The notes beneath the pieces are model-generated. The model did not search any database and was not told the origin of the DNA. It saw only the letters and a list, made by a program, of their open reading frames with translations. The position numbers were made by a program, and so were the translations under genes. Positions 1 through 64,000 of a stretch of 64,000 nucleotides of DNA are shown here, one piece after another (the stretch's first letter is position 1; every line of letters begins with the position of its first letter). The DNA is from Plantactinospora soyae (GTDB taxonomy: Bacteria > Actinomycetota > Actinomycetes > Mycobacteriales > Micromonosporaceae): positions 2,852,001-2,916,000 of the forward strand of contig NZ_JADBEB010000001.1 in the NCBI RefSeq assembly GCF_014874095.1, given 5' to 3'.

Positions 1-2
1 TG

Positions 3-683
3 CTCACCCAGTCCGCCGGGCAGCTCTCCGGCGGTCAGCCGCTTCGGGTGGTCGACGTGGTCCCCGCCGACCCGGACGATCCCCGGGGCGGCGGCTTCGC
101 GGCCGGATTCCTGCCGCTCGCGTTGACCAGCATGGTGGCCGGGGTACTGCTGGCGCTCCTGGTCGCCAACCGGACCGCCCGGCTGGCCGGCCTGGTCAGC
201 TTCGGACTGCTGGCCGGACTCGCCGGGCCGGTGGTGCTTCAGGGCTGGCTCGGTGTGCTCCCCGGCGACCACCTGGCCAACGGGGCCGCCATCGGGCTGG
301 TCGGACTGGCCATCGCGGCCACCCTGAGCGGGCTCGGTACGGCGCTGGGCCGAGCCGGCCTGGCCCTCGGCGCGGTCCTGGTCTTCCTGGTCGGCAACCC
401 GCTGTCCGCGGTCACCGCGGCGCCGGAGTTGCTGCCCCAGCCGTGGGGCGTGGTCGGCCAGTGGCTACCGGTGGGCGCCGGTGGCAGCCTGCTCCGCTCG
501 ACGGCGTTCTTCGACGGCGCCGGCGCGGCGACACCGCTGCTGATCCTCGTCGGCTACGCCGTCGTCGGCCTGGTCCTGGTGGCCGTCGGCCGGGCCCGGC
601 CGATCGGCCTCGGCCCCGCGCCGGCGGTCGGCACCACCGGAAGCGACGCGGGGAACGCCGACCTGGCGGCCAGCCGTAGTTGA
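3..683 (+). CDS. Integral membrane protein, 5'-truncated by the window edge
   Basis: The reading frame is open from base 3, so the gene begins upstream of the window. The visible 226 residues contain about six hydrophobic segments separated by short polar loops and end in a Gly/Asp-rich cytoplasmic-type tail. The layout and the loop motif QWLPVGAGGSLLRS resemble the permease half of ABC-2 or YhgE-type membrane proteins of actinobacteria, but no catalytic or nucleotide-binding motif is present and the family call is weak. An internal GTG at base 48 would give 211 residues but lies inside coding-like sequence. The next gene is on the same strand 99 bases downstream. Function unknown. Confidence 0.6.
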   Translation, partial: LTQSAGQLSGGQPLRVVDVVPADPDDPRGGGFAAGFLPLALTSMVAGVLLALLVANRTARLAGLVSFGLLAGLAGPVVLQGWLGVLPGDHLANGAAIGLVGLAIAATLSGLGTALGRAGLALGAVLVFLVGNPLSAVTAAPELLPQPWGVVGQWLPVGAGGSLLRSTAFFDGAGAATPLLILVGYAVVGLVLVAVGRARPIGLGPAPAVGTTGSDAGNADLAASRS

Positions 684-782
684 CCACGCTCGCCGGGTCA
701 CGGCGGCGGCATCGTCGGCCGCCGTGGTCCGGCCGGTCGGCGGCCGGGCCGGGGGCGACGGCGCGGCTGCCGATGGGGCAGG

Positions 783-1133
783 ATGTCGGCCGTGGAACCT
801 CTGCGGCTGATACTCCTCTACGCGCATCTGATCGGGTTCGCACTGCTGCTGGGCGGCGCGCTCACCCAGTACGTCACCGGCCGGTTGCGGATCAACCCCC
901 TGATGCTCTGGGGCGCCATCATCCAGGTGCTGACCGGGATCGGGCTCTCCGCGCCGCTGCGCGACGGCGACGAGCCGGCCCCCGCCAAGCTCGCCACCAA
1001 GCTCGTCATCGGCCTGATGATCTTCGTGATGGTCTTCTTCTCCCGGAAGCGGGAGTCGGTCAACCGTGGGCACTTCATCGGGATCATCGTGCTGACCCTG
1101 GCCAACGCCGCGATCGCGGTCTTCTGGCGCTGA
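783..1133 (+). CDS. Small conserved membrane protein, four predicted TM helices
   Basis: Encodes 116 residues. Four hydrophobic stretches (roughly residues 8-28, 38-55, 68-84 and 94-113) are joined by short charged loops such as RDGDEPAPAK and SRKRESVNRG. There are no metal-binding or enzymatic motifs. ATG at 783 follows the purine-rich GGGGCAGG; a GTG nine bases downstream is an alternative start. Small actinobacterial membrane proteins of this shape are common and mostly uncharacterised. It stands alone between the truncated membrane protein and the nucleoside transporter, and no function can be inferred from its neighbours. Confidence 0.7.
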   Translation: MSAVEPLRLILLYAHLIGFALLLGGALTQYVTGRLRINPLMLWGAIIQVLTGIGLSAPLRDGDEPAPAKLATKLVIGLMIFVMVFFSRKRESVNRGHFIGIIVLTLANAAIAVFWR

Positions 1134-1455
1134 CCCCCTCCGTCGGCCACCCGTACCGGGCCCGCCGCCGGTAACCGGGGCTCGGCCGCCGCCCCGGCTG
1201 GTCCCGAGCACCCGGAACGGTGAAAACGGGGCGCTTCGTGATTCGACGGCGGGCATCGGGCGGGTTAACAAGTGATGTCCCACACCCCCAAGTTACGTAA
1301 GGGTAACGGGCGTTCAACAGTCAGGCACGATTGTCGGCCGGTGGACAGGCGCGGGCGTACGCTCCCGTCCGTAACGTGGGACGCCGGCGGCAAACGCGCA
1401 GGCCGGCTTTGGGCTGCCACCGCGGTGGCGGTGTGCAATGGGAAGGGAGACCGTC
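1134..1455. other. Intergenic region upstream of the nucleoside transporter operon
   Basis: No convincing gene. A short GC hairpin (CCGGGG at 1175-1180 pairing with CCCCGG at 1192-1197) could end transcription of the small membrane protein gene. The rest presumably carries the operon promoter, but no clear -35/-10 pair or known riboswitch fold was recognised. The Shine-Dalgarno-like GGAAGGGAG at 1441-1449 supports a TTG start at 1456 for the next gene. Confidence 0.4.
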
Positions 1456-2541
1456 TTGCGCTCTGTGCGTGGGATGCGGATCGTTTCGGTATTCGCGGTG
1501 GGCGGGCTCGCGCTGGGCGCCGCCGCCGCGTGTGGCGAGGCTCCGAGCGACAGCAACGCGGGCGGCACCGCGGCGGAGAAGTACACCGCGTGCATGGTGA
1601 CCGACGTCGGCGGCATCGACGACAAGTCGTTCAACACCTCGGCCTGGGCCGGGCTGGAAGCGGCCAAGGCCGCCGACAGCAAGATCGATATCAAGTACGT
1701 GGCCTCCAAGGCCGAGGCCGACTACGAGCCGAACCTGACCCAGTACGTCAACCAGGACTGCGACTTCATCCTCGCCGTCGGCGGCCTGATGGGCGAGGCC
1801 ACCTCCAAGATCGCCAAGGCGAACCCGGACCAGCAGTTCGGCATCGTCGACGCGAAGCTGCCGGAGAGCAACGTCTTCCCGATGCAGTTCAACACCGCGC
1901 AGGCGGGCTTCCTCGCCGGCTACCTGGCGGCCGGGATGTCCAAGTCCGGCACGGTCGGCACCTACGGCGGAATGAAGATCGGTCCGGTGACCATCTTCAT
2001 GGACGGCTTCGTCGACGGCGTGGCGCAGTTCAACAAGGTGAAGAGCAAGACCGTCAAGGTCATCGGCTGGGACAAGGCCACCCAGAACGGCTCGTTCACC
2101 AACGACTTCGTCAAGCAGGACGAGGGCAAGAAGGTCAGTGACGCCCTCGTCGCGCAGGGCGCGGACATCGTCATGCCGGTGGCCGGTGGCGCCGGCCTGG
2201 GTACCACGGCGGCGGCGCAGGCCTCCGGTGGCAAGTACTCCGTCATCTGGGTCGACGTCGACGGATGCCAGAGCACGCCGAACTGCCCGGCGCTGCTCAC
2301 CACCGTGGTCAAGAACATCTCGGACGCGGTCAAGGACGCGGTGGTGACGGCGGCCAACGGCGAGAAGCTCGCCCACGACCCCGGCTACCTCGGCACCCTG
2401 GCCAACAACGGCGTGTCGCTGGCGCCGTACCACGATTTCGACAGCAAGGTGCCGGCGGAGCTGAAGGCCGAGATCGAGAAGCTCAAGACCGACATCAACT
2501 CCGGCGCGGTCACCGTCACCTCGGCGGCACAGCCGGTCTGA
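1456..2541 (+). CDS. BmpA-family nucleoside-binding lipoprotein of an ABC importer
   Basis: The 361-residue protein has an N-terminal signal with a hydrophobic core and a lipobox-like LGAAAAC, so it should be exported and anchored through the Cys. The mature part fits the BMP/Med family: VTDVGGIDDKSFN near its start, then TYGGMKIGPVTIFMDGF and the late VDVDGC segment. BMP proteins bind purine or pyrimidine nucleosides for ATP-driven uptake. TTG at 1456 is chosen because it sits seven bases after GGAAGGGAG; the in-frame ATG at 1438 has no ribosome-binding site. The genes that follow encode the matching double ATPase, two permeases, cytidine deaminase and thymidine phosphorylase, so imported nucleosides are probably catabolised or salvaged. 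Confidence 0.88.
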   Translation: MRSVRGMRIVSVFAVGGLALGAAAACGEAPSDSNAGGTAAEKYTACMVTDVGGIDDKSFNTSAWAGLEAAKAADSKIDIKYVASKAEADYEPNLTQYVNQDCDFILAVGGLMGEATSKIAKANPDQQFGIVDAKLPESNVFPMQFNTAQAGFLAGYLAAGMSKSGTVGTYGGMKIGPVTIFMDGFVDGVAQFNKVKSKTVKVIGWDKATQNGSFTNDFVKQDEGKKVSDALVAQGADIVMPVAGGAGLGTTAAAQASGGKYSVIWVDVDGCQSTPNCPALLTTVVKNISDAVKDAVVTAANGEKLAHDPGYLGTLANNGVSLAPYHDFDSKVPAELKAEIEKLKTDINSGAVTVTSAAQPV

Positions 2542-2550
2542 CGCCGGATC

Positions 2551-2580
2551 GGCCGTCCCGCAGAGGCGTTCGGGACGGCC
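2551..2580 (+). terminator. Perfect hairpin after the binding-protein gene
   Basis: GGCCGTCCCG at 2551-2560 pairs perfectly with CGGGACGGCC at 2571-2580 around a 10-base loop, ten bases after the stop codon. There is no T-run, so it may stabilise the upstream mRNA or pause polymerase rather than terminate. The same stem sequence recurs in the next hairpin. Confidence 0.55.
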
Positions 2581-2608
2581 GGCCGGGCCGACGGAGAACG
2601 TCGACGAT

Positions 2609-2667
2609 CCGGCCGTCCCGACCCTCGGGGGCAAGGTTCGCCCGCGAGGATCGGGACGGCCGGTTTT
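2609..2667 (+). terminator. Long hairpin followed by TTTT, probable partial terminator
   Basis: CCGGCCGTCCCGA at 2609-2621 pairs perfectly over 13 bp with 2651-2663 and is followed by TTTT. The loop holds an inner CCTCG/CGAGG stem. Placed between the binding protein and the ATPase, it could attenuate transcription so the binding protein is made in excess, as is common in ABC operons (inference). Confidence 0.6.
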
Positions 2668-2778
2668 CGCGCCACCCAGGCCGGGCCGAACAGCCCGCCG
2701 TGACCACCGGACCGACCCTGTCGACCCGGTCTGGCAGCAGCTACGCTGCACCATCGCCCGCACTCCCAGGAGGTTGCG

Positions 2779-4398
2779 CTGAGACTCGAACTGCGCGGCA
2801 TCACCAAGCGGTTCGGTGACCTGGTCGCCAACGACCACATCGACCTGACGGTGGAGCCCGGAGAGATTCACGCGCTGCTCGGTGAGAACGGCGCGGGCAA
2901 ATCGACCCTGATGAACGTGCTGTACGGCCTGTTGCAGCCGGACGAGGGCGAGATCCTGGTCGACGGGGCGCCGCTGCGGGCCAAGGGCCCCGGTGACGCC
3001 ATCGGCGCCGGCATCGGCATGGTGCACCAGCACTTCATGCTCGTACCGGTCTTCACCGTGGCGGAGAACGTCATGCTCGGCGCCGAGCACGTCCGGGGCG
3101 GTATCGCCGGCTTCCTGGACCGGCGTCGGGCCCGGCGCCAGGTGACCGAGGTGTCCAGCCGCTACAACCTGCGGGTCAACCCCGACGCGGTGGTCGAGGA
3201 CCTGCCGGTCGGCGTGCAGCAGCGGGTCGAGATCGTCAAGGCGCTGACCCGGGACGTGGAACTGCTCATCCTGGACGAGCCGACCGCCGTGCTGACCCCG
3301 CAGGAGACCGAGGAACTGCTCGCGGTCATGCGGTCGCTGAAGGAGTCCGGCAAGTCGATCGTGTTCATCACGCACAAGCTCAAGGAAGTCAAGGCGATCG
3401 CGGACCGGATCACGGTGATCCGCCGGGGCCGGACCGTCGGTACCGCCAGCCCGGACGCCAGCGAGGACGAGTTGGCCGCGCTGATGGTCGGGCGCACGGT
3501 GAACCTGCTGGTGGAGAAGGGTCCCGCCACACCGGGCGAGCCCGTACTGGAGGTCGAGGGACTCGTCGTCGACGACGAGCGGTCCGTACGCGCGGTCGAC
3601 GGGGTCGACCTGACCGTCCGGGCCGGCGAGATCCTCGGCATCGCCGGGGTGCAGGGCAACGGTCAGACCGAACTCATCGAGGCGCTGATGGGTCTGCGTC
3701 CGGTGCTGAGCGGCTCGGTCACCCTGTCGGGGCAGCGCGTCGACGGCTGGCCGACCAAGCGGGTGCTGCGGGCCGGCGTCGGGTACGTCCCGGAGGACCG
3801 CAGCGTCGACGGGCTGGTCAAGGAGTTCAGCGTCGCGGAGAACCTGGTGCTGGACATCTACGACCGGCCGCCGTTCGGGGCGGGCCTGGTGCTCAAGCCG
3901 GACGCGATCACCGCCTCGGCCCGGGAGCGGATTCCCGAGTTCGACGTACGCACACCGTCCGCCGAGGCTGCCGTCGGCACGCTGTCCGGCGGCAACCAGC
4001 AGAAGGTGATCATTGCTCGGGAGATGTCCCGGCCGCTGAAGCTCTTCGTGGCCGCGCAGCCCACCCGGGGGGTGGACGTCGGCTCGATCGAGTTCATCCA
4101 CCGTCGGATCATCCACGAGCGGGACATCGGCACCGCCGTACTCCTGGTCTCCAGTGAGCTGGACGAGGTCATCGGGCTGGCCGACCGGATCGCCGTGATG
4201 TACCGCGGCCGGATCCTGGGAGTGGTCGGGCCGGACACCCCGCGCGAGGAGATCGGCCTGCTGATGGCCGGCATCACCGGACCGGAGCCGGCAGCGACCG
4301 CCGGGTCCGCCGACGGCAGCACCGCGCCCGCCGCCGCCCCGGAGGACGGGAAGGCGACGTCGGCCTCCGACGCCCCTGGTAGCGAGGAAACCCCGTGA
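2779..4398 (+). CDS. Nucleoside ABC importer ATPase with two ATP-binding domains
   Basis: The 539-residue double ATPase resembles nucleoside/sugar importer ATPases. Domain 1 has Walker [10 protein letters not shown], the divergent signature LPVGVQQR and Walker [13 protein letters not shown]. Domain 2 has a degenerate Walker A (GVQGNGQTE), the signature LSGGNQQK and [12 protein letters not shown] in place of Walker B, a pattern normal for this family in which only one site is fully active. A CTG start at 2779 is proposed: it adds the conserved beginning [12 protein letters not shown] and lies five bases after AGGAGG (2768-2773). The first in-frame GTG (2851) would remove strand 1 of the domain. 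The last 50 residues are a low-complexity Ala/Ser tail. It overlaps the next gene by GTGA. Confidence 0.88.
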
Positions 4399-5891
4399 GC
4401 GAGCCCAACGAGCGAAGCGACCAGCTCGGCAGCGAGCCCAAGGAGCGCGCCGACCAGGCCGGCAGCGCTCCTGATGCGCGCGGCGACCGGGCCGGCGTCG
4501 AGGGCCGGCCGTCCGGCAGCCCGGACGTCTCCGGCAGCCCGGACAAGCAGACCGGCGACACGGACCCGGCGACCGGAACCAGCGGGCCGACGACCGACGC
4601 CGTGAAGGACACCCCCGGCGGTACGGCACCAGGTGCCGGTGCCGACGCGCTCACCGGCCGGGACTCGGGCGGGCCTCTCCTGCTCCGGCTCTTCGTCCGC
4701 AACCTGTGGGCGGCCAACACCGTCGTGGTCACCGTGCTTGCCATCGTGCTGGCCACGGTGATCGGCGCCGTACTGATCATCGTCTCCGATCCGGACGTGC
4801 TCGCCACCTACGGCTACATCACCGCCCAGCCCGCGGACGCGCTCAACTCCAGTTGGACCGTGGTCAGCGACGCGTACGCGAACCTGTTCAAGGGCGCGGT
4901 CTTCGACCCGGCGGCGGTGAGCGGCTGGATCAACGGCACGAACGGCTGGCAACCGGTCTTCGCGCCGATCTCCGAGACGCTGACGTACGCCGCGCCGCTG
5001 GTCTTCACCGGCCTCGCGGTCTCGCTGGCCTTCCGGGGCGGGCTGTTCAACATCGGTGCGCAGGGCCAGGCCACCCTCGGGGTGGTCCTGGCCGCGCTGG
5101 CCGGCTTCCTGCTGCCGTTGCCGCCGGTGGTGCACCTGATCGTGGCCGTACTCGCCGGGGCGATCGGCGGGGCGATCTGGGGATTCGTGCCCGGGTTCCT
5201 GAAGGCCCGTACCGGCGCGCACGAGGTGATCACCACGATCATGCTCAACTACGTCGCGATCTCCTTCCTGGCCTGGATCATCGTGCAGGACGGCGTACAC
5301 GCGTCGGGCCGGACGGACGCGATCAGCCGGTCGGTCGACGGATCCGCGCAGCTTCCCCGGCTGCTCGGCGGCGACCTGCGGGTGCACCTCGGCATCGTGC
5401 TCGCGATCGGAGCCACCTGGGGAGTCGCCTGGCTGCTCAACCGGTCCACCTTCGGCTTCGAACTCCGGGCGGTCGGGGCCAACCCGGACGCGGCCCGGAC
5501 CGCCGGCATCAGCGTCGGACGGACGTACGTCCTGGTGATGGTGATCGCGGGCGCGCTCTCCGGACTCGGCGGCGCGAACATGGTGCTCGGCACCACGGCC
5601 ACCGCCCTCACCCCGCTGGTGATCGCCCAGATCGGCTTCGACGGCATCCTGGTGGCGCTGCTCGGCCGGGTGAAACCGTGGGGAGTCGCGCTGGCCGCCC
5701 TGCTCTTCGGTGCCCTACAGGCCGGTGGAAACCGGATGCAGTCGTACGCCAGCATCTCGTTGGAACTGGTCACGGTGTTGCAGGCGCTGATCGTCATCTT
5801 CATCGCCGCACCGGCACTGGTGAAGGCGATCTTCGGGCTCCGGGCGGCCCGGGCGGCCCGGCTCCAGACGAGCATGGCGAAGGGCTGGTGA
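4395..5891 (+). CDS. Nucleoside ABC importer permease, first subunit
   Basis: The 498 residues comprise a low-complexity, charged first ~90 residues (Ser/Glu/Asp/Gly-rich) and then a multi-helix permease of the BPD_transp_2 type, with [29 protein letters not shown] and [21 protein letters not shown] typical of nucleoside/sugar importers. It should form the membrane channel with the second permease. The start GTG overlaps the ATPase stop. The N-terminal extension begins with GTGAGCGAG-like repetitive DNA similar to the short repeats found just downstream, suggesting that the extension grew from repeat sequence. The conserved core probably starts near [10 protein letters not shown]. Confidence 0.88.
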
Positions 5892-5893
5892 CG

Positions 5894-5994
5894 GTGAGCG
5901 CGAGGAGTGAGCTTGCGAGCCCCGCAGTCGTGAACGGATGGTGGCGCAGGTGAGCGCGAGGAGTGAGCTTGCGAGCCCCGCAGTCGCGAACGGA
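5894..5994 (+). repeat. Two 45-bp direct repeats forming coupled mini-ORFs between permease genes
   Basis: Copies at 5894-5938 and 5950-5994 differ at one base and have a 56-bp period. Each starts with GTGAGCG and can be read as a short peptide: 5894-5953 (19 residues, starts VSARSELASP) and 5950-6006 (18 residues, same start). The first begins two bases after the permease 1 stop, its stop overlaps the start of the second (GTGA), and the second stop overlaps the permease 2 ATG (TGATG). They may be translational-coupling linkers or a mobile repeat; peptide function is unproven. Confidence 0.75.
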
Positions 5995-6005
5995 GAGCTG
6001 GCCTG

Positions 6006-7283
6006 ATGTCCACCATGGCTGTCGAGGACGTCGCCGTCGCCGTACGGCAGGGTTTCTGGACCCGGGACCGCAAGGTCGGGGCCGGCGCGTTGCTGCTCGG
6101 GCTGGTCGCGGCGGTGCTCTTCGGGGCGCTCGCCACCGGTACGGACGCGCGGTTCACGCTCAGCGAGGACGCGGGCGGCGCGGCACTCGCCATCAACGGC
6201 ACCCTCGGCGCGGTGATCTTCGGGCTGGTCGCGGCGGCGGCCGGTGCGGGCCTGCTGGCCGGTACGTCGAAGCGGTGGTTCGTGCCGCTGCTCGGTGTCG
6301 CGGTGGTCGGGGTGGTGCTCTCCTTCCTCTGCTGGCAGGTGTCGGCGGCACCGGCCGGGCAGAACTTCATGCCGCTGGTCAACATCGTCCGGGGCACCTT
6401 CATCCTCGCCCTGCCGCTGATCTTCGGCGCCCTCGCCGGGGTGCTCTGCGAGCGGTCCGGCGTGGTGAACGTGGCGATCGAGGGCCAGTTGCTGATGGGT
6501 GCCTTCGCGGGTGCCCTGGTCGGCACGCTGGCCGGGAGCGCCTGGATCGGGCTGATCGCGGCGGCGCTGGGTGGGGCGCTGATCTCGCTGCTGCTCGCGA
6601 TCTTCACGATCCGCTACCTGGTCGACCAGGTCGTGATGGGGATCGTGCTCAACCTGCTCGCGCTCGGCCTGACCGGGTTCCTCTACGAGCGGCTGATGCA
6701 GCCCAACGCGGCGAGGTACAACCAGCCGCCCCGGTTCGAGGCGTGGCCGATCCCGTTCCTCTCCGACATCCCGGTGCTCGGCCCGGCGCTGTTCCGGGGC
6801 AACATCTTCCTCTACCTGGCGCTGTTCCTGGTGCTGGTGATCCACGTCGGGCTGTTCCGTACCCGGTGGGGACTGCGGACCCGCTCGGTCGGGGAGCACC
6901 CGACCGCCGCCGACACCCTCGGGGTCAAGGTCCTCGCGCTGCGGTACCGGAACGTGCTGCTCGCCGGGATGGTGGCCGGGGTGGGCGGCGCGTCCTACAC
7001 CCTGGCGCTCTACACCTTCAGCAAGAACATGATCGGTGGCAAGGGCTTCATCGCGCTCGCCGCGCTGATCTTCGGGCGGTGGAGTCCTACCGGCGCGTTG
7101 CTGGCGGCGCTCTTCTTCGGGTTCGCCGACCAGCTCGGCACCTACCTCAGCGCGATCAACAGCAGCATCCCGAGCGAGTTCCTGGCGATGCTGCCGTACC
7201 TCGCCACGCTGCTGGCCGTGGCCGGCCTGGTCGGCAAGGTACGCGCGCCGGCAGCCGACGGTAAGCCCTACATCAAGGGCTGA
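6006..7283 (+). CDS. Nucleoside ABC importer permease, second subunit
   Basis: A 425-residue polytopic protein homologous in design to the preceding permease, with the family landmarks ERSGVVNVAIEGQLLMGAF, VDQVVMGIVLNLLALGLTGF and RSVGEHPTAADTLGV. It is the partner channel subunit of the BmpA-type importer. The ATG overlaps the stop of an 18-codon repeat-derived mini-ORF (TGATG), so translation may be coupled to it. About ten hydrophobic segments are visible, the first near residues 27-42. It ends 31 bases before the cytidine deaminase start, consistent with one transcript. Confidence 0.88.
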   Translation: MSTMAVEDVAVAVRQGFWTRDRKVGAGALLLGLVAAVLFGALATGTDARFTLSEDAGGAALAINGTLGAVIFGLVAAAAGAGLLAGTSKRWFVPLLGVAVVGVVLSFLCWQVSAAPAGQNFMPLVNIVRGTFILALPLIFGALAGVLCERSGVVNVAIEGQLLMGAFAGALVGTLAGSAWIGLIAAALGGALISLLLAIFTIRYLVDQVVMGIVLNLLALGLTGFLYERLMQPNAARYNQPPRFEAWPIPFLSDIPVLGPALFRGNIFLYLALFLVLVIHVGLFRTRWGLRTRSVGEHPTAADTLGVKVLALRYRNVLLAGMVAGVGGASYTLALYTFSKNMIGGKGFIALAALIFGRWSPTGALLAALFFGFADQLGTYLSAINSSIPSEFLAMLPYLATLLAVAGLVGKVRAPAADGKPYIKG

Positions 7284-7314
7284 CCAGCGGCGGGGCAGGA
7301 TGGGGGGCGTGACG

Positions 7315-8019
7315 ATGGATATTGACTGGGCGGCTCTGCGGGCCGCCGCGATCGACGCGATGCGGCGCGCGTACGCGCCGTACTCGAACTTTCCGGTCGG
7401 GGCGGCGGCACTGGTCGACGACGGCCGGATGGTGGTCGGCTGCAACGTGGAGAACGCGTCGTACGGCGTGACGCTCTGCGCGGAGTGCGGACTGGTCTCC
7501 GCGCTGCACGCCTCCGGTGGCGGGAAGCTAATCGCGATGTCGTGCGTAGGCGCGACGGGTGAGCCGTTGATGCCGTGCGGGCGGTGCCGGCAGCTGCTCT
7601 GGGAGCACGGCGGACCGGAGTGCCTGATCGAGGCGGAACCCGTCCCGCTGCGGATGGCCGAGCTGCTGCCGCACGCGTTCGGACCGGCCGACCTGGAAGC
7701 GATCGCCGGTACGACGAAGCTGCCGGCGGTACCCGAGGAACTGGCCGTCTGGCGGGGGCGGGGGACGGTGTTCCTGCACCCTGACGTCGCCGGTGGCCAG
7801 CAGGTGTGGACCGGGTACTGGGAGAGGTCCGCGGGGGACTCCGACGGCGCGCCGACCGGCGTACTGGAGGAGGCGCCGAGCTGGGCCGATCCGGCTGATG
7901 CGGTGACCTGGGGACAGGCTCGTACGCCCCGGGTGGTGGTGGTTGACGCGGCCGGGTCGATCTTCTGGGCTGGTGAGGGTGAGCCGCCGTTGGAGATTCC
8001 GCTTCGGTGGGGTGACTGA
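7315..8019 (+). CDS. cdd: Cytidine deaminase with an unusual C-terminal extension
   Basis: Deaminates cytidine and deoxycytidine to uridine nucleosides. The N-terminal ~130 residues form the usual small cytidine deaminase: substrate loop NFPVGAAALV, NVENASYG, then zinc ligands in LCAECG (Cys-Ala-Glu; Glu is the proton shuttle) and PCGRCRQLL. The protein is 234 residues, about 100 longer than classical enzymes. The added part, including FLHPDVAGGQQVWTGYW and RTPRVVVVDAAGSIFWAGEG, matches no domain I recognise. ATG 7315 is chosen because GGGGGG (7302-7307) lies seven bases upstream; GTG 7309 and ATG 7300 are alternatives. It sits between the nucleoside importer and deoA. Confidence 0.9.
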   Translation: MDIDWAALRAAAIDAMRRAYAPYSNFPVGAAALVDDGRMVVGCNVENASYGVTLCAECGLVSALHASGGGKLIAMSCVGATGEPLMPCGRCRQLLWEHGGPECLIEAEPVPLRMAELLPHAFGPADLEAIAGTTKLPAVPEELAVWRGRGTVFLHPDVAGGQQVWTGYWERSAGDSDGAPTGVLEEAPSWADPADAVTWGQARTPRVVVVDAAGSIFWAGEGEPPLEIPLRWGD

Positions 8020-8044
8020 GGGTTCGCGACCTGGCGTGCGTCGG

Positions 8045-8083
8045 GGTTTGGGCTGGCGTGCGTGGTGGTTTGGGCTGGCGTGC
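8045..8083 (+). repeat. Tandem 17-bp direct repeat, 22-bp period
   Basis: GGTTTGGGCTGGCGTGC occurs identically at 8045-8061 and 8067-8083 in the cdd-deoA spacer, next to a strong inverted repeat. Confidence 0.7.
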
Positions 8084-8105
8084 CCGTGCGCGCCGTGCGG
8101 GGTTG

Positions 8106-8173
8106 CCGGGGCCTGCCGTGCCCGGCTCCGGGCGGTCAGGCTTGATCCCTGCGCCGGGCACGGCAGGCCCCGG
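8106..8173. repeat. Perfect 20-bp inverted repeat in the cdd-deoA spacer
   Basis: The arm 8106-8125 (CCGGGGCCTG...) is the exact reverse complement of 8154-8173, with a 28-base loop. It is a very stable stem-loop without a T-run, 66 bases before the deoA start. It could be a terminator/attenuator or a repeat-element hairpin. Confidence 0.75.
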
Positions 8174-8239
8174 CCCGGTGGTGCCGGCCGTGGGTCGGTG
8201 CGGTGTTCTGGTGGTACGACCTTCAGGAAGAGGAAGTCT

Positions 8240-9520
8240 GTGAGTGGGTTCGCCGCGATCGACGTGATCCGGACCAAGCGGGACGGCGGGGTGCTCTCCG
8301 ACGAGCAGATCGACTGGGTGGTCGACGGGTACACCCGGGGCCGGGTCGCCGACGAGCAGATGTCGGCGCTGGCGATGGCGATCCTGCTGCGCGGGATGAA
8401 CCCGGGGGAGATCGCCCGGTGGACGGCCGCGATGATCGCCAGCGGGGACCGGCTGGACCTTGCCGGGGTACGTCGGCCGACCGTCGACAAGCACTCCACG
8501 GGTGGCGTCGGTGACAAGATCACGCTTCCGTTGACTCCGTTGGTGGCGGCGTGTGGTGCCGCCGTACCGCAGCTCTCCGGGCGGGGGTTGGGGCACACCG
8601 GCGGCACGCTGGACAAGCTGGAGTCGATTCCGGGCTGGCGGGCCGCGCTCTCGGGCGACGAGTTCATCGCGCAGTTGGGGGAGGTCGGTGCGGTGATCTG
8701 TGCGGCGGGGGAGCGGCTGGCCCCGGCCGACCGCAAGCTGTACGCGCTGCGGGACGTCACCGGCACGGTGGAGGCGATTCCGCTGATCGCCAGCTCGATC
8801 ATGAGCAAGAAGATCGCCGAGGGGACCGGGGCGCTGGTGCTCGACGTGAAGGTCGGCTCGGGCGCGTTCATGAAGTCGGAGGCGGATGCCCGGGAGCTGG
8901 CTCGGACCATGGTGGAGCTGGGCGGTGCGCACGGGGTACGGACGGTGGCCCTGCTCACGGACATGTCCACGCCGCTCGGCCTGACCGTGGGCAACGCGGT
9001 CGAGGTCGCCGAGTCGGTCGAGGTGCTGGCCGGCGGCGGTCCCGCCGACGTGGTGGAGCTGACCCTCGCGTTGGCCCGGGAGATGCTCACCGCGGCCGGG
9101 CTGCCGGACGCCGATCCCGAACGGGCGCTCCGGGACGGCCGGGCCATGGACGTCTGGCGGGCCATGGTCAGTGCCCAGGGCGGTGACCCGGACGCCCCGA
9201 TGCCGGTCGCCCCGGAGGTGGAGGTCGTCCGGGCCGAACGGGACGGCTTCGTCTCGGCCATCGACGCGTACGCCATCGGTGTGGCGGCGTGGCGGCTCGG
9301 CGCGGGCCGGGCCCGCAAGGAGGACCCGGTCAGCGCCCCGGCCGGGGTGGTACTGCACCGGAAGCCGGGGGATCAGGTCCGGGCCGGCGACCCGCTCTAC
9401 GAGCTCCGTGCCGAGGACCCGGCGCGGATTCCGGCGGCCCGGTCGGGTGCCGCCGACGCGGTGTCGATCTCGGCGGACCGCCCCGCCGTGCCGGCGCTGG
9501 TGATCGACCGGATCGGATAG
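8240..9520 (+). CDS. deoA: Thymidine phosphorylase
   Basis: Cleaves thymidine and deoxyuridine with phosphate to the free base and deoxyribose-1-phosphate. At 426 residues it has the normal family length. The signature KHSTGGVGDK binds phosphate; further landmarks are SGRGLGHTGGTLDKLESIPG, DRKLYALRDVTGTV, SSIMSKKIAEG and DVKVGSGAFMK, followed by the C-terminal alpha/beta domain. The GTG start follows AGGAAGAGGAAG; the longer open frame upstream crosses the repeat-filled spacer and is not coding. Cytidine deaminase supplies deoxyuridine, and the product enters the deoxyribose pathway completed by deoC near 54 kb. Confidence 0.93.
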   Translation: MSGFAAIDVIRTKRDGGVLSDEQIDWVVDGYTRGRVADEQMSALAMAILLRGMNPGEIARWTAAMIASGDRLDLAGVRRPTVDKHSTGGVGDKITLPLTPLVAACGAAVPQLSGRGLGHTGGTLDKLESIPGWRAALSGDEFIAQLGEVGAVICAAGERLAPADRKLYALRDVTGTVEAIPLIASSIMSKKIAEGTGALVLDVKVGSGAFMKSEADARELARTMVELGGAHGVRTVALLTDMSTPLGLTVGNAVEVAESVEVLAGGGPADVVELTLALAREMLTAAGLPDADPERALRDGRAMDVWRAMVSAQGGDPDAPMPVAPEVEVVRAERDGFVSAIDAYAIGVAAWRLGAGRARKEDPVSAPAGVVLHRKPGDQVRAGDPLYELRAEDPARIPAARSGAADAVSISADRPAVPALVIDRIG

Positions 9521-9715
9521 CCGGGGCCGCCGGTGCTGGGGTTGGCCGGCAACCACGCCGGGCGCCATGGTGTACGCGTCCGTAACCGGCTATCCTCCGT
9601 CGCCGGGGGGAGAAACCACGGGTGCGCAGTGGAGTCGGCTTTGGCCGGGTCGGCATCCGGGGGCGTGGGCGCCTGGTGCGTCCGAGGCGACTGCGACGCG
9701 ACGGGAAACAAGGCT

Positions 9716-10396
9716 GTGACCGTACCCGCTCCCGATCCCCAGGCGGTTCGTTCCCTCAACCTGGACGAACTGGGCCGGTTGGGGCTGCCGGTGCCGCCGG
9801 ACCAGTTTCCGCTGGTCTGGGAGCCGGGCGACACCGTCGAGTTGCGCCCGACCGCCGAGATCGAGGCCCGTGCCGCCGTACTGCACCTGGTGCTGGCGCG
9901 GTGTTTCGGTATGCCGCCCGAGGTGGGGATGAGCTGGCTGCTCGGCTCACACCTGGTGGAGATGGTCACCCCGCCGGAGTGGCAGTTCGTGATGGGCAGC
10001 CGGGGCGACCACCGGTCCTTCGTACTGCACCACGACGCGGTGTTCGCGCTGGCTTGGGTGCTCGGGTTGAGCCGGCACCTCGATCCGACGTCACCGAGCG
10101 ACGACCGGCTGATGGAGCAGTTGCCGCACCTGCCGGCCGGGGAGACCTTTGCCGCCTGGCGCTCCCGTACCCTCGCCGCGCCCCGGGACGCGGCGGAGGT
10201 CGCCGCCGTTCTCGACTTCTACTACTGCCTGGACTGGGGCTACCTGGAGGCCGAACGCGAGGGACTGCGGCTGCCGGGGCTGATCGACAGCAACGCGATC
10301 GGTCAGCGGCGCTGGGCCCTGGAGTGGGCGGTGGTCTTCCGGGGGCCGTTCCACGACGCGCCCGCCGGGTGGGAGGAGATCGATCTGTCCACCTGA
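9716..10396 (+). CDS. DUF4272 domain protein
   Basis: A soluble protein of 226 residues. The body from about residue 38 matches DUF4272 by pattern: EIEARAAVLHLVLARCFG, a WLL segment, FALAWVLGLSRHLDP and the late NAIGQRRWALEWAV. The domain has no assigned biochemical role. The frame is open further upstream to 9533, but that part is unlike protein sequence. GTG 9716 is preferred, preceded by weak AAGG/GGGAA purine runs; GTG 9629 is an alternative. It converges with the rRNA methyltransferase gene, leaving 16 bases between stops. Confidence 0.72.
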   Translation: MTVPAPDPQAVRSLNLDELGRLGLPVPPDQFPLVWEPGDTVELRPTAEIEARAAVLHLVLARCFGMPPEVGMSWLLGSHLVEMVTPPEWQFVMGSRGDHRSFVLHHDAVFALAWVLGLSRHLDPTSPSDDRLMEQLPHLPAGETFAAWRSRTLAAPRDAAEVAAVLDFYYCLDWGYLEAEREGLRLPGLIDSNAIGQRRWALEWAVVFRGPFHDAPAGWEEIDLST

Positions 10397-10412
10397 GACG
10401 GGGTGGGCGGTT

Positions 10413-11297
10413 CTAGCGGGGGTGGTGGGCGGTTACCCGGACCGCGGCGGTCACCGGGACCGGCTCGGGAAGGGCGTCGATCCGTTCGTCCAGTTGGGCC
10501 GAAGCGGTGTGCCAGGCACTGGGGCCCATCCCGACCAGGGTGCGGACCTCGTCGCGGGTGAGCCGGAGCGTCCGGCGGTGGACTTCGGCCTGCCCCGTGC
10601 TGAAGTGCTCGGCCAGGCTGCGGGCGACCCGGGCCTCCTTCTCCGGGTCCACCCGGAGCAGATCCAGCCGTTCGACCAGTTCGCCGAGGTGTTCGGCGTC
10701 CGGCGTGACCACCAGCAGCGCGCCGTCCGGCCGCAGTACCCGGTGGAACTCCGCACCGTTGCGCGGGGCGAAGACGTTGAGCAGCAGGCCGGCGGCGCCG
10801 TCGACCAGCGGCAGCCCCTGCCAGGTGTCGCAGAGCGCGGCGCCGGCCCGGGGGTGGGCCCGGGCCGCCCGGCGCAGCGCCGGCTTGGACACGTCCAGCG
10901 CCAGGCCGGTGGCGCCGGGCAGGGCGTCGAGCACCGCACCGAGATGCCGGCCGGTGCCGGCTCCGGCGTCCACGACCAGTTCCGGGTACGTCGCCGACGC
11001 GTCGCCGGCCGACGCGGTTGCGAGCCGGGCGAGCGCGGTCGAGATGAGGTCGTAGTGGCCGGCGCCGAGGAACTCGTCCCGGGCGGCCACCATCGCCGGG
11101 GTGTCGCCGGAATGCGGGACGCGACCCGTCGTCAGGTTGACGTAGCCCTGCCGGGCCAGGTCGAAGTTGTGGCCGACGGGGCACCGCAGTGCGGAGGTCG
11201 CCGGGGTCCCGTTCGTGCTCGGCTGCCCGGTCGGTACCTGCGCCAGTGGGCGGGTACAGACCGGGCAGCGGAGACGACGCAGGATGTCGGCGAGCAC
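10413..11297 (-). CDS. RlmA/TlrB-like 23S rRNA (guanine-N1) methyltransferase
   Basis: The 294-residue SAM-dependent methyltransferase has an N-terminal zinc-ribbon-like part (CPVC at residues 11-14 and CPVGH further on) followed by QGYVNLTTGR, GDTPAMVAARDEFL and the SAM-binding motif VVDAGAGTGRHLGAVL. These are hallmarks of RlmA(I)/RlmA(II), which modify G745 or G748 in hairpin 35 of 23S rRNA; TlrB of this family gives tylosin resistance. Whether this copy is housekeeping or protective cannot be told. The GTG start lies six bases after a TATCGT -10-like hexamer, suggesting a leaderless mRNA. It is divergent from nothing obvious and next to an MMPL exporter gene in the same direction. Confidence 0.85.
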   Translation of the reverse strand: MLADILRRLRCPVCTRPLAQVPTGQPSTNGTPATSALRCPVGHNFDLARQGYVNLTTGRVPHSGDTPAMVAARDEFLGAGHYDLISTALARLATASAGDASATYPELVVDAGAGTGRHLGAVLDALPGATGLALDVSKPALRRAARAHPRAGAALCDTWQGLPLVDGAAGLLLNVFAPRNGAEFHRVLRPDGALLVVTPDAEHLGELVERLDLLRVDPEKEARVARSLAEHFSTGQAEVHRRTLRLTRDEVRTLVGMGPSAWHTASAQLDERIDALPEPVPVTAAVRVTAHHPR

Positions 11298-11303
11298 CTG
11301 GCC

Positions 11304-11309
11304 ACGATA
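11304..11309 (-). promoter_or_regulatory. -10-like hexamer TATCGT for the rRNA methyltransferase gene
   Basis: Read on the minus strand, TATCGT is followed by six bases and the GTG start, the spacing expected for leaderless transcription in actinobacteria. Confidence 0.4.
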
Positions 11310-11354
11310 GTGGCCGGCAGGAGTGGCGCGGCCGTGTCTCCCGGGTGGTGGGGC

Positions 11355-13490
11355 TCAGCCGCGTTCCAGCGGTGCACGGGGGAGCCACCGGTCGAGCCAG
11401 CGGGGCAGCCACCACGCCCGGGGGCCGAGCACCCGCATCGCCGCCGGCAGGATGAGGCAGCGGATGACGAGCGCGTCGAGCAGGATCGCCACCGCGAGTC
11501 CCAGGCCGAACTGCTGGAGCATCCGGTCCGGGCTGAGCAGGAAGGCGCCGAAGACCACGATCATGATGGCCGCCGCGGCGGTCACCACCCGGCCGGTGCT
11601 GGCCAGCCCCTCCCGGACGGCCGTCTCGGCGTCCCGGTCGCGTTCCCACTCCTCGTGCATCCGGGCGAGCAGGAACACCTCGTAGTCCATCGAGAGCCCG
11701 AACACGATGGCGAAGATCATCACCGGTACGTACGCCTCGATCGGGCCGGGTTGGACGCCCAGGGTGCCGTGCTGGAAGACCGCGGTGATCACGCCCATCG
11801 ACGCCGCGACGCTGAGCAGGTTCAGTACCGCGGCCTTGACCGGGATGAGCAGCGAACGGAACACCACCATCAGGAGCAGTGCGGAGAGCCCGACCACGAT
11901 CGCGATGAACAGCGGCAGCCGACCGGCGACGGCGTCGGCGAAGTCCTCGGCCGCCGCCGTGGAGCCACCGACCAGGAAGGTCGCGTCGGTGTCCCGGGCC
12001 ACCGGCGGCAGTACCTCCTGCCGGAGCCGGGTGACCAGTTCGGCGGTCTCGGCGGCCTGCGGTTTGCTGTCCGGGAACACGATCATCGTGGACAGGTCCG
12101 CCGACACCGGGACGGGTGGTACGGCGCTGGCCACCCCCGGGGTACCGGCCAGGATGCGGTGCGCGGCCTCGGCCGCCGGCTGGCCGCCCTCCACGACCAC
12201 CACCAGCGGACCGTTGAACCCCGGGCCGAACCCCTCGGCGAGCAGGTCGTACGCCCGGCGGCCGGTGTTCGACCCGGCGTCGTTGCCGGCGTCGGCGAAG
12301 CCCAGCCGCAGGTCCAGCGCGGGAGCGGCCAGGGCGAGCAGTGCGGCGACCGGAATCAGCAGGGCCGGCCAGCGGTGCCGCTGCACCAGCGTGGCCCAGC
12401 GACGCCAGGCGGTCCCCTCGGCGGTCCGGCCCGGCCGCTCGGCCCGGCGTCGTACGGCCCGTTCGACGCGGTGACCGAGCATTCCGAGCAGGGCGGGCAG
12501 CAGGGTCAGCGAGGCGAGCATGGTGGCCAGCACGGTGAGCGCGATCGCGACGGCGACGCCCTGTAGCGAGCCGAGGCCCAGGGTGACCAGCCCGAGCAGC
12601 GCGATGATCACAGTGCAGCCGGCGAAGAGGACGGTCCGGCCGGCGGTGTCCATCGCCCGGCGGGTCGCCGCCTCGGGCTCGGCGCCGGCGATCAGCTCGG
12701 CCCGGAACCGGGAGAAGACCAGCAGCGCGTAGTCGATGCCGACACCCAACCCGACCAGGATCATCAACGGCAGGGTGAAGTCGGCGACCGTTGCCACGTG
12801 CGAGGCGATGGTGATCATTCCGATCGCGGCGCCGACCGCGAAGAGCGCGATCACCAGCGGCAGGCTCGCGGCGAGCAGCGACCGGAACAGCAGCACCAGG
12901 ATGATCAGAGCGGCGAGCATCCCGAGGCCCTCCGCGGGCCCGCCCCCGGCCTCCTGGACCTCGCGGACCGGGTCACCGCCCACCTCGACCCGCAGGTCGC
13001 CCTCCTGACCCGCGAGGGCGGTGTCGACGAGTTTCCGGACGGACTCGGCCGGTACCTCTTCGGTGATCCCGTCCAGGGTGACCGTGGCGTAGCCGATGCG
13101 CCCGTCGGCCGAGACCGCACCGTCGTCGTACGGGCTCCGGACGTCGGCCACGTGCGGCAGCCCACGTACCCGGTCCAGTAGTCCGTCCACCCGGGCCCGG
13201 GTCGGCGCTGCGGCCAGTCCGGCGGGATCGGCGAGTACGACCTGCACGGTCTCGCCGGCCCGGGCCGGAGCCCGTTCCCGGAGCGTGTCCAGGGCCCGTT
13301 GCGACTCCGTACCCGGCAGCGAGAAGTCGTTGCGGTACGCGTCCCCGACGCCCTGCGCCGCGACCGTGACGGCGCCGAGCACCACGACCCAGAGCAGCAG
13401 TGCCCAACGCCGGTGCCGGTACGACCAACTGGCGAGCCGTTCGAACCCGCTCGGCCGCGTCGTGGTGCGGGGTGGGTGCAACTCCACCAT
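11355..13490 (-). CDS. MMPL/RND-family exporter
   Basis: The 711-residue membrane transporter resembles mycobacterial MmpL and related lipid or drug exporters. TM1 (residues about 27-46) is followed by an extracytoplasmic domain, a block of helices including AALIILVLLFRSLLA and PLMILVGLGVGIDYALLVFSRFRAEL, a second soluble domain, and a repeated helix block with FAIVFGLSMDYEVFLLARMHEE, the two MMPL signature regions. The ATG at 13490 is preceded by GGAGGG nine bases away; the reading frame continues far upstream, but that part opposes the histidine kinase gene. It is divergent from a two-component system that may control it. Confidence 0.9.
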   Translation of the reverse strand: MVELHPPRTTTRPSGFERLASWSYRHRRWALLLWVVVLGAVTVAAQGVGDAYRNDFSLPGTESQRALDTLRERAPARAGETVQVVLADPAGLAAAPTRARVDGLLDRVRGLPHVADVRSPYDDGAVSADGRIGYATVTLDGITEEVPAESVRKLVDTALAGQEGDLRVEVGGDPVREVQEAGGGPAEGLGMLAALIILVLLFRSLLAASLPLVIALFAVGAAIGMITIASHVATVADFTLPLMILVGLGVGIDYALLVFSRFRAELIAGAEPEAATRRAMDTAGRTVLFAGCTVIIALLGLVTLGLGSLQGVAVAIALTVLATMLASLTLLPALLGMLGHRVERAVRRRAERPGRTAEGTAWRRWATLVQRHRWPALLIPVAALLALAAPALDLRLGFADAGNDAGSNTGRRAYDLLAEGFGPGFNGPLVVVVEGGQPAAEAAHRILAGTPGVASAVPPVPVSADLSTMIVFPDSKPQAAETAELVTRLRQEVLPPVARDTDATFLVGGSTAAAEDFADAVAGRLPLFIAIVVGLSALLLMVVFRSLLIPVKAAVLNLLSVAASMGVITAVFQHGTLGVQPGPIEAYVPVMIFAIVFGLSMDYEVFLLARMHEEWERDRDAETAVREGLASTGRVVTAAAAIMIVVFGAFLLSPDRMLQQFGLGLAVAILLDALVIRCLILPAAMRVLGPRAWWLPRWLDRWLPRAPLERG

Positions 13491-13678
13491 GGCTGTTCGC
13501 CCTCCAAGGCCGTTCCCGGGTCGTGACCAGCCCGTCCGGCGGCCCACAACCGTGTCCGGGCCGAGGCTAGGAAGACCGGACGCTCCGCCGGAACACCCGA
13601 CGGGGCGATCCGGGCGTACCCCCGGCGGGGTAGTCGGGCTGCTCCCGTGGGGTGATCCGGCCGGGTCGCCGTACCGGA

Positions 13679-13684
13679 TAACGT
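13679..13684 (+). promoter_or_regulatory. -10-like hexamer TAACGT for the two-component system
   Basis: TAACGT lies seven bases before the GTG start of the histidine kinase, fitting a leaderless transcript that starts at the GTG. The 200-bp divergent spacer must also hold the MMPL promoter. Confidence 0.4.
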
Positions 13685-13691
13685 CCGTGGT

Positions 13692-14951
13692 GTGCGGCGG
13701 CGGGATGTGGCGATCGACGTGGGCGTGGCCGGTCTGGTGTTCGGGCTCACCCTCGCGATCCTGCACGACGGCGGGCTGGGCGCCGCGACCCCGGAGGACC
13801 GCAGGCTGGACCTGTTCGGGGTGCTCCTGGCCGCCGTGGCCACCCTGCCGATCGCGGTACGCCGCCGGTGGCCGCTGACCGTCTACCTGGTCAGCGCGGC
13901 GGCCAGCCTGACGCTGCTGGCCTTCGGCTACACGCTCGACCTGGCGATCGGTACGGCGGTCGCCGCGTACTCGGTCGCGGTGGCGCACGGCGGGGACCGC
14001 CGCCCGGTCCGGCGCTGGGTCGCGCTCCTTGCGGTGGCGGCGTTCGTGCCCTCGATGACGCTGCTGTACGCGGTCGTCGGGGTCCGGCTGGCCGGGATCG
14101 GCACCGAGATGGTCACCACCGGCGCCATCTTCGTGTCGCTGTGGCTGGTCGGGGACCGGATCCGGCTGCGTCAGGAACGGATCGGCGCCCTGGAGGAGCA
14201 GGCCCGGCGGGCCGAGCGCGAGATGCTGCGGGAGCGCACCCTGGCCGCCGTGCAGGAACGGGCCCGGATCGCCCGGGACCTGCACGACTCGGCCGGCCAC
14301 GCGGTCAACGTGATCCTGGTGCAGGCCGGTGCCGCCCGGCTGCTGCACCAACGGGACCCGGAGCGTTCCCGGCAGGCGATCGGCACCGTCGAGGAGGTGG
14401 CCCGGGGCCTGATCGGCGAAATCGACCGGCTGGTCCGGGCGCTGCGCGACGACGGGACCGCCGAGCTGGGCGTACCCGCCGATCCGGCGGCGCTCGACGA
14501 ACTGCTCGCCCGGCACGAGGAGAGCGGGCTGCGGATCGTTGCCACCGAACGGGGCGTACGCCGGACGCTGCCGCCGAGTGTCGCCTGGTCGGCGTACCGG
14601 ATCCTGCAGGAGGCGCTGACCAACGCGGCCCGGCACGGTCGGGGAAGTGCCGACGTCGGGCTGCTCTTCGGCCCGGAGGAAATGGAGATCACCGTGTCGA
14701 ACCCGGTCGCCCGGGACGGCGGGAGCGGTACGACGACCGCCGCCGCCGGTGGGCACGGCATCGTGGGTATGCGCGAGCGGGCCACCCTGCTCGGCGGCAG
14801 CCTGGACGCCGTAGCCGGCCGGGACACGTTCCGGCTGCACGCCCGGCTTCCGTACCATTCGCTGATGCGGGTGGGCGATCCGGTGGAACGGCGGGCCGAG
14901 GCTCCGGTGACCGGCCGGCCCCCGCCGGCCGGGTCGGAGCCGGTGTCGTGA
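13692..14951 (+). CDS. NarL/DesK-type sensor histidine kinase
   Basis: The 419-residue membrane kinase has four to five hydrophobic segments in the first ~155 residues with only short loops, so signals are probably sensed in or at the membrane. It continues with a coiled segment and the HisKA_3 dimerisation box ERARIARDLHDSAGHAVN, whose His is the phosphorylation site. The ATPase domain shows the N-box QEALTNAARHG and G-box GGHGIVGMRERATLLGG. The response regulator gene overlaps its stop (GTGA). The pair is divergent from the MMPL exporter, a frequent arrangement for stress-inducible efflux; that link is inference. Confidence 0.92.
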   Translation: MRRRDVAIDVGVAGLVFGLTLAILHDGGLGAATPEDRRLDLFGVLLAAVATLPIAVRRRWPLTVYLVSAAASLTLLAFGYTLDLAIGTAVAAYSVAVAHGGDRRPVRRWVALLAVAAFVPSMTLLYAVVGVRLAGIGTEMVTTGAIFVSLWLVGDRIRLRQERIGALEEQARRAEREMLRERTLAAVQERARIARDLHDSAGHAVNVILVQAGAARLLHQRDPERSRQAIGTVEEVARGLIGEIDRLVRALRDDGTAELGVPADPAALDELLARHEESGLRIVATERGVRRTLPPSVAWSAYRILQEALTNAARHGRGSADVGLLFGPEEMEITVSNPVARDGGSGTTTAAAGGHGIVGMRERATLLGGSLDAVAGRDTFRLHARLPYHSLMRVGDPVERRAEAPVTGRPPPAGSEPVS

Positions 14952-15640
14952 CGGCGCCGCTGCGGGTGCTGATCGTCGACGACGACGACCTGATGCGGGC
15001 CGGCCTGCGGGCCGTGCTCTCCAGCGACGACACGATCCAGGTGGTGGACGAGGCCGCGGACGGCGCCCAGGCCGTGGCGCGGGTCCGGGAGGCCAGGCCG
15101 GACGTGGTGCTGATGGACGTCCGGATGCCGCGCGTGGACGGGATCGCCGCGACCAGGGAGATCACCGCCAGCACCTCGCAGGCCCGGATCCTGATCCTCA
15201 CCACCTTCGAGGACGAGGACTACATCTTCGGCGCACTCCACGCCGGCGCCTCCGGCTTCCTGCTCAAACGCACCCGGCCCGAGCAGCTGATCGCCGCCAT
15301 CCACGCGGTGGCCGAGGGCGACTCGCTGCTCTCGCCCTCGGTCACCCGTACGGTGATCGAGCGGATGGCGCGTTCTCCGCAGCCCGATCCGGCCGATGGG
15401 CGCCGGCTGCGCTCGCTGACCCCGCGCGAGCGGGAGGTGCTGGACCTCGTCGCCCGTGGGCTGGCCAACGCCGAGATCGCGACGACGCTGGTGGTCGAGG
15501 AGTCGACCGTGAAGACCCACCTGAAGCGGATCATGGCGAAGCTCGAACTGCGGGACCGGGTACAGGCCGTGATCCTGGCGTACGAGACGGGCCTGGTCCG
15601 GCCGGGCGAGCCACCCGTTCCGGGGGTGCCGCGGCCCTGA
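14948..15640 (+). CDS. NarL/LuxR-type response regulator
   Basis: A 230-residue DNA-binding response regulator. The receiver domain has the acidic pocket VDDDD, phospho-acceptor Asp in VVLMDVRMPRVDG and conserved Lys in GFLLKRTRPEQL. The C-terminal LuxR helix-turn-helix runs from SLTPREREVLDLVARGLANAEIA through VEESTVKTHLKRIMAKL. It is translationally coupled to the kinase gene by GTGA overlap, so the two form one two-component system. The likely target is the divergent MMPL promoter at 13491-13691. Confidence 0.93.
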   Translation: MTAPLRVLIVDDDDLMRAGLRAVLSSDDTIQVVDEAADGAQAVARVREARPDVVLMDVRMPRVDGIAATREITASTSQARILILTTFEDEDYIFGALHAGASGFLLKRTRPEQLIAAIHAVAEGDSLLSPSVTRTVIERMARSPQPDPADGRRLRSLTPREREVLDLVARGLANAEIATTLVVEESTVKTHLKRIMAKLELRDRVQAVILAYETGLVRPGEPPVPGVPRP

Positions 15641-15695
15641 CGTGGCGCCGGCCTCGTTCCGCCCGGGTCAGCGGGATGGGCGGTGACCGGGCCAC

Positions 15696-15701
15696 TAATG
15701 T
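15696..15701 (+). promoter_or_regulatory. -10-like hexamer TAATGT for add
   Basis: TAATGT is followed by six bases and the add ATG, the spacing of a leaderless promoter. Confidence 0.45.
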
Positions 15702-15707
15702 CAGTTC

Positions 15708-16784
15708 ATGGCGGCAATCGACTACGAAGACATCGTCAGGGTTCCGAAGGCGCTACTGCACGACCACCTCGACGGCGGGCTGCGCCCGGCGACGATCGTC
15801 GAGCTGGCCGACGCGGTGGGGCATCCCCTGCCGACCACCGATCCGGCCGAACTCGGTCGCTGGTTCGTGGCGGCGGCCGACTCCGGATCGCTGGAACGCT
15901 ACCTGGAGACGTTCGCGCACACCGTCGCCGTGATGCAGACGGTCGAGGGACTGCGCCGGGTCGCCGCCGAGTGCGCACTCGACCTGGCCGAGGACGGCGT
16001 GGTGTACGCCGAGATCCGGTTCGCGCCGGAGCAGCACCTGGAGCGGGGTCTGCGCCTCGACGAGGTGGTCGAGGCGGTGCTGGCCGGCTTCGCCGAGGGG
16101 GCGGCCCAGGCGGCTTCGGCCGGACGACCGATCCGGATCGGTACGCTGCTCACCGCGATGCGGCACGCCGCCCGTTCGCAGGAGATCGCCGAACTCGCGG
16201 TACGGCACCGGGACACCGGCGTGGTGGGGTTCGACATCGCGGGTGCGGAGGCGGGCTTCCCGCCCACCCGGCACCTGGACGCGTTCGAGTACCTGCAACG
16301 GGAGAACTTCCACTTCACCATCCACGCCGGCGAGGCGTTCGGCCTGCCCTCGATCTGGCAGGCGATCCAGTGGTGCGGTGCGGACCGGCTCGGACACGGC
16401 GTACGGATCGTCGACGACATCACCCCGGGGGCCCGGCCGGTGCTCGGCCGGCTCGCCGCGTACGTCCGGGACAAGCGCATCCCGCTCGAACTCTGCCCGT
16501 CGTCCAACGTGCAGACCGGCGCGGCCCCGTCGATCGGGGAGCATCCGATCGGGCTGCTGCGCGATCTGCGGTTCCGGGTCACCGTCAACACCGACAACCG
16601 GCTGATGAGCGGTACCTCGATGTCCCGGGAGATGGCGCTGCTGGTCGAGGCGTTCGGCTACGGCTACGCCGAGTTGCAGTGGTTCACCATCAACGCGATG
16701 AAGAGCGCCTTCATCCCGTTCGACGAGCGGCTGGCCATCATCAACGAAGTGATCAAGCCGGCGTACGGGAAGCTTCTGTCCTGA
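15708..16784 (+). CDS. add: Adenosine deaminase
   Basis: Hydrolyses adenosine and deoxyadenosine to inosine nucleosides in purine salvage. The 358-residue TIM barrel carries zinc ligands in the early [12 protein letters not shown] (HxH), then [20 protein letters not shown] (His and catalytic Glu), RLGHG and the late VNTDNRLMS carrying the Asp ligand position. The family text is usually NTDDP, so the second Asp is Asn here, which is worth noting. ATG 15708 probably marks the mRNA 5' end. It shares the salvage theme with cdd/deoA upstream. Confidence 0.92.
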
Positions 16785-17339
16785 TGCTCCGGTCTCCGTC
16801 CTGACTTCCCGGACTCCCACGGGAATCTCTTCGGTCGGGAAAACTGTCGGGCCGGCCAGTCCGGCTGTCCGGCCGGCCATTCGGCGGTCCGCACGGATCG
16901 CGTAATCCGGCACTTCGACCTTGCCGTACCGGACCGGTCGGGCAATGGTCTTCTCCGCCGTGGGAGTGCCAGGCTCGCGGTTGTCACCGGAGCCGATCGC
17001 GCCCGCCCGGCGCGGGGGCGTAGGGTTTCACCGTTCCGGTAACGTTCGATGCGTTGCGGCGCGGGATCCCCGGTTCGGGGCCGAGCACCGACCTTCCGAA
17101 TTCGGACGGTGGGTACGCAGGAAGAGTGCGGACAGGATGCGTGACTACTCTGGGTAACTCCAGAAAGACAGACCGCTGTCAAATCGCGGGAAACTCCCCG
17201 CTGCGCTTACGGTCGGCGACAACCTGGGCTTTCTTCTTGAGTTGCGGCGTGATGGAATCTCGGAGGTCCGACCCACCCGGGTCGGTCGATCAGCGGTGCC
17301 CTGAGCCATCGGTGGGGTACTGGATGGGAAGGCGGTGAC
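16785..17339. other. 555-bp intergenic region before the conservon
   Basis: No gene is supported. GGCCGGCC at 16850-16857 and 16871-16878 can form a hairpin that may terminate add. The remaining sequence is less GC-rich (for example 17150-17260) and probably contains the conservon promoter; no -35/-10 pair is convincing. Confidence 0.4.
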
Positions 17340-20300
17340 GTGAGCAAGCGGCCGAAGACAGCGAGCCCGTTCCTGTCGCGTCTCCGTTGGCCGGCCGGTC
17401 GGCTTCGCGACATGCCGATCTGGTCGAAGCTCGGTCTTATCATGATCGCGCCGACCATCGCGGTCGTCGTGGTCGGTACGACCGGCATCGTCGACCACAT
17501 GGGAACACTGGACGACGCCAACCAGGCCCACACTCTGGCGACCCTCTCCGAGGCGTCCGGGCAACTGGTGCACGACCTCCAGGACGAGCGGGCCAACGCG
17601 GTGCTGCTGCTCGGCACGACCAACGCCGCGCGACGCAAGGAATACCTGGAGCTCTACAACAAGGTGCACGGGCGGGTGGACGGCGCCAAGGGCCCGTACT
17701 CCGAGCGCCGCGCCCAGCTCGACGAGCTCCCAGCCAACTTCGACGCCCTGCTCGGCCGGATCGACCAGAGCCTCGCCGACCTACCCGGACTCCGCAGCCA
17801 GGTCATCAACCTCAAGCTTCAGCTCACGACCGCCGTACAGCAGTACGAGGGTCTGATCAACGAGCTGCTGGACATCCGTGACCTCGCCTCGCAGCTGGCC
17901 GGCGACACCTCGCTGAGCGACCGGATGCGGGCCGGTGCGTTGACCGCGCGCGGCAAGGAGTTCCTGTCGATGCGCCGCGTCGTGGTGCACCGCGCCCTGA
18001 TCGACAATCGGCTGACCCCGGCGCTGCGGACCGACTACATCGCGACCGAGACCGGGCAGCAGCAGGCGTTGCAGAGCTTCCAGGCGGTAGCCAGCCGGGC
18101 CGAGTTCGAGTTCTACAACCAGACCGTCGCCGGTGCGGACCAGCGCGAGGTCGACGGCTACAGCGGTTACATCCGCAGCAAGACCGACGAGAGCATGGCG
18201 GACGCGGACTTCAACGCGGACGACTGGGACGCCGCGATGGTCGGCAACGCCGGTCTCATCCGCGCGGTCGAGGTCAAGCTCGACGCCGACGTGCTCGCCC
18301 AGGCCAGCGAGCTGCGCGGCGACGTGCAGCGGCAGGTGTTCCTGGAAACCGGCCTGCTGCTGAGCATGCTGCTGGTGGCCATCCTCTTCGCGTACCTGGT
18401 CGCCCGCTCGATGGCCCGTTCGCTGCGGGAGCTGCGACACGGTGCGCTCTCGATCGCCCAGCACGGCCTGCCGCACGCCGTGTCCCGGCTGCGTGACCCG
18501 CAGTTCACCGCGCAGATGTCGCCCGTGCAGGTCGCCAACCAGATCGCCGAGCCGTTGCCGGTCCGCAGTAGGGACGAGTTCGGCCAGGTCACCGAGGCGT
18601 TCAACGCGGTCCACCTCGAAGCGGTCCGGACCGCTGCGGAGCAAGCCGCGCTGCGGGCGTCGGTCGCGACGATGTTCGTCAACCTCGCCCGTCGTTCGCA
18701 GATCCTGGTCGACCGGCTGATCGGTCACCTGGACCGGCTGGAACGTGGCGAAGAGGACCCGGACCGGCTCGCCGAGCTGTTCCAGCTCGACCACCTCGCG
18801 ACCCGGATGCGGCGTAACGACGAGAACCTGCTGGTGCTCGCCGGCGCCGACTCGACCCGGGTGCAGCGCGAGCCGGCGGCACTGATCGACGTGCTGCGGG
18901 CCGCGCAGTCCGAGGTCGAGCACTACACCCGGATCGACTTCGGGATGGTCGACCGGGACATCGAGGTCCAGGCGCAGGCCGTCAACGACCTGGTGCACCT
19001 GGTGGCGGAACTCTTCGACAACGCGACCGCCTTCTCGCCGCCGGACTCCCAGGTGATGGTGGAGGCCCGCCGGGTCGGCGACCGCGCGACGCTGTACGTC
19101 GAGGACCGTGGCATCGGCATCACCGCCGAGCAGTTGCACGACCTCAACGAGCGGCTCGCCACGCCGCCCGCGGTCGACGTGACCGTGTCCCGGATGATGG
19201 GTCTGGTCGTGGTCGCCCGACTGGCGTCCCGGCACGGGGTCCAGGTCGAACTGCGGCCCGGAACCGACCGGGGCACCGTCGCCGACGTCACGCTGCCCAC
19301 CTCGGTACTGATCCCACGGGCGCTCTCCGGCCGGGCGCAACATCCCGGAGGCCTGCCGCCCACGGCGCAGTCGCCGTCGCCGGCCGCCCCGGCCCAGCGC
19401 CCCGCGTTCGGCGCCCCGCTCGCGCTGGAGAGCGGTCCGGCCGCGCCGGCACCGCGCGCCGCCGACCACGACACCGCGCCGGCAGGCCGGCCGTTCAGTC
19501 CGGCCACCAACGGCGGCGGGCACTCCAGCCCGCCGGCCGGCGAGGTACGGGGAATGCCGGCCTGGTCCGACCTGACCGGGGCACGGGCCGGGCTCAACGG
19601 CGGTGACCCGTTCACTCCACGGCTGCCCAACGGGCACGACATCGAGCCACTGCCGCAGCGGCGGGCCTCGGAGCAGGACGCCGAGGCGCTGGGGCCGACC
19701 GACACGATGTCCGGCTTCACCATCCCCCGGCAGCGGCCGACCACGCCGGACCCCCAGCCCGGCGGGTACAACGCGCCACCTCCGGTGTCCGCCCCACCGG
19801 TCTCGGCGCCGCCGTTCGGTGGCACGCCGTCGGCCAGTCCGTTCGGCGGCCCGCCGGCGGCCGCCCCGCCGCCGGCTCAACTGCCACCACCGGCCCCCCT
19901 CGCCCAGCCCGCCGCGTCCGCCGCCGGTGCACCGCCGGCGTGGCCGCCGGTGAACACGCCCGACCGGGAGGCCGCGGCACCGCCGGTCCCCGAGCGGCTG
20001 GCCGCCGCGCTGGACATGACCGCCGAACTGCCCCGGATGGCCCGGCCGGCCGCCGAGGCAACGGCGAACGTGGAGGCCCGGCCGAAGTTCGCCGACGAGA
20101 CGATGGAACTGCCGATCTTCCGCGAGCTGGAGTCGGCCTGGTTCCGCACCCGGCGTACGCCGGAGGAAGCCGGTGTACGTCCGCTGGGAGCCACCACGGC
20201 AACCCAGGCCGCCAGCCGGGCCGGCGCGGTGGACACCGCTGTCCCCGAGACGGTCCAGACCGCATCCTCACCGACGAGTAACGCGGCAATGGTGAACAAC

Positions 20301-20747
20301 CCGGTGCCCGTCACCCAGAGTCCGCCCACCGGCCCGGCCGGCATGGGTGGGTCTCCGGCCGGTGGCAACGGCGCCGGGCGGCCGGGCGAGAGGTCGGGTG
20401 GCTGGCGTACGGCCGCCGACGACGGCTGGCGGGCGGCCATGGCGGCCACCACGGCAGCCACGGCACCGGCTCCCGCCGAGACAACTCAGACCGGCCTCCC
20501 CAAGCGGGTGCCGATGGCCCAGTTGGTGCCCGGAGCCGTGGAGAAGCCAGTCATCTCGGCACAGCGTCGTACACCGGAGGCGGTGCGTGGACTCCTGTCC
20601 GCGTACCACCGTGGGGTGCAGCGTGGCCGCACGAACCCCACAGACGACCAGTCGACCAACCCGGAGGCGACTCCGGCAGGGCAGCAATCCCCGCAGGCCG
20701 ATGTGGGCCCCGCGGCCGCTAGCGGCCAGAAGGAGCATGAAGGATGA
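17340..20747 (+). CDS. cvnA: Conservon sensor-kinase-like protein with NIT domain (CvnA)
   Basis: A 1135-residue membrane protein. TM1 is near residues 33-55, an extracytoplasmic nitrate/nitrite-sensing-type (NIT) helical domain follows to about 325, TM2 ([24 protein letters not shown]) near 330-355, then a HAMP region and a kinase-like core with [20 protein letters not shown] and the ATP-binding N-box [16 protein letters not shown] plus DRGIGI. The last ~450 residues are Pro/Ala-rich and end in a conserved patch ([32 protein letters not shown]). CvnA proteins signal together with CvnB-D as a G-protein-like complex at the membrane in streptomycetes. The tail patch is shared with the minus-strand protein at 24298-26664. 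The stop overlaps cvnB. Confidence 0.9.
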
Positions 20748-21148
20748 CATCTACGCAGGATCTCGGTTGGCTGCTGGCCAACTTCGCCGATCGTGTGCCC
20801 GGCGTCGCCCACGCGATCGCTGTTTCCGCGGACGGTCTGCTCCTGGCGTCGTCACGCGACCTTCCGCGCGACCGGGCGGATCAGCTCGCCGCGATCGCGT
20901 CCGGCCTGGTCAGCCTCACCCAGGGAGCGGCGCGCTGCTTCGAGGGTGGTGCCGTGCTGCAGACAGTGGTCGAGATGGACAATGGTTTCCTGTTCCTGAT
21001 GTCCATCTCGGACGGATCGTCGTTCGCGGTCCTCGCCGCCCGCAGCTGTGACGTCGGACAGGTGGGGTACGAAATGGCACTCCTCGTCGATCGGGTAGGT
21101 GACGCGTTGACGCCGCCGACCCGGGCCGCCGCGGGAATGCTCAGCTAG
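20744..21148 (+). CDS. cvnB: Roadblock/LC7 domain protein (CvnB)
   Basis: The 134-residue protein is a single Roadblock/LC7 fold: [32 protein letters not shown] at the start, then [19 protein letters not shown] and a C-terminal helix ([19 protein letters not shown]). Roadblock proteins act as partners or regulators of small Ras-like GTPases; here that is CvnD. The ATG overlaps the cvnA stop by four bases, so the stoichiometry is probably coupled. Typical second gene of a conservon. Confidence 0.93.
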
Positions 21149-21251
21149 TGGTACCCGGCTGACGCCAGACGACAGCCGGTGCGACGACAATGGAACAATG
21201 ACGAACTCCAGGGTTTGAGTCTCGGGTACGACGAGAAGGGGGTGAACGGCG

Positions 21252-21632
21252 ATGATGGCCGAACGCGACGAGCCGACCGGCGCGCTGGTGCGGCCATACG
21301 CCGTCACCCGTGGTCGTACCAGGCCGAGGCTCGACATTGCCCTGGAAGCGCTCGTCGAAACGACGGTGCGCGGTCGGTCCGCCGGGAACGGCAATGGCGG
21401 CCAGGGCCGGGAGCATCAATACATCGCCGCGCTGTGTGATGGTCGGCTGCAGTCGCTCGCGGAGATCGCGGCGCGGATGCAGTTGCCGCTTGGAGTGGCT
21501 CGGGTCCTTATCGCCGACATGGCTGCCGATGGCATGGTGGCGGTGCACGAACCGACAATTCTGGACGACTCAAACGACGCGGTGGGCACTGAACTGCTGG
21601 AGAGGGTGCTGAGTGGACTTCGCAGGCTCTGA
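21252..21632 (+). CDS. cvnC: DUF742 protein (CvnC)
   Basis: 126 residues matching DUF742: RPYAVTRGRTRPRLDIALEALVETT, followed by a winged-helix-like part with LCDGRLQSLAEIAARMQLPLGVARVLIADMAADGMV. The C-terminal part resembles a DNA-binding fold, but in conservons the protein acts with the sensor/GTPase complex. ATG 21252 (a second ATG follows directly) has GAAGGGGGTG upstream. The end overlaps cvnD by 20 bases. Confidence 0.93.
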   Translation: MMAERDEPTGALVRPYAVTRGRTRPRLDIALEALVETTVRGRSAGNGNGGQGREHQYIAALCDGRLQSLAEIAARMQLPLGVARVLIADMAADGMVAVHEPTILDDSNDAVGTELLERVLSGLRRL

Positions 21633-22221
21633 CATGTCGCACCGCCCAACGGCCGGGCGCGTGACATCGGCGAAGATCGTCATCGCCGGTGGCTTTGGCG
21701 TCGGCAAGACGACGCTGGTCGGCTCGGTCTCGGAGATCACGCCGCTGACCACCGAGGCGATCATGACGTCGGCTGGTGTAGGTGTCGATGACACCCGCCA
21801 GGTGCCGGGCAAGACGACCACGACGGTCGCCATGGACTTCGGTCGGATCTCGATCGACCGGGACCTGATCCTGTACCTGTTCGGCACGCCGGGCCAGACG
21901 CGTTTCTGGTTCATGTGGGACGAACTGGTGCGAGGGGCGATCGGGGCGGTGGTCCTTGTGGACACCCGCCGGTTGGCCGACTGCTTCGCGGCCATCGACT
22001 TCTTCGAGCATCGGCGGCTGCCGTACCTCGTGGCGATCAACTGCTTCGACGGTATGCAGTATCACGACCCGCAGGATGTGCGGGACGCGCTGGCCATCTC
22101 CAGTGACGTTCCGGTCGTCGCGTGCGACGCCCGGAACCGGGAGTCGACCAAGCACGTGCTGATCTCGCTGGTCGAGTACGTGCTGACGATGCGGCGTACC
22201 CGCGCCGTCGCCCCCGCCTGA
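21613..22221 (+). CDS. cvnD: Conservon Ras-like GTPase (CvnD)
   Basis: A 202-residue small GTPase. The P-loop GGFGVGKTT lies near residue 20, a switch-like region TTVAMDFGRI follows, then G3 in LYLFGTPGQTRFWFMWDEL and a divergent G4 (NCFDG instead of NKxD). It probably cycles between GTP and GDP states under control of CvnA and CvnB. The GTG start inside cvnC gives the N-terminus MDFAGSD, similar to streptomycete CvnD; ATG 21634 is the alternative. Confidence 0.93.
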   Translation: MDFAGSDMSHRPTAGRVTSAKIVIAGGFGVGKTTLVGSVSEITPLTTEAIMTSAGVGVDDTRQVPGKTTTTVAMDFGRISIDRDLILYLFGTPGQTRFWFMWDELVRGAIGAVVLVDTRRLADCFAAIDFFEHRRLPYLVAINCFDGMQYHDPQDVRDALAISSDVPVVACDARNRESTKHVLISLVEYVLTMRRTRAVAPA

Positions 22222-22238
22222 CCGACGCGTACGTCGGT
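22221..22238 (+). terminator. Short perfect hairpin at the end of the conservon
   Basis: ACCGACG pairs perfectly with CGTCGGT around the four-base loop CGTA, starting at the last base of the cvnD stop codon. No T-run follows. Confidence 0.5.
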
Positions 22239-22686
22239 CGGCGGGAGCACGCCGCTCGTCGGTGTCGTTCCTGCCGGACGACGCCGTCGAGCTCGCGCTG
22301 CGCTGCCGGCTGCCCTGGTCCTGACTGGGCGGTCGGCGCTCTGCCGCGGCGTCGGCGACCCGGCCTTGGCGTCCGGACAGGACGGTTGCTGCCGGCCCGG
22401 CAGGTCAGCACGCCCGAGCAGGCCTGTCGGCGCGCTCAGGTACCACGTGCAGACCGACGCCGGCCCCGTCGTCGTACCTGTTGTCCGGCCGGCGCATCGC
22501 GCTGTCCCACGTCGTCGCCCGGCGGGCCCGGTGCCGGCTCGTGGTGGCTTGTGGTGCACCGGCAATCGGCCGGGCGGGCACCCCGGGTGGGCAGAGCCGG
22601 CTCGCGCAGCGCCCCGGCCGACCCGAACGGTCCCGGTCAGCGGTGCACGGGCATCCGGTCCGGGGGCGGCGTGCAGGAGCAGGTGG
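22239..22686. other. Convergent intergenic region without recognisable gene
   Basis: About 450 bases between cvnD and the minus-strand binding-protein gene. Several overlapping open frames exist on both strands, but none has a start site plus protein-like composition. A 20-codon frame at 22262-22324 is the only one with natural-looking residues. No repeat or RNA signature was recognised. Confidence 0.4.
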
Positions 22687-23898
22687 TCAGGAGACCCGGC
22701 TCCAGGCACCCGAGGAGACCGTGAAGACACCGAGCGAGTCCGCGTCCATCCCGCCGTGCCGGATCGGCGCGAACGAGTACGCCCCGGCGATCCCCTCGGT
22801 GATCTGGTTGCCCAGGTAGGCCCGCAGCCGGCCCCGGTCGACACTCTTGGCGAGCCGGGCGGCGTTGACGACGAGCTGTAGCGCGTCCGAGGCGTACGGG
22901 GCGAATCCGCTGAACGAGCCGTGCTGGTGGACGTAGCGGTAGACGAAGTCCCGACGGGCCAGCCCGGCGGTCGTGGTGTTGGTCAGCGACGAGCCGCCGA
23001 GCGAGATCGGGTGCACGGCGTACGCCCCCTCGACCGCCGGCGCGTTCTCCGGGGAGAGGGTCTCCTCGGCGACGGCACCGGAGTCGAAGAGGATCGGTCC
23101 GGTGTAGTCGGCCTTCCGCAGTGCCCGGGCGGCGGCGCCGGCGTAGGGCGCGGTCGCCCAGACGATCACCGCCTCGGGGTTCTTCCCAGCGATCCGTTCC
23201 GCGGCCGGGCCGAAGTCGGCGTTCTCGGCGCGCGGCAGTCGTACGCTCCGGACCAGTTCGCTGTCCACGCCCCGCAGAGCCGCTGTGATGGCCCGTACGC
23301 CCGAATCTCCGTGTGCGCCACTCGCAGCCAGCAGGGCGACCCGTTCGTGCCGCTGCGTGCGAATGAGCTGGGCCAGCGCCCGGGCCACGTCGCGGGCGTC
23401 CGGTGTCAGCCTGAAGACGAAGGTCCGCTGGGCCAGCGGAAGGGTGATGTTGTCGGCGCCGGCGAAGGAGATGAACGGCAGTTGCTGCTGCTGTGCGACG
23501 GGGGCGATCGCCAGCGAGGTCTCGGCGAGACAGCCGCCGATCAGCGCGTGCACGTTCTCGCGGGTGGCGAGTTCGGCGGTGTGCTGGGCGGCGACGCGCG
23601 GGTCGCTGGCGTTGTCCCGGACGACGAGTCGGATGTTGCGGCGGAGGTTGCCGACCGGCACGCCCACCTCGTTGAGGGTGTCGGCGGTGATCTGGAGCGC
23701 GCGTTCCTGCTGCACTCCCAGGACCTTGCCGACCCCGCTGAGTTCGAGGCTCGCGCCGATCACCAGTTCCTTGGCGCCGGTGCCGGGCGGCCCGGTCTGC
23801 TCCTCGTCCCGGCCGCAGGCGGCGAGCAGGGTGGTTGCCGCCGCCGCCAGGAGACCACGTCGACTCAGCGTCCACGCCTCGACTGCCGGTCCGGCCAT
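22687..23898 (-). CDS. Branched-chain-amino-acid-type ABC substrate-binding lipoprotein
   Basis: 403 residues. The N-terminus LSRRGLLAAAATTLLAACG combines an Arg pair and a lipobox (LAAC), so it is an exported lipoprotein. The mature chain is a type I periplasmic-binding fold: LVIGASLELSG, then RNIRLVVRDNASDP, VHALIGGCLAETSLAIAPVAQQQQLPFISFAGAD and the late YLGNQITEGIAGAYSF, as in LivK-like receptors. No permease or ATPase gene is adjacent, so it may work as an orphan receptor or with a distant transporter. Its position next to a conservon is suggestive of a sensing role, but unproven. ATG has AAGGGTGG upstream. Confidence 0.85.
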   Translation of the reverse strand: MAGPAVEAWTLSRRGLLAAAATTLLAACGRDEEQTGPPGTGAKELVIGASLELSGVGKVLGVQQERALQITADTLNEVGVPVGNLRRNIRLVVRDNASDPRVAAQHTAELATRENVHALIGGCLAETSLAIAPVAQQQQLPFISFAGADNITLPLAQRTFVFRLTPDARDVARALAQLIRTQRHERVALLAASGAHGDSGVRAITAALRGVDSELVRSVRLPRAENADFGPAAERIAGKNPEAVIVWATAPYAGAAARALRKADYTGPILFDSGAVAEETLSPENAPAVEGAYAVHPISLGGSSLTNTTTAGLARRDFVYRYVHQHGSFSGFAPYASDALQLVVNAARLAKSVDRGRLRAYLGNQITEGIAGAYSFAPIRHGGMDADSLGVFTVSSGAWSRVS

Positions 23899-24027
23899 CC
23901 GACGCCACCCTTCATGCCCTGCTCACAGGGGTTGCCTACGGTTCCGCCGGTATGGTCGCGGCCGGTGTGGTCCGCCGTCAACTCTCGGGGCTGTGGTGAG
24001 AAACACGCAGGCCAGGACGTGCTTGGG

Positions 24028-24045
24028 ACTGACTGGCCGGTCAGT
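24028..24045. promoter_or_regulatory. 18-bp near-perfect palindrome upstream of the binding-protein gene
   Basis: ACTGACTGGCCGGTCAGT has perfect ACTGAC/GTCAGT arms and a GGCC centre; only one base pair is mismatched. It lies 130 bp upstream of the minus-strand lipoprotein start and could be a repressor operator. Confidence 0.4.
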
Positions 24046-24087
24046 TGATCAGTTCCGGCCGAACGGCCGGTTCGTCCCGCCCCGCAG

Positions 24088-24117
24088 CCGACCGTTCCGG
24101 CTACCCGGGACGGTCGG
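24088..24117 (-). terminator. Hairpin downstream of the IS110-like-domain gene
   Basis: CCGACCGT at 24088-24095 pairs perfectly with ACGGTCGG at 24110-24117. It lies about 180 bp after the stop of the leftward gene ending at 24298 and may terminate it. The rest of 23899-24297 holds no recognisable gene. Confidence 0.35.
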
Positions 24118-24297
24118 GGACCCCGACGACCCACCGAACCGGCGGTCGGCCGGTCCCGTTCGGCGTCCGGCGGTCCAACGCTCGGTGGGGAGTGGCCGGC
24201 CCGTCCGGAAACGCGTCGTCGCGCCCGCCGGGACGCCGGCCACCCCGCGTGGGGTACCGGACTTCCTCGGCGAGCGCGACAGTCGGGCGTACGCCCG

Positions 24298-26664
24298 TCA
24301 GGAGCGGTAGCCCGCTGAGCGGTACTCGTAGTCCATGTTCTCGGCCCGCTCGTCAGGATCCCGGCTGAAGTCCCAGCCGCCGGCCGCCTCGCGGCCCGGA
24401 CGGCCGCCGACGGCGTAGCCGCCGATCTCCTGGCCACGTCGCCAGCCCCGGAAGTAGCCGGTGGTGTGTTCGGCGATCCGTGCCGCGTCCCGGACGATCC
24501 GCAGTGGCCGCTCGTCCCGCAGCGGAGAACCGGGCACCAGGTTCGCCTGGGGTACCCGCTTGGGCAGCCCAGCCCCGGTCGAGGCGCCCACCGACGGCCG
24601 AGCTGCCTGCTCGGCGGCCCGCCATCCGGTGTCGGCCGTCGACGACCACTCGACCTCGGGGGTCTCCTCCTCGTCGGAGTGGCCGGTGAACCAGGCCGAC
24701 CGGGCCGCCGCGAAGATCAGCAGATCGCCGTCGCCCTCGTCGGAGACCGGAGGCGCGCTGGTCTCGACATTCCGGCGGGGTAGCGGAGCCGGCTCCGGCA
24801 GAGCCGCGTTCGCCTGTTCCACCAGCCGCAGCGGTGGATTGTCGGCGGGGAGTCCGTTGTGTAGCGCCCGGTCGGCGAGCGGCGGCGGCTCGACCAGCCG
24901 CAGCGTCGGCGGCTCCGGCGGCAGGTCGTCCGCCTGCCACGGCGGCGTCACCCGCCCGTCCGTCGGGGCCGGGCTGACCGTCGGGGCCGGGCTGACCGGT
25001 GCGTCCCGGTTGGTGGGCTGGCCACCGTGGTACGACGAGTACGCCGAGGGAACCTGCCCGGCGGCCCGGTCGTCCTGCTCGTCGGAGTTGACCAGCGGCC
25101 AGTTCGCCCGGGACCCCGGCGGTGGGGTCGGCTCGGGGCGGACGGCCGGTACCGGCACGGTGAGCCCGGCCGCGGAGAAGGTCCCCTGCCGGGTCGGGGA
25201 GTCCCCATTGGTCTTCGGCCGAGGTGTGATCGGCGTCGGCCGCTGCCGCTCGTTCCGGGCGTTGTTGATCGCCGCGGTGGTGAGGGTGGCCCGGAACGGT
25301 TCGCCCGCCTCGGCCGGCGGGATCGCGCCGCGTCCGGACGACATCGGCGTGATGCCGGGCGGCGGTGGTGGCGGCGCGGAGACCGGCCGGTTGGCCGGCG
25401 CTTCGTGGTGGTAGGCCGGCGGCGCGGAGGAGGGGGCCGACGATCGCGACTCCCGGGGCGGGCCGGAGACCGGCATGACCGGCATGGAGAGCGTCGCGGC
25501 GGGTGCCATCGGCGGCGCGGAGGCGGGAGTGACCGGCGGCGGGGCCATCGGCGGTGGTGCGATCGGTGCCGGTGCGACCGGGGGCGGACCCAACGGCGCG
25601 GGCGTGACGGGAGTGCCGCTGGCCGCTGCCGGCTGGTGCCGGTTCCGGCGGCCACCGCTGGGCAGCGGTTCCCGGGACGGGGACGATGCCGCAGGCAGCC
25701 CCGGGGAGGAGGGCGTCACCGTCGGCAGGTCGACGGGAGCGGCTCGCCGACCGGCGCGGCGAGGGGTCGGGTTCGGCGTCGAGACCCGGGAGGACAGGGT
25801 GCCGACCAGCGCGTCGCAGCCGGCGTCGCAGGCGCGTACCGCCGCCACCGCCTGGCGTACGGTCTCCGCCGCGGCGGAGGTGAGCGCCTTGCTGGTGGTG
25901 CCGCGCCGAGGCGTCTCCGCGATGGCGACCCGCAGCGCGGTGACGGCCTCGGTGATCACGGCGGCCTCGGCGACACCGTCCGCCGCGAGGTGCGCGGCGA
26001 TGGCGTCGGTGGCGACCGAGGTGTCCCGGCCCCGCGCGCTGGTGCCACCGAGCATGCCGGGCTCGGGAAGCGCGTCCAGCACCGCGAGGGAGACCGGCTC
26101 GGCCGGGTCGGGGTAGGCCCGCAGTGCGGCCGGGTAGAGCTCGCGCAGCACCTCGCGCAGGGCCACGGCGGCGGCGTGCCGGCCGTTGGCGAGCGCGGCG
26201 TGCGCGGCGAGCACCGGCTTGAAGCCGATGAGATCGCGAGGCGCGGGCAGGGTGGCGGCGGACAGGGCGCCGGCCTGTAACGCGCGGGCGAGCCCGACGG
26301 CACGTCGTTCGGCCGGGGCGGCCTCCCGCTCCTCCAACGACTCGTCGTCGGCGAACCGCTCGGCGAAGTCGTCGACCGAGTCGTCGTCCGCGATCGCCAG
26401 TGGACGACCGGCCGCGCTCAGCAACGACGTCACCATGTGGTCGTCGCTGTCCGCCGCGACGGCCGCGCCGCTCGGACCGCTGCCCCGTTCGACGAGCACC
26501 GTACCGAGCCGGGCGTAGCCGGCAGGGTCATCGGTGATCTCGCAGACATGGAGCAGCCTGCCTGCGTCGTCGACCACCGCAGAGGTCAGTGTCGTCGCGG
26601 CCGAAGCCGGCCGACCCGCTGAATCCGCCGAGGCCAGACCGCAGTACACCCGCACGAGCGCCAC
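24298..26664 (-). CDS. Protein with IS110-transposase-like N-terminus and CvnA-like C-terminal tail
   Basis: 788 residues. The N-terminal ~90 residues (ALVRVYCGLASADS, AVVDDAGRLLHVCEI, ADDDSVDDFAERF) resemble the DEDD domain of IS110 transposases. Residues about 150-280 form an Ala-rich helical region (LIGFKPVLAAHAALANGRHAAAVAL, LYPAALRAYPDP). Then comes a ~350-residue Pro/Ala-rich linker and a C-terminal patch (DLLIFAAARSAWF, DTGWRAAEQAA, GLPKRVPQANLVPG) that closely parallels the CvnA tail. No IS ends or target duplications were seen, so it looks like a resident cellular protein. GTG 26664 is chosen because GGGAGGAGG (26673-26681) lies eight bases upstream. Role unknown; the shared tail suggests a common partner with CvnA. 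Confidence 0.65.
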   Translation of the reverse strand: MALVRVYCGLASADSAGRPASAATTLTSAVVDDAGRLLHVCEITDDPAGYARLGTVLVERGSGPSGAAVAADSDDHMVTSLLSAAGRPLAIADDDSVDDFAERFADDESLEEREAAPAERRAVGLARALQAGALSAATLPAPRDLIGFKPVLAAHAALANGRHAAAVALREVLRELYPAALRAYPDPAEPVSLAVLDALPEPGMLGGTSARGRDTSVATDAIAAHLAADGVAEAAVITEAVTALRVAIAETPRRGTTSKALTSAAAETVRQAVAAVRACDAGCDALVGTLSSRVSTPNPTPRRAGRRAAPVDLPTVTPSSPGLPAASSPSREPLPSGGRRNRHQPAAASGTPVTPAPLGPPPVAPAPIAPPPMAPPPVTPASAPPMAPAATLSMPVMPVSGPPRESRSSAPSSAPPAYHHEAPANRPVSAPPPPPPGITPMSSGRGAIPPAEAGEPFRATLTTAAINNARNERQRPTPITPRPKTNGDSPTRQGTFSAAGLTVPVPAVRPEPTPPPGSRANWPLVNSDEQDDRAAGQVPSAYSSYHGGQPTNRDAPVSPAPTVSPAPTDGRVTPPWQADDLPPEPPTLRLVEPPPLADRALHNGLPADNPPLRLVEQANAALPEPAPLPRRNVETSAPPVSDEGDGDLLIFAAARSAWFTGHSDEEETPEVEWSSTADTGWRAAEQAARPSVGASTGAGLPKRVPQANLVPGSPLRDERPLRIVRDAARIAEHTTGYFRGWRRGQEIGGYAVGGRPGREAAGGWDFSRDPDERAENMDYEYRSAGYRS

Positions 26665-26725
26665 GGCGTCGTCCTCCTCCCGAGACACAAGGGTGTGCCA
26701 AAGACTGATGCTCCCTGGTAAGGGG

Positions 26726-27715
26726 TCAATCGCGCCAGTCTACGGCGGCAGAGATCTTGCCGATAATCGTGCGCCACCCGAGACTTGCCGTTTGTGCCCC
26801 GATTTTCTTGAGCCGTCGCCGACCCCGGAAACCACCCAGGCCGCCGTTGACGGTAGCCCGGAGTGCCTCGTCGAGGTCGTCCAGGCTGGAGCCGGCCGAC
26901 AACATGTCCAGTACGGCGGGGATGCGGAGCGCGTACGCCAGGTCGCGGGCCACCTCACCAGCCTCGATGAGCAGGGTGGCGTCCCACACGTCGTGCCCGC
27001 CGCGGAGGTTCTCCACGACGAGATCGAGCTCGTAGGAGTCCTCGTCCAGGGGCGCGACGTCGGCGGGTTCGACCCGCTCCACCAACTGGCCCCAGGTGTC
27101 CAACTGGTCCAGATCGTTCGGTGCGCCGGAACGGACGAATGTGACAAGCGCCTCAGGGCTCTTGAACAGCAGGAGCTTGCCGCGGTGGGTGAGGAACGCC
27201 GGCACGTCCTCCTCGGCCTCCGCCTCCGCCTCCGCCTCGGCGTCGGTCTCGTCGGCGTCGTCCTGGTCCTTGTCGCCCTTGCGGGCGGCCCGGTCCGTCG
27301 ACTCGTCCTCGTCCGCCTCGTCGGCGAACTGCTCGGCGAGGTCCTCGTCGAGGATCACGACGGTCTCGTCGTCCTCGTCCTCGTCGTCGTCGGGGTCGGC
27401 CTGCCGGGACCGGTGGGCGAAGAGGTCGTCCTGCTCGCGGTCCTCGATGTCGGTCGGGGTGAGCGCGCTTGCCGGGCGGTAGGTCCGCAGGGTGAAGCCG
27501 GAGCCGGAGGGCAGCGCGATCTCCACCGGATCGATCCGGACCTCTTCCCACAACGAGCGGTCGGCGGTGCCGACGGTCTCGTCGTCGCCGTCGCTGTCGG
27601 CGGCGGCCTCCGGGGATTCGGCCTCGATCTGTCCGGGGTCGGCGGCCCCGTCGCTTCCGCCGGGCTCGTTGCCGGGCTCGTCGGTGTCGGGCCGGTGGGA
27701 CGACTGGCGGGCCAC
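26726..27715 (-). CDS. Acidic conserved protein of unknown function
   Basis: 329 residues. The first ~170 residues are strongly acidic and low in complexity (runs of Asp/Glu, an AEAEAEAEAEE stretch), apart from the island SLWEEVRIDPVEIALPSGSGFTLRTYR. The C-terminal ~150 residues look folded: VPAFLTHRGKLLLFKSPEALVTFVRSG, WGQLVERVEPADVAP, YELDLVVENLRGGHDVWDATLLIEAGEVARDLAYAL. GTG 27715 follows GGAGG with five bases between. It is 61 bases upstream of the IS110-like-domain gene on the same strand, so both may be co-transcribed. No enzymatic motif recognised. Confidence 0.7.
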   Translation of the reverse strand: MARQSSHRPDTDEPGNEPGGSDGAADPGQIEAESPEAAADSDGDDETVGTADRSLWEEVRIDPVEIALPSGSGFTLRTYRPASALTPTDIEDREQDDLFAHRSRQADPDDDEDEDDETVVILDEDLAEQFADEADEDESTDRAARKGDKDQDDADETDAEAEAEAEAEEDVPAFLTHRGKLLLFKSPEALVTFVRSGAPNDLDQLDTWGQLVERVEPADVAPLDEDSYELDLVVENLRGGHDVWDATLLIEAGEVARDLAYALRIPAVLDMLSAGSSLDDLDEALRATVNGGLGGFRGRRRLKKIGAQTASLGWRTIIGKISAAVDWRD

Positions 27716-27832
27716 GCTGACCTCCGTGTGCGCTCGATATGGGGCACCCGACGCGGCGAGGGTGCCGGCGGATCGGTGACTCTGCGCACACACCCTAGTA
27801 GGCCGGCGCCGGACGTGGATGCCGGCACCCCG

Positions 27833-27861
27833 TTGGAGTTCCGTGCATCTATTAGTAGGCT
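27833..27861 (+). promoter_or_regulatory. Probable padR promoter
   Basis: TTGGAG (27833-27838) and TAGGCT (27856-27861) are separated by 17 bases. Transcription would begin near the ATG at 27870, giving a leaderless mRNA. The box at 27854-27872 covers the -10 and the start codon. Confidence 0.55.
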
Positions 27862-27872
27862 TGCTACCTATG
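27854..27872. promoter_or_regulatory. Candidate PadR operator over its own promoter
   Basis: AGTAGGC-TTG-CTACCTATG, an imperfect inverted repeat (GTAG/CTAC). The same 7+9 bases with a different three-base centre occur at 34212-34230 upstream of cydA. Binding here would block the -10 element, a typical autorepression layout. Confidence 0.55.
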
Positions 27873-28211
27873 AACGCGCAGGCGCTGCACGGCCATCTCG
27901 ATGCGCTGCTGCTCGCGGTGCTCGAACGGGGTGCACTGCACGGGTACGCCATCATCGAGGCGCTCCGGGCCCGCAGCGGTGGCGCGCTCAACCTTCCCAC
28001 CGGAACCATCTACCCGGCCCTGCGTCGGCTGGAGCGGGCCGGCTACGTCAGCAGCGTCTGGAGCACCGTCAACGGCCGGGAGCGGCGGACGTACGAACTC
28101 ACCGGCGCCGGGCACCGTGCCCTGGCCGGCGAGCGGACGAGTTGGCAGCAGTTCAGTTCGACCGTGGGCCAGTTCCTGGGCGGCGTGCCGTCGCCGGGGG
28201 CGCCCGCCTGA
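27870..28211 (+). CDS. PadR-family transcriptional repressor
   Basis: A 113-residue winged-helix regulator: LDALLLAVLERGALHGYAIIEALRARSGGALNLPTGTIYPALRRLERAGYV is the PadR DNA-binding domain, with the wing TVNGRERRTYELTGAGHRAL and a short C-terminal helix. PadR proteins often repress a nearby operon and themselves, responding to small molecules. It is convergent with cydC (31 bases between stops). Its promoter box recurs upstream of cydA, so it is a strong candidate regulator of the cytochrome bd operon. The frame is open upstream to 27819, but ATG 27870 gives the family N-terminus. Confidence 0.88.
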   Translation: MNAQALHGHLDALLLAVLERGALHGYAIIEALRARSGGALNLPTGTIYPALRRLERAGYVSSVWSTVNGRERRTYELTGAGHRALAGERTSWQQFSSTVGQFLGGVPSPGAPA

Positions 28212-28242
28212 GTTCGGGCGGGTCCGCCTCGACCGGCACCGG

Positions 28243-30006
28243 TCAGGCGCCCAGGGCCAGGTAGCCCTCTTCGGCGGCGGCCTGGCGTAGCCACTGCTCC
28301 CGGTACCAGCCGGGCTGCTCGACCAGTTCGGCGTGCGGGCCCCGGTGGGTGACCCGGCCCGAATCGAGCACGACGATCTCGTCGTACCGGTCCAATCCGG
28401 ACAGCCGGTGGGTGACCAACAGCACCGTACGGTCCGGGCCGGCGTACGCGGTCGCGGAGGCGAGCACCCGGTCGGCGGCGCCGGGATCGAGACCCTCGGT
28501 CGGCTCGTCCAGCACCAGGACGTCGGCCGGGGCCGCCAGCAGGGCCCGGGCCAGGGCCAGCCGCTGGCGCTGCCCACCGGAGAGTTGTCCGCCGTCCTCG
28601 CCCACCATCGTGTCCCAGCCGGCGGGTTGCTGCCGTACCCAGTCCAGCAGGCCGGCCGCCTCGGCCGCGCCGGCCAGCTCGTCGTCGGTAGCCCCGGGCC
28701 GGCCGAGCAGCAGGTTCTCCCGAACCGACGCGTGGAAGACGTGTGCCTCGGCCAGCAGCCCGCTGACCATCCGGGGGAGCCGTTCGGCGGGATGGTCGTA
28801 CAGGTCGGCACCGTCCAGCGTGACCTGGCCGCCGGTCGGCCGTACGGCGCCGGTCAGCACGGCGAGCAGGCTGCTCTTGCCCGCGCCGCTCGGACCGACG
28901 ACGGCGATCCGGCTGCCCGGCGGAAGTTCGAGGCTGACCCGGTCGAGCGCGGGCGCGGCCTGCGGGTGGTACCGCACGCTCACCTCCGTCAACCGGCAGT
29001 GGGACCGTCCGGGAACGTCCGGTGCGGTCGGCGGGCCGTCGGCCGGCGAAGGCGCCGCCAGCTCGTCGGACTCGGCCAGCAACTCGGCCACCCGGTCCAG
29101 GCCGGTACGCAGCCGGGTCCACTGCCGGGCCGCGCCGACCAGCGCCAGCGCCGACTCGACGGCGGCGAGCGTGCCGACACCGAGCACGCCGACCAGGACA
29201 CCGTCGACATCCGCCCGGAGCGCCACTGTCACCACCGCGGCGCTGGTCGCACCGGCGACCAGCACGCCCAGGCCGTCGACGGCCCAGCCCAGCGCCGCCG
29301 TCCGGCGTTCCAGCCGGGCGACCTCCCGGGCCCTGGCGTCCGCCCGGTCCAGCGCCGCCCGGGTCGCGCCGAAGGCGGCGAGGTCGGCGGCACCGTGGGT
29401 CAGGTCCACGGCGTCGGCGGCGAGCGCGCCCCGCAACGGGGCCACCCGGGCGGCGGTACGCCGGGTCAACGCCGTCGCCAGTGCCGGTAGGGCGACGGCG
29501 GCCAGCAGCAGCCCGCCGGCCACGACCAGCCCGGCGGCCGGTGCGACGGCGGACGCGCCGGCCACCGCGAGCAGGCCCACGACGGTGGCCGCGACCCCCG
29601 GGACCAGCACCCTGAGCAGCAGATCCTGTACCGCCTCCACGTCGGAGACGAGCCGGCTGAGGACGTCGCCGGAGCGCTGCCCGTCGCCGCCGCGCCGGGC
29701 TGCCAGGGCGGCGAAGACCCGGGCCCGGACCTCGGTGACGACGCGCAGGGTGGCGTCGTGGCCGGCCAGCCGCTCGGTGTAGCGCAGCACGCCCCGGCCG
29801 ATCGCCAGGGCCCGTACCGCGACGATCGCGACGGTGAGGGCGTCGAGGGGTGGCCGCCCGGCCGCGGTGATCAGCAGCCAGGTCGCGGTCGCCATCAGGA
29901 TCAGCCCGGCGAGTTCGGTGCCGGCCGCGAGCAGGCCCGCGCCGAGCAACCGACCCAGGTACGGCCGGGTCAGTCGCCAGATCGTCCGCTCGGCGTACAG
30001 CCTCAC
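28243..30006 (-). CDS. cydC: Thiol reductant ABC exporter subunit CydC
   Basis: 587 residues, an ABC half-transporter. Six TM helices occupy the N-terminal ~300 residues, beginning with RLTRPYLGRLLGAGLLAAGTEL. The ATPase domain has Walker A GPSGAGKSS, signature LSGGQRQRLALARALL and Walker B VLVLDEPTEGLDPG. With CydD it exports cysteine/glutathione-type reductants needed for assembly of cytochrome bd. The GTG start overlaps the cydD stop (GTGA). Last gene of the cydABDC operon; it ends against padR. Confidence 0.92.
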   Translation of the reverse strand: MRLYAERTIWRLTRPYLGRLLGAGLLAAGTELAGLILMATATWLLITAAGRPPLDALTVAIVAVRALAIGRGVLRYTERLAGHDATLRVVTEVRARVFAALAARRGGDGQRSGDVLSRLVSDVEAVQDLLLRVLVPGVAATVVGLLAVAGASAVAPAAGLVVAGGLLLAAVALPALATALTRRTAARVAPLRGALAADAVDLTHGAADLAAFGATRAALDRADARAREVARLERRTAALGWAVDGLGVLVAGATSAAVVTVALRADVDGVLVGVLGVGTLAAVESALALVGAARQWTRLRTGLDRVAELLAESDELAAPSPADGPPTAPDVPGRSHCRLTEVSVRYHPQAAPALDRVSLELPPGSRIAVVGPSGAGKSSLLAVLTGAVRPTGGQVTLDGADLYDHPAERLPRMVSGLLAEAHVFHASVRENLLLGRPGATDDELAGAAEAAGLLDWVRQQPAGWDTMVGEDGGQLSGGQRQRLALARALLAAPADVLVLDEPTEGLDPGAADRVLASATAYAGPDRTVLLVTHRLSGLDRYDEIVVLDSGRVTHRGPHAELVEQPGWYREQWLRQAAAEEGYLALGA

Positions 30007-31796
30007 ACCGCCACCTCCTCGGGCGTACCCGTGTCGGTCGGCGAGCCGAGCAGGGCCGGTGTCGCCTCGCTCACCCGCCCGTCCGCGACCCGCAGCACCC
30101 GGTCCGCCTCGGCCAGCAGTGCCGGCCGGTGCGCCACGAGCAGGGCGGTACGCCCGGCGACGAGCCGTCGCGTGCCGGCGAGTACGGCGGCCTCCGAGTC
30201 CCCGTCCAGCCGGGCGGTGGGCTCGTCGAGCAGTACGAGTGGGGCGTCCCGCAGGAAGGCCCGGGCCAGCGCCACCCGTTGGCGTTGCCCGCTGGACAGG
30301 CCGTGGCCGCGCTCGCCGAGCCGGGTGTCGAGGCCCTCCGGCAGCGCGGCGACGACCTCGGCCAGGCCGGCGGCCCGGACCGCGGCCCGCACCGACCCGG
30401 TTGTCGCGTCCGGTGCGCCGAGCCGGATGTTCTCGGTCAGGGACGTGCCGAACAGGTGCGCCCGCTGCGGCACCCAGGCCAGGTTCCGGCGCCAGGCGTC
30501 GAGGTCCAGGTCGGCGAGGTCGACGCCGTCCACGGTGATCCGTCCGCTGGTCGGCGAGACGAAGCCGAGCAGCAGGCTGAGCAGCGTGCTCTTGCCGGCA
30601 CCGCTGGGGCCGACGATGGCGATCCGCTCGCCGGGCCGGATGGTGATGCTGACGTCCCGCAGTGCGGTGGTGCGTTCGTACGCGACCGTGACCGACTCGA
30701 ACCGGATCTCGCCCGGCGGCCGGATCTCGCCCGGCGGCCAAATCTCGCCCGGCGGCCGGTCCTCACCTGCCGGCCCGCTTCCACCTGCCGGCCGGGACTC
30801 GGCTGCGGGCCGGATCTCACCCGCCGGTTGGCTTCCGGCCGGCGGTGGGGCATCCAGCAGGGTGAGCGCCTCGTCCAGCGCTGTCAGACCCTCCTGGCTG
30901 GCGTGGAACTGGCTGCCGGCGGCGCGTAGCGGCAGGAACGCCTCGGGCGCGAGCAGCAGCACCAGCAGCGCCGTCTGCAGGGCGAGCCCGCCGCCGAGCA
31001 GCCGGAGGCCGATCGGCACCGCGACCATCGCCACCGAGAGGGTGGCGACCAGTTCGAGCACCAACGCGGAGAGGAACGCGATCCGCAGCGTCTTCATGGT
31101 CGCCAGCCGGTGCTGGTCCGCCATCCGCCGGACCACCCCCACCTGGCTGCGTGCCCGCCCGAACACCCGGAGGGTGGGCAGCCCCGTCACCATGTCCAGG
31201 AAGTGGCCGCCGAGCAGCGTCAACCGGCGCCACTGGCGTTCCGTCGCGGCCTGCGCCTGCCAGCCCAGCAGGGCGCCGAAGACCGGGATCAGCGGCAGTG
31301 TCAGCGCGATGATCACGGCGGAACTCCAGTCGGCGAACACCAGCCGGGCGAGTACGGCCAGCGGCACCGTGAGGCTCAGCACGAGCTGTGGCAGATAGCC
31401 GGTGAAGTACGCGTCGAGGGCGTCCAGTCCGCGCCCGGCCAGGGTGGCGAGCTGGCCGGCACGCTGCCCGGACAGCCAGCCCGGCCCGCGCCGGCCGACC
31501 GCGTCGAGCAGGTCGGCCCGGAGCGCCGCCTTGACCGTCGCGGCGGCCCGCGCCGCCACCGTGCCCTGGGCCCAGACCAGTGCCGCCCGGCCGGCCACGC
31601 TGGCCACGAAGCCGGCCAGGGCGGTCCGGTCGAGGCGTCCACCCGCCGCCGAGGCCAGCACCATGGCGAGCGTGCTGGCCTGGGCGAGAACCAGTCCGGC
31701 GGCGGCCACGCCCAGCACGCCGAGCGCGGCGAGCGGACGCCGTGCACCGGGTACCCGGTGCAGCAGCCGCGGATCGAACGGGCGGCGACGGCTCAC
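30003..31796 (-). CDS. cydD: Thiol reductant ABC exporter subunit CydD
   Basis: 597 residues. The N-terminal TM domain includes GRRGPGWLSGQRAGQLATLAGRGLDALDAYFTGYLPQLVL, a typical CydD stretch. The ATPase domain has GPSGAGKST, LSSGQRQRVALARAFL and LVLLDEPTARLD. The linker between the domains (about residues 318-365) is encoded by eight degenerate 18-bp repeats and reads as a Pro/Gly/Glu-rich six-residue repeat, an unusual elongation. The GTG start overlaps the cydB stop. It acts as a heterodimer with CydC. Confidence 0.92.
   Translation of the reverse strand: MSRRRPFDPRLLHRVPGARRPLAALGVLGVAAAGLVLAQASTLAMVLASAAGGRLDRTALAGFVASVAGRAALVWAQGTVAARAAATVKAALRADLLDAVGRRGPGWLSGQRAGQLATLAGRGLDALDAYFTGYLPQLVLSLTVPLAVLARLVFADWSSAVIIALTLPLIPVFGALLGWQAQAATERQWRRLTLLGGHFLDMVTGLPTLRVFGRARSQVGVVRRMADQHRLATMKTLRIAFLSALVLELVATLSVAMVAVPIGLRLLGGGLALQTALLVLLLAPEAFLPLRAAGSQFHASQEGLTALDEALTLLDAPPPAGSQPAGEIRPAAESRPAGGSGPAGEDRPPGEIWPPGEIRPPGEIRFESVTVAYERTTALRDVSITIRPGERIAIVGPSGAGKSTLLSLLLGFVSPTSGRITVDGVDLADLDLDAWRRNLAWVPQRAHLFGTSLTENIRLGAPDATTGSVRAAVRAAGLAEVVAALPEGLDTRLGERGHGLSSGQRQRVALARAFLRDAPLVLLDEPTARLDGDSEAAVLAGTRRLVAGRTALLVAHRPALLAEADRVLRVADGRVSEATPALLGSPTDTGTPEEVAV
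30702..30845. repeat. 18-bp tandem repeat, eight degenerate copies, inside cydD
   Basis: Units begin CCGGATCTCGCCCGGCGG (two identical copies at 30702 and 30720, then increasingly diverged). The period of 18 keeps frame and encodes hexapeptides such as PPGEIR and PAGEDR in the CydD interdomain linker. Confidence 0.85.
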
Positions 31797-32896
31797 CAGT
31801 ACACCGGCGTCCTGGCGTCGAGCCGGCCACGGAAGATCCACCAGGAGACCAACTGGAAGCCGAGCAGCGCGGGCAGCAGCGGCACGATCAGCCAGCTCAA
31901 CAACCGCAGGGTGGGCTCGCTGGCGGCCGCCGCGCCCACCGTCAGGCTGGCCGCCGGATCGACGCTGGAGACCAGGGCGTACGGCCAGGTCGCGGCGCCG
32001 ATCAGGAGCACCGGGGCGGCCAGCGCCAGCGAGGTGGCGGTGAACGCGAGTCCGGGGCGCCGCCGGTCGAACGCCCAGCGGGCGAGGAGCAGGGCGATCC
32101 CGGGTACGACCGGCAGCAGCACTCCGGCGACCGGCTGGTGCACCGCGTCGCGTACCCGGTCGGAGAGCAGGCCCAGGGCGGTGGCGGCGGCGATCGCGAC
32201 CAGGGCGACCGGGACCAGCCGGCGGCCCATCCCGGCGAGCCGGTGACCGGAGTCTCCGGGCAGCCGGAGCGCCAGGAACGCGGCGCCGTGTACGGACACC
32301 AGCGCGACCAGCAGCAACCCGCCCGCCACGGTGAACGGCGTGAAGACCTGACCGGGTCCGGCGACGTGACCGTCGGCGGCGACCGGTACGCCCTGGACCA
32401 GCCCGGCGAGGACGATTCCCCAGCCACCGGCGGCGAGGACGCTGCCGGCGACGACGGCGCGGTCCCAGCGGTGTCGCCAACGGACGTCGGACGGGCGGCT
32501 GCGCAGCGGTACGGCGACGGTCACCACGACCACCCCGCCGAGCGCGAGCAGTACGGCCGGATAGAGCCCGGAGAGGAGTTCCCCCTCCAGCATCGGGAAC
32601 GCGCCGAACAGGATGCCGACGGCGGCCACCAGCCAGACCTCGTTGCCGAGGAAGTACGGGCCGAGCGCGGTAAGGTCAGCCCGGCGCCGGTCCTCTCCGC
32701 CACCCTCGGAGCGTTTCCGGTCGGAGCGTTTCCGGTCGGAGCGTTTCCGGTCGGAGCGTTTCCGGTCGGAGCGTTTCCGGTCGGAGCGTTTCCGGTCGGG
32801 GCGGGCGAGCAGCATGCCGACGCCGTAGTCGTAGCCGCCGAGCACCAGGTAGGTGGCGAAGAAGAGACCGAGCAGGACGTACCAGGCGGTGTGCAC
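31793..32896 (-). CDS. cydB: Cytochrome bd ubiquinol/menaquinol oxidase subunit II
   Basis: 367 residues, second subunit of the terminal bd oxidase. It starts WYVLLGLFFATYLVLGGYDYGVGML (TM1) and continues with GPYFLGNEVWLVAAVGILFGAFPMLEGELLSGLYPAV (TM2), both diagnostic. Between them, the first cytoplasmic loop is enlarged by six copies of DRKRS encoded by a perfect 15-bp tandem repeat, adding about 30 highly basic residues. The remaining TM helices look normal. GTG start; it is followed by cydD with a four-base overlap and preceded by cydA 12 bases away. Confidence 0.93.
   Translation of the reverse strand: MHTAWYVLLGLFFATYLVLGGYDYGVGMLLARPDRKRSDRKRSDRKRSDRKRSDRKRSDRKRSEGGGEDRRRADLTALGPYFLGNEVWLVAAVGILFGAFPMLEGELLSGLYPAVLLALGGVVVVTVAVPLRSRPSDVRWRHRWDRAVVAGSVLAAGGWGIVLAGLVQGVPVAADGHVAGPGQVFTPFTVAGGLLLVALVSVHGAAFLALRLPGDSGHRLAGMGRRLVPVALVAIAAATALGLLSDRVRDAVHQPVAGVLLPVVPGIALLLARWAFDRRRPGLAFTATSLALAAPVLLIGAATWPYALVSSVDPAASLTVGAAAASEPTLRLLSWLIVPLLPALLGFQLVSWWIFRGRLDARTPVYW
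32711..32800. repeat. 15-bp tandem repeat, six copies, inside cydB
   Basis: GCGTTTCCGGTCGGA is repeated six times head to tail from 32711 to 32800; only the last copy carries a substitution (GGGG). It encodes the basic pentapeptide DRKRS six times in CydB. Near-identity suggests recent or ongoing expansion. Confidence 0.95.
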
Positions 32897-32908
32897 GGAT
32901 CTACCTCC

Positions 32909-34168
32909 TCACGCGTGGACCGGTACGGGGGCGGGAGCGGGCCGCTCCGCCGGTGGTGGCTCGGGCGGGCGGCCCAGGGCGAGATCTTCGGCACCCCGGG
33001 CGGCGTGCCGGGCCATCAGCACCCAGTTGACGACGGCGAGAGTGCCGAGCAGCAGCGTGAAACCGACGTACGAGCTGAGCAGCGTACCGCTGCCGACCGG
33101 GCTGACCGCGTCGGAGACCGGCAGCAGGCCGTACACCGCCCAGGGTTGCCGGCCCACCTCCCGGACCAGCCAGCCGGAGATCAGCGCGACGAACGGCAGT
33201 GGGGTGGAGAGCAGCACCAGGTAGAGCGGGAAACGCAGCCGGATGATCCAGTCGCGGTAGTAGAGCGGGAGCAGGAAGACCCCCCAGGCGAGGACGAAGG
33301 CGATCATCATCATCAGCTCCAGCGGCACACCGGTCCACTCCGGCGGGATGTAGTCGCCGGGACCGAACTGGCCGGTCCACCGTTCGAGTAGCCCCGCCTC
33401 GGCGACGTCCGTGCCGAACTTGGTGGGCTGTACCGCGCCGACCGCGCCGAACTGCGGAAAGCCGCTGCCCATCGTGAGCGTGGTGCCCAGCAGCCCGGCG
33501 ACCAGGCCGAGTCGCAGTGACGTACGGAACAGGGCGTAGTCGGTGGTGCGCCGGATCAGGTGCCAGGAACTCACTCCGGCCATCAGCAGTCCGCCCGCCA
33601 TCAGGGCCGCACCGAGCACGTGCGGAAGGGCGTGCGTGAGTGTGGGGTTGGCCAGCAGCGCGGAGAAGTCGGTCAGGTGGGCGACGCCGTCGCGTACCTC
33701 GTAGCCGACCGGGTTCTGCAGCCAGGAGTTGGCAACCATCACCCAGTACGCCGACGCGTACGCGGTGAGCGCCACGCCCCACAGCAACGCGAGGTGTACG
33801 CCCCGACGCAGCCGGTGCCAGCCGAAGATCCACATGCCGAGGAAGGTCGACTCCAGGAAGAAGGCGACGAGGGTCTCGATCGCCAGCGGGGCGCCGAAGA
33901 CGTTGCCGACGTAGCGGGACAGCCCGCTCCAGTTCAGCCCGAACTGGAACTCCATCACGAGGCCGGTGGCGATGCCCAGCACGTAGTTGATGACGTAGAG
34001 CGTGCCCCAGAAGCGGGTGAGCCGCTCGTACACCGGCTTCTTGGTGATGAACCCGGCGGTCTGCAGGTAGACGAGGAGGGTGACCAGGCCCAGTGTCACG
34101 GCGACGAACAGGAAGTGGATCGATGCCGTGCTGGCGAACTGTAGGCGGGCGATCAGGAGCGGGTCCAT
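32909..34168 (-). CDS. cydA: Cytochrome bd oxidase subunit I
   Basis: 419 residues. It carries the haem b595/d and quinol sites of bd oxidase: the N-terminal RLQFASTASIHFLFVAVTLGLV with the axial His, LTRFWGTLYVINYVLGIATGLVMEFQFG, and GWLVREVGRQPWAVYG, the conserved quinol-loop end. The length indicates the short Q-loop type common in actinobacteria. It reduces O2 to water without proton pumping and supports growth at low oxygen or when the bc1-aa3 branch is impaired. ATG follows GAAGGG. The upstream region holds two candidate operators; no Rex-type TTGTGA/TCACAA site was seen. Confidence 0.95.
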   Translation of the reverse strand: MDPLLIARLQFASTASIHFLFVAVTLGLVTLLVYLQTAGFITKKPVYERLTRFWGTLYVINYVLGIATGLVMEFQFGLNWSGLSRYVGNVFGAPLAIETLVAFFLESTFLGMWIFGWHRLRRGVHLALLWGVALTAYASAYWVMVANSWLQNPVGYEVRDGVAHLTDFSALLANPTLTHALPHVLGAALMAGGLLMAGVSSWHLIRRTTDYALFRTSLRLGLVAGLLGTTLTMGSGFPQFGAVGAVQPTKFGTDVAEAGLLERWTGQFGPGDYIPPEWTGVPLELMMMIAFVLAWGVFLLPLYYRDWIIRLRFPLYLVLLSTPLPFVALISGWLVREVGRQPWAVYGLLPVSDAVSPVGSGTLLSSYVGFTLLLGTLAVVNWVLMARHAARGAEDLALGRPPEPPPAERPAPAPVPVHA

Positions 34169-34211
34169 GGCAACCCTTCGGCGTCGGTGTCGCTTTGGCA
34201 GGCAGCCTATG

Positions 34212-34230
34212 AGTAGGCGACCTACCTATG
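34212..34230. promoter_or_regulatory. PadR-type box upstream of cydA
   Basis: AGTAGGC-GAC-CTACCTATG lies 44 bases before the cydA start. GTAGG-N3-CCTAC is a perfect inverted repeat. It shares 16 of 19 bases with the box over the padR promoter at 27854-27872, and flanking CTAT also matches. Confidence 0.55.
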
Positions 34231-34279
34231 CGTACAGCGCACGAAGTATCTTTTCGTACTGCTTCCGCAGTAGCTCCAT
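34226..34279 (-). CDS. Possible 17-residue leader peptide before cydA
   Basis: ATG at 34279 opens a 17-codon frame (MELLRKQYEKILRALYA) between the BlaI-type palindrome and the PadR-type box; its stop lies inside the latter. The sequence would form a basic amphipathic helix. No ribosome-binding site is visible and expression is speculative. Confidence 0.2.
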   Translation of the reverse strand: MELLRKQYEKILRALYA

Positions 34280-34281
34280 GT

Positions 34282-34298
34282 TACTACGAGTCGTAGTA
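34282..34298. promoter_or_regulatory. Perfect BlaI/MecI-type operator between the M56 gene and cydA
   Basis: TACTACGA-G-TCGTAGTA is a perfect 17-bp palindrome matching the TACTAC...GTAGTA pattern of BlaI operators. On the minus strand it overlaps a possible promoter (TTGCGG, 18 bases, TAGTAA) directed at cydA. The blaI gene is 940 bases upstream. Confidence 0.7.
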
Positions 34299-34312
34299 GA
34301 CGTGCCGCAACC

Positions 34313-35233
34313 TCAGCGCAGGAAAAGCGACACCGGCAGGCTGACCAGGGCCGTCGCGAGCGTCAGTGCGGCGACACCACGCAGCCGGTTCGGCCGTTCC
34401 GTCACCAGAAGCCGGGCGACCCGGGCGTCGAGTTCGCCGTCCGCGGCGCCGAGCGCGCCGGCCGGGGTGACCCGGGAACCGGCGCTGGCGAAGCGGAGCA
34501 GCGCGGCCGCGAGTGGGGCGTCGGCGTGCAGGCGCCGGGCCTTGTCGTCCGCCCGCATCTCCACCAGCAGCGCGACCGCCTCGTGTGCCGTCCGCACCCA
34601 ACGCACCCCGGGCAGCGCCCGGCAGAGCGCGGTGAACGGCAGCAGCACCAGGTCGTGCCGCTCGTCGGCATGCGCCCGCTCGTGGCTCAGCACCGCCGCC
34701 AGCTGCGGCTGGTCGAGCAGGCTCAGGGTGCCGGCGCTGACCACCACCTGCGGGCGTACCCCGGGCAGGCAGTAGGCGGCGGCACTGGGATGGTCGAGCA
34801 CCAGCGCACCCGGCGCGGCCGGGTCGTCCCGGGCCACCAGGGTGAGCAGGTCGCGGTGCCGGCGCTGGGCACGCAACGCGCTGAGCAGGCTGCGCCCCGT
34901 CGACCAGAGCAGGACGACGGCCACGCCGAGACCGACGCCGACGAGCCCGAGGTGGGTCACCCCCATACCCCTGGGCAGGGCGCCGCCGAACAGGTCACCG
35001 ACGAGGGAACGCAGCGCCGAACCGGTGCTCTGCCCGTACGGGGCCAGCCCGATCGAGACCGGCAGTCCGATCGCCGATAGCCCGAGGGCCAGGCCGACCG
35101 CCTGCCAGCAGATGATCGCGATCCGGGGGCTGTGCCAGGCCCACGCCGCGCCCAGCCGACCCGTACCGGTCAGCACCCGCGCCGCCACGTAGCAGGCCAG
35201 GACGGCGATGGCGAAGTGAGTGGCGTAGGTCAT
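34313..35233 (-). CDS. M56-family (BlaR1-like) membrane metallopeptidase
   Basis: 306 residues. Four or so TM segments flank a cytoplasmic zinc-protease domain with the HExxH motif in VLSHERAHADERHDLVLLP. It lacks the C-terminal penicillin-binding sensor domain of BlaR1, like the mycobacterial homologue Rv1845c. Such proteins are thought to cleave BlaI-type repressors on an envelope or other signal. The gene starts four bases after blaI ends, so they form an operon, and it stops 145 bases before cydA on the same strand; read-through into cyd is possible. Confidence 0.88.
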   Translation of the reverse strand: MTYATHFAIAVLACYVAARVLTGTGRLGAAWAWHSPRIAIICWQAVGLALGLSAIGLPVSIGLAPYGQSTGSALRSLVGDLFGGALPRGMGVTHLGLVGVGLGVAVVLLWSTGRSLLSALRAQRRHRDLLTLVARDDPAAPGALVLDHPSAAAYCLPGVRPQVVVSAGTLSLLDQPQLAAVLSHERAHADERHDLVLLPFTALCRALPGVRWVRTAHEAVALLVEMRADDKARRLHADAPLAAALLRFASAGSRVTPAGALGAADGELDARVARLLVTERPNRLRGVAALTLATALVSLPVSLFLR

Positions 35234-35237
35234 GCCG

Positions 35238-35633
35238 TCACCTCGCCGCGCTCGGCGCGGGCGGCTCTTCGGCGGCCTCCTCGGCGAGGGCGGCGCGCAG
35301 CACGTCGGCCTCGGTCCCGGTCACCGACCGGGCGAACCGGACCAGTGCCGCGTCCCGGCTGCCGGCCAGGTCCAGGGCGTCGAGCATCAGCCGGGCGATG
35401 TGCGCCTCCCGGCTGGCGGCCGGCCGGTAGCTCCAGGCCCGACCCGCCCGCTCCCGTTCGACCATGCCCTTGCCGGCCAGCCGGTCCAGCACGGTCATCA
35501 CCGTGGTGTACGCCAGTTCGCGGTCCCGGAGCGCCTCGGCCACCTCGCGTACGGTCACCCCGGAGCCGGCGCTCGCGCCCCGGTCCCAGAGCACGTCCAT
35601 CACGGCACGTTCGAGATCACCGAGTCGCGTCAC
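35238..35633 (-). CDS. blaI: BlaI/MecI-family transcriptional repressor
   Basis: A 131-residue winged-helix repressor. It begins TRLGDLERAVMDVLWDRG and has the recognition region LAYTTVMTVLDRLAGKGMVERERAGRAWSYRPA and a dimerising C-terminal helix bundle, as in BlaI. The M. tuberculosis orthologue controls itself, the M56 partner, beta-lactamase and respiratory/ATP-synthase genes. A matching palindrome at its own start (35644-35660) and a perfect one before cydA (34282-34298) suggest that it controls both. GTG follows a TAGACT -10-like hexamer by six bases, so a leaderless mRNA is likely. Confidence 0.92.
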   Translation of the reverse strand: MTRLGDLERAVMDVLWDRGASAGSGVTVREVAEALRDRELAYTTVMTVLDRLAGKGMVERERAGRAWSYRPAASREAHIARLMLDALDLAGSRDAALVRFARSVTGTEADVLRAALAEEAAEEPPAPSAAR

Positions 35634-35639
35634 GCGGCA

Positions 35640-35645
35640 AGTCTA
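35640..35645 (-). promoter_or_regulatory. -10-like hexamer TAGACT for blaI
   Basis: Read on the minus strand, TAGACT precedes the GTG start by six bases and overlaps the operator-like palindrome next to it. Confidence 0.45.
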
Positions 35646-35660
35646 CTACTCGCCGTCGTA
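35644..35660. promoter_or_regulatory. BlaI-type operator at the blaI promoter
   Basis: TACTAC-TCGCC-GTCGTA: 17 bp, inverted arms matching at five of six positions, 13 of 17 bases identical to the perfect site at 34282-34298. It overlaps the -10 hexamer of blaI, consistent with autorepression. Confidence 0.55.
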
Positions 35661-35756
35661 TACCGGGTTATGGCGACGGCCACCTCCCTCGACTCCGCCG
35701 CGGACGGTGGGCAGCAACGTGATGCTGGCCCGGCTCGACCTCGACGGCGCGGGGAC

Positions 35757-35906
35757 GTGTACGGGCACTACTACGGACCGATGATCAAGTTCAATCCGCA
35801 CATCAGGTTCTTCGATTGCCACCGGCGCGGTTACGTCCGCTGCCGGGTCGACCGATCCGAACTGCGGGCGGACCTGCGAATGGTCAGTACGGTGAGCCGT
35901 GAATAA
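35757..35906 (+). pseudogene. C-terminal remnant of a PhoD-type alkaline phosphatase
   Basis: The frame reads YYGPMIKFNPHIRFFDCHRR, then GYVRCRVDR and a RADLRMVSTVSRE end. This is the pattern of the C-terminal end of PhoD phosphodiesterases/phosphatases (NPHxxFxDxxRGYxxC, then RxVSTVS). Everything upstream, including all metal ligands, is missing and the preceding bases run into the blaI promoter. GTG 35757 would give 49 residues. It is most likely a relic of a gene deleted by rearrangement at the border of the Fxs locus; the rest of 35661-35972 holds only the fxsA upstream region. Confidence 0.65.
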
Positions 35907-35972
35907 CCGTCCCTCTCGCCGCGCACGGTAACCTCTGTCTAACATTGCGCGGCGGCGGAGGACGAGTGCGGC

Positions 35973-36152
35973 ATGAAGAGAGTCGGGCCCGACGTCGAGG
36001 GGCATCTGGTCGATCTCGACGACATCCCGCTGGCCCAGGTGCTGCAGATGGACGAGGATGAGTCCGTGCTGGCCAACTCCATCCGGAGGGTCATCGATGC
36101 GGCCCAGCGGCATCCCCGGGACACCGTGGCGGCGTTCAACAACTACATCTGA
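35973..36152 (+). CDS. fxsA: FxSxx-COOH-type precursor peptide (FxsA-like)
   Basis: 59 residues. The leader VDLDDIPLAQVLQMDEDESV and LANSIRRVIDAA resembles FxsA leaders (LP..L, acidic patch, helical R-R-V). The peptide ends AAFNNYI. Family members end F-x-S-x-x at the carboxyl terminus, and radical SAM FxsB crosslinks the Phe ring to the residue two positions on, giving a three-residue cyclophane. Here that residue is Asn (F-N-N), a departure from the family name. ATG is 10 bases after GGAGGA. fxsB begins inside it. Identification rests on position beside fxsB and the carboxyl-terminal pattern. Confidence 0.8.
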   Translation: MKRVGPDVEGHLVDLDDIPLAQVLQMDEDESVLANSIRRVIDAAQRHPRDTVAAFNNYI

Positions 36153-37356
36153 CACGCTGCCCGCACAGCCAGACGGGAACGGTGCGAAGGGTTCCGACAC
36201 CGCGGTCGGCACGCCGGTTCGGCAGGTGCTGCTCAAAATCCACAGCCGCTGCAACCTGGCCTGCGACTACTGCTACGTCTACCAGCACGTCGATCAGACC
36301 TGGCGGGACCGGCCCAGGACGATGTCCCGGGCCGTCGTCGACCTGGCGGCCACCCGGATCGGTGAACACGCGCGGCAACATGGACTCGGCCGGGTGACGG
36401 TCATCCTGCACGGTGGCGAACCACTGCTGGCCGGTCGGGAACTCGTCGGTCACGTCGCGCGGAGCGTCCGCGCGGCCGTTCCGGCCAGCACCGCGGTCGA
36501 CCTGCGGGTCCAGACGAACGGGGTACTGCTCGACGAGACGTTCCTCGACCTGCTCGACCGGTACGACATCCGGGTCGGGGTCAGCCTGGACGGCCCGGAG
36601 GCGGCCAATGACCGACACCGGATCTTCGCGAACGGACAGGGCAGCCACCAGGCGGTCGCACAGGCGTTGGAGCGGCTCGACCAGCACCGGTACCGGCACC
36701 TCTACGGTGGCATCCTCTGCACGATCAACCTGGCGAACGATCCGCTCGACGTGTACCGGAGTCTGCTGACCTTCGCACCGCCCCGGATGGACTTCCTGCT
36801 GCCGCACGGCAACTGGACCACGCCACCGCCCGGCCGGCGGACCGACAGCGCGGAGACGCCGTACGCGGACTGGCTCCGCCCGATCTTCGACGAGTGGTAC
36901 GCCACCCGGCCGCAGCGGACCGGAATCCGACTGTTCGAGTCGTTGATCGATCTGCTGCTCGGCGGTTCGAGCGGTAGCGAGGTGGTAGGGCTCAGCCCGA
37001 GTGACCTGATCACGGTGGAGACCGACGGCGCGATCGAGCAGGGCGACGCGTTGAAGACCACGGCGGAGGGGATGGCGGCCACCGGCCTGCACGTCCGGTC
37101 GTCCACCTTCGACGAGGCGATCGCCCAGCCGGCCTTCCGGTCCCGCCAGTCCGGCCTGGCGGGGCTCGCGGCCACCTGCCGGAGATGTCCGCTGGTCCGG
37201 GTCTGCGGTGGCGGCCTGTACGCCCACCGCTACCGGGCCGCGAACGGGTTCGACAACCCGTCGGTCTACTGCCCGGACCTGACGGCACTGATCACCCACA
37301 TCCGCAGTCGACTGAACGCGGAACTGGCCGCCCTGCGGGGGCGCTCGCCGGGCTAG
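36097..37356 (+). CDS. fxsB: FxsB-like radical SAM/SPASM peptide maturase
   Basis: 419 residues. The radical SAM cluster motif is C52NLAC56DYC59 in a KIHSRCNLACDYCYVYQH context; HGGEPLLAG is the SAM-binding GGE motif; VGVSLDGPEAANDRHR follows. The C-terminal SPASM part (CRRCPLVRVCGGG ... YCPDL) binds auxiliary Fe-S clusters. It should form the aromatic crosslink on the FxsA peptide. ATG 36097 is chosen because GGAGGG (36085-36090) lies six bases upstream, which makes it overlap fxsA by 56 bases; GTG 36058 and later starts are possible. No HExxH domain is fused; that function is encoded separately at 49250-51112. It converges with fxsT 12 bases later. Confidence 0.88.
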   Translation: MRPSGIPGTPWRRSTTTSDTLPAQPDGNGAKGSDTAVGTPVRQVLLKIHSRCNLACDYCYVYQHVDQTWRDRPRTMSRAVVDLAATRIGEHARQHGLGRVTVILHGGEPLLAGRELVGHVARSVRAAVPASTAVDLRVQTNGVLLDETFLDLLDRYDIRVGVSLDGPEAANDRHRIFANGQGSHQAVAQALERLDQHRYRHLYGGILCTINLANDPLDVYRSLLTFAPPRMDFLLPHGNWTTPPPGRRTDSAETPYADWLRPIFDEWYATRPQRTGIRLFESLIDLLLGGSSGSEVVGLSPSDLITVETDGAIEQGDALKTTAEGMAATGLHVRSSTFDEAIAQPAFRSRQSGLAGLAATCRRCPLVRVCGGGLYAHRYRAANGFDNPSVYCPDLTALITHIRSRLNAELAALRGRSPG

Positions 37357-37368
37357 CGTCGCAGCGGC

Positions 37369-40300
37369 TCAGAACTGTAAGAGATCGATCTCGCACTCCG
37401 CCCGTTCTCTGGCCAGGATCGCGGCGGTGAGCGGATGCTCGCGGCCGACGCCCCGGGTCGCCCGCGCGACCAGGTCGGCGCGGAAGTCCGCCAACCCGCC
37501 GAGGTCGCCCACCGCCGTCCGGCTCGCCGCGAGGTTGCACCCGGCGGTCAACAGGTCCGGATGGGTGTCCCGGAAGATCCGTGCCATCCCGTCGTACGCC
37601 AGCCGTTCCAGTTCCAGCGCGGCCGCCGGGTCGTCGAGGGCGAACCGGACGTTCGCGGCGATGACCAGGCACTGCAGCGTGTACGGATGCCCGTCGCCCA
37701 GAGCGGTTCGCATGCCGCCGAGTGCGGCGTCGGCCTCCCGGGCAGCGGTGTCGAGTTCACCGTTGCGACGCAGGTAGATCGCGAGGTTTCCCCGGACGGC
37801 CAGCACGTACGGATGGGTCTCGGGGAGGACGTCCTGCTGCCGCTGGATGTTCTCCCAGCCCAACTCCAGCGCCTCCACCTGGTTGCCCAGTGCGGACAGC
37901 GTCAACGCGAGGGCATTGGCGCAGGCGAGCCGGTCCGGATTGGTCTCCGAGCGGGACGTCCGGAAGATCTCGTAGGTCGCCCTGGCCAGGTTCAGCGCGG
38001 CGTCCAGGTGGCCCAGCCGCCGGAGGGTGGCGGCAAGCTCGACCCGGGCACGCATGGTCGACGCCTGGTCGTCACCGTGCACCTCGCGATGCCCGGCCAC
38101 GGCCGCCTCCAGGACGCGTCGCGAGGCGCGCAGGTCACCGGTGAGCCGGAGCACCCGGCCGTGGCTCGTCGCCGAGAAGAGGGTGTCCGGAAACCGTTCG
38201 CCGAGCAACCGGCGGCGTCCCTGGTACGCCTGCTCGTGCAGCCGCAGAGCCTCCCAGTAGTCGCCGAGGAATTCCAGGACGACGGCCAGGTTGTTCATCG
38301 CCCGAAGAGTCCGGTGGTCATCCGCGTCGAACAGTTCGGTCGACAGCTGCAGGACCTCCCGGTTGAGATCACGTGCTCGGACGAACTCACCGGTGCTCCA
38401 GAGGTCGGCGGCGAGCCCGGCCATGCACAGCAGGGTGTGCGCGTGCCGCAGGCCCACCGTCCGGAGCAGGCCCTGGTAGGCCTCCTCGCTCAGCCGCCGG
38501 GCATCGACGTACCTGGCCTGTGGGCGTAGGACGTTGGCGAGGAAGATCTTCGCGGCCAACACACTGAGGTCGTCCTCCGGGGACTGGCCCTCCCAGACCT
38601 CCAGCGCCGGCCCCAGCAGCTCCGCGCTCGCGGCGAAGTCTCCCCGTCGGTAGAGGTAGCGACCGACGCCGAGCACCAGTTGCCGGACGTCGTCGTCAGT
38701 GGACTGGAGTGCCCGTACCGCGACGACGTGCGGCCACAGGCTGGCGAAGGTCGGCCAGGTGTCGGGCTGCTCGGGGTCGCCGGGGTTGACGGAGACCAGG
38801 ATCTGGTGCACCTGTCGCCGGGACCGTTTCTCGACCTCGCCGGACAGGCTCTGCCGGATGACCGCCGACACGAGCCGGTGCAGTTGGACGCTGGCCTGCG
38901 TCGCGTCGAAGGTGGCGAGGGCGGAACGCCGGGCCTGCTCGACCACGCCGGCAAAGGTGGTGACGTCCCGCAGCGCCGTGTCATCGCCGGCCACGATATC
39001 GATCAACCGCTGGCTGTAGAGCAGCGAGGCGGGGATCGGTTCCGGTCCGAAGAAGGCCAGTAGCTCCATGAGCCGGCCCGCCGCCGGGCTCTCCGCGCGG
39101 AGCCGGTCGAGGGAGAGCAGCCAGGTCGCCGGCCCGGCTTCCTTGTATCCCGCGGGCAGGTTCTCGGCGAGCAGCCGGGACAGCTGGCTGTCGAGCAGCG
39201 TGAGGTACCGGTCGACCGGCATCCTGGTGGCCGCGAGCCAGGAGCCTGCCTGCTCGACGGCGAGGGGTAGGTCACCGAGCCGCCGGGCGACCTCCTCGGC
39301 GTCCTGCGCAGTGAGCGCCGGCATGCGGAGCCGGAGCAGCTCGACGCTCTCGTCCCGGCCGAACGGGCCGACCTCGATGAGCTTGCCCCTGCTGCCCCAG
39401 CCCAGAGCCCGCGAGGTGACCAGGACGTGCGCGGCGCCGTCGGGCAGGATGTCCGCCAGTTCCTCGGGATCTCCGGCGTTGTCGAAGACGAGCAACCACC
39501 GCTGGTCGGCGGGGGGCCGCTCGAGGATCTCGACCAGCAGCCTGATCCGGTCGCCGGGCGTCTCCGCGTTCCGTACCCGCAGTTCGTCGGCCAGGTCGAC
39601 CAGGCCGGCCCGGGCCATGCTGGTCTGTGCCGCCGAGATCCACCACACCGCGTCGTAGTCGGCGGCGAAGCGGTGTGCGTACTCGGTCGCGATCTGGCTC
39701 TTGCCGACGCCCGCGATACCGCTGAGGGTCAACGGCGGGACCGGGGCCGGAGCCGACGACAGATGGTCGCGGATCTGGGACAGCAGCTGCCGCCGGCCGG
39801 TGAAGCCGGAGTTGCGCGGCGGCAGCCGGGAGACCTGGGGTGGCGCCGGGAAGCGTGGCGACACGAGTCGCACCGCGCCCTCGGGCTCGACGACCGGCCG
39901 GTTGAGCGTGGCCAGCAGGCCGGCCCGGGCACTCTCCGCCGGCATCCCGGACAGCTCCAGTACCCCGTACCGTTCGAGTTCGTCGGGCGGCGCCGTGCCG
40001 TCCAGCGAGATGGTCAGCACGTTCGACCGGCCGCGTTCGCGGGCATCCGTCGACTGTCGGACCCATCCCGCTATCTCCGTCGGCAGGCGGTACGAGACGG
40101 AGAGCAGCACGGTGACCAGGTCGGCACCCTCCGCCGTCGGTTCCGGCTCGGCCGGCCCGCCCCGGTGCGACTCTTCGACCTCCCGCAGGATCGTCGGCAG
40201 CCCGACCTCGGCCATCACCCCGGCGACCCACTCGGCCCAGATCCGGTCCTCGGCCGCGTAACTGACCAGTGCCCGGGTCATCGCCCGTGGACGGGTCCGC

Positions 40301-41292
40301 TCGAACCGGGCCAGCCAGTGCCGCCGGGCTCCCTCCTCCAACGGGGTGAGTGGCCGCACGAGGTCGCCACCGACGACCGCGGCCAGTCGTTCGTACGCGG
40401 CGAGCAGCGTGCTCGGCTGCCGGGCCCGGTCACCGAATACCGCCAGGATCTCCTCGTACGCGTAGAACAGCTTGTACGGGATCTCCACATCGGCCCAGTA
40501 CCGTGCCTGGTCGTCCGCGCCCAGGTGCTGGAGGAACGGCGCGAACCGGAGCCAGGCGTAGTCCCGCCCCGCTTCGAGCTTGCTCTGTTCGCCGTCCTCC
40601 ACCCGCATCGGCACGGGCAGGATCCGCACGGGTTCGTTGGCCCGCAGGTTGCGGATCGACCGGGCGACCGCCACCGCGCCGTCGATGCTCTGGGTGCTGA
40701 GGGTGAAGCAGTTCAGCACCGTGTCCGGCAGCAGAACGGTGCAGATGCCGGCGCTGTCGCTCAGCCCGGTGCGGCTGTCGATCAGGACGAAGTCGTAGTG
40801 GTCGCGCAGATTCTGCCGCAGTTCGGCCAGGAACGCGGCGCCGCCCAGCCGGTCGTAGAAACTCGGCCAGTCGAAGGTGCTCACCGTCGCCGAGTACGCC
40901 GGCCCCTGACGCCCGGCCGGCAGCAGATCGAGTTCCCCGCCACCGCTGAACCGCCAGCCCAGGGAGACCGCGTACCGACGGACGTCCGGGGCCATCCTCG
41001 TCGGAGTCGTCGGCTGGCCGGACCCCTGGACCACCGTGGCGGCGAAGTCCCGGACGAGGTCGATGACACCGTCCGAGGCATGCAGTTGGGGATCGTCGGT
41101 GAGCAGGGGATGGAAGAAGCGGTGCAGTCCCGGCGACTCCAGGTCCCAGTCGACGGCGAGTACCCGGTGCCCGCTGCTGGCCAGGAGCCAGGCGACATTG
41201 GCCAGCGCCATCGTGCGCCCGGTTCCTCCCTTGTACGAATAGAAGGTAATGATATGCCCGGAAGAACGCCCCGGCACGGATGTGGGTGCCAT
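37369..41292 (-). CDS. FxsT-like KGG-ATPase/TIR-like/NB-ARC/TPR protein, copy 1
   Basis: 1307 residues. (1) MinD/ParA-type ATPase: ITFYSYKGGTGRTMALAN, KGGTGRT at 21-27, with Arg in place of the usual second Lys. (2) A divergent TIR-like domain near 350-480 (ALVSYAAEDRIWAEWV). (3) NB-ARC ATPase near 520-800 with Walker A SGIAGVGKSQIA and Walker B-like WLLVFDNAGDPE. (4) A C-terminal array of tetratricopeptide repeats (about 850-1290). This matches the FxSxx-COOH-system TPR protein. The architecture resembles NLR-like signalling or immunity proteins. ATG with GAAGGAG upstream; it lies 13 bases after fxsC copy 1. Copy 2 is at 45270-49196. Confidence 0.85.
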   Translation of the reverse strand: MAPTSVPGRSSGHIITFYSYKGGTGRTMALANVAWLLASSGHRVLAVDWDLESPGLHRFFHPLLTDDPQLHASDGVIDLVRDFAATVVQGSGQPTTPTRMAPDVRRYAVSLGWRFSGGGELDLLPAGRQGPAYSATVSTFDWPSFYDRLGGAAFLAELRQNLRDHYDFVLIDSRTGLSDSAGICTVLLPDTVLNCFTLSTQSIDGAVAVARSIRNLRANEPVRILPVPMRVEDGEQSKLEAGRDYAWLRFAPFLQHLGADDQARYWADVEIPYKLFYAYEEILAVFGDRARQPSTLLAAYERLAAVVGGDLVRPLTPLEEGARRHWLARFERTRPRAMTRALVSYAAEDRIWAEWVAGVMAEVGLPTILREVEESHRGGPAEPEPTAEGADLVTVLLSVSYRLPTEIAGWVRQSTDARERGRSNVLTISLDGTAPPDELERYGVLELSGMPAESARAGLLATLNRPVVEPEGAVRLVSPRFPAPPQVSRLPPRNSGFTGRRQLLSQIRDHLSSAPAPVPPLTLSGIAGVGKSQIATEYAHRFAADYDAVWWISAAQTSMARAGLVDLADELRVRNAETPGDRIRLLVEILERPPADQRWLLVFDNAGDPEELADILPDGAAHVLVTSRALGWGSRGKLIEVGPFGRDESVELLRLRMPALTAQDAEEVARRLGDLPLAVEQAGSWLAATRMPVDRYLTLLDSQLSRLLAENLPAGYKEAGPATWLLSLDRLRAESPAAGRLMELLAFFGPEPIPASLLYSQRLIDIVAGDDTALRDVTTFAGVVEQARRSALATFDATQASVQLHRLVSAVIRQSLSGEVEKRSRRQVHQILVSVNPGDPEQPDTWPTFASLWPHVVAVRALQSTDDDVRQLVLGVGRYLYRRGDFAASAELLGPALEVWEGQSPEDDLSVLAAKIFLANVLRPQARYVDARRLSEEAYQGLLRTVGLRHAHTLLCMAGLAADLWSTGEFVRARDLNREVLQLSTELFDADDHRTLRAMNNLAVVLEFLGDYWEALRLHEQAYQGRRRLLGERFPDTLFSATSHGRVLRLTGDLRASRRVLEAAVAGHREVHGDDQASTMRARVELAATLRRLGHLDAALNLARATYEIFRTSRSETNPDRLACANALALTLSALGNQVEALELGWENIQRQQDVLPETHPYVLAVRGNLAIYLRRNGELDTAAREADAALGGMRTALGDGHPYTLQCLVIAANVRFALDDPAAALELERLAYDGMARIFRDTHPDLLTAGCNLAASRTAVGDLGGLADFRADLVARATRGVGREHPLTAAILARERAECEIDLLQF

Positions 41293-41305
41293 TCCAGACT
41301 CCTTC

Positions 41306-42568
41306 TCAGGGTCCCTCGAGAATTGGTCGGGTACGCCTCGGCATCGAGGTCTCGGTGTCGGGTGCGGCGGCACGGGCGAAGACCCGGTTGCGGGCCACCT
41401 CGAGGACCACCTGCAGATCCTCGTCAAAGGACCGGTGAGTCAGGATGTCCGCCCGGTAGGCGAGCGGCTCTCCGCTCGCCACCCGGTGCAGCATCACGCT
41501 CCGCAACCCGTCGGAGAGTCGTCGCCAGTTGTGGTGCGTCTCGGGATCCTCATGATTCCGCGGGATCATCGCGGCGGTGGCGGGAGCCTGCTGGATCTCC
41601 TGTTCGGCCAGAGCCTGCCGATAGTCGTCGAGCTGCGTCGCCCAGGCATCCACGAGGAGCACCACGATCGAGTTGCCGGCCGGGGGCATGCCGGCTCCGG
41701 GCAGCAGCGGCAGGGGTGACGCGTCCGAGCTGAGGCCGCGTCTTCCCGCTACCGCACGGGCGAAACTGGCCAGCGAGTCCGGGAGCGCGGGCAGGTACGG
41801 CGCCCAGTCGAGCGAGGCCGCACCGTAGAAGTGCACATCCCGGCGGATCGTGCTGGCCTCCTGCTGACTGGGCGCGGCGATCACGAAATGGACGTGGTCG
41901 GATCGAGGACGCAGGTGCGGCTCGTCCGCCGGTGGAGGGGTGATCCCGGCCGGGTCGTGGAACGCGCTCCTGACGGTGTGGAAGTCGATCCGGGGGCTGT
42001 TCGGCGGCGGCTCGAGTGCGTTGGTGGTGGCGTTGTCCACTATCCGATCGGCGAGGATGCTGATCGCCTCGATGTACTCGTCCTCGTTGCGGCGTAGCCG
42101 CATCAGTTGGCGTAGTCCGTCCCGCCGGTAGGCGTCGCTGAACACGTCCCGGTCGTACTGCACCTCCTGCACCGCGTCGGGTATCTGGCGGGGCGGTAGC
42201 CAGAGGACCGGCAGCAGCGCGGCGGAGCGGATCTTGTTCGTCTCCTCGTGCTGGCGTACGCGTTCGGCGAACATCTGCCATTCCCGACCACACGGTTCGC
42301 TGGCGAAGTATCGGGGCGAGAAGAGCGCCAGGAAGGAACAGGCGTTCGAGAGAGCGTCCACCAGGTCCGCCGACCACGTCGCGCCGATCTCGATGCTGTT
42401 CTTGTCGAAGAAGCCGACCTCGGCCCCGCTTGCCAGCCCCGCGCGGACCCGTACCTCTGCACAGAGATCCTTGTAGAACCGCTCGACGTACGGGTCGTCG
42501 TCGCTGCGCGCGTAGCTGAGGAAGAAATGCAGGCGGCGAGGGACCCCGGGCTGCTGCGGCGCGCTCAC
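41306..42568 (-). CDS. FxsC-like TIR protein, copy 1
   Basis: About 420 residues. The N-terminal TIR-like domain (RLHFFLSYARSDDD, EVGFFDKNSIEIGATW, FLALFSPRYFASEPCGREW) keeps the Glu at the TIR catalytic position (E96, GREW). The C-terminal FxsC domain includes HVHFVIAAPSQQEA, HFYGAASLDWAPYLP, NSIVVLLVDAWATQLDDYR and ends RPILEGP. GTG 42568 is preferred; the frame also allows ATG 42646, adding 26 unlikely residues. It is co-directional and 13 bases from fxsT copy 1, so the two form a module. TIR domains often consume NAD or form signalling assemblies; activity here is untested. Confidence 0.82.
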   Translation of the reverse strand: MSAPQQPGVPRRLHFFLSYARSDDDPYVERFYKDLCAEVRVRAGLASGAEVGFFDKNSIEIGATWSADLVDALSNACSFLALFSPRYFASEPCGREWQMFAERVRQHEETNKIRSAALLPVLWLPPRQIPDAVQEVQYDRDVFSDAYRRDGLRQLMRLRRNEDEYIEAISILADRIVDNATTNALEPPPNSPRIDFHTVRSAFHDPAGITPPPADEPHLRPRSDHVHFVIAAPSQQEASTIRRDVHFYGAASLDWAPYLPALPDSLASFARAVAGRRGLSSDASPLPLLPGAGMPPAGNSIVVLLVDAWATQLDDYRQALAEQEIQQAPATAAMIPRNHEDPETHHNWRRLSDGLRSVMLHRVASGEPLAYRADILTHRSFDEDLQVVLEVARNRVFARAAAPDTETSMPRRTRPILEGP

Positions 42569-43041
42569 CCGAACAACCCCCGTATCGCCGGCGGAAGAAT
42601 CACGAGGCGGATGCGAGGCCTGACGACCGGACATCCGCACAGACATGATGCACGCTTCGGCGACGATTGCGTAGTGATTGGGTTACGGGATAGATTGGTG
42701 CGATCACTGGAGACTCGATAAAGCGGCGCTGACCTGGCGTGATTCATATTTGCGCAGTTGAGTTGATCAGTTACGTGCGGCCATGAGGTAGCAAGGAGGT
42801 TGACGCCTCGAGCGATGCGTCCGGAGTCACCGGAGGGCAGTGTGCGCAGTGGACACCAGATAATCTTCCATTGCGCGCCGACCTGGGCATACTGGCCGGC
42901 TCTGTTGACGCGCCGGCACCGTACCTTGCGTCCGGGCCGTTCGTCCCCCCAGAATGGGACCGCTGTCCCGACGGGGCCTCTTTGCGCAACGCAATCCACG
43001 AAGCTCGGCCGCATGATCCGCCCCCGCGGGAGGAGGAGCTG
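42569..43041. other. Divergent control region of the two fxsC modules
   Basis: About 470 bases between fxsC copy 1 and fxsC copy 2, noticeably more AT-rich around 42650-42780 than the surroundings, and expected to hold two divergent promoters. The frame of fxsC copy 2 stays open back to 42787, so part may be coding. No second FxsA-like peptide was found in any frame. Confidence 0.5.
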
Positions 43042-44229
43042 TTGACGCAGTTCTTCCTGAGTCGTGCCGCGGGTGACGACGACAGCTACGCGATCCGCTT
43101 CTTCCGGGACCTCTCGGCCAAGGTCAGGGAAATCTCGGGTGTGGACGGCGAGGTCGGATTCGTCGAAACGGTCGACAGCGACAGCCGCTCACCCTGGTCC
43201 GCACCGGCCCGTAACGCCCTGGCCGGTTGCCAGGCGTTCGTCGCGCTCTGTTCGCCGCGCTTCTTCCTCAGCGAACGCTGCGGACGACAGTGGTGGATCT
43301 TCGCCGATCGGCTCGACCGGTACGCGAAGCAGACCGGCCAGCAACCTCCGGCGCTGCTGTCGGTGCTCTGGTCCGGCGGCAGCGGCGTGGACGGCGCGCC
43401 CGGCGAGGGCCGCGAGGCGGTCCGGCAGCTCATCAGACTTCGCAGCCACCGACCGCGCTACGAGTCCCTGCTGACCACGCTGGCTACGCAGATCGTCCGG
43501 ACCGTCGAGGAGCACCGCATTCCACCGGTCAGTCCCAACTTCGATCCGGCGAACGTGCCGAGCGCCTTCGACTACGCGGGAGTGGAGTCGGCGCTCCAGA
43601 CGCCCTCGGCGAAGGATCTGGCCGAGGCCGCCACCCAGCACGTGCACTTCATCGTGGCGGCGGGCACCCGTGCCGAGATGGGCGCGGTCCGCGACGACAT
43701 CCGCTTCTACGGTGATCGGGGACAGGACTGGGCCGCATACCGGCCGGCGCTCTCGGGCCCACTCGTCGCGCACGCCCGTACGCTCGCCGCCGAGCGCCTG
43801 TTCCGGTCGGATGTCATCGATCTCGACGATCTGTCCGAACGCCTCGACCAGGCGCGCAGGAACAACGAGATCGTTGTCCTGCTGGTCGACGCGTGGATCA
43901 CGAAGCTCGCGGCCTACCGGCGGATACTTGCCGAGTTCGACGATCAGACGGATTCGAGCGTCGCGGTGCTGGCGCCGGCCAACGTGACCGACGCGGAGAC
44001 GGTCCGGCACAGCGGTGAGCTCCGGGCCGGACTGGCCCAGACCTTTCCGCACAATCTCGCGCGTGGGGACCAACTGGTTCGTATCGAGATCGACAGCCCC
44101 GAATCGTTCGAGATCGACCTTGTCTCGGCGCTCGAGGAGGCGCAGAATCGCATCTTCAGCCGTGGACGGGTGTTCCGCAGGCCGGCCCAGGACGCGCCGG
44201 CCGACCGACCCATCCTGCAGGGTCCGTAA
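43042..44229 (+). CDS. FxsC-like TIR protein, copy 2, catalytic-position Glu replaced by Gln
   Basis: 395 residues. The TIR-like part reads TQFFLSRAAGDDD, ISGVDGEVGFVETVDSDSRSPW, FVALCSPRFFLSERCGRQWW. At the position where copy 1 and the third TIR protein have Glu (CGREW, CGKEW), it has Gln (Q83, CGRQW), so any NAD-cleaving activity should be lost. The FxsC domain is intact (HVHFIVAAGTRAEM, RFYGDRGQDWAAYRPAL, NEIVVLLVDAWITKLAAYR) and it ends RPILQGP. TTG 43042 after GGGAGGAGGAG is chosen from the ribosome site and homology to copy 1; the frame extends upstream to TTG 42871 and beyond. First gene of the rightward module. Confidence 0.78.
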   Translation: MTQFFLSRAAGDDDSYAIRFFRDLSAKVREISGVDGEVGFVETVDSDSRSPWSAPARNALAGCQAFVALCSPRFFLSERCGRQWWIFADRLDRYAKQTGQQPPALLSVLWSGGSGVDGAPGEGREAVRQLIRLRSHRPRYESLLTTLATQIVRTVEEHRIPPVSPNFDPANVPSAFDYAGVESALQTPSAKDLAEAATQHVHFIVAAGTRAEMGAVRDDIRFYGDRGQDWAAYRPALSGPLVAHARTLAAERLFRSDVIDLDDLSERLDQARRNNEIVVLLVDAWITKLAAYRRILAEFDDQTDSSVAVLAPANVTDAETVRHSGELRAGLAQTFPHNLARGDQLVRIEIDSPESFEIDLVSALEEAQNRIFSRGRVFRRPAQDAPADRPILQGP

Positions 44230-44452
44230 CGGACCGCTGATGTTCCCGACCACGTTGATCCGCGATCCGTCGTCCATGCCCCGATGGCGGCATCGGCCGG
44301 GTCCGATTCGGATCGGGGGTGCGCGGCCTTCCTACAATGAGCGTGACTCGCGTATGTTGCGCATACTGGGAACTCCTCGTCGTACGGCGATCCCCCACTC
44401 CGGTGTTGATCGGATATCCCGTTGCGTACGACGTGGGGTCCGGGGAGGGCCA

Positions 44453-45283
44453 GTGCTGTACTTCTTCTTGAGTTACGCGCACGGGGAGCGCGAGGACAGG
44501 GCTCGCGTACAGCAGTTCTTCAACGACCTGAGCACGGAGATCCGCGTACTGACCGGTGAGGACGGCGGTACGGCCGTCGGGTTCCACGACGACGGTGCAC
44601 TGCGCCTGGGGGACGACTGGCCCCGGGAATTGTTCAACGCCCTCTGTCGCGCTCAGACCATGATCGCACTCTTCTCCCCGCGCTACTTCCGCAGCGAGTT
44701 CTGTGGAAAAGAATGGGCAGTGTTCAGTGCGCGGGTCCGCCGCTGGGAGCAGCACGGCGGAAGCGGTCAGGCCCGGCTCATTCCGATCTTCTGGGTGCGG
44801 CGTACCCAGGTCCCCGATGTTATCGAGCACCTTCAGCACCGCGACGCGCGGTTCAGTGACACATACGACCGGGAGGACCTGCGTGACCTGCTCCGGGAGC
44901 ACGCGCGGGGGCGTAGCGGCGAGTACGAGCGGTTCGTCAGCGTGCTCGCCCTGATGATCACGGAGATCGCCGCCGAGGGGCATCCGATGCCCGAGTCCGA
45001 CCTCTACCCGGAGTTCCAGTCCGATCTGCGGGCGGTGGGTAGCGCGTTCCACCCGTCGCCCGACGCCGTCCGACCGGCCGGGTCGTCGGCACCGGCACCG
45101 AGACCGGAGCCCGCGGCGGTGATCGAGCCTCGACGGCCGGTCGACGTGCCGAAGGGCCCACCACCCCGGCCGATTCTCAGTCTCGAGGAGGACCCGGAGC
45201 GGCCCGAGCCGGGCGAGCCGGCCGGGGACAGCACGGGTGCCGCGCCGCACAACATGAGGGGTGGTGGTCATGAGCGACCCTGA
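44453..45283 (+). CDS. Third TIR-domain protein of the Fxs locus
   Basis: 276 residues. A single TIR-like domain (LYFFLSYAHGERED, EIRVLTGEDGGTAVGFHDD, IALFSPRYFRSEFCGKEW, with E87 at the catalytic position) is followed by a Pro-rich tail containing PPPRPILSLEED. It lacks the second FxsC domain but retains the RPIL element found at the ends of both FxsC proteins. GTG 44453 follows GGGGAGGG. The end overlaps fxsT copy 2 by 14 bases, indicating translational coupling. The 223-base gap before it (44230-44452) shows no gene. Confidence 0.8.
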   Translation: MLYFFLSYAHGEREDRARVQQFFNDLSTEIRVLTGEDGGTAVGFHDDGALRLGDDWPRELFNALCRAQTMIALFSPRYFRSEFCGKEWAVFSARVRRWEQHGGSGQARLIPIFWVRRTQVPDVIEHLQHRDARFSDTYDREDLRDLLREHARGRSGEYERFVSVLALMITEIAAEGHPMPESDLYPEFQSDLRAVGSAFHPSPDAVRPAGSSAPAPRPEPAAVIEPRRPVDVPKGPPPRPILSLEEDPERPEPGEPAGDSTGAAPHNMRGGGHERP

Positions 45284-48200
45284 GGGCGTCCGGCAGCACG
45301 CCGGCCGGATCATCACCTTCTATTCGTACAAGGGTGGTACCGGCCGCACCATGGCGTTGGCGAACATCGCCTGGCTGCTCGCCAACAACGGCCACCGCGT
45401 ACTCACCATCGACTGGGACCTCGAGTCGCCCGGCCTGCACCGCTACCTCCACCCCTTCCTGGTGGACAAGGAACTACGCGGCTCGCACGGTGTGATCGAC
45501 CTGGTACGCGAGTACGCCAAGGCCGCCACCCGGCCGGCTGCGGGCGGCTCGGAGGTGCTGCACCCCGACGAGGTGTCCAATCTCGCCCGGATCCAGCGCT
45601 ACGCCAGTTCCCTCGAGTTCCCGTTCCCCAACGACGGCGGCATCGATCTGGTGCCCGCGGGCCGGCAGGGTCCGGAGTACTCGACCCGGGTCAGCACCTT
45701 CAACTGGGACGACTTCTACGACCGGCTCGGCGGGGCGGTCTTTCTCGACGCGCTCCGTGAGGACCTACGCAGCCACTACGACTACGTGCTGATCGACAGC
45801 CGGACCGGGTTGAGTGACACCGCCGGCATCTGCACGGTGCTGCTGCCGGACGTGCTGGTCAACTGCTTCACGATGAGCACCCAGAGCATCCAGGGCGCGG
45901 TCTCGGTGGCCCGGTCGATCCGTAACCTGCGTCGCGGGCAGCCGATCCGGATCTTTCCGGTGCCGACCCGGGTCGAGGACGGCGAGCAGACCAAGCTGGA
46001 ACGCAGCCGTACGCACGCGCGGCAGTTGTTCGAGCCGTTCGTCCGGGCGTTGGACCGGCAGGACTCGGACAAGTACTGGGGTTCGGTGGAGATCCCCTAC
46101 AAGGTCTACTACGCCTACGAGGAGATCCTGGCGGCGTTCGGTGACCGGCCCCGGCAGGAGGGGACGTTGCTGGCTGCGTACGAGCGGCTGGCCGGGATAG
46201 TGGTCGGGTCGCCGATCGAACTGCCGATCACGATGCCGGAGACCCGGCGACTGCGGTGGCTGGCGGACTTCGAACGGCGTGCCCCGCTGAGCCCGGGCGA
46301 ACTGGTGATCAGCTATGCCCCACGGGACCGGATCTGGGCGGAGTGGGTGGCCGCCGAACTGTCCCGGGTCAGCCAGCAGAGCCGGCTGGTCGAGCAGCGC
46401 GCGTCGATGGAGGAGGTCGACCGGGCCGACCGGATCCTGGTGCTGCTGTCCCAGGAGTACACGCGTTCCCGGGAGGCGGCCCGACTGTGGCGGCGCGGGC
46501 AGGAGCGGGAGTACGACGGCCCGGGCCGCTTCGTCGTACCGATCCGGTTCGACGCCACACCCACGCCCGCGATGTTCGAGGAGCGGGACGTGGTCGAGCT
46601 GCACGGGGTGTCGGGGATGCAGGCCCGGGAGTCCCTGCTGGCCGCCCTCGACCTGATGGACGTGTCGTCGTCGCCCGGGGCGGGCGAGGGGCAGACCTGG
46701 CCACGGTTCCCGGCCGCGCTGCCGCCGATCTGGCGGGTACCGGCGCGGAACCCGGCGTTCACCGGCCGGGACGCGATCGTGGAGATGCTGCGGAACCGGC
46801 TGCACCGGCACCCGACCGCCCAACCCCTGGCGCTGCTCGGGCTGGGCGGGGTCGGCAAGACCCAGATTGCCCTGGAGTACGCGCACCGCTTCGCCGCCTA
46901 CTACGACATTGTCTGGTGGATCTCGGCGGACCAGCCGCAGATCGTCCGTGCCGAGCTGGCCAAACTCGCCGGTCAGATGAAGCTCGCCGGGTCGACCGTC
47001 AACGAGCAGGTCGACGCCGTCCTCCAGGCACTGCGCCAGGGCAGCCGGTTCCCCCGCTGGCTGATCATTTTTGACAACCCGGAGGAGCCGGAGCAGATCC
47101 GGGACTTCCTTCCCGACGGCCCCGGCGACGTGATCGTCACGACCCGCAACCAGAGCTGGACCCACGTCACCGAGTACCTCGAGATCGGGGTCTTCGAGCG
47201 GGCCGAGAGCGTCGAGCTGATCTCCCGCCGGGTGCAGACCCTGATGCCGAGCGACGCCGAGGCCGTCGCCGAGCGGCTGGGCGACCTGCCGCTGGTGGTG
47301 GAGCAGGCGGCGGCCTGGCTGGCAACCACCGCGATGCCGGTGCGGAGCTACCTGAACCTGCTGGACACCCGGCTGCCCGAGATGCTGGCCGAGAGGCCCC
47401 CGCAGGGCTATCCGAACTCGGCCGCGGTGACCTGGAGCCTGTCGATGGAACGGCTCCGGGAGAGCCGGCCCGCCGCTGCCCGGCTGCTGGAACTCTTCTC
47501 GTTCTTCTCGCCGGAACCGATCCCGACCTGGCTGCTGTCGACGCCCCGGATGGTCGAGGAACTCGCGAAGGTCGACCGGGCGATGCGGGATCCGTTGTTG
47601 CACGGCGCGTTGATCCAGGATATCGGACGGTACGCGCTCGCCCGGGTAGATCCGGCAATCAACGCGATTCGGGTTCATCGACTGGTACAAACGGTGATCA
47701 GGGACGCGATGAGCGTCGAAGCGAGGGTGGAGAGCCGGGTGCAGGTCCAGGAGATCCTCGCGGCCACGTCGGCGGCGAGGCAGGGCGGGGTGGACGACCG
47801 GGAGAACTGGTCGACCTACGAGGAACTGCGTCCGCACCTCGAACCGTCCGGCGCGCTGGAGTCCCGGGACGACGCCGTCCGACAGCTGGTCCTGGACATG
47901 GTGCGGTATCTCCGCCTGCGGGGTGACCTCGCCGGCAGCGAGGAACTGGCCGAGGCCGCCGTGAAGCAGTGGTCCACGATGTTCGACACAGAGGACGCCC
48001 TGGCCCTGCGGCTGCGCGTGCAGCTCGCCAACACGCTGCGGGACGTCGGTCGCTCCCGTGAATCGCTTGCGATCAGCGAAGAGGTGCTGCCCCGGCTGAC
48101 GGAGCTGTTGGGGCCTGACCACTTCTACACCCTCGAAGCGGCCGGCGGACTCGCCGCAGACTACTGGCTCTACGGACGCTATCGGGAAGCGACGACGCTG

Positions 48201-49196
48201 AACCAGCAGGGGTGGGCGCGCTGGCGCAGCGCCTACGGCGACGACCACTTCCGGACGCTGATGGCGGCGAACAACGCCGCTGCGGCCGAACGGTTCAACG
48301 GCCGCTACCGCGAGGCCTTCCAGATCGACACGGACAACCTCCGGCGCCGACGCAAGGTGCTGGGCGAGCGGGACTACTGGACGCTGCACTCCGCCGTGGC
48401 CCTCGGTCGCGACATGCGGGCGTTGGGCGACCTGGAGCAATCTCGGGCGTTGTTGACCAATGCTCTGCGGGACTGCCAGGTGGAGCTCGGCGACGACAAC
48501 CGGCTCAGCCTGTGGGCGGCCAAGAGCCTGGCGGTGACGCTGCGCCGGATGGGGCGCCCCCAGGAGGCCGTCGCGCTCCTCGACGACACTCTCCGCCGGT
48601 CCCAGAAGACATTCGGGGAGCGGCATCCGGAAACCATGCAGTGCCTACTGGAGTCCGCCTGCCTGCACTCCGCGCTCGACGACCAGGCCCTGGCCCGGCA
48701 ACAGGTGGAGGACGTCTTGGCGTACTTCCGCGAGACGTACGGTGCCGACAACCCGCTCACGCTGGGCGCGGCGAACGATCTCGGCATGATCCTGCTCCGG
48801 ACCGGTGACGCCGAGGCCGCGTTGCCGATCCTCGAGGAGACCGCCGAGCAGTTCGCCGACGTCCTCGGCGACGATCATCCGTTCACGCTGGCCTGCCGAC
48901 TCAACCTGGCGAATGCCCGGCATGCCACAGGCAGCCAGGCCGACGCCCGACGCCTCGACGAGCGTACTCAGGGGAAGCTGGTCGAACGGCTCGGTCGGCA
49001 ACACCCGACCACGATCGCGGCGACCTCCAACCTGGCGATCAGCCTCCGGGACACCGGCGCGCTGCACGATGCTCGGCAGCAGACCCAGAAGGCGCTCGAG
49101 TTCTCCCGGCAGGTCCTCGGCGACGAACATCCGAACACCATCGCGGTCCGGGACGGCCACCGCATCAAGGTCGACATCGAACTGGAGCCGCTGTAG
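45270..49196 (+). CDS. FxsT-like KGG-ATPase/TIR-like/NB-ARC/TPR protein, copy 2
   Basis: 1308 residues, collinear with copy 1. IITFYSYKGGTGRTMALANIAW places KGGTGRT at residues 21-27 as in copy 1; the divergent TIR-like segment is LVISYAPRDRIWAEWVAAEL; NB-ARC Walker A is LGLGGVGKTQIALEYAH near residue 527 with WLIIFDNPEEPE; the C-terminal third is TPR-rich (LGPDHFYTLEAAGGLAADYWL, LGRQHPTTIAATSNLAISLRD). ATG 45270 has GAGGGG upstream and overlaps the TIR gene. It converges with the HExxH gene 53 bases downstream. Two near-equal-length copies facing outward suggest an ancient duplication rather than a fresh one, since the sequences differ widely. Confidence 0.85.
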   Translation: MSDPEGVRQHAGRIITFYSYKGGTGRTMALANIAWLLANNGHRVLTIDWDLESPGLHRYLHPFLVDKELRGSHGVIDLVREYAKAATRPAAGGSEVLHPDEVSNLARIQRYASSLEFPFPNDGGIDLVPAGRQGPEYSTRVSTFNWDDFYDRLGGAVFLDALREDLRSHYDYVLIDSRTGLSDTAGICTVLLPDVLVNCFTMSTQSIQGAVSVARSIRNLRRGQPIRIFPVPTRVEDGEQTKLERSRTHARQLFEPFVRALDRQDSDKYWGSVEIPYKVYYAYEEILAAFGDRPRQEGTLLAAYERLAGIVVGSPIELPITMPETRRLRWLADFERRAPLSPGELVISYAPRDRIWAEWVAAELSRVSQQSRLVEQRASMEEVDRADRILVLLSQEYTRSREAARLWRRGQEREYDGPGRFVVPIRFDATPTPAMFEERDVVELHGVSGMQARESLLAALDLMDVSSSPGAGEGQTWPRFPAALPPIWRVPARNPAFTGRDAIVEMLRNRLHRHPTAQPLALLGLGGVGKTQIALEYAHRFAAYYDIVWWISADQPQIVRAELAKLAGQMKLAGSTVNEQVDAVLQALRQGSRFPRWLIIFDNPEEPEQIRDFLPDGPGDVIVTTRNQSWTHVTEYLEIGVFERAESVELISRRVQTLMPSDAEAVAERLGDLPLVVEQAAAWLATTAMPVRSYLNLLDTRLPEMLAERPPQGYPNSAAVTWSLSMERLRESRPAAARLLELFSFFSPEPIPTWLLSTPRMVEELAKVDRAMRDPLLHGALIQDIGRYALARVDPAINAIRVHRLVQTVIRDAMSVEARVESRVQVQEILAATSAARQGGVDDRENWSTYEELRPHLEPSGALESRDDAVRQLVLDMVRYLRLRGDLAGSEELAEAAVKQWSTMFDTEDALALRLRVQLANTLRDVGRSRESLAISEEVLPRLTELLGPDHFYTLEAAGGLAADYWLYGRYREATTLNQQGWARWRSAYGDDHFRTLMAANNAAAAERFNGRYREAFQIDTDNLRRRRKVLGERDYWTLHSAVALGRDMRALGDLEQSRALLTNALRDCQVELGDDNRLSLWAAKSLAVTLRRMGRPQEAVALLDDTLRRSQKTFGERHPETMQCLLESACLHSALDDQALARQQVEDVLAYFRETYGADNPLTLGAANDLGMILLRTGDAEAALPILEETAEQFADVLGDDHPFTLACRLNLANARHATGSQADARRLDERTQGKLVERLGRQHPTTIAATSNLAISLRDTGALHDARQQTQKALEFSRQVLGDEHPNTIAVRDGHRIKVDIELEPL

Positions 49197-49249
49197 GTCC
49201 GCGGTGGAAGTCGCGACATCCGGCCGCGTCAACGTATTCCTCGAACTGG

Positions 49250-51112
49250 TCAGGGCAATGCCCTGGTCAGCCACTCGGCCACCTGCTCCGGCGGGACCCG
49301 ACCGCCGGCGGCGACGTACAACCTGTGAACCAGTCCGGGGTGGTCGATCAGGGTTCTGGACACGACGGTCCGGCCGGTCGTCGCACGAACTGTCGCTACT
49401 ACGAGTCGAACCCAACCTTCGAGATCGTCGGGGCGAATCTCTGCCGCGTACGCGCGGGCGGCGTCGCCGTACCGGCCGGCGAGATAGGCGGCGTCCCCGT
49501 GATGCGGCGCGCACGCGGCGGCCGGTCCGGGAGTCATGTGCAGGCTCGACCGGATCAGGTTGGCCAGGGCCGGCTCGGATGCGGCTGGTGCACCGAAGGG
49601 GGACTTCCGGGACGCCAACGAGTCGATCAGTTCGGCCGAGTCGGCCAACCAGGCGGGCAGGGGCGCCGCCACCAGCCGGGCGAGAGTCGCCGAATCGGGT
49701 GTCGCGTTCAGCAGCCGCCATCGCACGGCGTACCCGAGCGCGGCGTCGGCGGCGGCCTGGTCGATCTCCGGCGGCAACGGTTCTCCGGCCCAGGCTTCCA
49801 ATCGATCCCGCAACGGCGTGACGAACGCAGTGCCGAGGGCGGTCAGTTCGCCCGCGTACAGGAGATCGTGCACCGCGAGCAGGGTGAGTCGGCGCCAGAG
49901 GGCGAATTCGAAGTGCGCGGTCCGAGCGGCTCCCGGATCCGCCAAGAGCAGACGACGCCGTCGCCAGAAATCGCAGACGCCGAGGTGGGCATAGACGCCG
50001 TGTAGTGCGGCGGATACCGGGCGTGGGTCGGAGCGCCAAGCAGCGATGTACCGGGCGACGCCATCTGTTTCATACAGGTCGTACAGGTCGAGGATCGCCA
50101 CCAGTTTCATGTGCTGGAACTCGTGGATCAGGGACAGGGCCAGCGCTTCCGCCGTGGAGTTCGCCGACACCGCCAGTGACCCGTACGCCTGGAACGACGT
50201 GGCGCCCTGGCTCGTACCATTCTCCGACGGCGCGAGCGGCATCAGGGAGATGAGCGCCGCGCGCATCCCCCGCGCATAGTCGGAGTAGTCCGTGTCCAGG
50301 ACGGACCATGCCTCGCGGCACAGCTGGTCGAAGCGGAGGGCCGCCGACCCGTCGAGCCGTGGCGCCGGGGGCCACTGGTGGCAGTTCCGGTACGGGTCGA
50401 GGTCCTCGATCCGTACTGTGTAGCGGCGTCGAGGACCATCGACCCGGATCCGCCGGACCGGAAGCCAGTGCTCCGACTCGCGTCGGAACGGACCCGACAC
50501 CACGACAGTGTGAAGCTCGCCGACGAAGGTCAGCGCCGACCCGTCGCCGACCACACGAACCCGATGGTCACCCAGTCCCACCAGGGCACCGAGCGTGGGG
50601 AGGACCAGCACGCCGTCCCGGACCGGCAGCGTGACGTCGAAGAGCAGTCCGGCGGCTGCCCCGGCTGCGGCGGCGAGAGCGGTCAGGTATCCGAGCTCGT
50701 CCTCGATTCCCGGCGGCCTGGACGGATCGGCCCCGTCGACCGAGAGCAGCTGGCGTAAACAGGAACTGGCCCAGTTGTCGAGGTACGGATGCGCCAGTAC
50801 CGAGTGCACGGATTCCGGCCGGGCCGCCTCGGCCTCGCCGAGCAGTCGCGTCGCCTCGGCCACGACGGAGGCGATGTCCTCGCCCAGTTTCATCGCCTCT
50901 AGTACCACCGTGAGCAGTTGCAGTCTCCGTTTGGAGCGTTGACTGGCGGAGAGGACGCCGATGGCGTACCGATCGCCATCGCCCTGCGCCAGGGCGACGA
51001 TCTGCTCGGTGGTCAGCCGATGACGCCGGACGGAATTGCCACGCACGTGCCCGTCATGCGACGTCGGCGGCGCTCTTCCTGCGGATCCCGAGGATAGTTC
51101 CCGGCTCTCCAT
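49250..51112 (-). CDS. HExxH-motif peptide-modification protein (beta-hydroxylase-like)
   Basis: 620 residues. The motif LSLIHEFQHMKLVAI contains H330-E-F-Q-H334, the signature of the HExxH proteins that accompany or are fused to FxsB; some members are 2-oxoglutarate/iron-dependent peptide beta-hydroxylases. Other family-like stretches are GVYAHLGVCDFWRRRR and LRDRLEAWAGEPLP. It probably introduces a second modification into the FxsA peptide. ATG 51112 with GAAGGTGG upstream; the folded part probably begins near residue 30 (RRHRLTTEQIVALAQGD). The AAC(3)-like gene precedes it by 23 bases on the same strand. Confidence 0.82.
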   Translation of the reverse strand: MESRELSSGSAGRAPPTSHDGHVRGNSVRRHRLTTEQIVALAQGDGDRYAIGVLSASQRSKRRLQLLTVVLEAMKLGEDIASVVAEATRLLGEAEAARPESVHSVLAHPYLDNWASSCLRQLLSVDGADPSRPPGIEDELGYLTALAAAAGAAAGLLFDVTLPVRDGVLVLPTLGALVGLGDHRVRVVGDGSALTFVGELHTVVVSGPFRRESEHWLPVRRIRVDGPRRRYTVRIEDLDPYRNCHQWPPAPRLDGSAALRFDQLCREAWSVLDTDYSDYARGMRAALISLMPLAPSENGTSQGATSFQAYGSLAVSANSTAEALALSLIHEFQHMKLVAILDLYDLYETDGVARYIAAWRSDPRPVSAALHGVYAHLGVCDFWRRRRLLLADPGAARTAHFEFALWRRLTLLAVHDLLYAGELTALGTAFVTPLRDRLEAWAGEPLPPEIDQAAADAALGYAVRWRLLNATPDSATLARLVAAPLPAWLADSAELIDSLASRKSPFGAPAASEPALANLIRSSLHMTPGPAAACAPHHGDAAYLAGRYGDAARAYAAEIRPDDLEGWVRLVVATVRATTGRTVVSRTLIDHPGLVHRLYVAAGGRVPPEQVAEWLTRALP

Positions 51113-51135
51113 GTGCCACCTTCGGCGCGCCGCCG

Positions 51136-51954
51136 TCAGTTGGGGGACGCGCGCTGCTCCGACGCCTGGCGATGGCGGGGCAGCCAGGTGGTCGCGAACG
51201 TCACCGCCGACGTGATTGGCAACAGCCGGGCCGTCCCGGCACCCACATTACCGATCCGCACGGCATTCGCGGAGGTCAATTCGAAAGCTCGTCCGAGCTC
51301 CACGAAGTCACGGTCGTCCAGGGCAGCAGCCTGGTACGTGGTCCACCGCCGACCTTCCGGTGTCAGCACCACGCACCGGTTCGGCCGCCGGCCCAGCCCC
51401 GGCAGGCGGTACTCCGCCAGATGGAACGCGGTGCACCGGTCGTACCCGACGCCGAGCAGCAACGTCTCGCCCCCGGCCGCCTCGATCGCCCCCAGCGGCG
51501 AGTCCGGGCCGATTTCCGAGGTGATCGGATGCCGGGCGGTCAACTCCCGGGCCCGGAAGCCGACCGCGGCGAACGAGGTCTGCGGATGGCTACTGCGGAA
51601 GGCGTTGGGCCAGGTCCGGACCGTCTCGGCGATCAGCCCCAGCTCGCGGCAGGGTGTCACGGCGGGATCGAACGCCGGCAGTTCGGCGCGGATCGCCGGC
51701 CACCACGCCTCCGGCACCCGGACGTGGGACCACCGGGACGGGTCGCGGTTCTCCCGGGTGAACGCCGGTACGACCAGCGTCCCGGCCGCGCCCAGCACGT
51801 CGAGCAGCGCCCGGACCACCGTCGGGGCGCCGCCGCAGACCCAGCCGAGGGATCGGAGCGAGGCGTGCAGCAGAAGGGTGGTCCCCGGGCGTACGCCCAG
51901 GGCGCGGAAGTCCCGGACGAGACTGCTCCGGGTCTGTGGCACCGGCTCGGTCAT
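51136..51954 (-). CDS. AAC(3)-family N-acetyltransferase in the Fxs locus
   Basis: 272 residues with the antibiotic-acetyltransferase (AAC(3)) pattern: TRSSLVRDFRALGVRPGTTLLLHASLRSLGWVCGG, AGTLVVPAFTRENRDP, SHPQTSFAAVGFRA and DSPLGAIEAAGGETLLLGVGYDRCTAFHLAEY, keeping the catalytic His and acidic partners. Members acetylate the 3-amino group of aminoglycosides, but many relatives act on other amines. Its pairing with the HExxH gene (23 bases apart, same direction) suggests a role in tailoring or neutralising the Fxs product instead of, or besides, aminoglycoside resistance. GTG 51981 is an alternative start. Confidence 0.82.
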   Translation of the reverse strand: MTEPVPQTRSSLVRDFRALGVRPGTTLLLHASLRSLGWVCGGAPTVVRALLDVLGAAGTLVVPAFTRENRDPSRWSHVRVPEAWWPAIRAELPAFDPAVTPCRELGLIAETVRTWPNAFRSSHPQTSFAAVGFRARELTARHPITSEIGPDSPLGAIEAAGGETLLLGVGYDRCTAFHLAEYRLPGLGRRPNRCVVLTPEGRRWTTYQAAALDDRDFVELGRAFELTSANAVRIGNVGAGTARLLPITSAVTFATTWLPRHRQASEQRASPN

Positions 51955-52001
51955 GCGAACGGAGTGTGCCAGAAACGACACCGAACGTCAGATGCCCGTC
52001 G

Positions 52002-52854
52002 TCAGATCCCCTTGGGGTGCCAGACCGTCTTGGTCTCCAGGAAGGCGGTCATCCGACCGGTGCCGGGGTCGGCGGCCCAGTCGACCGGCCCGGTCGGCGG
52101 CCGGAGCACCCGCTTGAGGTTCCCGGCAGCGGCTCGCTCCAACTCGGTGCCGAACTCCGGGTCGGTGACGCCGGTCAGGTCGAGCGCGTTCACGTCCATG
52201 TGTCCGGCCAACCACGATCCGGTCTCGGTGGGCCGTCCGGTCAGCAGGTTGACCACCCCGCCGGGCAGGTCCGAGGTGGCGAGCACCTCGGACAGGGTGA
52301 TCGCCGGCAGCGGGCTGGTGTCGGCGACCAGCACCACCACGGTGTTGCCGGTGACGATCGCCGGTGCCACGACGCTGACCAGTCCGAGCAGTGCCGGCTC
52401 GGCCGGGGCGAGCACCCCGACCACCCCGGTCGGCTCCGGCGCGGACAGGTTGAAGTAGGGGCCGGCGACCGGGTTGGCGTTGCCGTACACCTGGGTGATC
52501 TTGTCGGACCAGCCGGCGTACCAGACCCAGCGGTCGATCGCCTCGTCCACCTCGGCGGCCGGCACGCCGAGCCCGACGAACTGGTCCCGCCGCCCCTCCA
52601 GCATCTCGGCGACCCGGTAGAGGATCTGACCCCGGTTGTACGCGGTCGTACCCGACCAGCCCTTCACGGCCGCCCGGGCCGCCAGCACCGCGTCCCGGAC
52701 GTCCTTCCGGGAGGCGAGCGCCACGTTCGAGTTCTGCACCGGATACGACCGTCCCGACTCGCTGCGCGGGAACTTCCCGCCGATGAAGAGCTTGTACGTC
52801 TTCCGCACGCCGACCCGCTCCGGCCGACCGCCACCGTCAACCATTCCGCCACCG

Positions 52855-52862
<8 letters not shown>
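52002..52862 (-). CDS. Half-length aldehyde dehydrogenase paralogue
   Basis: 286 residues, aligning with the NAD-binding first half of aldehyde dehydrogenases (KTYKLFIGGKFPRSESGRSY, YFNLSAPEPTGVVGVLAPAEPALLGLVSV, GNTVVVLVADTSPLPAITLSEVLATSDLPGGVVNLLTG). It ends before the catalytic-cysteine region, so it cannot be a normal dehydrogenase. Typical catalytic landmarks are also altered (APAEPALL for PWNFPL). It starts inside the end of the full-length paralogue (ATGTCTGA overlap), suggesting that the two are co-made and may form a complex. A stable truncated partner is more likely than a decaying gene, because the frame is clean and coupled. Confidence 0.8.
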
Positions 52863-54288
<1,426 letters not shown>

Positions 54289-54312
54289 TTAGTCCAGGTG
54301 GAGTCGACGGGC

Positions 54313-55383
54313 TCAGTCAAGGGTGAAGTAGTCGGGGCCGGAGTAGACCCCGGTGCTCAGCTTGGTGCGCTGCATCAGCAGGTCGTTGAGGAGGCTGGAG
54401 GCGCCGAACCGGAACCAGTCCGGGTCCAGCCAGTCCTCGCCCGCGGTCTCGTTCACCAGCACCAGGTACTTGATGGCGTCCTTGGTGGTCTTGATGCCGC
54501 CCGCCGGCTTGACCCCGATCTGCCGGCCGGTGGCCTCCCGGAAGTCGCGTACCGCCTCCAGCATCACCAGGGTGACCGGGAGGGTGGCCGCCACCGGCAC
54601 CTTGCCGGTCGAGGTCTTGATGAAGTCGGCGCCGGCCAGCATCGCCAGCCAGGAGGCCCGCCGGACGTTGTCGTAGGTGGCCAGCTCGCCGGTCTCCAGA
54701 ATGACCTTGAGATGGGCGTCGCCACAGGCCGCCTTCACCGCGAAGATCTCGTCGTAGACCTGCTGGTACCGGCCGGAGAGGAAGGCACCCCGGTTGATCA
54801 CCATGTCGATCTCGTCCGCTCCGCCGGCCACCGCCGCCCGGGTGTCCGCGAGCCTGATCTCCAGCGGGGACTGCCCGGACGGGAACGCCGTCGCGACGCT
54901 GGCCAGATGTACCCGGCCGGTGCCGCCGACCGGAGGGCCACCGGCGGCCGGGCCGCCCCCGTCGACGGGCTCACCGAGCAGGCCGGTCCGGCTTCCGCCC
55001 CCGGCCGACCCGCCCGGAGCGCTCGCGGCGCCCCAGAGCGCGGACGCGGCCACCGGAACCATCGTCGGATAGACGCAGAGCGCGGCGACGGCCGGGCACG
55101 ACGGGTCGGCCGGGTCCGGACGCAGCGCCTTGGCGGCCAGCGCGCGGACCTTGCCGGGCGTGTCGGCGCCCTCCAGCGTCGTCAGGTCGACCATCCGGAT
55201 CGCCAGGTCGATCGCCCACGCCTTGGCGGTGGTCTTGATGGAGCGGGTGCCGAGCATCGCCGCCCGCTGCTCCGCGCCGACCTGGTCCACCCCGGGCAGG
55301 CCGTGCAGGAAGGTCCGCAGGGTCGCCTCGGAACGCCCCACCTCGGACAGGTCGGACCGGGCCGACGTCGTTGTCGCCGTCAT
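54313..55383 (-). CDS. deoC: Deoxyribose-phosphate aldolase with low-complexity insertion
   Basis: 356 residues. It cleaves deoxyribose-5-phosphate to glyceraldehyde-3-phosphate and acetaldehyde, the last step of deoxynucleoside catabolism begun by deoA. Family marks are LCVYPTMVPVAASAL, VATAFPSGQSPLEIRLADTRAAVAGGADEIDMVINRGAFLSG, LKVILETGEL and ADFIKTSTGK with the Schiff-base Lys. Between VAASAL and VHLASVATAF there is an inserted Gly/Pro/Ala-rich stretch of roughly 40 residues not found in standard enzymes. ATG 55383; the frame runs further upstream without support. It is divergent from upp. Confidence 0.93.
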   Translation of the reverse strand: MTATTTSARSDLSEVGRSEATLRTFLHGLPGVDQVGAEQRAAMLGTRSIKTTAKAWAIDLAIRMVDLTTLEGADTPGKVRALAAKALRPDPADPSCPAVAALCVYPTMVPVAASALWGAASAPGGSAGGGSRTGLLGEPVDGGGPAAGGPPVGGTGRVHLASVATAFPSGQSPLEIRLADTRAAVAGGADEIDMVINRGAFLSGRYQQVYDEIFAVKAACGDAHLKVILETGELATYDNVRRASWLAMLAGADFIKTSTGKVPVAATLPVTLVMLEAVRDFREATGRQIGVKPAGGIKTTKDAIKYLVLVNETAGEDWLDPDWFRFGASSLLNDLLMQRTKLSTGVYSGPDYFTLD

Positions 55384-55499
55384 GCCGACAAGTCTACGCA
55401 CCGGTACCCCACTGTGATCTTGGCCATACTCGGGTGCCGTCCGATGCCCGTCGGTAGCCGGATGACGACCGCCGGATTCGGCCGGGCGGCGGTTACTAG

Positions 55500-55505
55500 T
55501 AGGTT
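55500..55505 (+). promoter_or_regulatory. -10-like hexamer TAGGTT for upp
   Basis: TAGGTT precedes the upp GTG by eight bases, and TTCGGC lies 17 bases upstream as a weak -35. This indicates a leaderless mRNA from the deoC/upp divergent spacer. Confidence 0.4.
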
Positions 55506-55513
55506 GAGCGACC

Positions 55514-56146
55514 GTGGACGTACTCGTCGTAGACCATCCCGTGGCCCAGACCCGGCTGACCGTGATGCGTGATGTCCGGACCGACTCGGCGTCGTTCCGG
55601 GCCGCACTGCACGAACTCACCACCATGCTGGTGTACGAGGCCGCGCGGTCGCTGCCGGTCGAACGCTTCTCGATCGACACTCCGGTGGCGCCCACCGAGG
55701 GGATCCGGCTGGCGAATCCGCCGCTGCTGGTCCCGGTGCTCCGGGCCGGACTGGGCATGGCCGACTCGGCGCTGGCCCTGCTGCCCGAGTCGTCGATGGG
55801 CTTCGTCGGGCTGGCCCGCGACGAGCACACGTACGAACCGCGCGCCTACATGGAGTCGCTGCCCACCGACCTGACCGGGCGGCCGGTGCTGGTGCTCGAC
55901 CCGATGCTGGCGACCGGCGGCTCGCTGGAGCACTGCTGCCGGCTCCTCGCCGACCGGGGCTGCACCGACATCATCGTGCTCTGCGTCCTGGCCGCGCCGG
56001 ACGGCATCGCCCGGCTGGAGCGCTCCGGGCTGCCGCTGCGCCTGGTGACCGCCGCGATCGACGAGCGACTCAACGACAAGATGTTCATCGTGCCGGGGCT
56101 CGGCGACGCCGGTGACCGGCAGTTCGGCGGGATGCCCCGATTCTGA
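55514..56146 (+). CDS. upp: Uracil phosphoribosyltransferase
   Basis: 210 residues, normal length. It converts uracil and PRPP to UMP. Visible features are [33 protein letters not shown], the PRPP loop [18 protein letters not shown] and the C-terminal [15 protein letters not shown]. It salvages uracil released by thymidine/uridine phosphorolysis, linking to the cdd-deoA operon. The GTG start is close to the probable transcription start. It is divergent from deoC with 130 bp between. Confidence 0.95.
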
Positions 56147-56214
56147 TCATCGGTTCTTCGGCCACCATCGGTACACCCACGGCCGGGACGCATGCGCGGC
56201 TGGCGCGAAACGGC

Positions 56215-56220
56215 TACCGT
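56215..56220 (+). promoter_or_regulatory. -10-like hexamer TACCGT for the GPP34 gene
   Basis: TACCGT lies eight bases before the ATG, compatible with a leaderless transcript. Confidence 0.35.
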
Positions 56221-56228
56221 CTCGGGCC

Positions 56229-56906
56229 ATGACTGGTGTTGGGTTGGCCGAGGAGTTGTTGCTACTCGGCTACGACGATAAATCCGGCAAGGCGACCGGG
56301 TCACGGATCGGACTCGACCTGGGCATGGCCGCCGCCGTGCTGGTGGACCTGGCCCTCGCCGGCCGGGTCGCCTTCTCCGACGGCTCGATCGTGGCCACCG
56401 ACGCCACACCGATCGGCGATCCGGTCGCCGACGCCGTGCTCGCCAAGATCGCGGCCGACACTCCGCACACCCCGGCGTCCTGGGTGCAGCGGCTGCGCCA
56501 CGGGCTGCGCGACCGGATCCTCGGCGGGCTCTGCGAGCGGGGGGTGATCAGCGATGTCGACGAGACCGAACTCGGCTACATCCACATCCATCGCTATCCG
56601 GTGCTCGACCCGTCGGTGGAGGTCGAGATCCGTGGCCGGCTGGCCGACGCCCTGACCGGGGAGCGGGTGCCGGACGAGCGGACCGCCGCGCTCGCCGCAG
56701 TGATGGCGGCGATCCGGGTACAGCCGAACCTGGGACTGACCGGGGCGGCCGCCGAGGATGCGCAGAAGCGGCTGGCGGAGATCGCCCGGGGTGCGGGATT
56801 CACCGACGGGGGCGGCCTGGAGGAGTCCACGATCCGGCCGTCCGTGGCGCTGGTGATCGCCGCGCTCACCCGGGCCATCGCCACGGCCCTGGGCACCCGG
56901 GCCTGA
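56229..56906 (+). CDS. GPP34 (GOLPH3-like) domain protein
   Basis: 225 residues. LAEELLLLGYDDKSGKATG and LGMAAAVLVDLALAGRVAF at the start, then WVQRLRHGLRDRILGGLCERGVI, are typical of the GPP34/Vps74 fold, which in eukaryotes binds phosphatidylinositol-4-phosphate on Golgi membranes. Bacterial members are frequent in actinobacteria and uncharacterised. The chain is all helical with no TM segment. It lies between upp and a convergent phosphosugar mutase gene. Confidence 0.88.
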   Translation: MTGVGLAEELLLLGYDDKSGKATGSRIGLDLGMAAAVLVDLALAGRVAFSDGSIVATDATPIGDPVADAVLAKIAADTPHTPASWVQRLRHGLRDRILGGLCERGVISDVDETELGYIHIHRYPVLDPSVEVEIRGRLADALTGERVPDERTAALAAVMAAIRVQPNLGLTGAAAEDAQKRLAEIARGAGFTDGGGLEESTIRPSVALVIAALTRAIATALGTRA

Positions 56907-56958
56907 CCGTCGCCGATCTGTCGTACCGGCCCGTCCGTCGGACGGGCCGGCGCGGGGA

Positions 56959-58650
56959 CTACCAGATGCCCAGGGCCGCCGCGGTCTCGGTCCGCAGCGC
57001 GCGGACCGACGCGGCGGCGCGTTCCCGGGCCGCCGCCACGTCCTCGTCGACGACCGGTTCCACCACTTCCAGGTACGCCTTCAGCTTGGGCTCGGTACCG
57101 GACGGCCGGACCACCACCCGGGCCGAAGCGGTACGCAGGATCAGCACGTCCGCCGCCGGGGCGAGGTCCTCCACCGAGGTCACCGGCTCGTCGAGCAGGG
57201 TCTTCGGGGTCCTGGACCGGATGTACGCCATCGTGGTCCCAATCTCGCTCAGGTCGTCGACCCGCACCGAGAGCTGATCGGTCAGGTACACGCCGAACTC
57301 GGCCGCCAACTCGTTCAGCCGGTCGGCCACGGTGCGCCCCTCCGCCTTAAGCGTCGCCGCGAGCTCGGCGACGGTGAGCGCGGCGCTGATCCCGTCCTTG
57401 TCCCGGACCTGACCGGGCGCGACGCAGTAGCCGAGGGCCTCCTCGTAGCCGTACACCAGCTCGGCGGCACCGGCCTCGGCCCGGACGATCCACTTGAACC
57501 CGGTGAGCGTCTCCGCGTGCGGCACCCCCCGGGCCTCGCAGAGGGCGCGCAGCAGGGACGAGGAGACGATCGTGGTGGCGTACAGCCCCGAGCGTCCGCG
57601 CCGGAGGAGATGGTCGGCCAGCAGTACGCCCAGCTCGTCGCCGTGCAGCATCCGCCAGCCGCGTACCGGATCGGGGATCGCCACGGCGCACCGGTCGGCG
57701 TCCGGGTCGTTGGCGATCGCGAGGTCGGCGTCGATGGTCCGGGCCAGCGCGATCAGCCGGTCGGTCGCGCCCGGCTCCTCCGGGTTCGGGAACGGGACGG
57801 TCGGGAAGTTCGGGTCCGGTTCGGCCTGGTCGGGCACCACTCCCGGAATGGCGAACCCGGCGCGGGCGAAGACCGAGGTGAACACCGCCGCGCCCACCCC
57901 GTGCAGCGGCGTGTACGCGATGCGGAGGTCGCGGGGCCCGTCCGGGGCGATCACCGCCGCCGTGGCCTGGACGTAGGCCGCCGGAACGTCGTCGCCGAGC
58001 ACCTCGCCGGGGGGACCCAGCGGCACCGTCGCCAGCGGCCCGACCGCCCGGATCGACTCCTCGATCTCGGCGTCGACCGGCGGCACGATCTGAGCGCCCG
58101 CGCCCAGGGCCCCGCCGAGTTCGGCACCGAGGTAGACCTTGTAGCCGTTGTCCCGGGGCGGGTTGTGGCTGGCGGTGACCATCACCCCGGCGACCGCCCC
58201 GAGGGCGCGGACGGCGTACGCGAGGACCGGGGTGGGCAGGGGCCGGGGGAGCAGCAGCGCCGGCCGTCCCGCCCCGGTGGCGACCCGGGCGGTCCGCTCG
58301 GCGAACGCCTTCGAGCCGTGCCGGGCGTCGTACCCGATCAGCAGTGGACCGGCGGTGTCCTGGGCGGCGAGCCAGCCGACCAGCCCGGCCGCGGCCTGGG
58401 TGACCACGGCCAGGTTCATCCCGTTGGGCCCGGCCCGCATCGGACCCCGGAGGCCGGCGGTGCCGAAGGTCAGTGGCCCGGCGAACCGGTCCGCCAGTTC
58501 GGCCGCGCTCGCCGGCAACCGGTCGAGTACGCCCCGCAGTTCGTCCCGGCTCGCCGGGTCGGGGTCGTCGTCGAGCCAGGCCTGGGCCCGGCCCCGTAGT
58601 TCGGCCAGCTCGTCGGGTTGTGCCTGCCGCTGGTGAGGTTCTGCCGCCAT
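56959..58650 (-). CDS. pmmB: Phosphomannomutase/phosphoglucomutase family enzyme
   Basis: 563 residues. It interconverts hexose-1- and 6-phosphates, possibly also deoxyribose phosphates. The phosphoserine loop is VMVTASHNPPRDNGYKVYLG, the metal loop is NDPDADRCAV, the sugar loop includes YGYEEALGYCV and the phosphate loop is VVRPSGTEPKLKAYLEV. The start LTFGTAGLRGPMRAGPNGMN is typical of the long PgcA/PmmB subgroup. In mycobacteria pmmB also lies beside upp and salvage genes, so a role in pentose-phosphate recycling fits. ATG 58650. Confidence 0.92.
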   Translation of the reverse strand: MAAEPHQRQAQPDELAELRGRAQAWLDDDPDPASRDELRGVLDRLPASAAELADRFAGPLTFGTAGLRGPMRAGPNGMNLAVVTQAAAGLVGWLAAQDTAGPLLIGYDARHGSKAFAERTARVATGAGRPALLLPRPLPTPVLAYAVRALGAVAGVMVTASHNPPRDNGYKVYLGAELGGALGAGAQIVPPVDAEIEESIRAVGPLATVPLGPPGEVLGDDVPAAYVQATAAVIAPDGPRDLRIAYTPLHGVGAAVFTSVFARAGFAIPGVVPDQAEPDPNFPTVPFPNPEEPGATDRLIALARTIDADLAIANDPDADRCAVAIPDPVRGWRMLHGDELGVLLADHLLRRGRSGLYATTIVSSSLLRALCEARGVPHAETLTGFKWIVRAEAGAAELVYGYEEALGYCVAPGQVRDKDGISAALTVAELAATLKAEGRTVADRLNELAAEFGVYLTDQLSVRVDDLSEIGTTMAYIRSRTPKTLLDEPVTSVEDLAPAADVLILRTASARVVVRPSGTEPKLKAYLEVVEPVVDEDVAAARERAAASVRALRTETAAALGIW

Positions 58651-58714
58651 CGGACTGTGATAGCACGCCGGCCGGACCGCACCGGCCGCCGGGCCCCCGG
58701 CGAACCGGCCGCGC

Positions 58715-60685
58715 TCAGCTGGTGGAGGTGAGCTTGAAGGAGCGGACCATCTCCTCGAAAATCACTTTGCTCTCGTCGAACCGTTCACTGGGGGTGGTCA
58801 GGTAGAAGGAGTACACCTTGCCGCCCTGGACGGTTCCCCGCCAGATGCCGTGCCGTTGTTCACCGTCCGGTCCGCAGGTGTACTCCAACTGCGCGGCGGG
58901 CTTGCCGCCGAGCTCCTCGTCGGTCAGGCCCAGCTGCTGATAGGGCTTGGCACAGGTCTTGCTCGACTTCAACCCGTTCTCGGCGATCTCCGCCCAGCGA
59001 CGCGACTCGTCGCCCTTGAAGTCCTCGACCAGGACCCGTACCCGCCGACCGCTGCCGTCCGGGTCGGTGTAGTCGATGTAGACGGCCCTCTTCGGGGTTG
59101 CCTTCTTCCAGTCCTTCGGAACGTTGATCGCGACGCCACGTTCGGCGTGTGGCTTCGTGGCGAACGTCGCCGGAACCGCCGCTCCGGGGCTGGTGCCGGC
59201 CTGCGGAGGGGGCGTCGTGCTGCCCTCGGGGTCGTCGCCGCCGCCCAGCGAGAGCGCCACGACGCTGATCAGCAGCACCGCGGCCACCCCGCCGGCCGCG
59301 GCGAGCTGCATCTTGCGGGGCCAGCCCTTGACCGTCTCCACCAGTGTGCCGCTGGCCTGCCGGGCGCCGGAGAAGGTACGGCCGAGGCCGCCGCCGCTGG
59401 CCGTGTGCACGGTGCCGGCCCGACCGCCCTGGCCGGGCATGGCGCCGGTCGGTGTGTCGAGCGGTCCGCCGCGCCTGCCGTGCTGCTGGTCGCCACGTCG
59501 GCCGGCGGCGGTGTGTGGCATCGCGCCGGTCGGCGTGTCATTCGGGTTCGGGCCGCCCACCGGCGGTCGGGCCGAGGCTGCGGCGTCGCGGGCGTTCCGG
59601 GCCAGCCGGTCGGCCAGTGACTCGCCGGGAGCGAGCATGGCCGTCCCGCCGATCTCCCCGTTGGAAGCGGCCGGCGACCGGTTCGACGCTGGCGTGGCCG
59701 CCTGCTGCTGGGCGGCCTGCTGGTGTGGGGCACCCGGCTGCTGCCACGGCGAGCGCTGGGGCGGGACCACCGCGTACGGGTCGGTCATCGAGTGCCCGGC
59801 CGGATTGCTCGCCAGCGGGCCGGCCAGGAGTTCCCGCAGCATGGTGCGGGACCTGGTGACGTCGAGCCGGCGGGACGGGTCCTTCTCCAGCAGGCCGAGC
59901 AGGGTCCGGGTCAGCGCCCCGGACCGGACCGGTGGCGCGGGCGGGTCCTCGACCACCGCGTGCATCGTCTCGATCGGGTCGCCCTTGTCGAACGGCGGCC
60001 GGCCCTCCACCGCGGTGTATAGCGTCACGCCGAGCGAGAAGAGGTCGCTGGGCGGCCCGAAGTCGTGGCCCATGGCCCGCTCCGGCGAGATGAAGTGTGG
60101 CGAGCCGAGCACCATCCCGGGGGTGGTGAGCTGGACGTCGGTCGGCATCCGGGCCACGCCGAAGTCGGTGAGCACGCACCGCCCGTCGGAGCAGATCAAC
60201 ACGTTCGCCGGCTTCACGTCCCGGTGCAGCACCCCGATAGCGTGGGCCACCTCAAGGGCGCCGAGCAGGGCGATTCCGATCTTGGCAACGGCACGTGGAG
60301 CGAGGGGTCCGTCCTCGATGACCATGTCGGCGAGGCTGCGCGCGTCGAGCAGCTCCATCACGATCCAGGGTCGTCCGCCCTCGGTCACCACGTCGTAGAC
60401 CTGGACCACCGCGGGGTGCTGGAGGGCGGCCGCGGCCCGGGCCTCGCGGAGCGTGCGCTCGTACATCGCGTCGCGGTCGGTGGGGGCCAGTCCCGGTGGG
60501 AGCACGACCTCCTTGACGGCCACGTCGCGGCGCAGCAGGGTGTCGGCCGCGCGCCACACCGTGCCCATGCCGCCGTGGCCGATCGCAGCCCGCAACGAGT
60601 ACCGACCGCCGATGGTGATGCCGGGTGCCGCACGTCCGTTGGTGGGATTGGCCGGTCCGCCACTCCACGTCGGGATCTGAGTCAC
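58715..60685 (-). CDS. Membrane-anchored Ser/Thr protein kinase
   Basis: 656 residues. The kinase domain (about 25-290) has the glycine loop [12 protein letters not shown], catalytic Lys in [23 protein letters not shown] and the APE-like SPERAMG. A long Pro/Gly/Thr-rich juxtamembrane region contains repeated PTGAMP motifs, possible autophosphorylation sites. One TM helix ([23 protein letters not shown]) leads to an extracytoplasmic domain of about 150 residues ([42 protein letters not shown]) with two Cys and no PASTA repeats. It is probably a sensor of an envelope signal. GTG start. Confidence 0.92.
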
Positions 60686-60919
60686 AGAAAAGCCACCGAG
60701 AGAATCGAGGGGGCACAGGACAGAACCCCCCTATATTGCGGGTTCCGACCGCAGAAGGGAAAGACAACCGCCGGAGTTCCCCAGAACTCGACCGTACGTG
60801 TTGATCAACTCACTGAAAGTGCGTTTTTCTCGACGCCCAGTGCCGGATCACTCACTCGTTCACGGGTACGTTCCGCGCTCCCGGGACCGGCGTCCGTCAG
60901 TGATCCAGATGCTGGGATC

Positions 60920-60925
60920 TACCAT
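60920..60925 (+). promoter_or_regulatory. -10-like hexamer TACCAT for the acyl-CoA mutase gene
   Basis: TACCAT is followed by six bases and the ATG, the leaderless spacing. The 246-bp spacer to the divergent kinase gene is comparatively AT-rich near 60720-60840. Confidence 0.4.
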
Positions 60926-60931
60926 GCGGTA

Positions 60932-62515
60932 ATGAGCGATGGTCGGTCGAGCGAGTCGGGTTTCCCGATCAAGGCGGTCTACGACGCCGCCGACGTACCG
61001 GCGGGCCTGGACGCCCGCCTCGGTGCGCCGGGAACGTTCCCGTACGCCCGGGGCGTCTACCCGACGATGTACACCTCCCGGCCGTGGACCATGCGCCAGT
61101 ACGCCGGCTTCGGCACCGCCGCCGAGTCCAACGGGCGCTACCACCAGCTGCTCGCCGCCGGCACCATGGGGCTCTCGGTCGCCTTCGACCTGCCCACCCA
61201 GATGGGGTACGACTCCGACCACCCGATCGCGCACGGCGAGGTCGGCAAGGTGGGTGTCGCGATCGACTCCGTCGAGGACATGCGCACGCTCTTCGACGGC
61301 ATTCCGCTGGACCGGGTCTCCACCTCGATGACCATCAACGCGCCGGGATCGGTCCTGCTGCTGCTGTACCAGATCGTGGCCGAGGAGTCCGGAGTGGCCG
61401 GTACGGCGCTCAACGGCACCATCCAGAACGACATCCTCAAGGAATACATCGCCCGGGGCACGTACATCTTCCCGCCCAAGCCCTCGCTGCGGCTGGTGGC
61501 GGACACGTTCGCGTACTGCCGCAAGGAGGTGCCGAGATGGAACACGATCTCCATCTCCGGCTACCACATGGCGGAGGCGGGGGCGACCCCGGTGCAGGAG
61601 ATCGCCTTCACCCTGGCCAACGGCGTCGAGTACGTCCGCGCCGCGCTCGCCGCCGGTCTCGCGGTCGACGACTTCGCGCCCCGGCTGTCGTTCTTCTTCG
61701 TGGCCCGGACCACGCTGCTGGAGGAGGTGGCGAAGTTCCGGGCCGCCCGCCGGATCTGGGCCAACCTGATGCGGGACGAGTTCGGTGCCCAGGATCCGAA
61801 ATCGTTGATGCTGCGCTTCCACACCCAGACGGCCGGGGTGCAGCTGACCGCACAGCAGCCCGAGGTGAACCTGGTCCGGGTCGCCGTGCAGGGCCTCGCC
61901 GCCGTGCTCGGCGGAACCCAGTCGCTGCACACGAACAGCTTCGACGAGGCGATCGCGCTGCCCACCGAGAAGGCCGCCCGGCTGGCCCTGCGTACCCAGC
62001 AGGTGCTGGCGTACGAGACGGACCTGACGGCCACGGTGGACCCGTTCGCCGGCTCGTACGTCGTGGAGGCGATGACCGACGAGATCGAGGCCGGGGTACG
62101 GGAGCTGATGGAACGGGTCGCCGGGTACGGCTCGGCGGTGGGCGCGATCGAGGTCGGCTTCCAGAAGCGTGAGATCGAGACGTCCGCGTACCGGATCGCG
62201 CAGGAGATCGACTCCGGCGAGCGGGTGGTCGTCGGGCTCAACCGGTTCGCCGTCGACGAGGAGGAGCCGTACGAGCCGCTGCGGGTCGATCCGGCCATCG
62301 AGGCGGCCCAGGCGGGCCGGTTGGCGCGGCTGCGGGCCGACCGGGACGCTGGCGCCGTCGAGCGGTCCCTGACCGACCTGCGGACGGCGGCCTCGGGTAC
62401 GGAGAACGTGCTCTACCCGATGAAGGAGGCGCTACGGGCCCGGGCCACCGTCGGGGAGGTCTGCGGCGTGCTGCGGGAGGTCTGGGGGACGTACCGCCCG
62501 AGCGACCGGTTCTGA
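60932..62515 (+). CDS. Acyl-CoA mutase large subunit (methylmalonyl/isobutyryl-CoA mutase family)
   Basis: 527 residues forming only the substrate-binding TIM-barrel half of a B12-dependent mutase. Landmarks are [82 protein letters not shown] and [17 protein letters not shown]. The B12-binding domain is absent, so a separate small subunit must exist elsewhere. The [13 protein letters not shown] text is closer to isobutyryl-type and related mutases than to classical MutB (DLATHRGYD), so the substrate is not certain. The frame is open 870 bases upstream, but ATG 60932 is supported by homology and the -10 spacing. Confidence 0.88.
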
Positions 62516-62820
62516 GCCGGGCCGACCCCTGCCGAGCGGGCTTCTCCCCGGGGGCGGGGGCGGGTCGGGAATGTCGGAGTGGTTTTCCGGGTATCGGAAG
62601 TAGATGCCTCCGACTGGCGCGTTGACGGACACGCTGTGCGTGGTCGTTCTGACACCATCTGTCACCCTGAAGGTCCCCGCCACCCCGCACGGCGGTGATC
62701 GATTGCCGTTCGAACCCGAAGGTGGCCGGATGGTGCGACCATTCGGGCTGGCGGCGCCCCTGCTGGGAGCCGCGATCGTGACCGGCGAAACCGTCACGCG
62801 TTGTAGGAGGTGTGGGACAG
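62516..62820. other. Intergenic region before the M20 amidohydrolase gene
   Basis: CCGACCC (62522-62528) can pair with GGGTCGG (62562-62568) as a possible mutase terminator. A 76-codon open frame (62604-62834) lacks support and overlaps the next start. AGGAGG at 62805-62810 is the ribosome site of the following gene. Confidence 0.45.
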
Positions 62821-64000
62821 ATGGCGGCGTCTGATGGTGGGCTAGGTAGCGCTCCGTACGCTGCCGAACGCTCCTACCAGGGCTTTCGTGACGCTGTGCT
62901 GTCTGATCGCTACCAGAACGAGGTTGCGCAGCGTCACCGTCGGCGGTCTAGGCTGTCCGAGTCCCATCCCATCCACAGTGATCGAGAATTCGACGTGACG
63001 AGTGCGTTGCAACTGCCGACCGGCAGCCAGCCGGCGTCGTCAAAATCCGAGGCGGCGCCCGGGGCGGAGCCCCTGCCCTTCGGGCTCGACCAGGCACTGG
63101 ACTTCCGGCTGCCCGAGCTCATCGCGACCCGCCGGTTCCTGCACGCCCATCCGGAACTGTCCGGGCAGGAGTTCGACACCGCCGCGCTGATCGCCCGGGA
63201 GCTCTCGGTCGCCGGTCTCGCACCGCGCCTGCTGCCCAAGGGCAACGGGGTGATCTGCGACATCGACGGGCGACCCGACGGGCCGGTGGTCGCGCTCCGC
63301 GCGGACCTCGACGCGCTTCCGCTGGCCGATGCCAAGGACGTTCCGTACCGCTCCACTGTGGAAGGGGTCTGCCATGCCTGCGGACACGACGTGCACACCA
63401 CGATCGTGCTCGGCGTCGGCCTGCTCCTCGCGCAACTGGCGCAACGTGGCCAGTTGGACGGGCGGGTCCGGCTGATCTTCCAGCCGGCCGAGGAGATCCT
63501 GCCCTGCGGCTCGCTGGAGGTCATCGAGGCCGGCGGCCTGACCGACGTCACCCAGATCTTCGCCCTGCACTGCGACCCCAACCTGCCGGTCGGACAGGTC
63601 GGGCTGCGGGTCGGACCGATCACGGCGGCGGCGGACAACATCACCGTCCGGCTGACCGGGCCGGGCGGCCACACCGCCCGCCCGCACCTGACCGTCGACC
63701 TCGTCGACGCGCTGGGCCGGCTGGTCACCGAGGTGCCGGCGCTGGTGAACCGGCGGGTACCGGCAAACAGCGGGCTGCTGCTCGTCTTCGGACAGGCCTC
63801 GGCCGGCACCCAGTACAACGTGATCCCGAACGAGGCGATGGCGGCCGGAACGCTCCGGGTGCTCGACCGCGACACCTGGGAACTGGCGCCCAAGATCGTG
63901 GCCCAGGTGGTCCGGGACGTGATCGCACCTACCGGTGCCACCGTCGACGTCGAGTACCTGCGGGGGCGACCGCCGGTGGTCAACGACGCCCGGGCGATCC
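62821..64000 (+). CDS. M20-family amidohydrolase/peptidase, 3'-truncated by the window edge
   Basis: At least 393 residues are visible; the stop lies beyond the window. The M20/amidohydrolase metal motifs are present: RRFLHAHPELSGQEF, ALRADLDALPLADAKDVPY, VCHACGHDVHTTIVLG, IFQPAEEILPCG and ALHCDPNLPVGQ, followed by the dimerisation domain (TVRLTGPGGHTARPH). It hydrolyses N-acyl amino acids or amide-linked substrates, as in the mycobacterial AmiA/AmiB proteins near upp and pmmB. ATG 62821 follows AGGAGG by ten bases and adds about 58 polar residues before a possible second start, GTG 62995. Confidence 0.85.
   Translation, partial: MAASDGGLGSAPYAAERSYQGFRDAVLSDRYQNEVAQRHRRRSRLSESHPIHSDREFDVTSALQLPTGSQPASSKSEAAPGAEPLPFGLDQALDFRLPELIATRRFLHAHPELSGQEFDTAALIARELSVAGLAPRLLPKGNGVICDIDGRPDGPVVALRADLDALPLADAKDVPYRSTVEGVCHACGHDVHTTIVLGVGLLLAQLAQRGQLDGRVRLIFQPAEEILPCGSLEVIEAGGLTDVTQIFALHCDPNLPVGQVGLRVGPITAAADNITVRLTGPGGHTARPHLTVDLVDALGRLVTEVPALVNRRVPANSGLLLVFGQASAGTQYNVIPNEAMAAGTLRVLDRDTWELAPKIVAQVVRDVIAPTGATVDVEYLRGRPPVVNDARAI

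What the first reader, a model, noticed from the sequence alone, without database searches (positions are those of the whole stretch)
35973..51954. Expanded Fxs (FxSxx-COOH) peptide-modification locus with doubled TIR and NLR-like parts
One precursor gene and one radical SAM/SPASM maturase are accompanied by two FxsC-like TIR proteins, a third TIR protein, two 1.3-kilo-residue KGG-ATPase/NB-ARC/TPR proteins, a HExxH protein and an AAC(3)-like enzyme. A basic Fxs set needs far fewer genes. TIR, NB-ARC and TPR modules are the building blocks of immune and cell-death receptors, so the modified peptide may be a signal sensed by, or guarding, the FxsC/FxsT complexes (inference). Product, target and trigger are unknown.
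Basis: partly seen in the sequence, partly recalled or inferred. Interest (0 to 1): 0.9.

Follow-up and report, generated by a model that had tools for sequence, protein, structure and literature searches.

The report
Fxs locus with live/dead TIR pair
A soil actinobacterium carries a known kind of peptide-modifying locus joined to two immune-receptor-like modules, one with an apparently working TIR enzyme and one whose TIR enzyme has lost its catalytic residue, an arrangement that recalls the paired immune receptors of plants.

Summary
In detail: FxsA, FxsB, two FxsT, two FxsC, a TIR-only FxsC-like protein, an αKG-HExxH protein and an AAC(3) homologue lie at 35973-51981. The kind is known: eLife 2020 (PMC7159879) described FxSxx peptide-processing loci with TIR/AP-ATPase/TPR and ParA-like parts and proposed a toxin or signal. 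HExxH, AAC(3) and an extra TIR occur in other Fxs loci. The doubling is the news: an old split into modules α (37369-42646, minus) and β (43042-49196, plus), also together in Phytohabitans, Actinoplanes and Paractinoplanes. FxsC-α keeps the presumed TIR catalytic Glu. FxsC-β lacks it in 15 of 16 genomes (V, Q, S, R, Y, D or C instead), though neighbouring residues are invariant and the dead TIR is under purifying selection. Of 72 loci with an FxsC-type TIR, all 19 with a Glu-less one also encode a Glu-bearing one, and all 25 with a single TIR keep Glu; on the tree this is essentially one origin. The peptide core is FNNYI, not FxSxx. Best reading: a paired NLR-like switch controlled by a cyclophane peptide, FxsC-β being a non-catalytic partner. 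Function is untested.

The parts
35973..36152 (+). fxsA, 59-aa precursor ending ...VAAFNNYI (FxN core)
   Evidence: TIGR04268 30.6 bits, cut-off 28; closely similar in G397, G402 and in another genus, G417
36058..37356 (+). fxsB, radical SAM/SPASM cyclophane maturase (start uncertain; domain from about 36220)
   Evidence: TIGR04269 518 bits; ChlB 9gm3 E 2.5e-87
37369..41292 (-). fxsT-alpha: ParA-like KGGTGR domain, degenerate TIR, NB-ARC, TPR (ATG at 41292 is my choice; frame open to 41427)
   Evidence: NF040586 835 bits; alpha clade 87/95
41306..42646 (-). fxsC-alpha: TIR with Glu (CGREW), C-terminal alpha/beta domain, RPILEGP tail
   Evidence: NF040588 and TIGR04276 over cut-off
42647..43041 (.). 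divergent region between the alpha and beta modules
   Evidence: ORF map; no sigma-70-like site found
43042..44229 (+). fxsC-beta: TIR with Gln instead of Glu (CGRQW), C-terminal domain, RPILQGP tail; frame is open from 42871
   Evidence: TIGR04276 140 bits, NF040588 102 bits below cut-off; in the Glu-poor FxsC clade, 21 rows, 100/99
44354..45283 (+). third TIR protein: TIR with Glu, no FxsC C-terminal domain, internal RPIL (frame open from 44015; start uncertain)
   Evidence: NF040588 151 bits
45261..49196 (+). fxsT-beta: ParA-like KGGTGR domain, degenerate TIR, NB-ARC, TPR
   Evidence: NF040586 942 bits; beta clade 100/100
49250..51112 (-). alpha-KG HExxH-type peptide hydroxylase homologue (HEFQH kept)
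   Evidence: TIGR04267 146 bits; PDB 22nu E 3.9e-57, ChlH 8s5f E 1.3e-4
51136..51981 (-). AAC(3)-like acetyltransferase (start uncertain)
   Evidence: PF02522 278 bits; AAC hits in 28 of 81 mapped stretches, window included

Best explanation
It is a two-module Fxs locus. Shown by sequence: one precursor and one cyclophane-type maturase are linked to two old paralogous FxsC/FxsT modules, alpha with a Glu-bearing TIR and beta with a conserved TIR that lacks Glu. Inferred: FxsB ties the Phe of FNNYI to the Asn two residues on, and the HExxH and AAC(3) enzymes finish the peptide. Loaded with or deprived of that peptide, the FxsT proteins (NB-ARC switch, TPR sensor) let the FxsC TIRs assemble. FxsC-alpha, and perhaps the TIR-only protein, then act as the enzyme, probably on NAD. 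FxsC-beta enters the same assembly as a non-catalytic partner that restrains or licenses it. The RPILxGP tails could dock FxsC to FxsT. My odds: alpha/beta live/dead anatomy 0.9; beta as non-catalytic partner of alpha or of the TIR-only protein 0.55; peptide as the controlling ligand 0.45; NAD consumption as the output 0.4.
For: Family profiles. Two FxsT groups, each holding one member of the doubled loci, beta 100/100, alpha 87/95. FxsC: the Glu-less proteins lie in one clade (100/99), alpha in another (88/94). Glu state: beta lacks it in 15 of 16, G397 keeps it; 10 of these 16 were rows of the profile that defines beta (A2), and the 6 found with it are all Glu-less. All 11 TIR-only proteins of that set have Glu, and so do the readable FxsC-alpha partners. 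Over 72 loci, 19 of 19 with a Glu-less TIR have a Glu-bearing one, 25 of 25 with one TIR protein keep Glu, none lacks Glu entirely. Dead TIR under purifying selection, dN/dS 0.15 (G397) and 0.24 (G402). In the 10-row beta alignment R136, C137, G138, R139 and W141 are invariant around position 140; in the 16, G, R and W stay invariant and one has N for C. NB-ARC Lys kept in 107 of 107 FxsT. RP[IV]LxGP tail in 16 of 16 beta and in 14 of 14 alpha-partner rows. TIR fold match to plant TIRs, Foldseek E 8.5e-4, with Glu122 in the helix at 117-137. The maturases XncB and OscB are reported to join Phe to Asn (PMC11002830 passage).
Against: No activity has been measured. G397 FxsC-beta has Glu (one codon step, CAG/GAG), and L189's FxsC, in the same clade, has it too. 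The pairing rule rests on essentially one origin of the Glu-less clade, so 19 of 19 is not 19 events. The catalytic Glu is assigned by motif, model and a weak match to PDB 3h16 (E 1.2); no site-level superposition was done. The module is not untouchable: G402 has lost nearly all of fxsT-alpha and the end of fxsC-alpha, Rhizocola (L175) keeps only a 327-aa ParA-like piece of FxsT-alpha, and FxsT-beta is split over frames in G428 and P. flavus, whether by decay or sequencing error. No model of a complex was made.
Confidence: 0.5

Rival explanations
1. Two independent receptor modules: each FxsC/FxsT pair answers to its own peptide, and the beta TIR works by binding alone with no link to alpha.
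For: 8 of 16 beta loci carry two FxsB in the stretch held, each with a small precursor-like frame beside it; the two window FxsT are only 44% identical.
Against: The other 8 of 16, the window among them, show a single FxsB. Window FxsB lies outside the B2 clade (98/96) while P. tereljensis and G465 have only a B2-type FxsB in their stretch, so either maturase alone seems to suffice beside two modules. Where there is one TIR protein it keeps Glu (25 of 25).
Confidence: 0.25
2. A secreted RiPP (antibiotic or toxin) cluster in which FxsC/FxsT serve as producer immunity or regulation.
For: Radical SAM, HExxH and AAC(3) enzymes are tailoring enzymes; PMC7159879 also offers 'peptide toxin' as an option.
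Against: None of the nine locus proteins scanned is a transporter or a recognised peptidase (smaller frames and genes further out were not scanned); the receptor genes are the bulk of the locus.
Confidence: 0.12
3. Neutral decay: a duplicated module drifting to loss, with the Glu substitutions as its first sign.
For: Position 140 takes many residues; G402 has lost most of alpha and the third TIR, and its HExxH frame is broken; FxsT-beta is split over frames in 2 of 16 beta loci.
Against: dN/dS of FxsC-beta 0.14-0.25 and of its TIR 0.15-0.24; beta present in 16 of 250 family genomes over 6 genus codes, with its tail kept in 16 of 16.
Confidence: 0.08

Closest known systems
Standalone FxSxx peptide-processing systems of actinobacteria (eLife 2020, PMC7159879)
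   Same: Short C-terminal-motif precursor, radical SAM/SPASM, HExxH (zincin-like) protein, AP-ATPase with TPR and an inactive ParA-like domain
   Different: Two receptor modules; FxN core; live/dead FxsC split, which section 24 (read whole) does not mention; the HExxH family is there called a peptidase, while later work describes alpha-KG oxygenases (passages of PMC12636437)
Triceptide / three-residue cyclophane systems; ChlB and ChlH
   Same: FxsB homologous to ChlB (296 bits), HExxH protein to ChlH (24 bits)
   Different: HExxH here is a separate protein; core and modification not measured. The ChlBH paper itself is not held and is known here only through PMC12636437
Single-module Micromonospora and Plantactinospora Fxs loci (L013, L031, L103)
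   Same: FxsB, HExxH, convergent FxsT and FxsC; L031 and L103 in the alpha group, L013 in a sister group
   Different: No beta module; cores FESSF or WNSAM
Plant paired TIR-NLRs RPS4/RRS1
   Same: Two TIR plus NB-ARC receptors; a self-inhibited pair whose release lets RPS4 TIRs act (PMC9153377 passages). That RRS1's TIR is inactive and that the genes lie head to head is recalled, from no call
   Different: Not homologous as a system; FxsC carries the Glu-bearing TIR apart from the NB-ARC protein; the peptide chemistry has no plant counterpart that I know of

Membership tests
Fxs (FxSxx-COOH) system | Precursor over the TIGR04268 cut-off | tested here: met
   30.6 vs 28 bits
Fxs (FxSxx-COOH) system | Literal FxSxx C-terminus | tested here: not met
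   FNNYI; hence called an FxN variant. Of 16 beta loci 15 have at least one FxN precursor-like frame, picked by eye
Fxs (FxSxx-COOH) system | FxsB over the TIGR04269 cut-off | tested here: met
   518 vs 370 bits
Fxs (FxSxx-COOH) system | FxsT and FxsC partners | tested here: met
   FxsC-beta's TIR half is below its cut-off, the third TIR lacks the C-terminal half
Fxs (FxSxx-COOH) system | Cyclophane on the precursor | not testable with these tools
   Needs mass spectrometry and NMR
alpha-KG HExxH peptide hydroxylase | Domain over cut-off with HExxH kept | tested here: met
   146 vs 40 bits, HEFQH
alpha-KG HExxH peptide hydroxylase | alpha-KG-dependent hydroxylation | not testable with these tools
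   Biochemistry needed
TIR NADase | Glu in the alpha-C helix | tested here: inconclusive
   Present in 41306-42646 and 44015-45283, Gln in 43042-44229; at the aligned position of the FxsT TIRs 1 of 107 has Glu and 47 a gap
TIR NADase | NAD hydrolysis | not testable with these tools
   Assay needed
STAND/NB-ARC switch | P-loop Lys | tested here: met
   107 of 107 aligned FxsT, window's two included
VMAP (vWA-MoxR) ternary system | vWA and MoxR components | tested here: not met
   No such Pfam domain over cut-off in the nine locus proteins scanned; one VMAP-M4 hit far below cut-off, 15.5 vs 27 bits, in 37369-41427

The most novel reading that the evidence does not exclude
A bacterial paired-NLR system: a cyclophane-bearing peptide, made on the spot, keeps a live-TIR module and a catalytically dead TIR module locked together; the dead FxsC-beta is the sensor or brake and the live FxsC-alpha the executor, as in plant sensor/executor pairs.
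Probability: 0.3. Interest if true: 0.88.

Novelty: new variant of a known kind. Interest (0 to 1): 0.62.

Why it matters
The purpose of Fxs peptides is an open question. A natural live/dead TIR pair, found in six genus codes of one family and always accompanied by a Glu-bearing TIR in the loci examined, gives two clean predictions: the FxsC TIR is an enzyme, and it works in an assembly with a non-catalytic partner. It would also offer a bacterial counterpart of paired immune receptors, with a modified peptide as a possible ligand, and makes both testable with few genes.

Tried and rejected
Rejected: fusion of two locus types. The first maps suggested a merger of the <FxsT <FxsC type with the FxsBH-AAC-TIR-FxsC-FxsT type; the FxsT trees put both window FxsT with the former. 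Rejected: recent local duplication (FxsT 44% identical; split shared across genera). Rejected: FxN core as a strict mark of beta loci; G490 has FDS and FQS, and Hamadaea, without beta in its stretch, has FGN. Weakened: window FxsB as beta-side type, 98/84 but 82/66. No use: sequence search of FxsC against solved structures; the fold of the FxsC C-terminal domain gave no match at E 0.001 (best hits receiver- and flavodoxin-like). PADLOC: candidate family PDC-M28B matched the ParA-like part of both FxsT (E 5.6e-25 and 1.1e-21) and pVip matched the radical SAM core of FxsB (E 1.1e-11); nothing strong for FxsC, HExxH or AAC(3). I take these as shared domains, not as proof of defence. A first FxsB dN/dS against G397 was out of frame and is discarded.

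Literature: searches for FxSxx, FxsC, FxsT, FxsA, FxsB, cyclophane with TIR, triceptide with NB-ARC or TIR-like (listings capped at 40 of 100 and 15 of 61) gave PMC7159879 as the one paper on such loci; PMC12734244 uses the term only as a gene label in a fungal table (passages). Most subscription papers are not held, so this is no proof that the live/dead pair is unpublished. Other papers were seen as passages only (PMC11002830, PMC12636437, PMC9153377).

Rows dropped or not used: 6 of 37 fused FxsBH places were not fetched; 80 of 86 were. Of the 81 stretches only 42 have an FxsC-type TIR hit; the rest say nothing about the Glu rule. In some searches L125, L126, L130 and L120 were dropped as copies of L031, L032, L013 and L187; L140 and L136 were merged with L118 and L128. 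L117, L119, L121-L124, L132, L134 and L135 were replaced by other stretches of the same records, and L133 was left out. L178's alpha FxsC is split over two frames; the 'E' of its second piece means nothing (its first piece has Glu), and that piece was left out. Stretches for one search were chosen because they hold FxsC, so beta loci are over-represented. 'Single TIR' and gene counts hold for the stretch fetched, mostly 20 kb.
Full report
Observation. NCBIfam and Pfam profiles assign the precursor, the maturase, both FxsT, the FxsC halves, the αKG-HExxH protein and an AAC(3)-like enzyme. The window lies in a 9.7-Mb genome. The FxsB and the two FxsT of this locus are the only ones over cut-off in the genome.

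What is ordinary. FxsB scores over its cut-off in 69 of 397 genomes of the order. I mapped 80 of the 86 other places over cut-off, plus the window. Two recurrent layouts appear: FxsB, HExxH, then convergent FxsT and FxsC; and fused FxsBH, AAC, TIR-only, FxsC, FxsT. One locus (L025) has the second set unfused. So HExxH, AAC(3) and a TIR-only protein are regular parts. The link of such peptide loci to TIR, AP-ATPase, TPR and an inactive ParA-like domain was published in 2020 with the proposal of a peptide toxin or signal (PMC7159879, section 24 read whole).

What is unusual. Two FxsC/FxsT pairs in one locus. The FxsT tree (44 rows) shows two groups: β (11 rows, 100/100) with window FxsT2, and α (16 rows, 87/95) with window FxsT1 and the FxsT of several single-module loci. 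Actinoplanes, Paractinoplanes and Phytohabitans suffuscus loci hold one of each. FxsC follows the same split. A profile of 10 β FxsC (A2) searched in 250 family genomes gave 16 genomes at 500 bits or more and nothing between 500 and 355 bits. Ten of the 16 are the profile's own rows; six are new. In 246 genomes drawn from the class only the window's own scored so high. Of the 16 loci, a complete or broken FxsC-α lies beside β in 14; G402 keeps only the TIR part of it, and G428 shows none but has a TIR-only protein. G417, another genus, has the window's order except that no third TIR and no AAC(3) is seen, and a precursor also ending FNNYI. A further kind of doubling, in L185 and L186, pairs a Glu-bearing FxsC with a Glu-less one that carries His.

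The live/dead split. In the first 70 FxsC-type TIRs, 69 keep Glu in the motif SPRYFxSxxCGxEW; the exception is window FxsC-β. In the larger set β lacks it in 15 of 16 (V 4, Q 3, S 2, R 2, Y 2, D 1, C 1), with G397 the exception; all six β found by the profile are Glu-less. Four further Glu-less FxsC (L183-L186) fall in the same wider clade (21 rows, 100/99, of which 19 Glu-less), so one loss with two keepers or regains explains all (at least 3 changes). Within the ten-row β alignment RCGRxW is invariant except at x. Over 72 loci with 124 FxsC-type TIR proteins, 19 have a Glu-less TIR and every one of them also encodes a Glu-bearing TIR; 25 loci with a single TIR protein all keep Glu; no locus is without Glu. 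The TIRs embedded in FxsT are not in this count. Seven FxsC from other families of the class also keep Glu; two further short hits in those stretches, one with Glu and one with Arg, look like FxsT TIRs and were not counted. In G402, where deletions removed nearly all of fxsT-α, the C-terminal part of fxsC-α and the TIR of the third protein, a Glu-bearing TIR-only frame from fxsC-α remains beside the Glu-less FxsC-β. dN/dS of the β TIR is 0.15 and 0.24 against the two congeners, so the dead domain is maintained. The Glu assignment rests on the motif, on the model of FxsC-α (mean pLDDT 77, Glu122 early in helix 117-137), on fold matches to plant TIRs such as RUN1, and on a weak alignment to PDB 3h16 (E 1.2). 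PMC9153377 (passages) places the plant catalytic Glu in the αC helix.

Other parts. All FxsT aligned keep the NB-ARC Lys (107 of 107). Their first domain has KGGxGR-type letters, with Arg at the last position in 102 of 107. At the position of their embedded TIR that aligns with the Glu, 1 of 107 has Glu (G397 FxsT-α, in a gapped stretch) and 47 have a gap. FxsC ends in RP[IV]LxGP in 16 of 16 β and in the 14 α-partner rows; with a slightly looser pattern 23 of the 30 non-β FxsC of that set have it, those 14 included. The stretch before the tail is disordered in the model, so it looks like a short docking motif; that it binds FxsT's TPRs is a guess. The FxsC C-terminal domain models well alone (pLDDT 85) as an α/β domain, with no PDB match at E 0.001. 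The HExxH protein keeps HEFQH and the WRxDxRP region seen in its two solved relatives. PMC12636437 (passages) says a rSAM-fused HExxH protein β-hydroxylates Asp and His and depends on a preinstalled cyclophane.

Peptides. The window, G397, G402 and G417 precursors end FNNYI or FNNYV. The others were picked by eye from small frames before fxsB, without a profile test. Across the 16 β loci 15 have at least one FxN precursor; G490 has FxS twice and P. flavus one of each. Single-module loci have FESSF, WNSAM or FGNAV. Phe-to-Asn cyclophanes are reported for the maturases XncB and OscB (PMC11002830 passage), so the change of Ser to Asn fits the chemistry. Eight of the 16 β loci have two FxsB, eight show one in the stretch held. 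The window's FxsB lies outside the B2 clade (98/96) while P. tereljensis and G465 have B2; its place with the B1 group is 98/84 in one tree and 82/66 in the other. One maturase therefore seems enough for two modules, which argues for shared control.

Mechanism. Shown: gene content, homology, the split, the absence of Glu with conservation of the rest, pairing by locus. Inferred: the peptide modulates FxsT; FxsT gates TIR assembly; FxsC-α is the enzyme and FxsC-β its non-catalytic partner. Plant RPS4/RRS1 is the nearest working analogy, not a relative as a system; that RRS1's TIR is inactive and the genes are head to head is recalled.

Limits. The pairing rule has essentially one origin, sampling is of drawn subsets enriched for FxsC, and no activity is known. 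Some modules are broken: FxsT-α in G402 and Rhizocola, FxsT-β in G428 and P. flavus. In G397 and G402 the DNA on both sides of the locus matches the window's flanks, which suggests vertical inheritance at a fixed site; G400's single-module locus shows no flank match. This gives no support for a defence island.

Noticed in passing
L101 (G402) 11978-14872 and 18195-20666: Congener in which about 4.3 kb (fxsT-alpha and the end of fxsC-alpha) and about 1 kb (third TIR) are deleted and the HExxH frame is broken near its end, while FxsB, FxsC-beta, FxsT-beta and AAC(3) stay open.
   Followed up: partly
L027 and L020, upstream of fxsB: Precursors with several FxSFI-type cores in one peptide.
   Followed up: no
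L012, upstream of fxsB: Four small precursor-like frames, each ending in an FxSF- or FxNF-type motif.
   Followed up: no
L031, L032, L039, L103: Precursors ending WNSAM, Trp in place of Phe; L183 and L184 end FNAAPLRRP/S.
   Followed up: no
L017, L018, L023, L026: Loci with two NB-ARC/TPR proteins in which no ParA-like domain was found, around one FxsB: another form of doubling.
   Followed up: partly
L183, L184, L189: FxsC of the Glu-poor clade next to a TIR-only protein with Glu, with no second full FxsC in the stretch.
   Followed up: partly
window 34313-35633 (-): Two small frames just upstream of fxsA, not analysed; their DNA is also upstream of the locus in G397 and G402.
   Followed up: no
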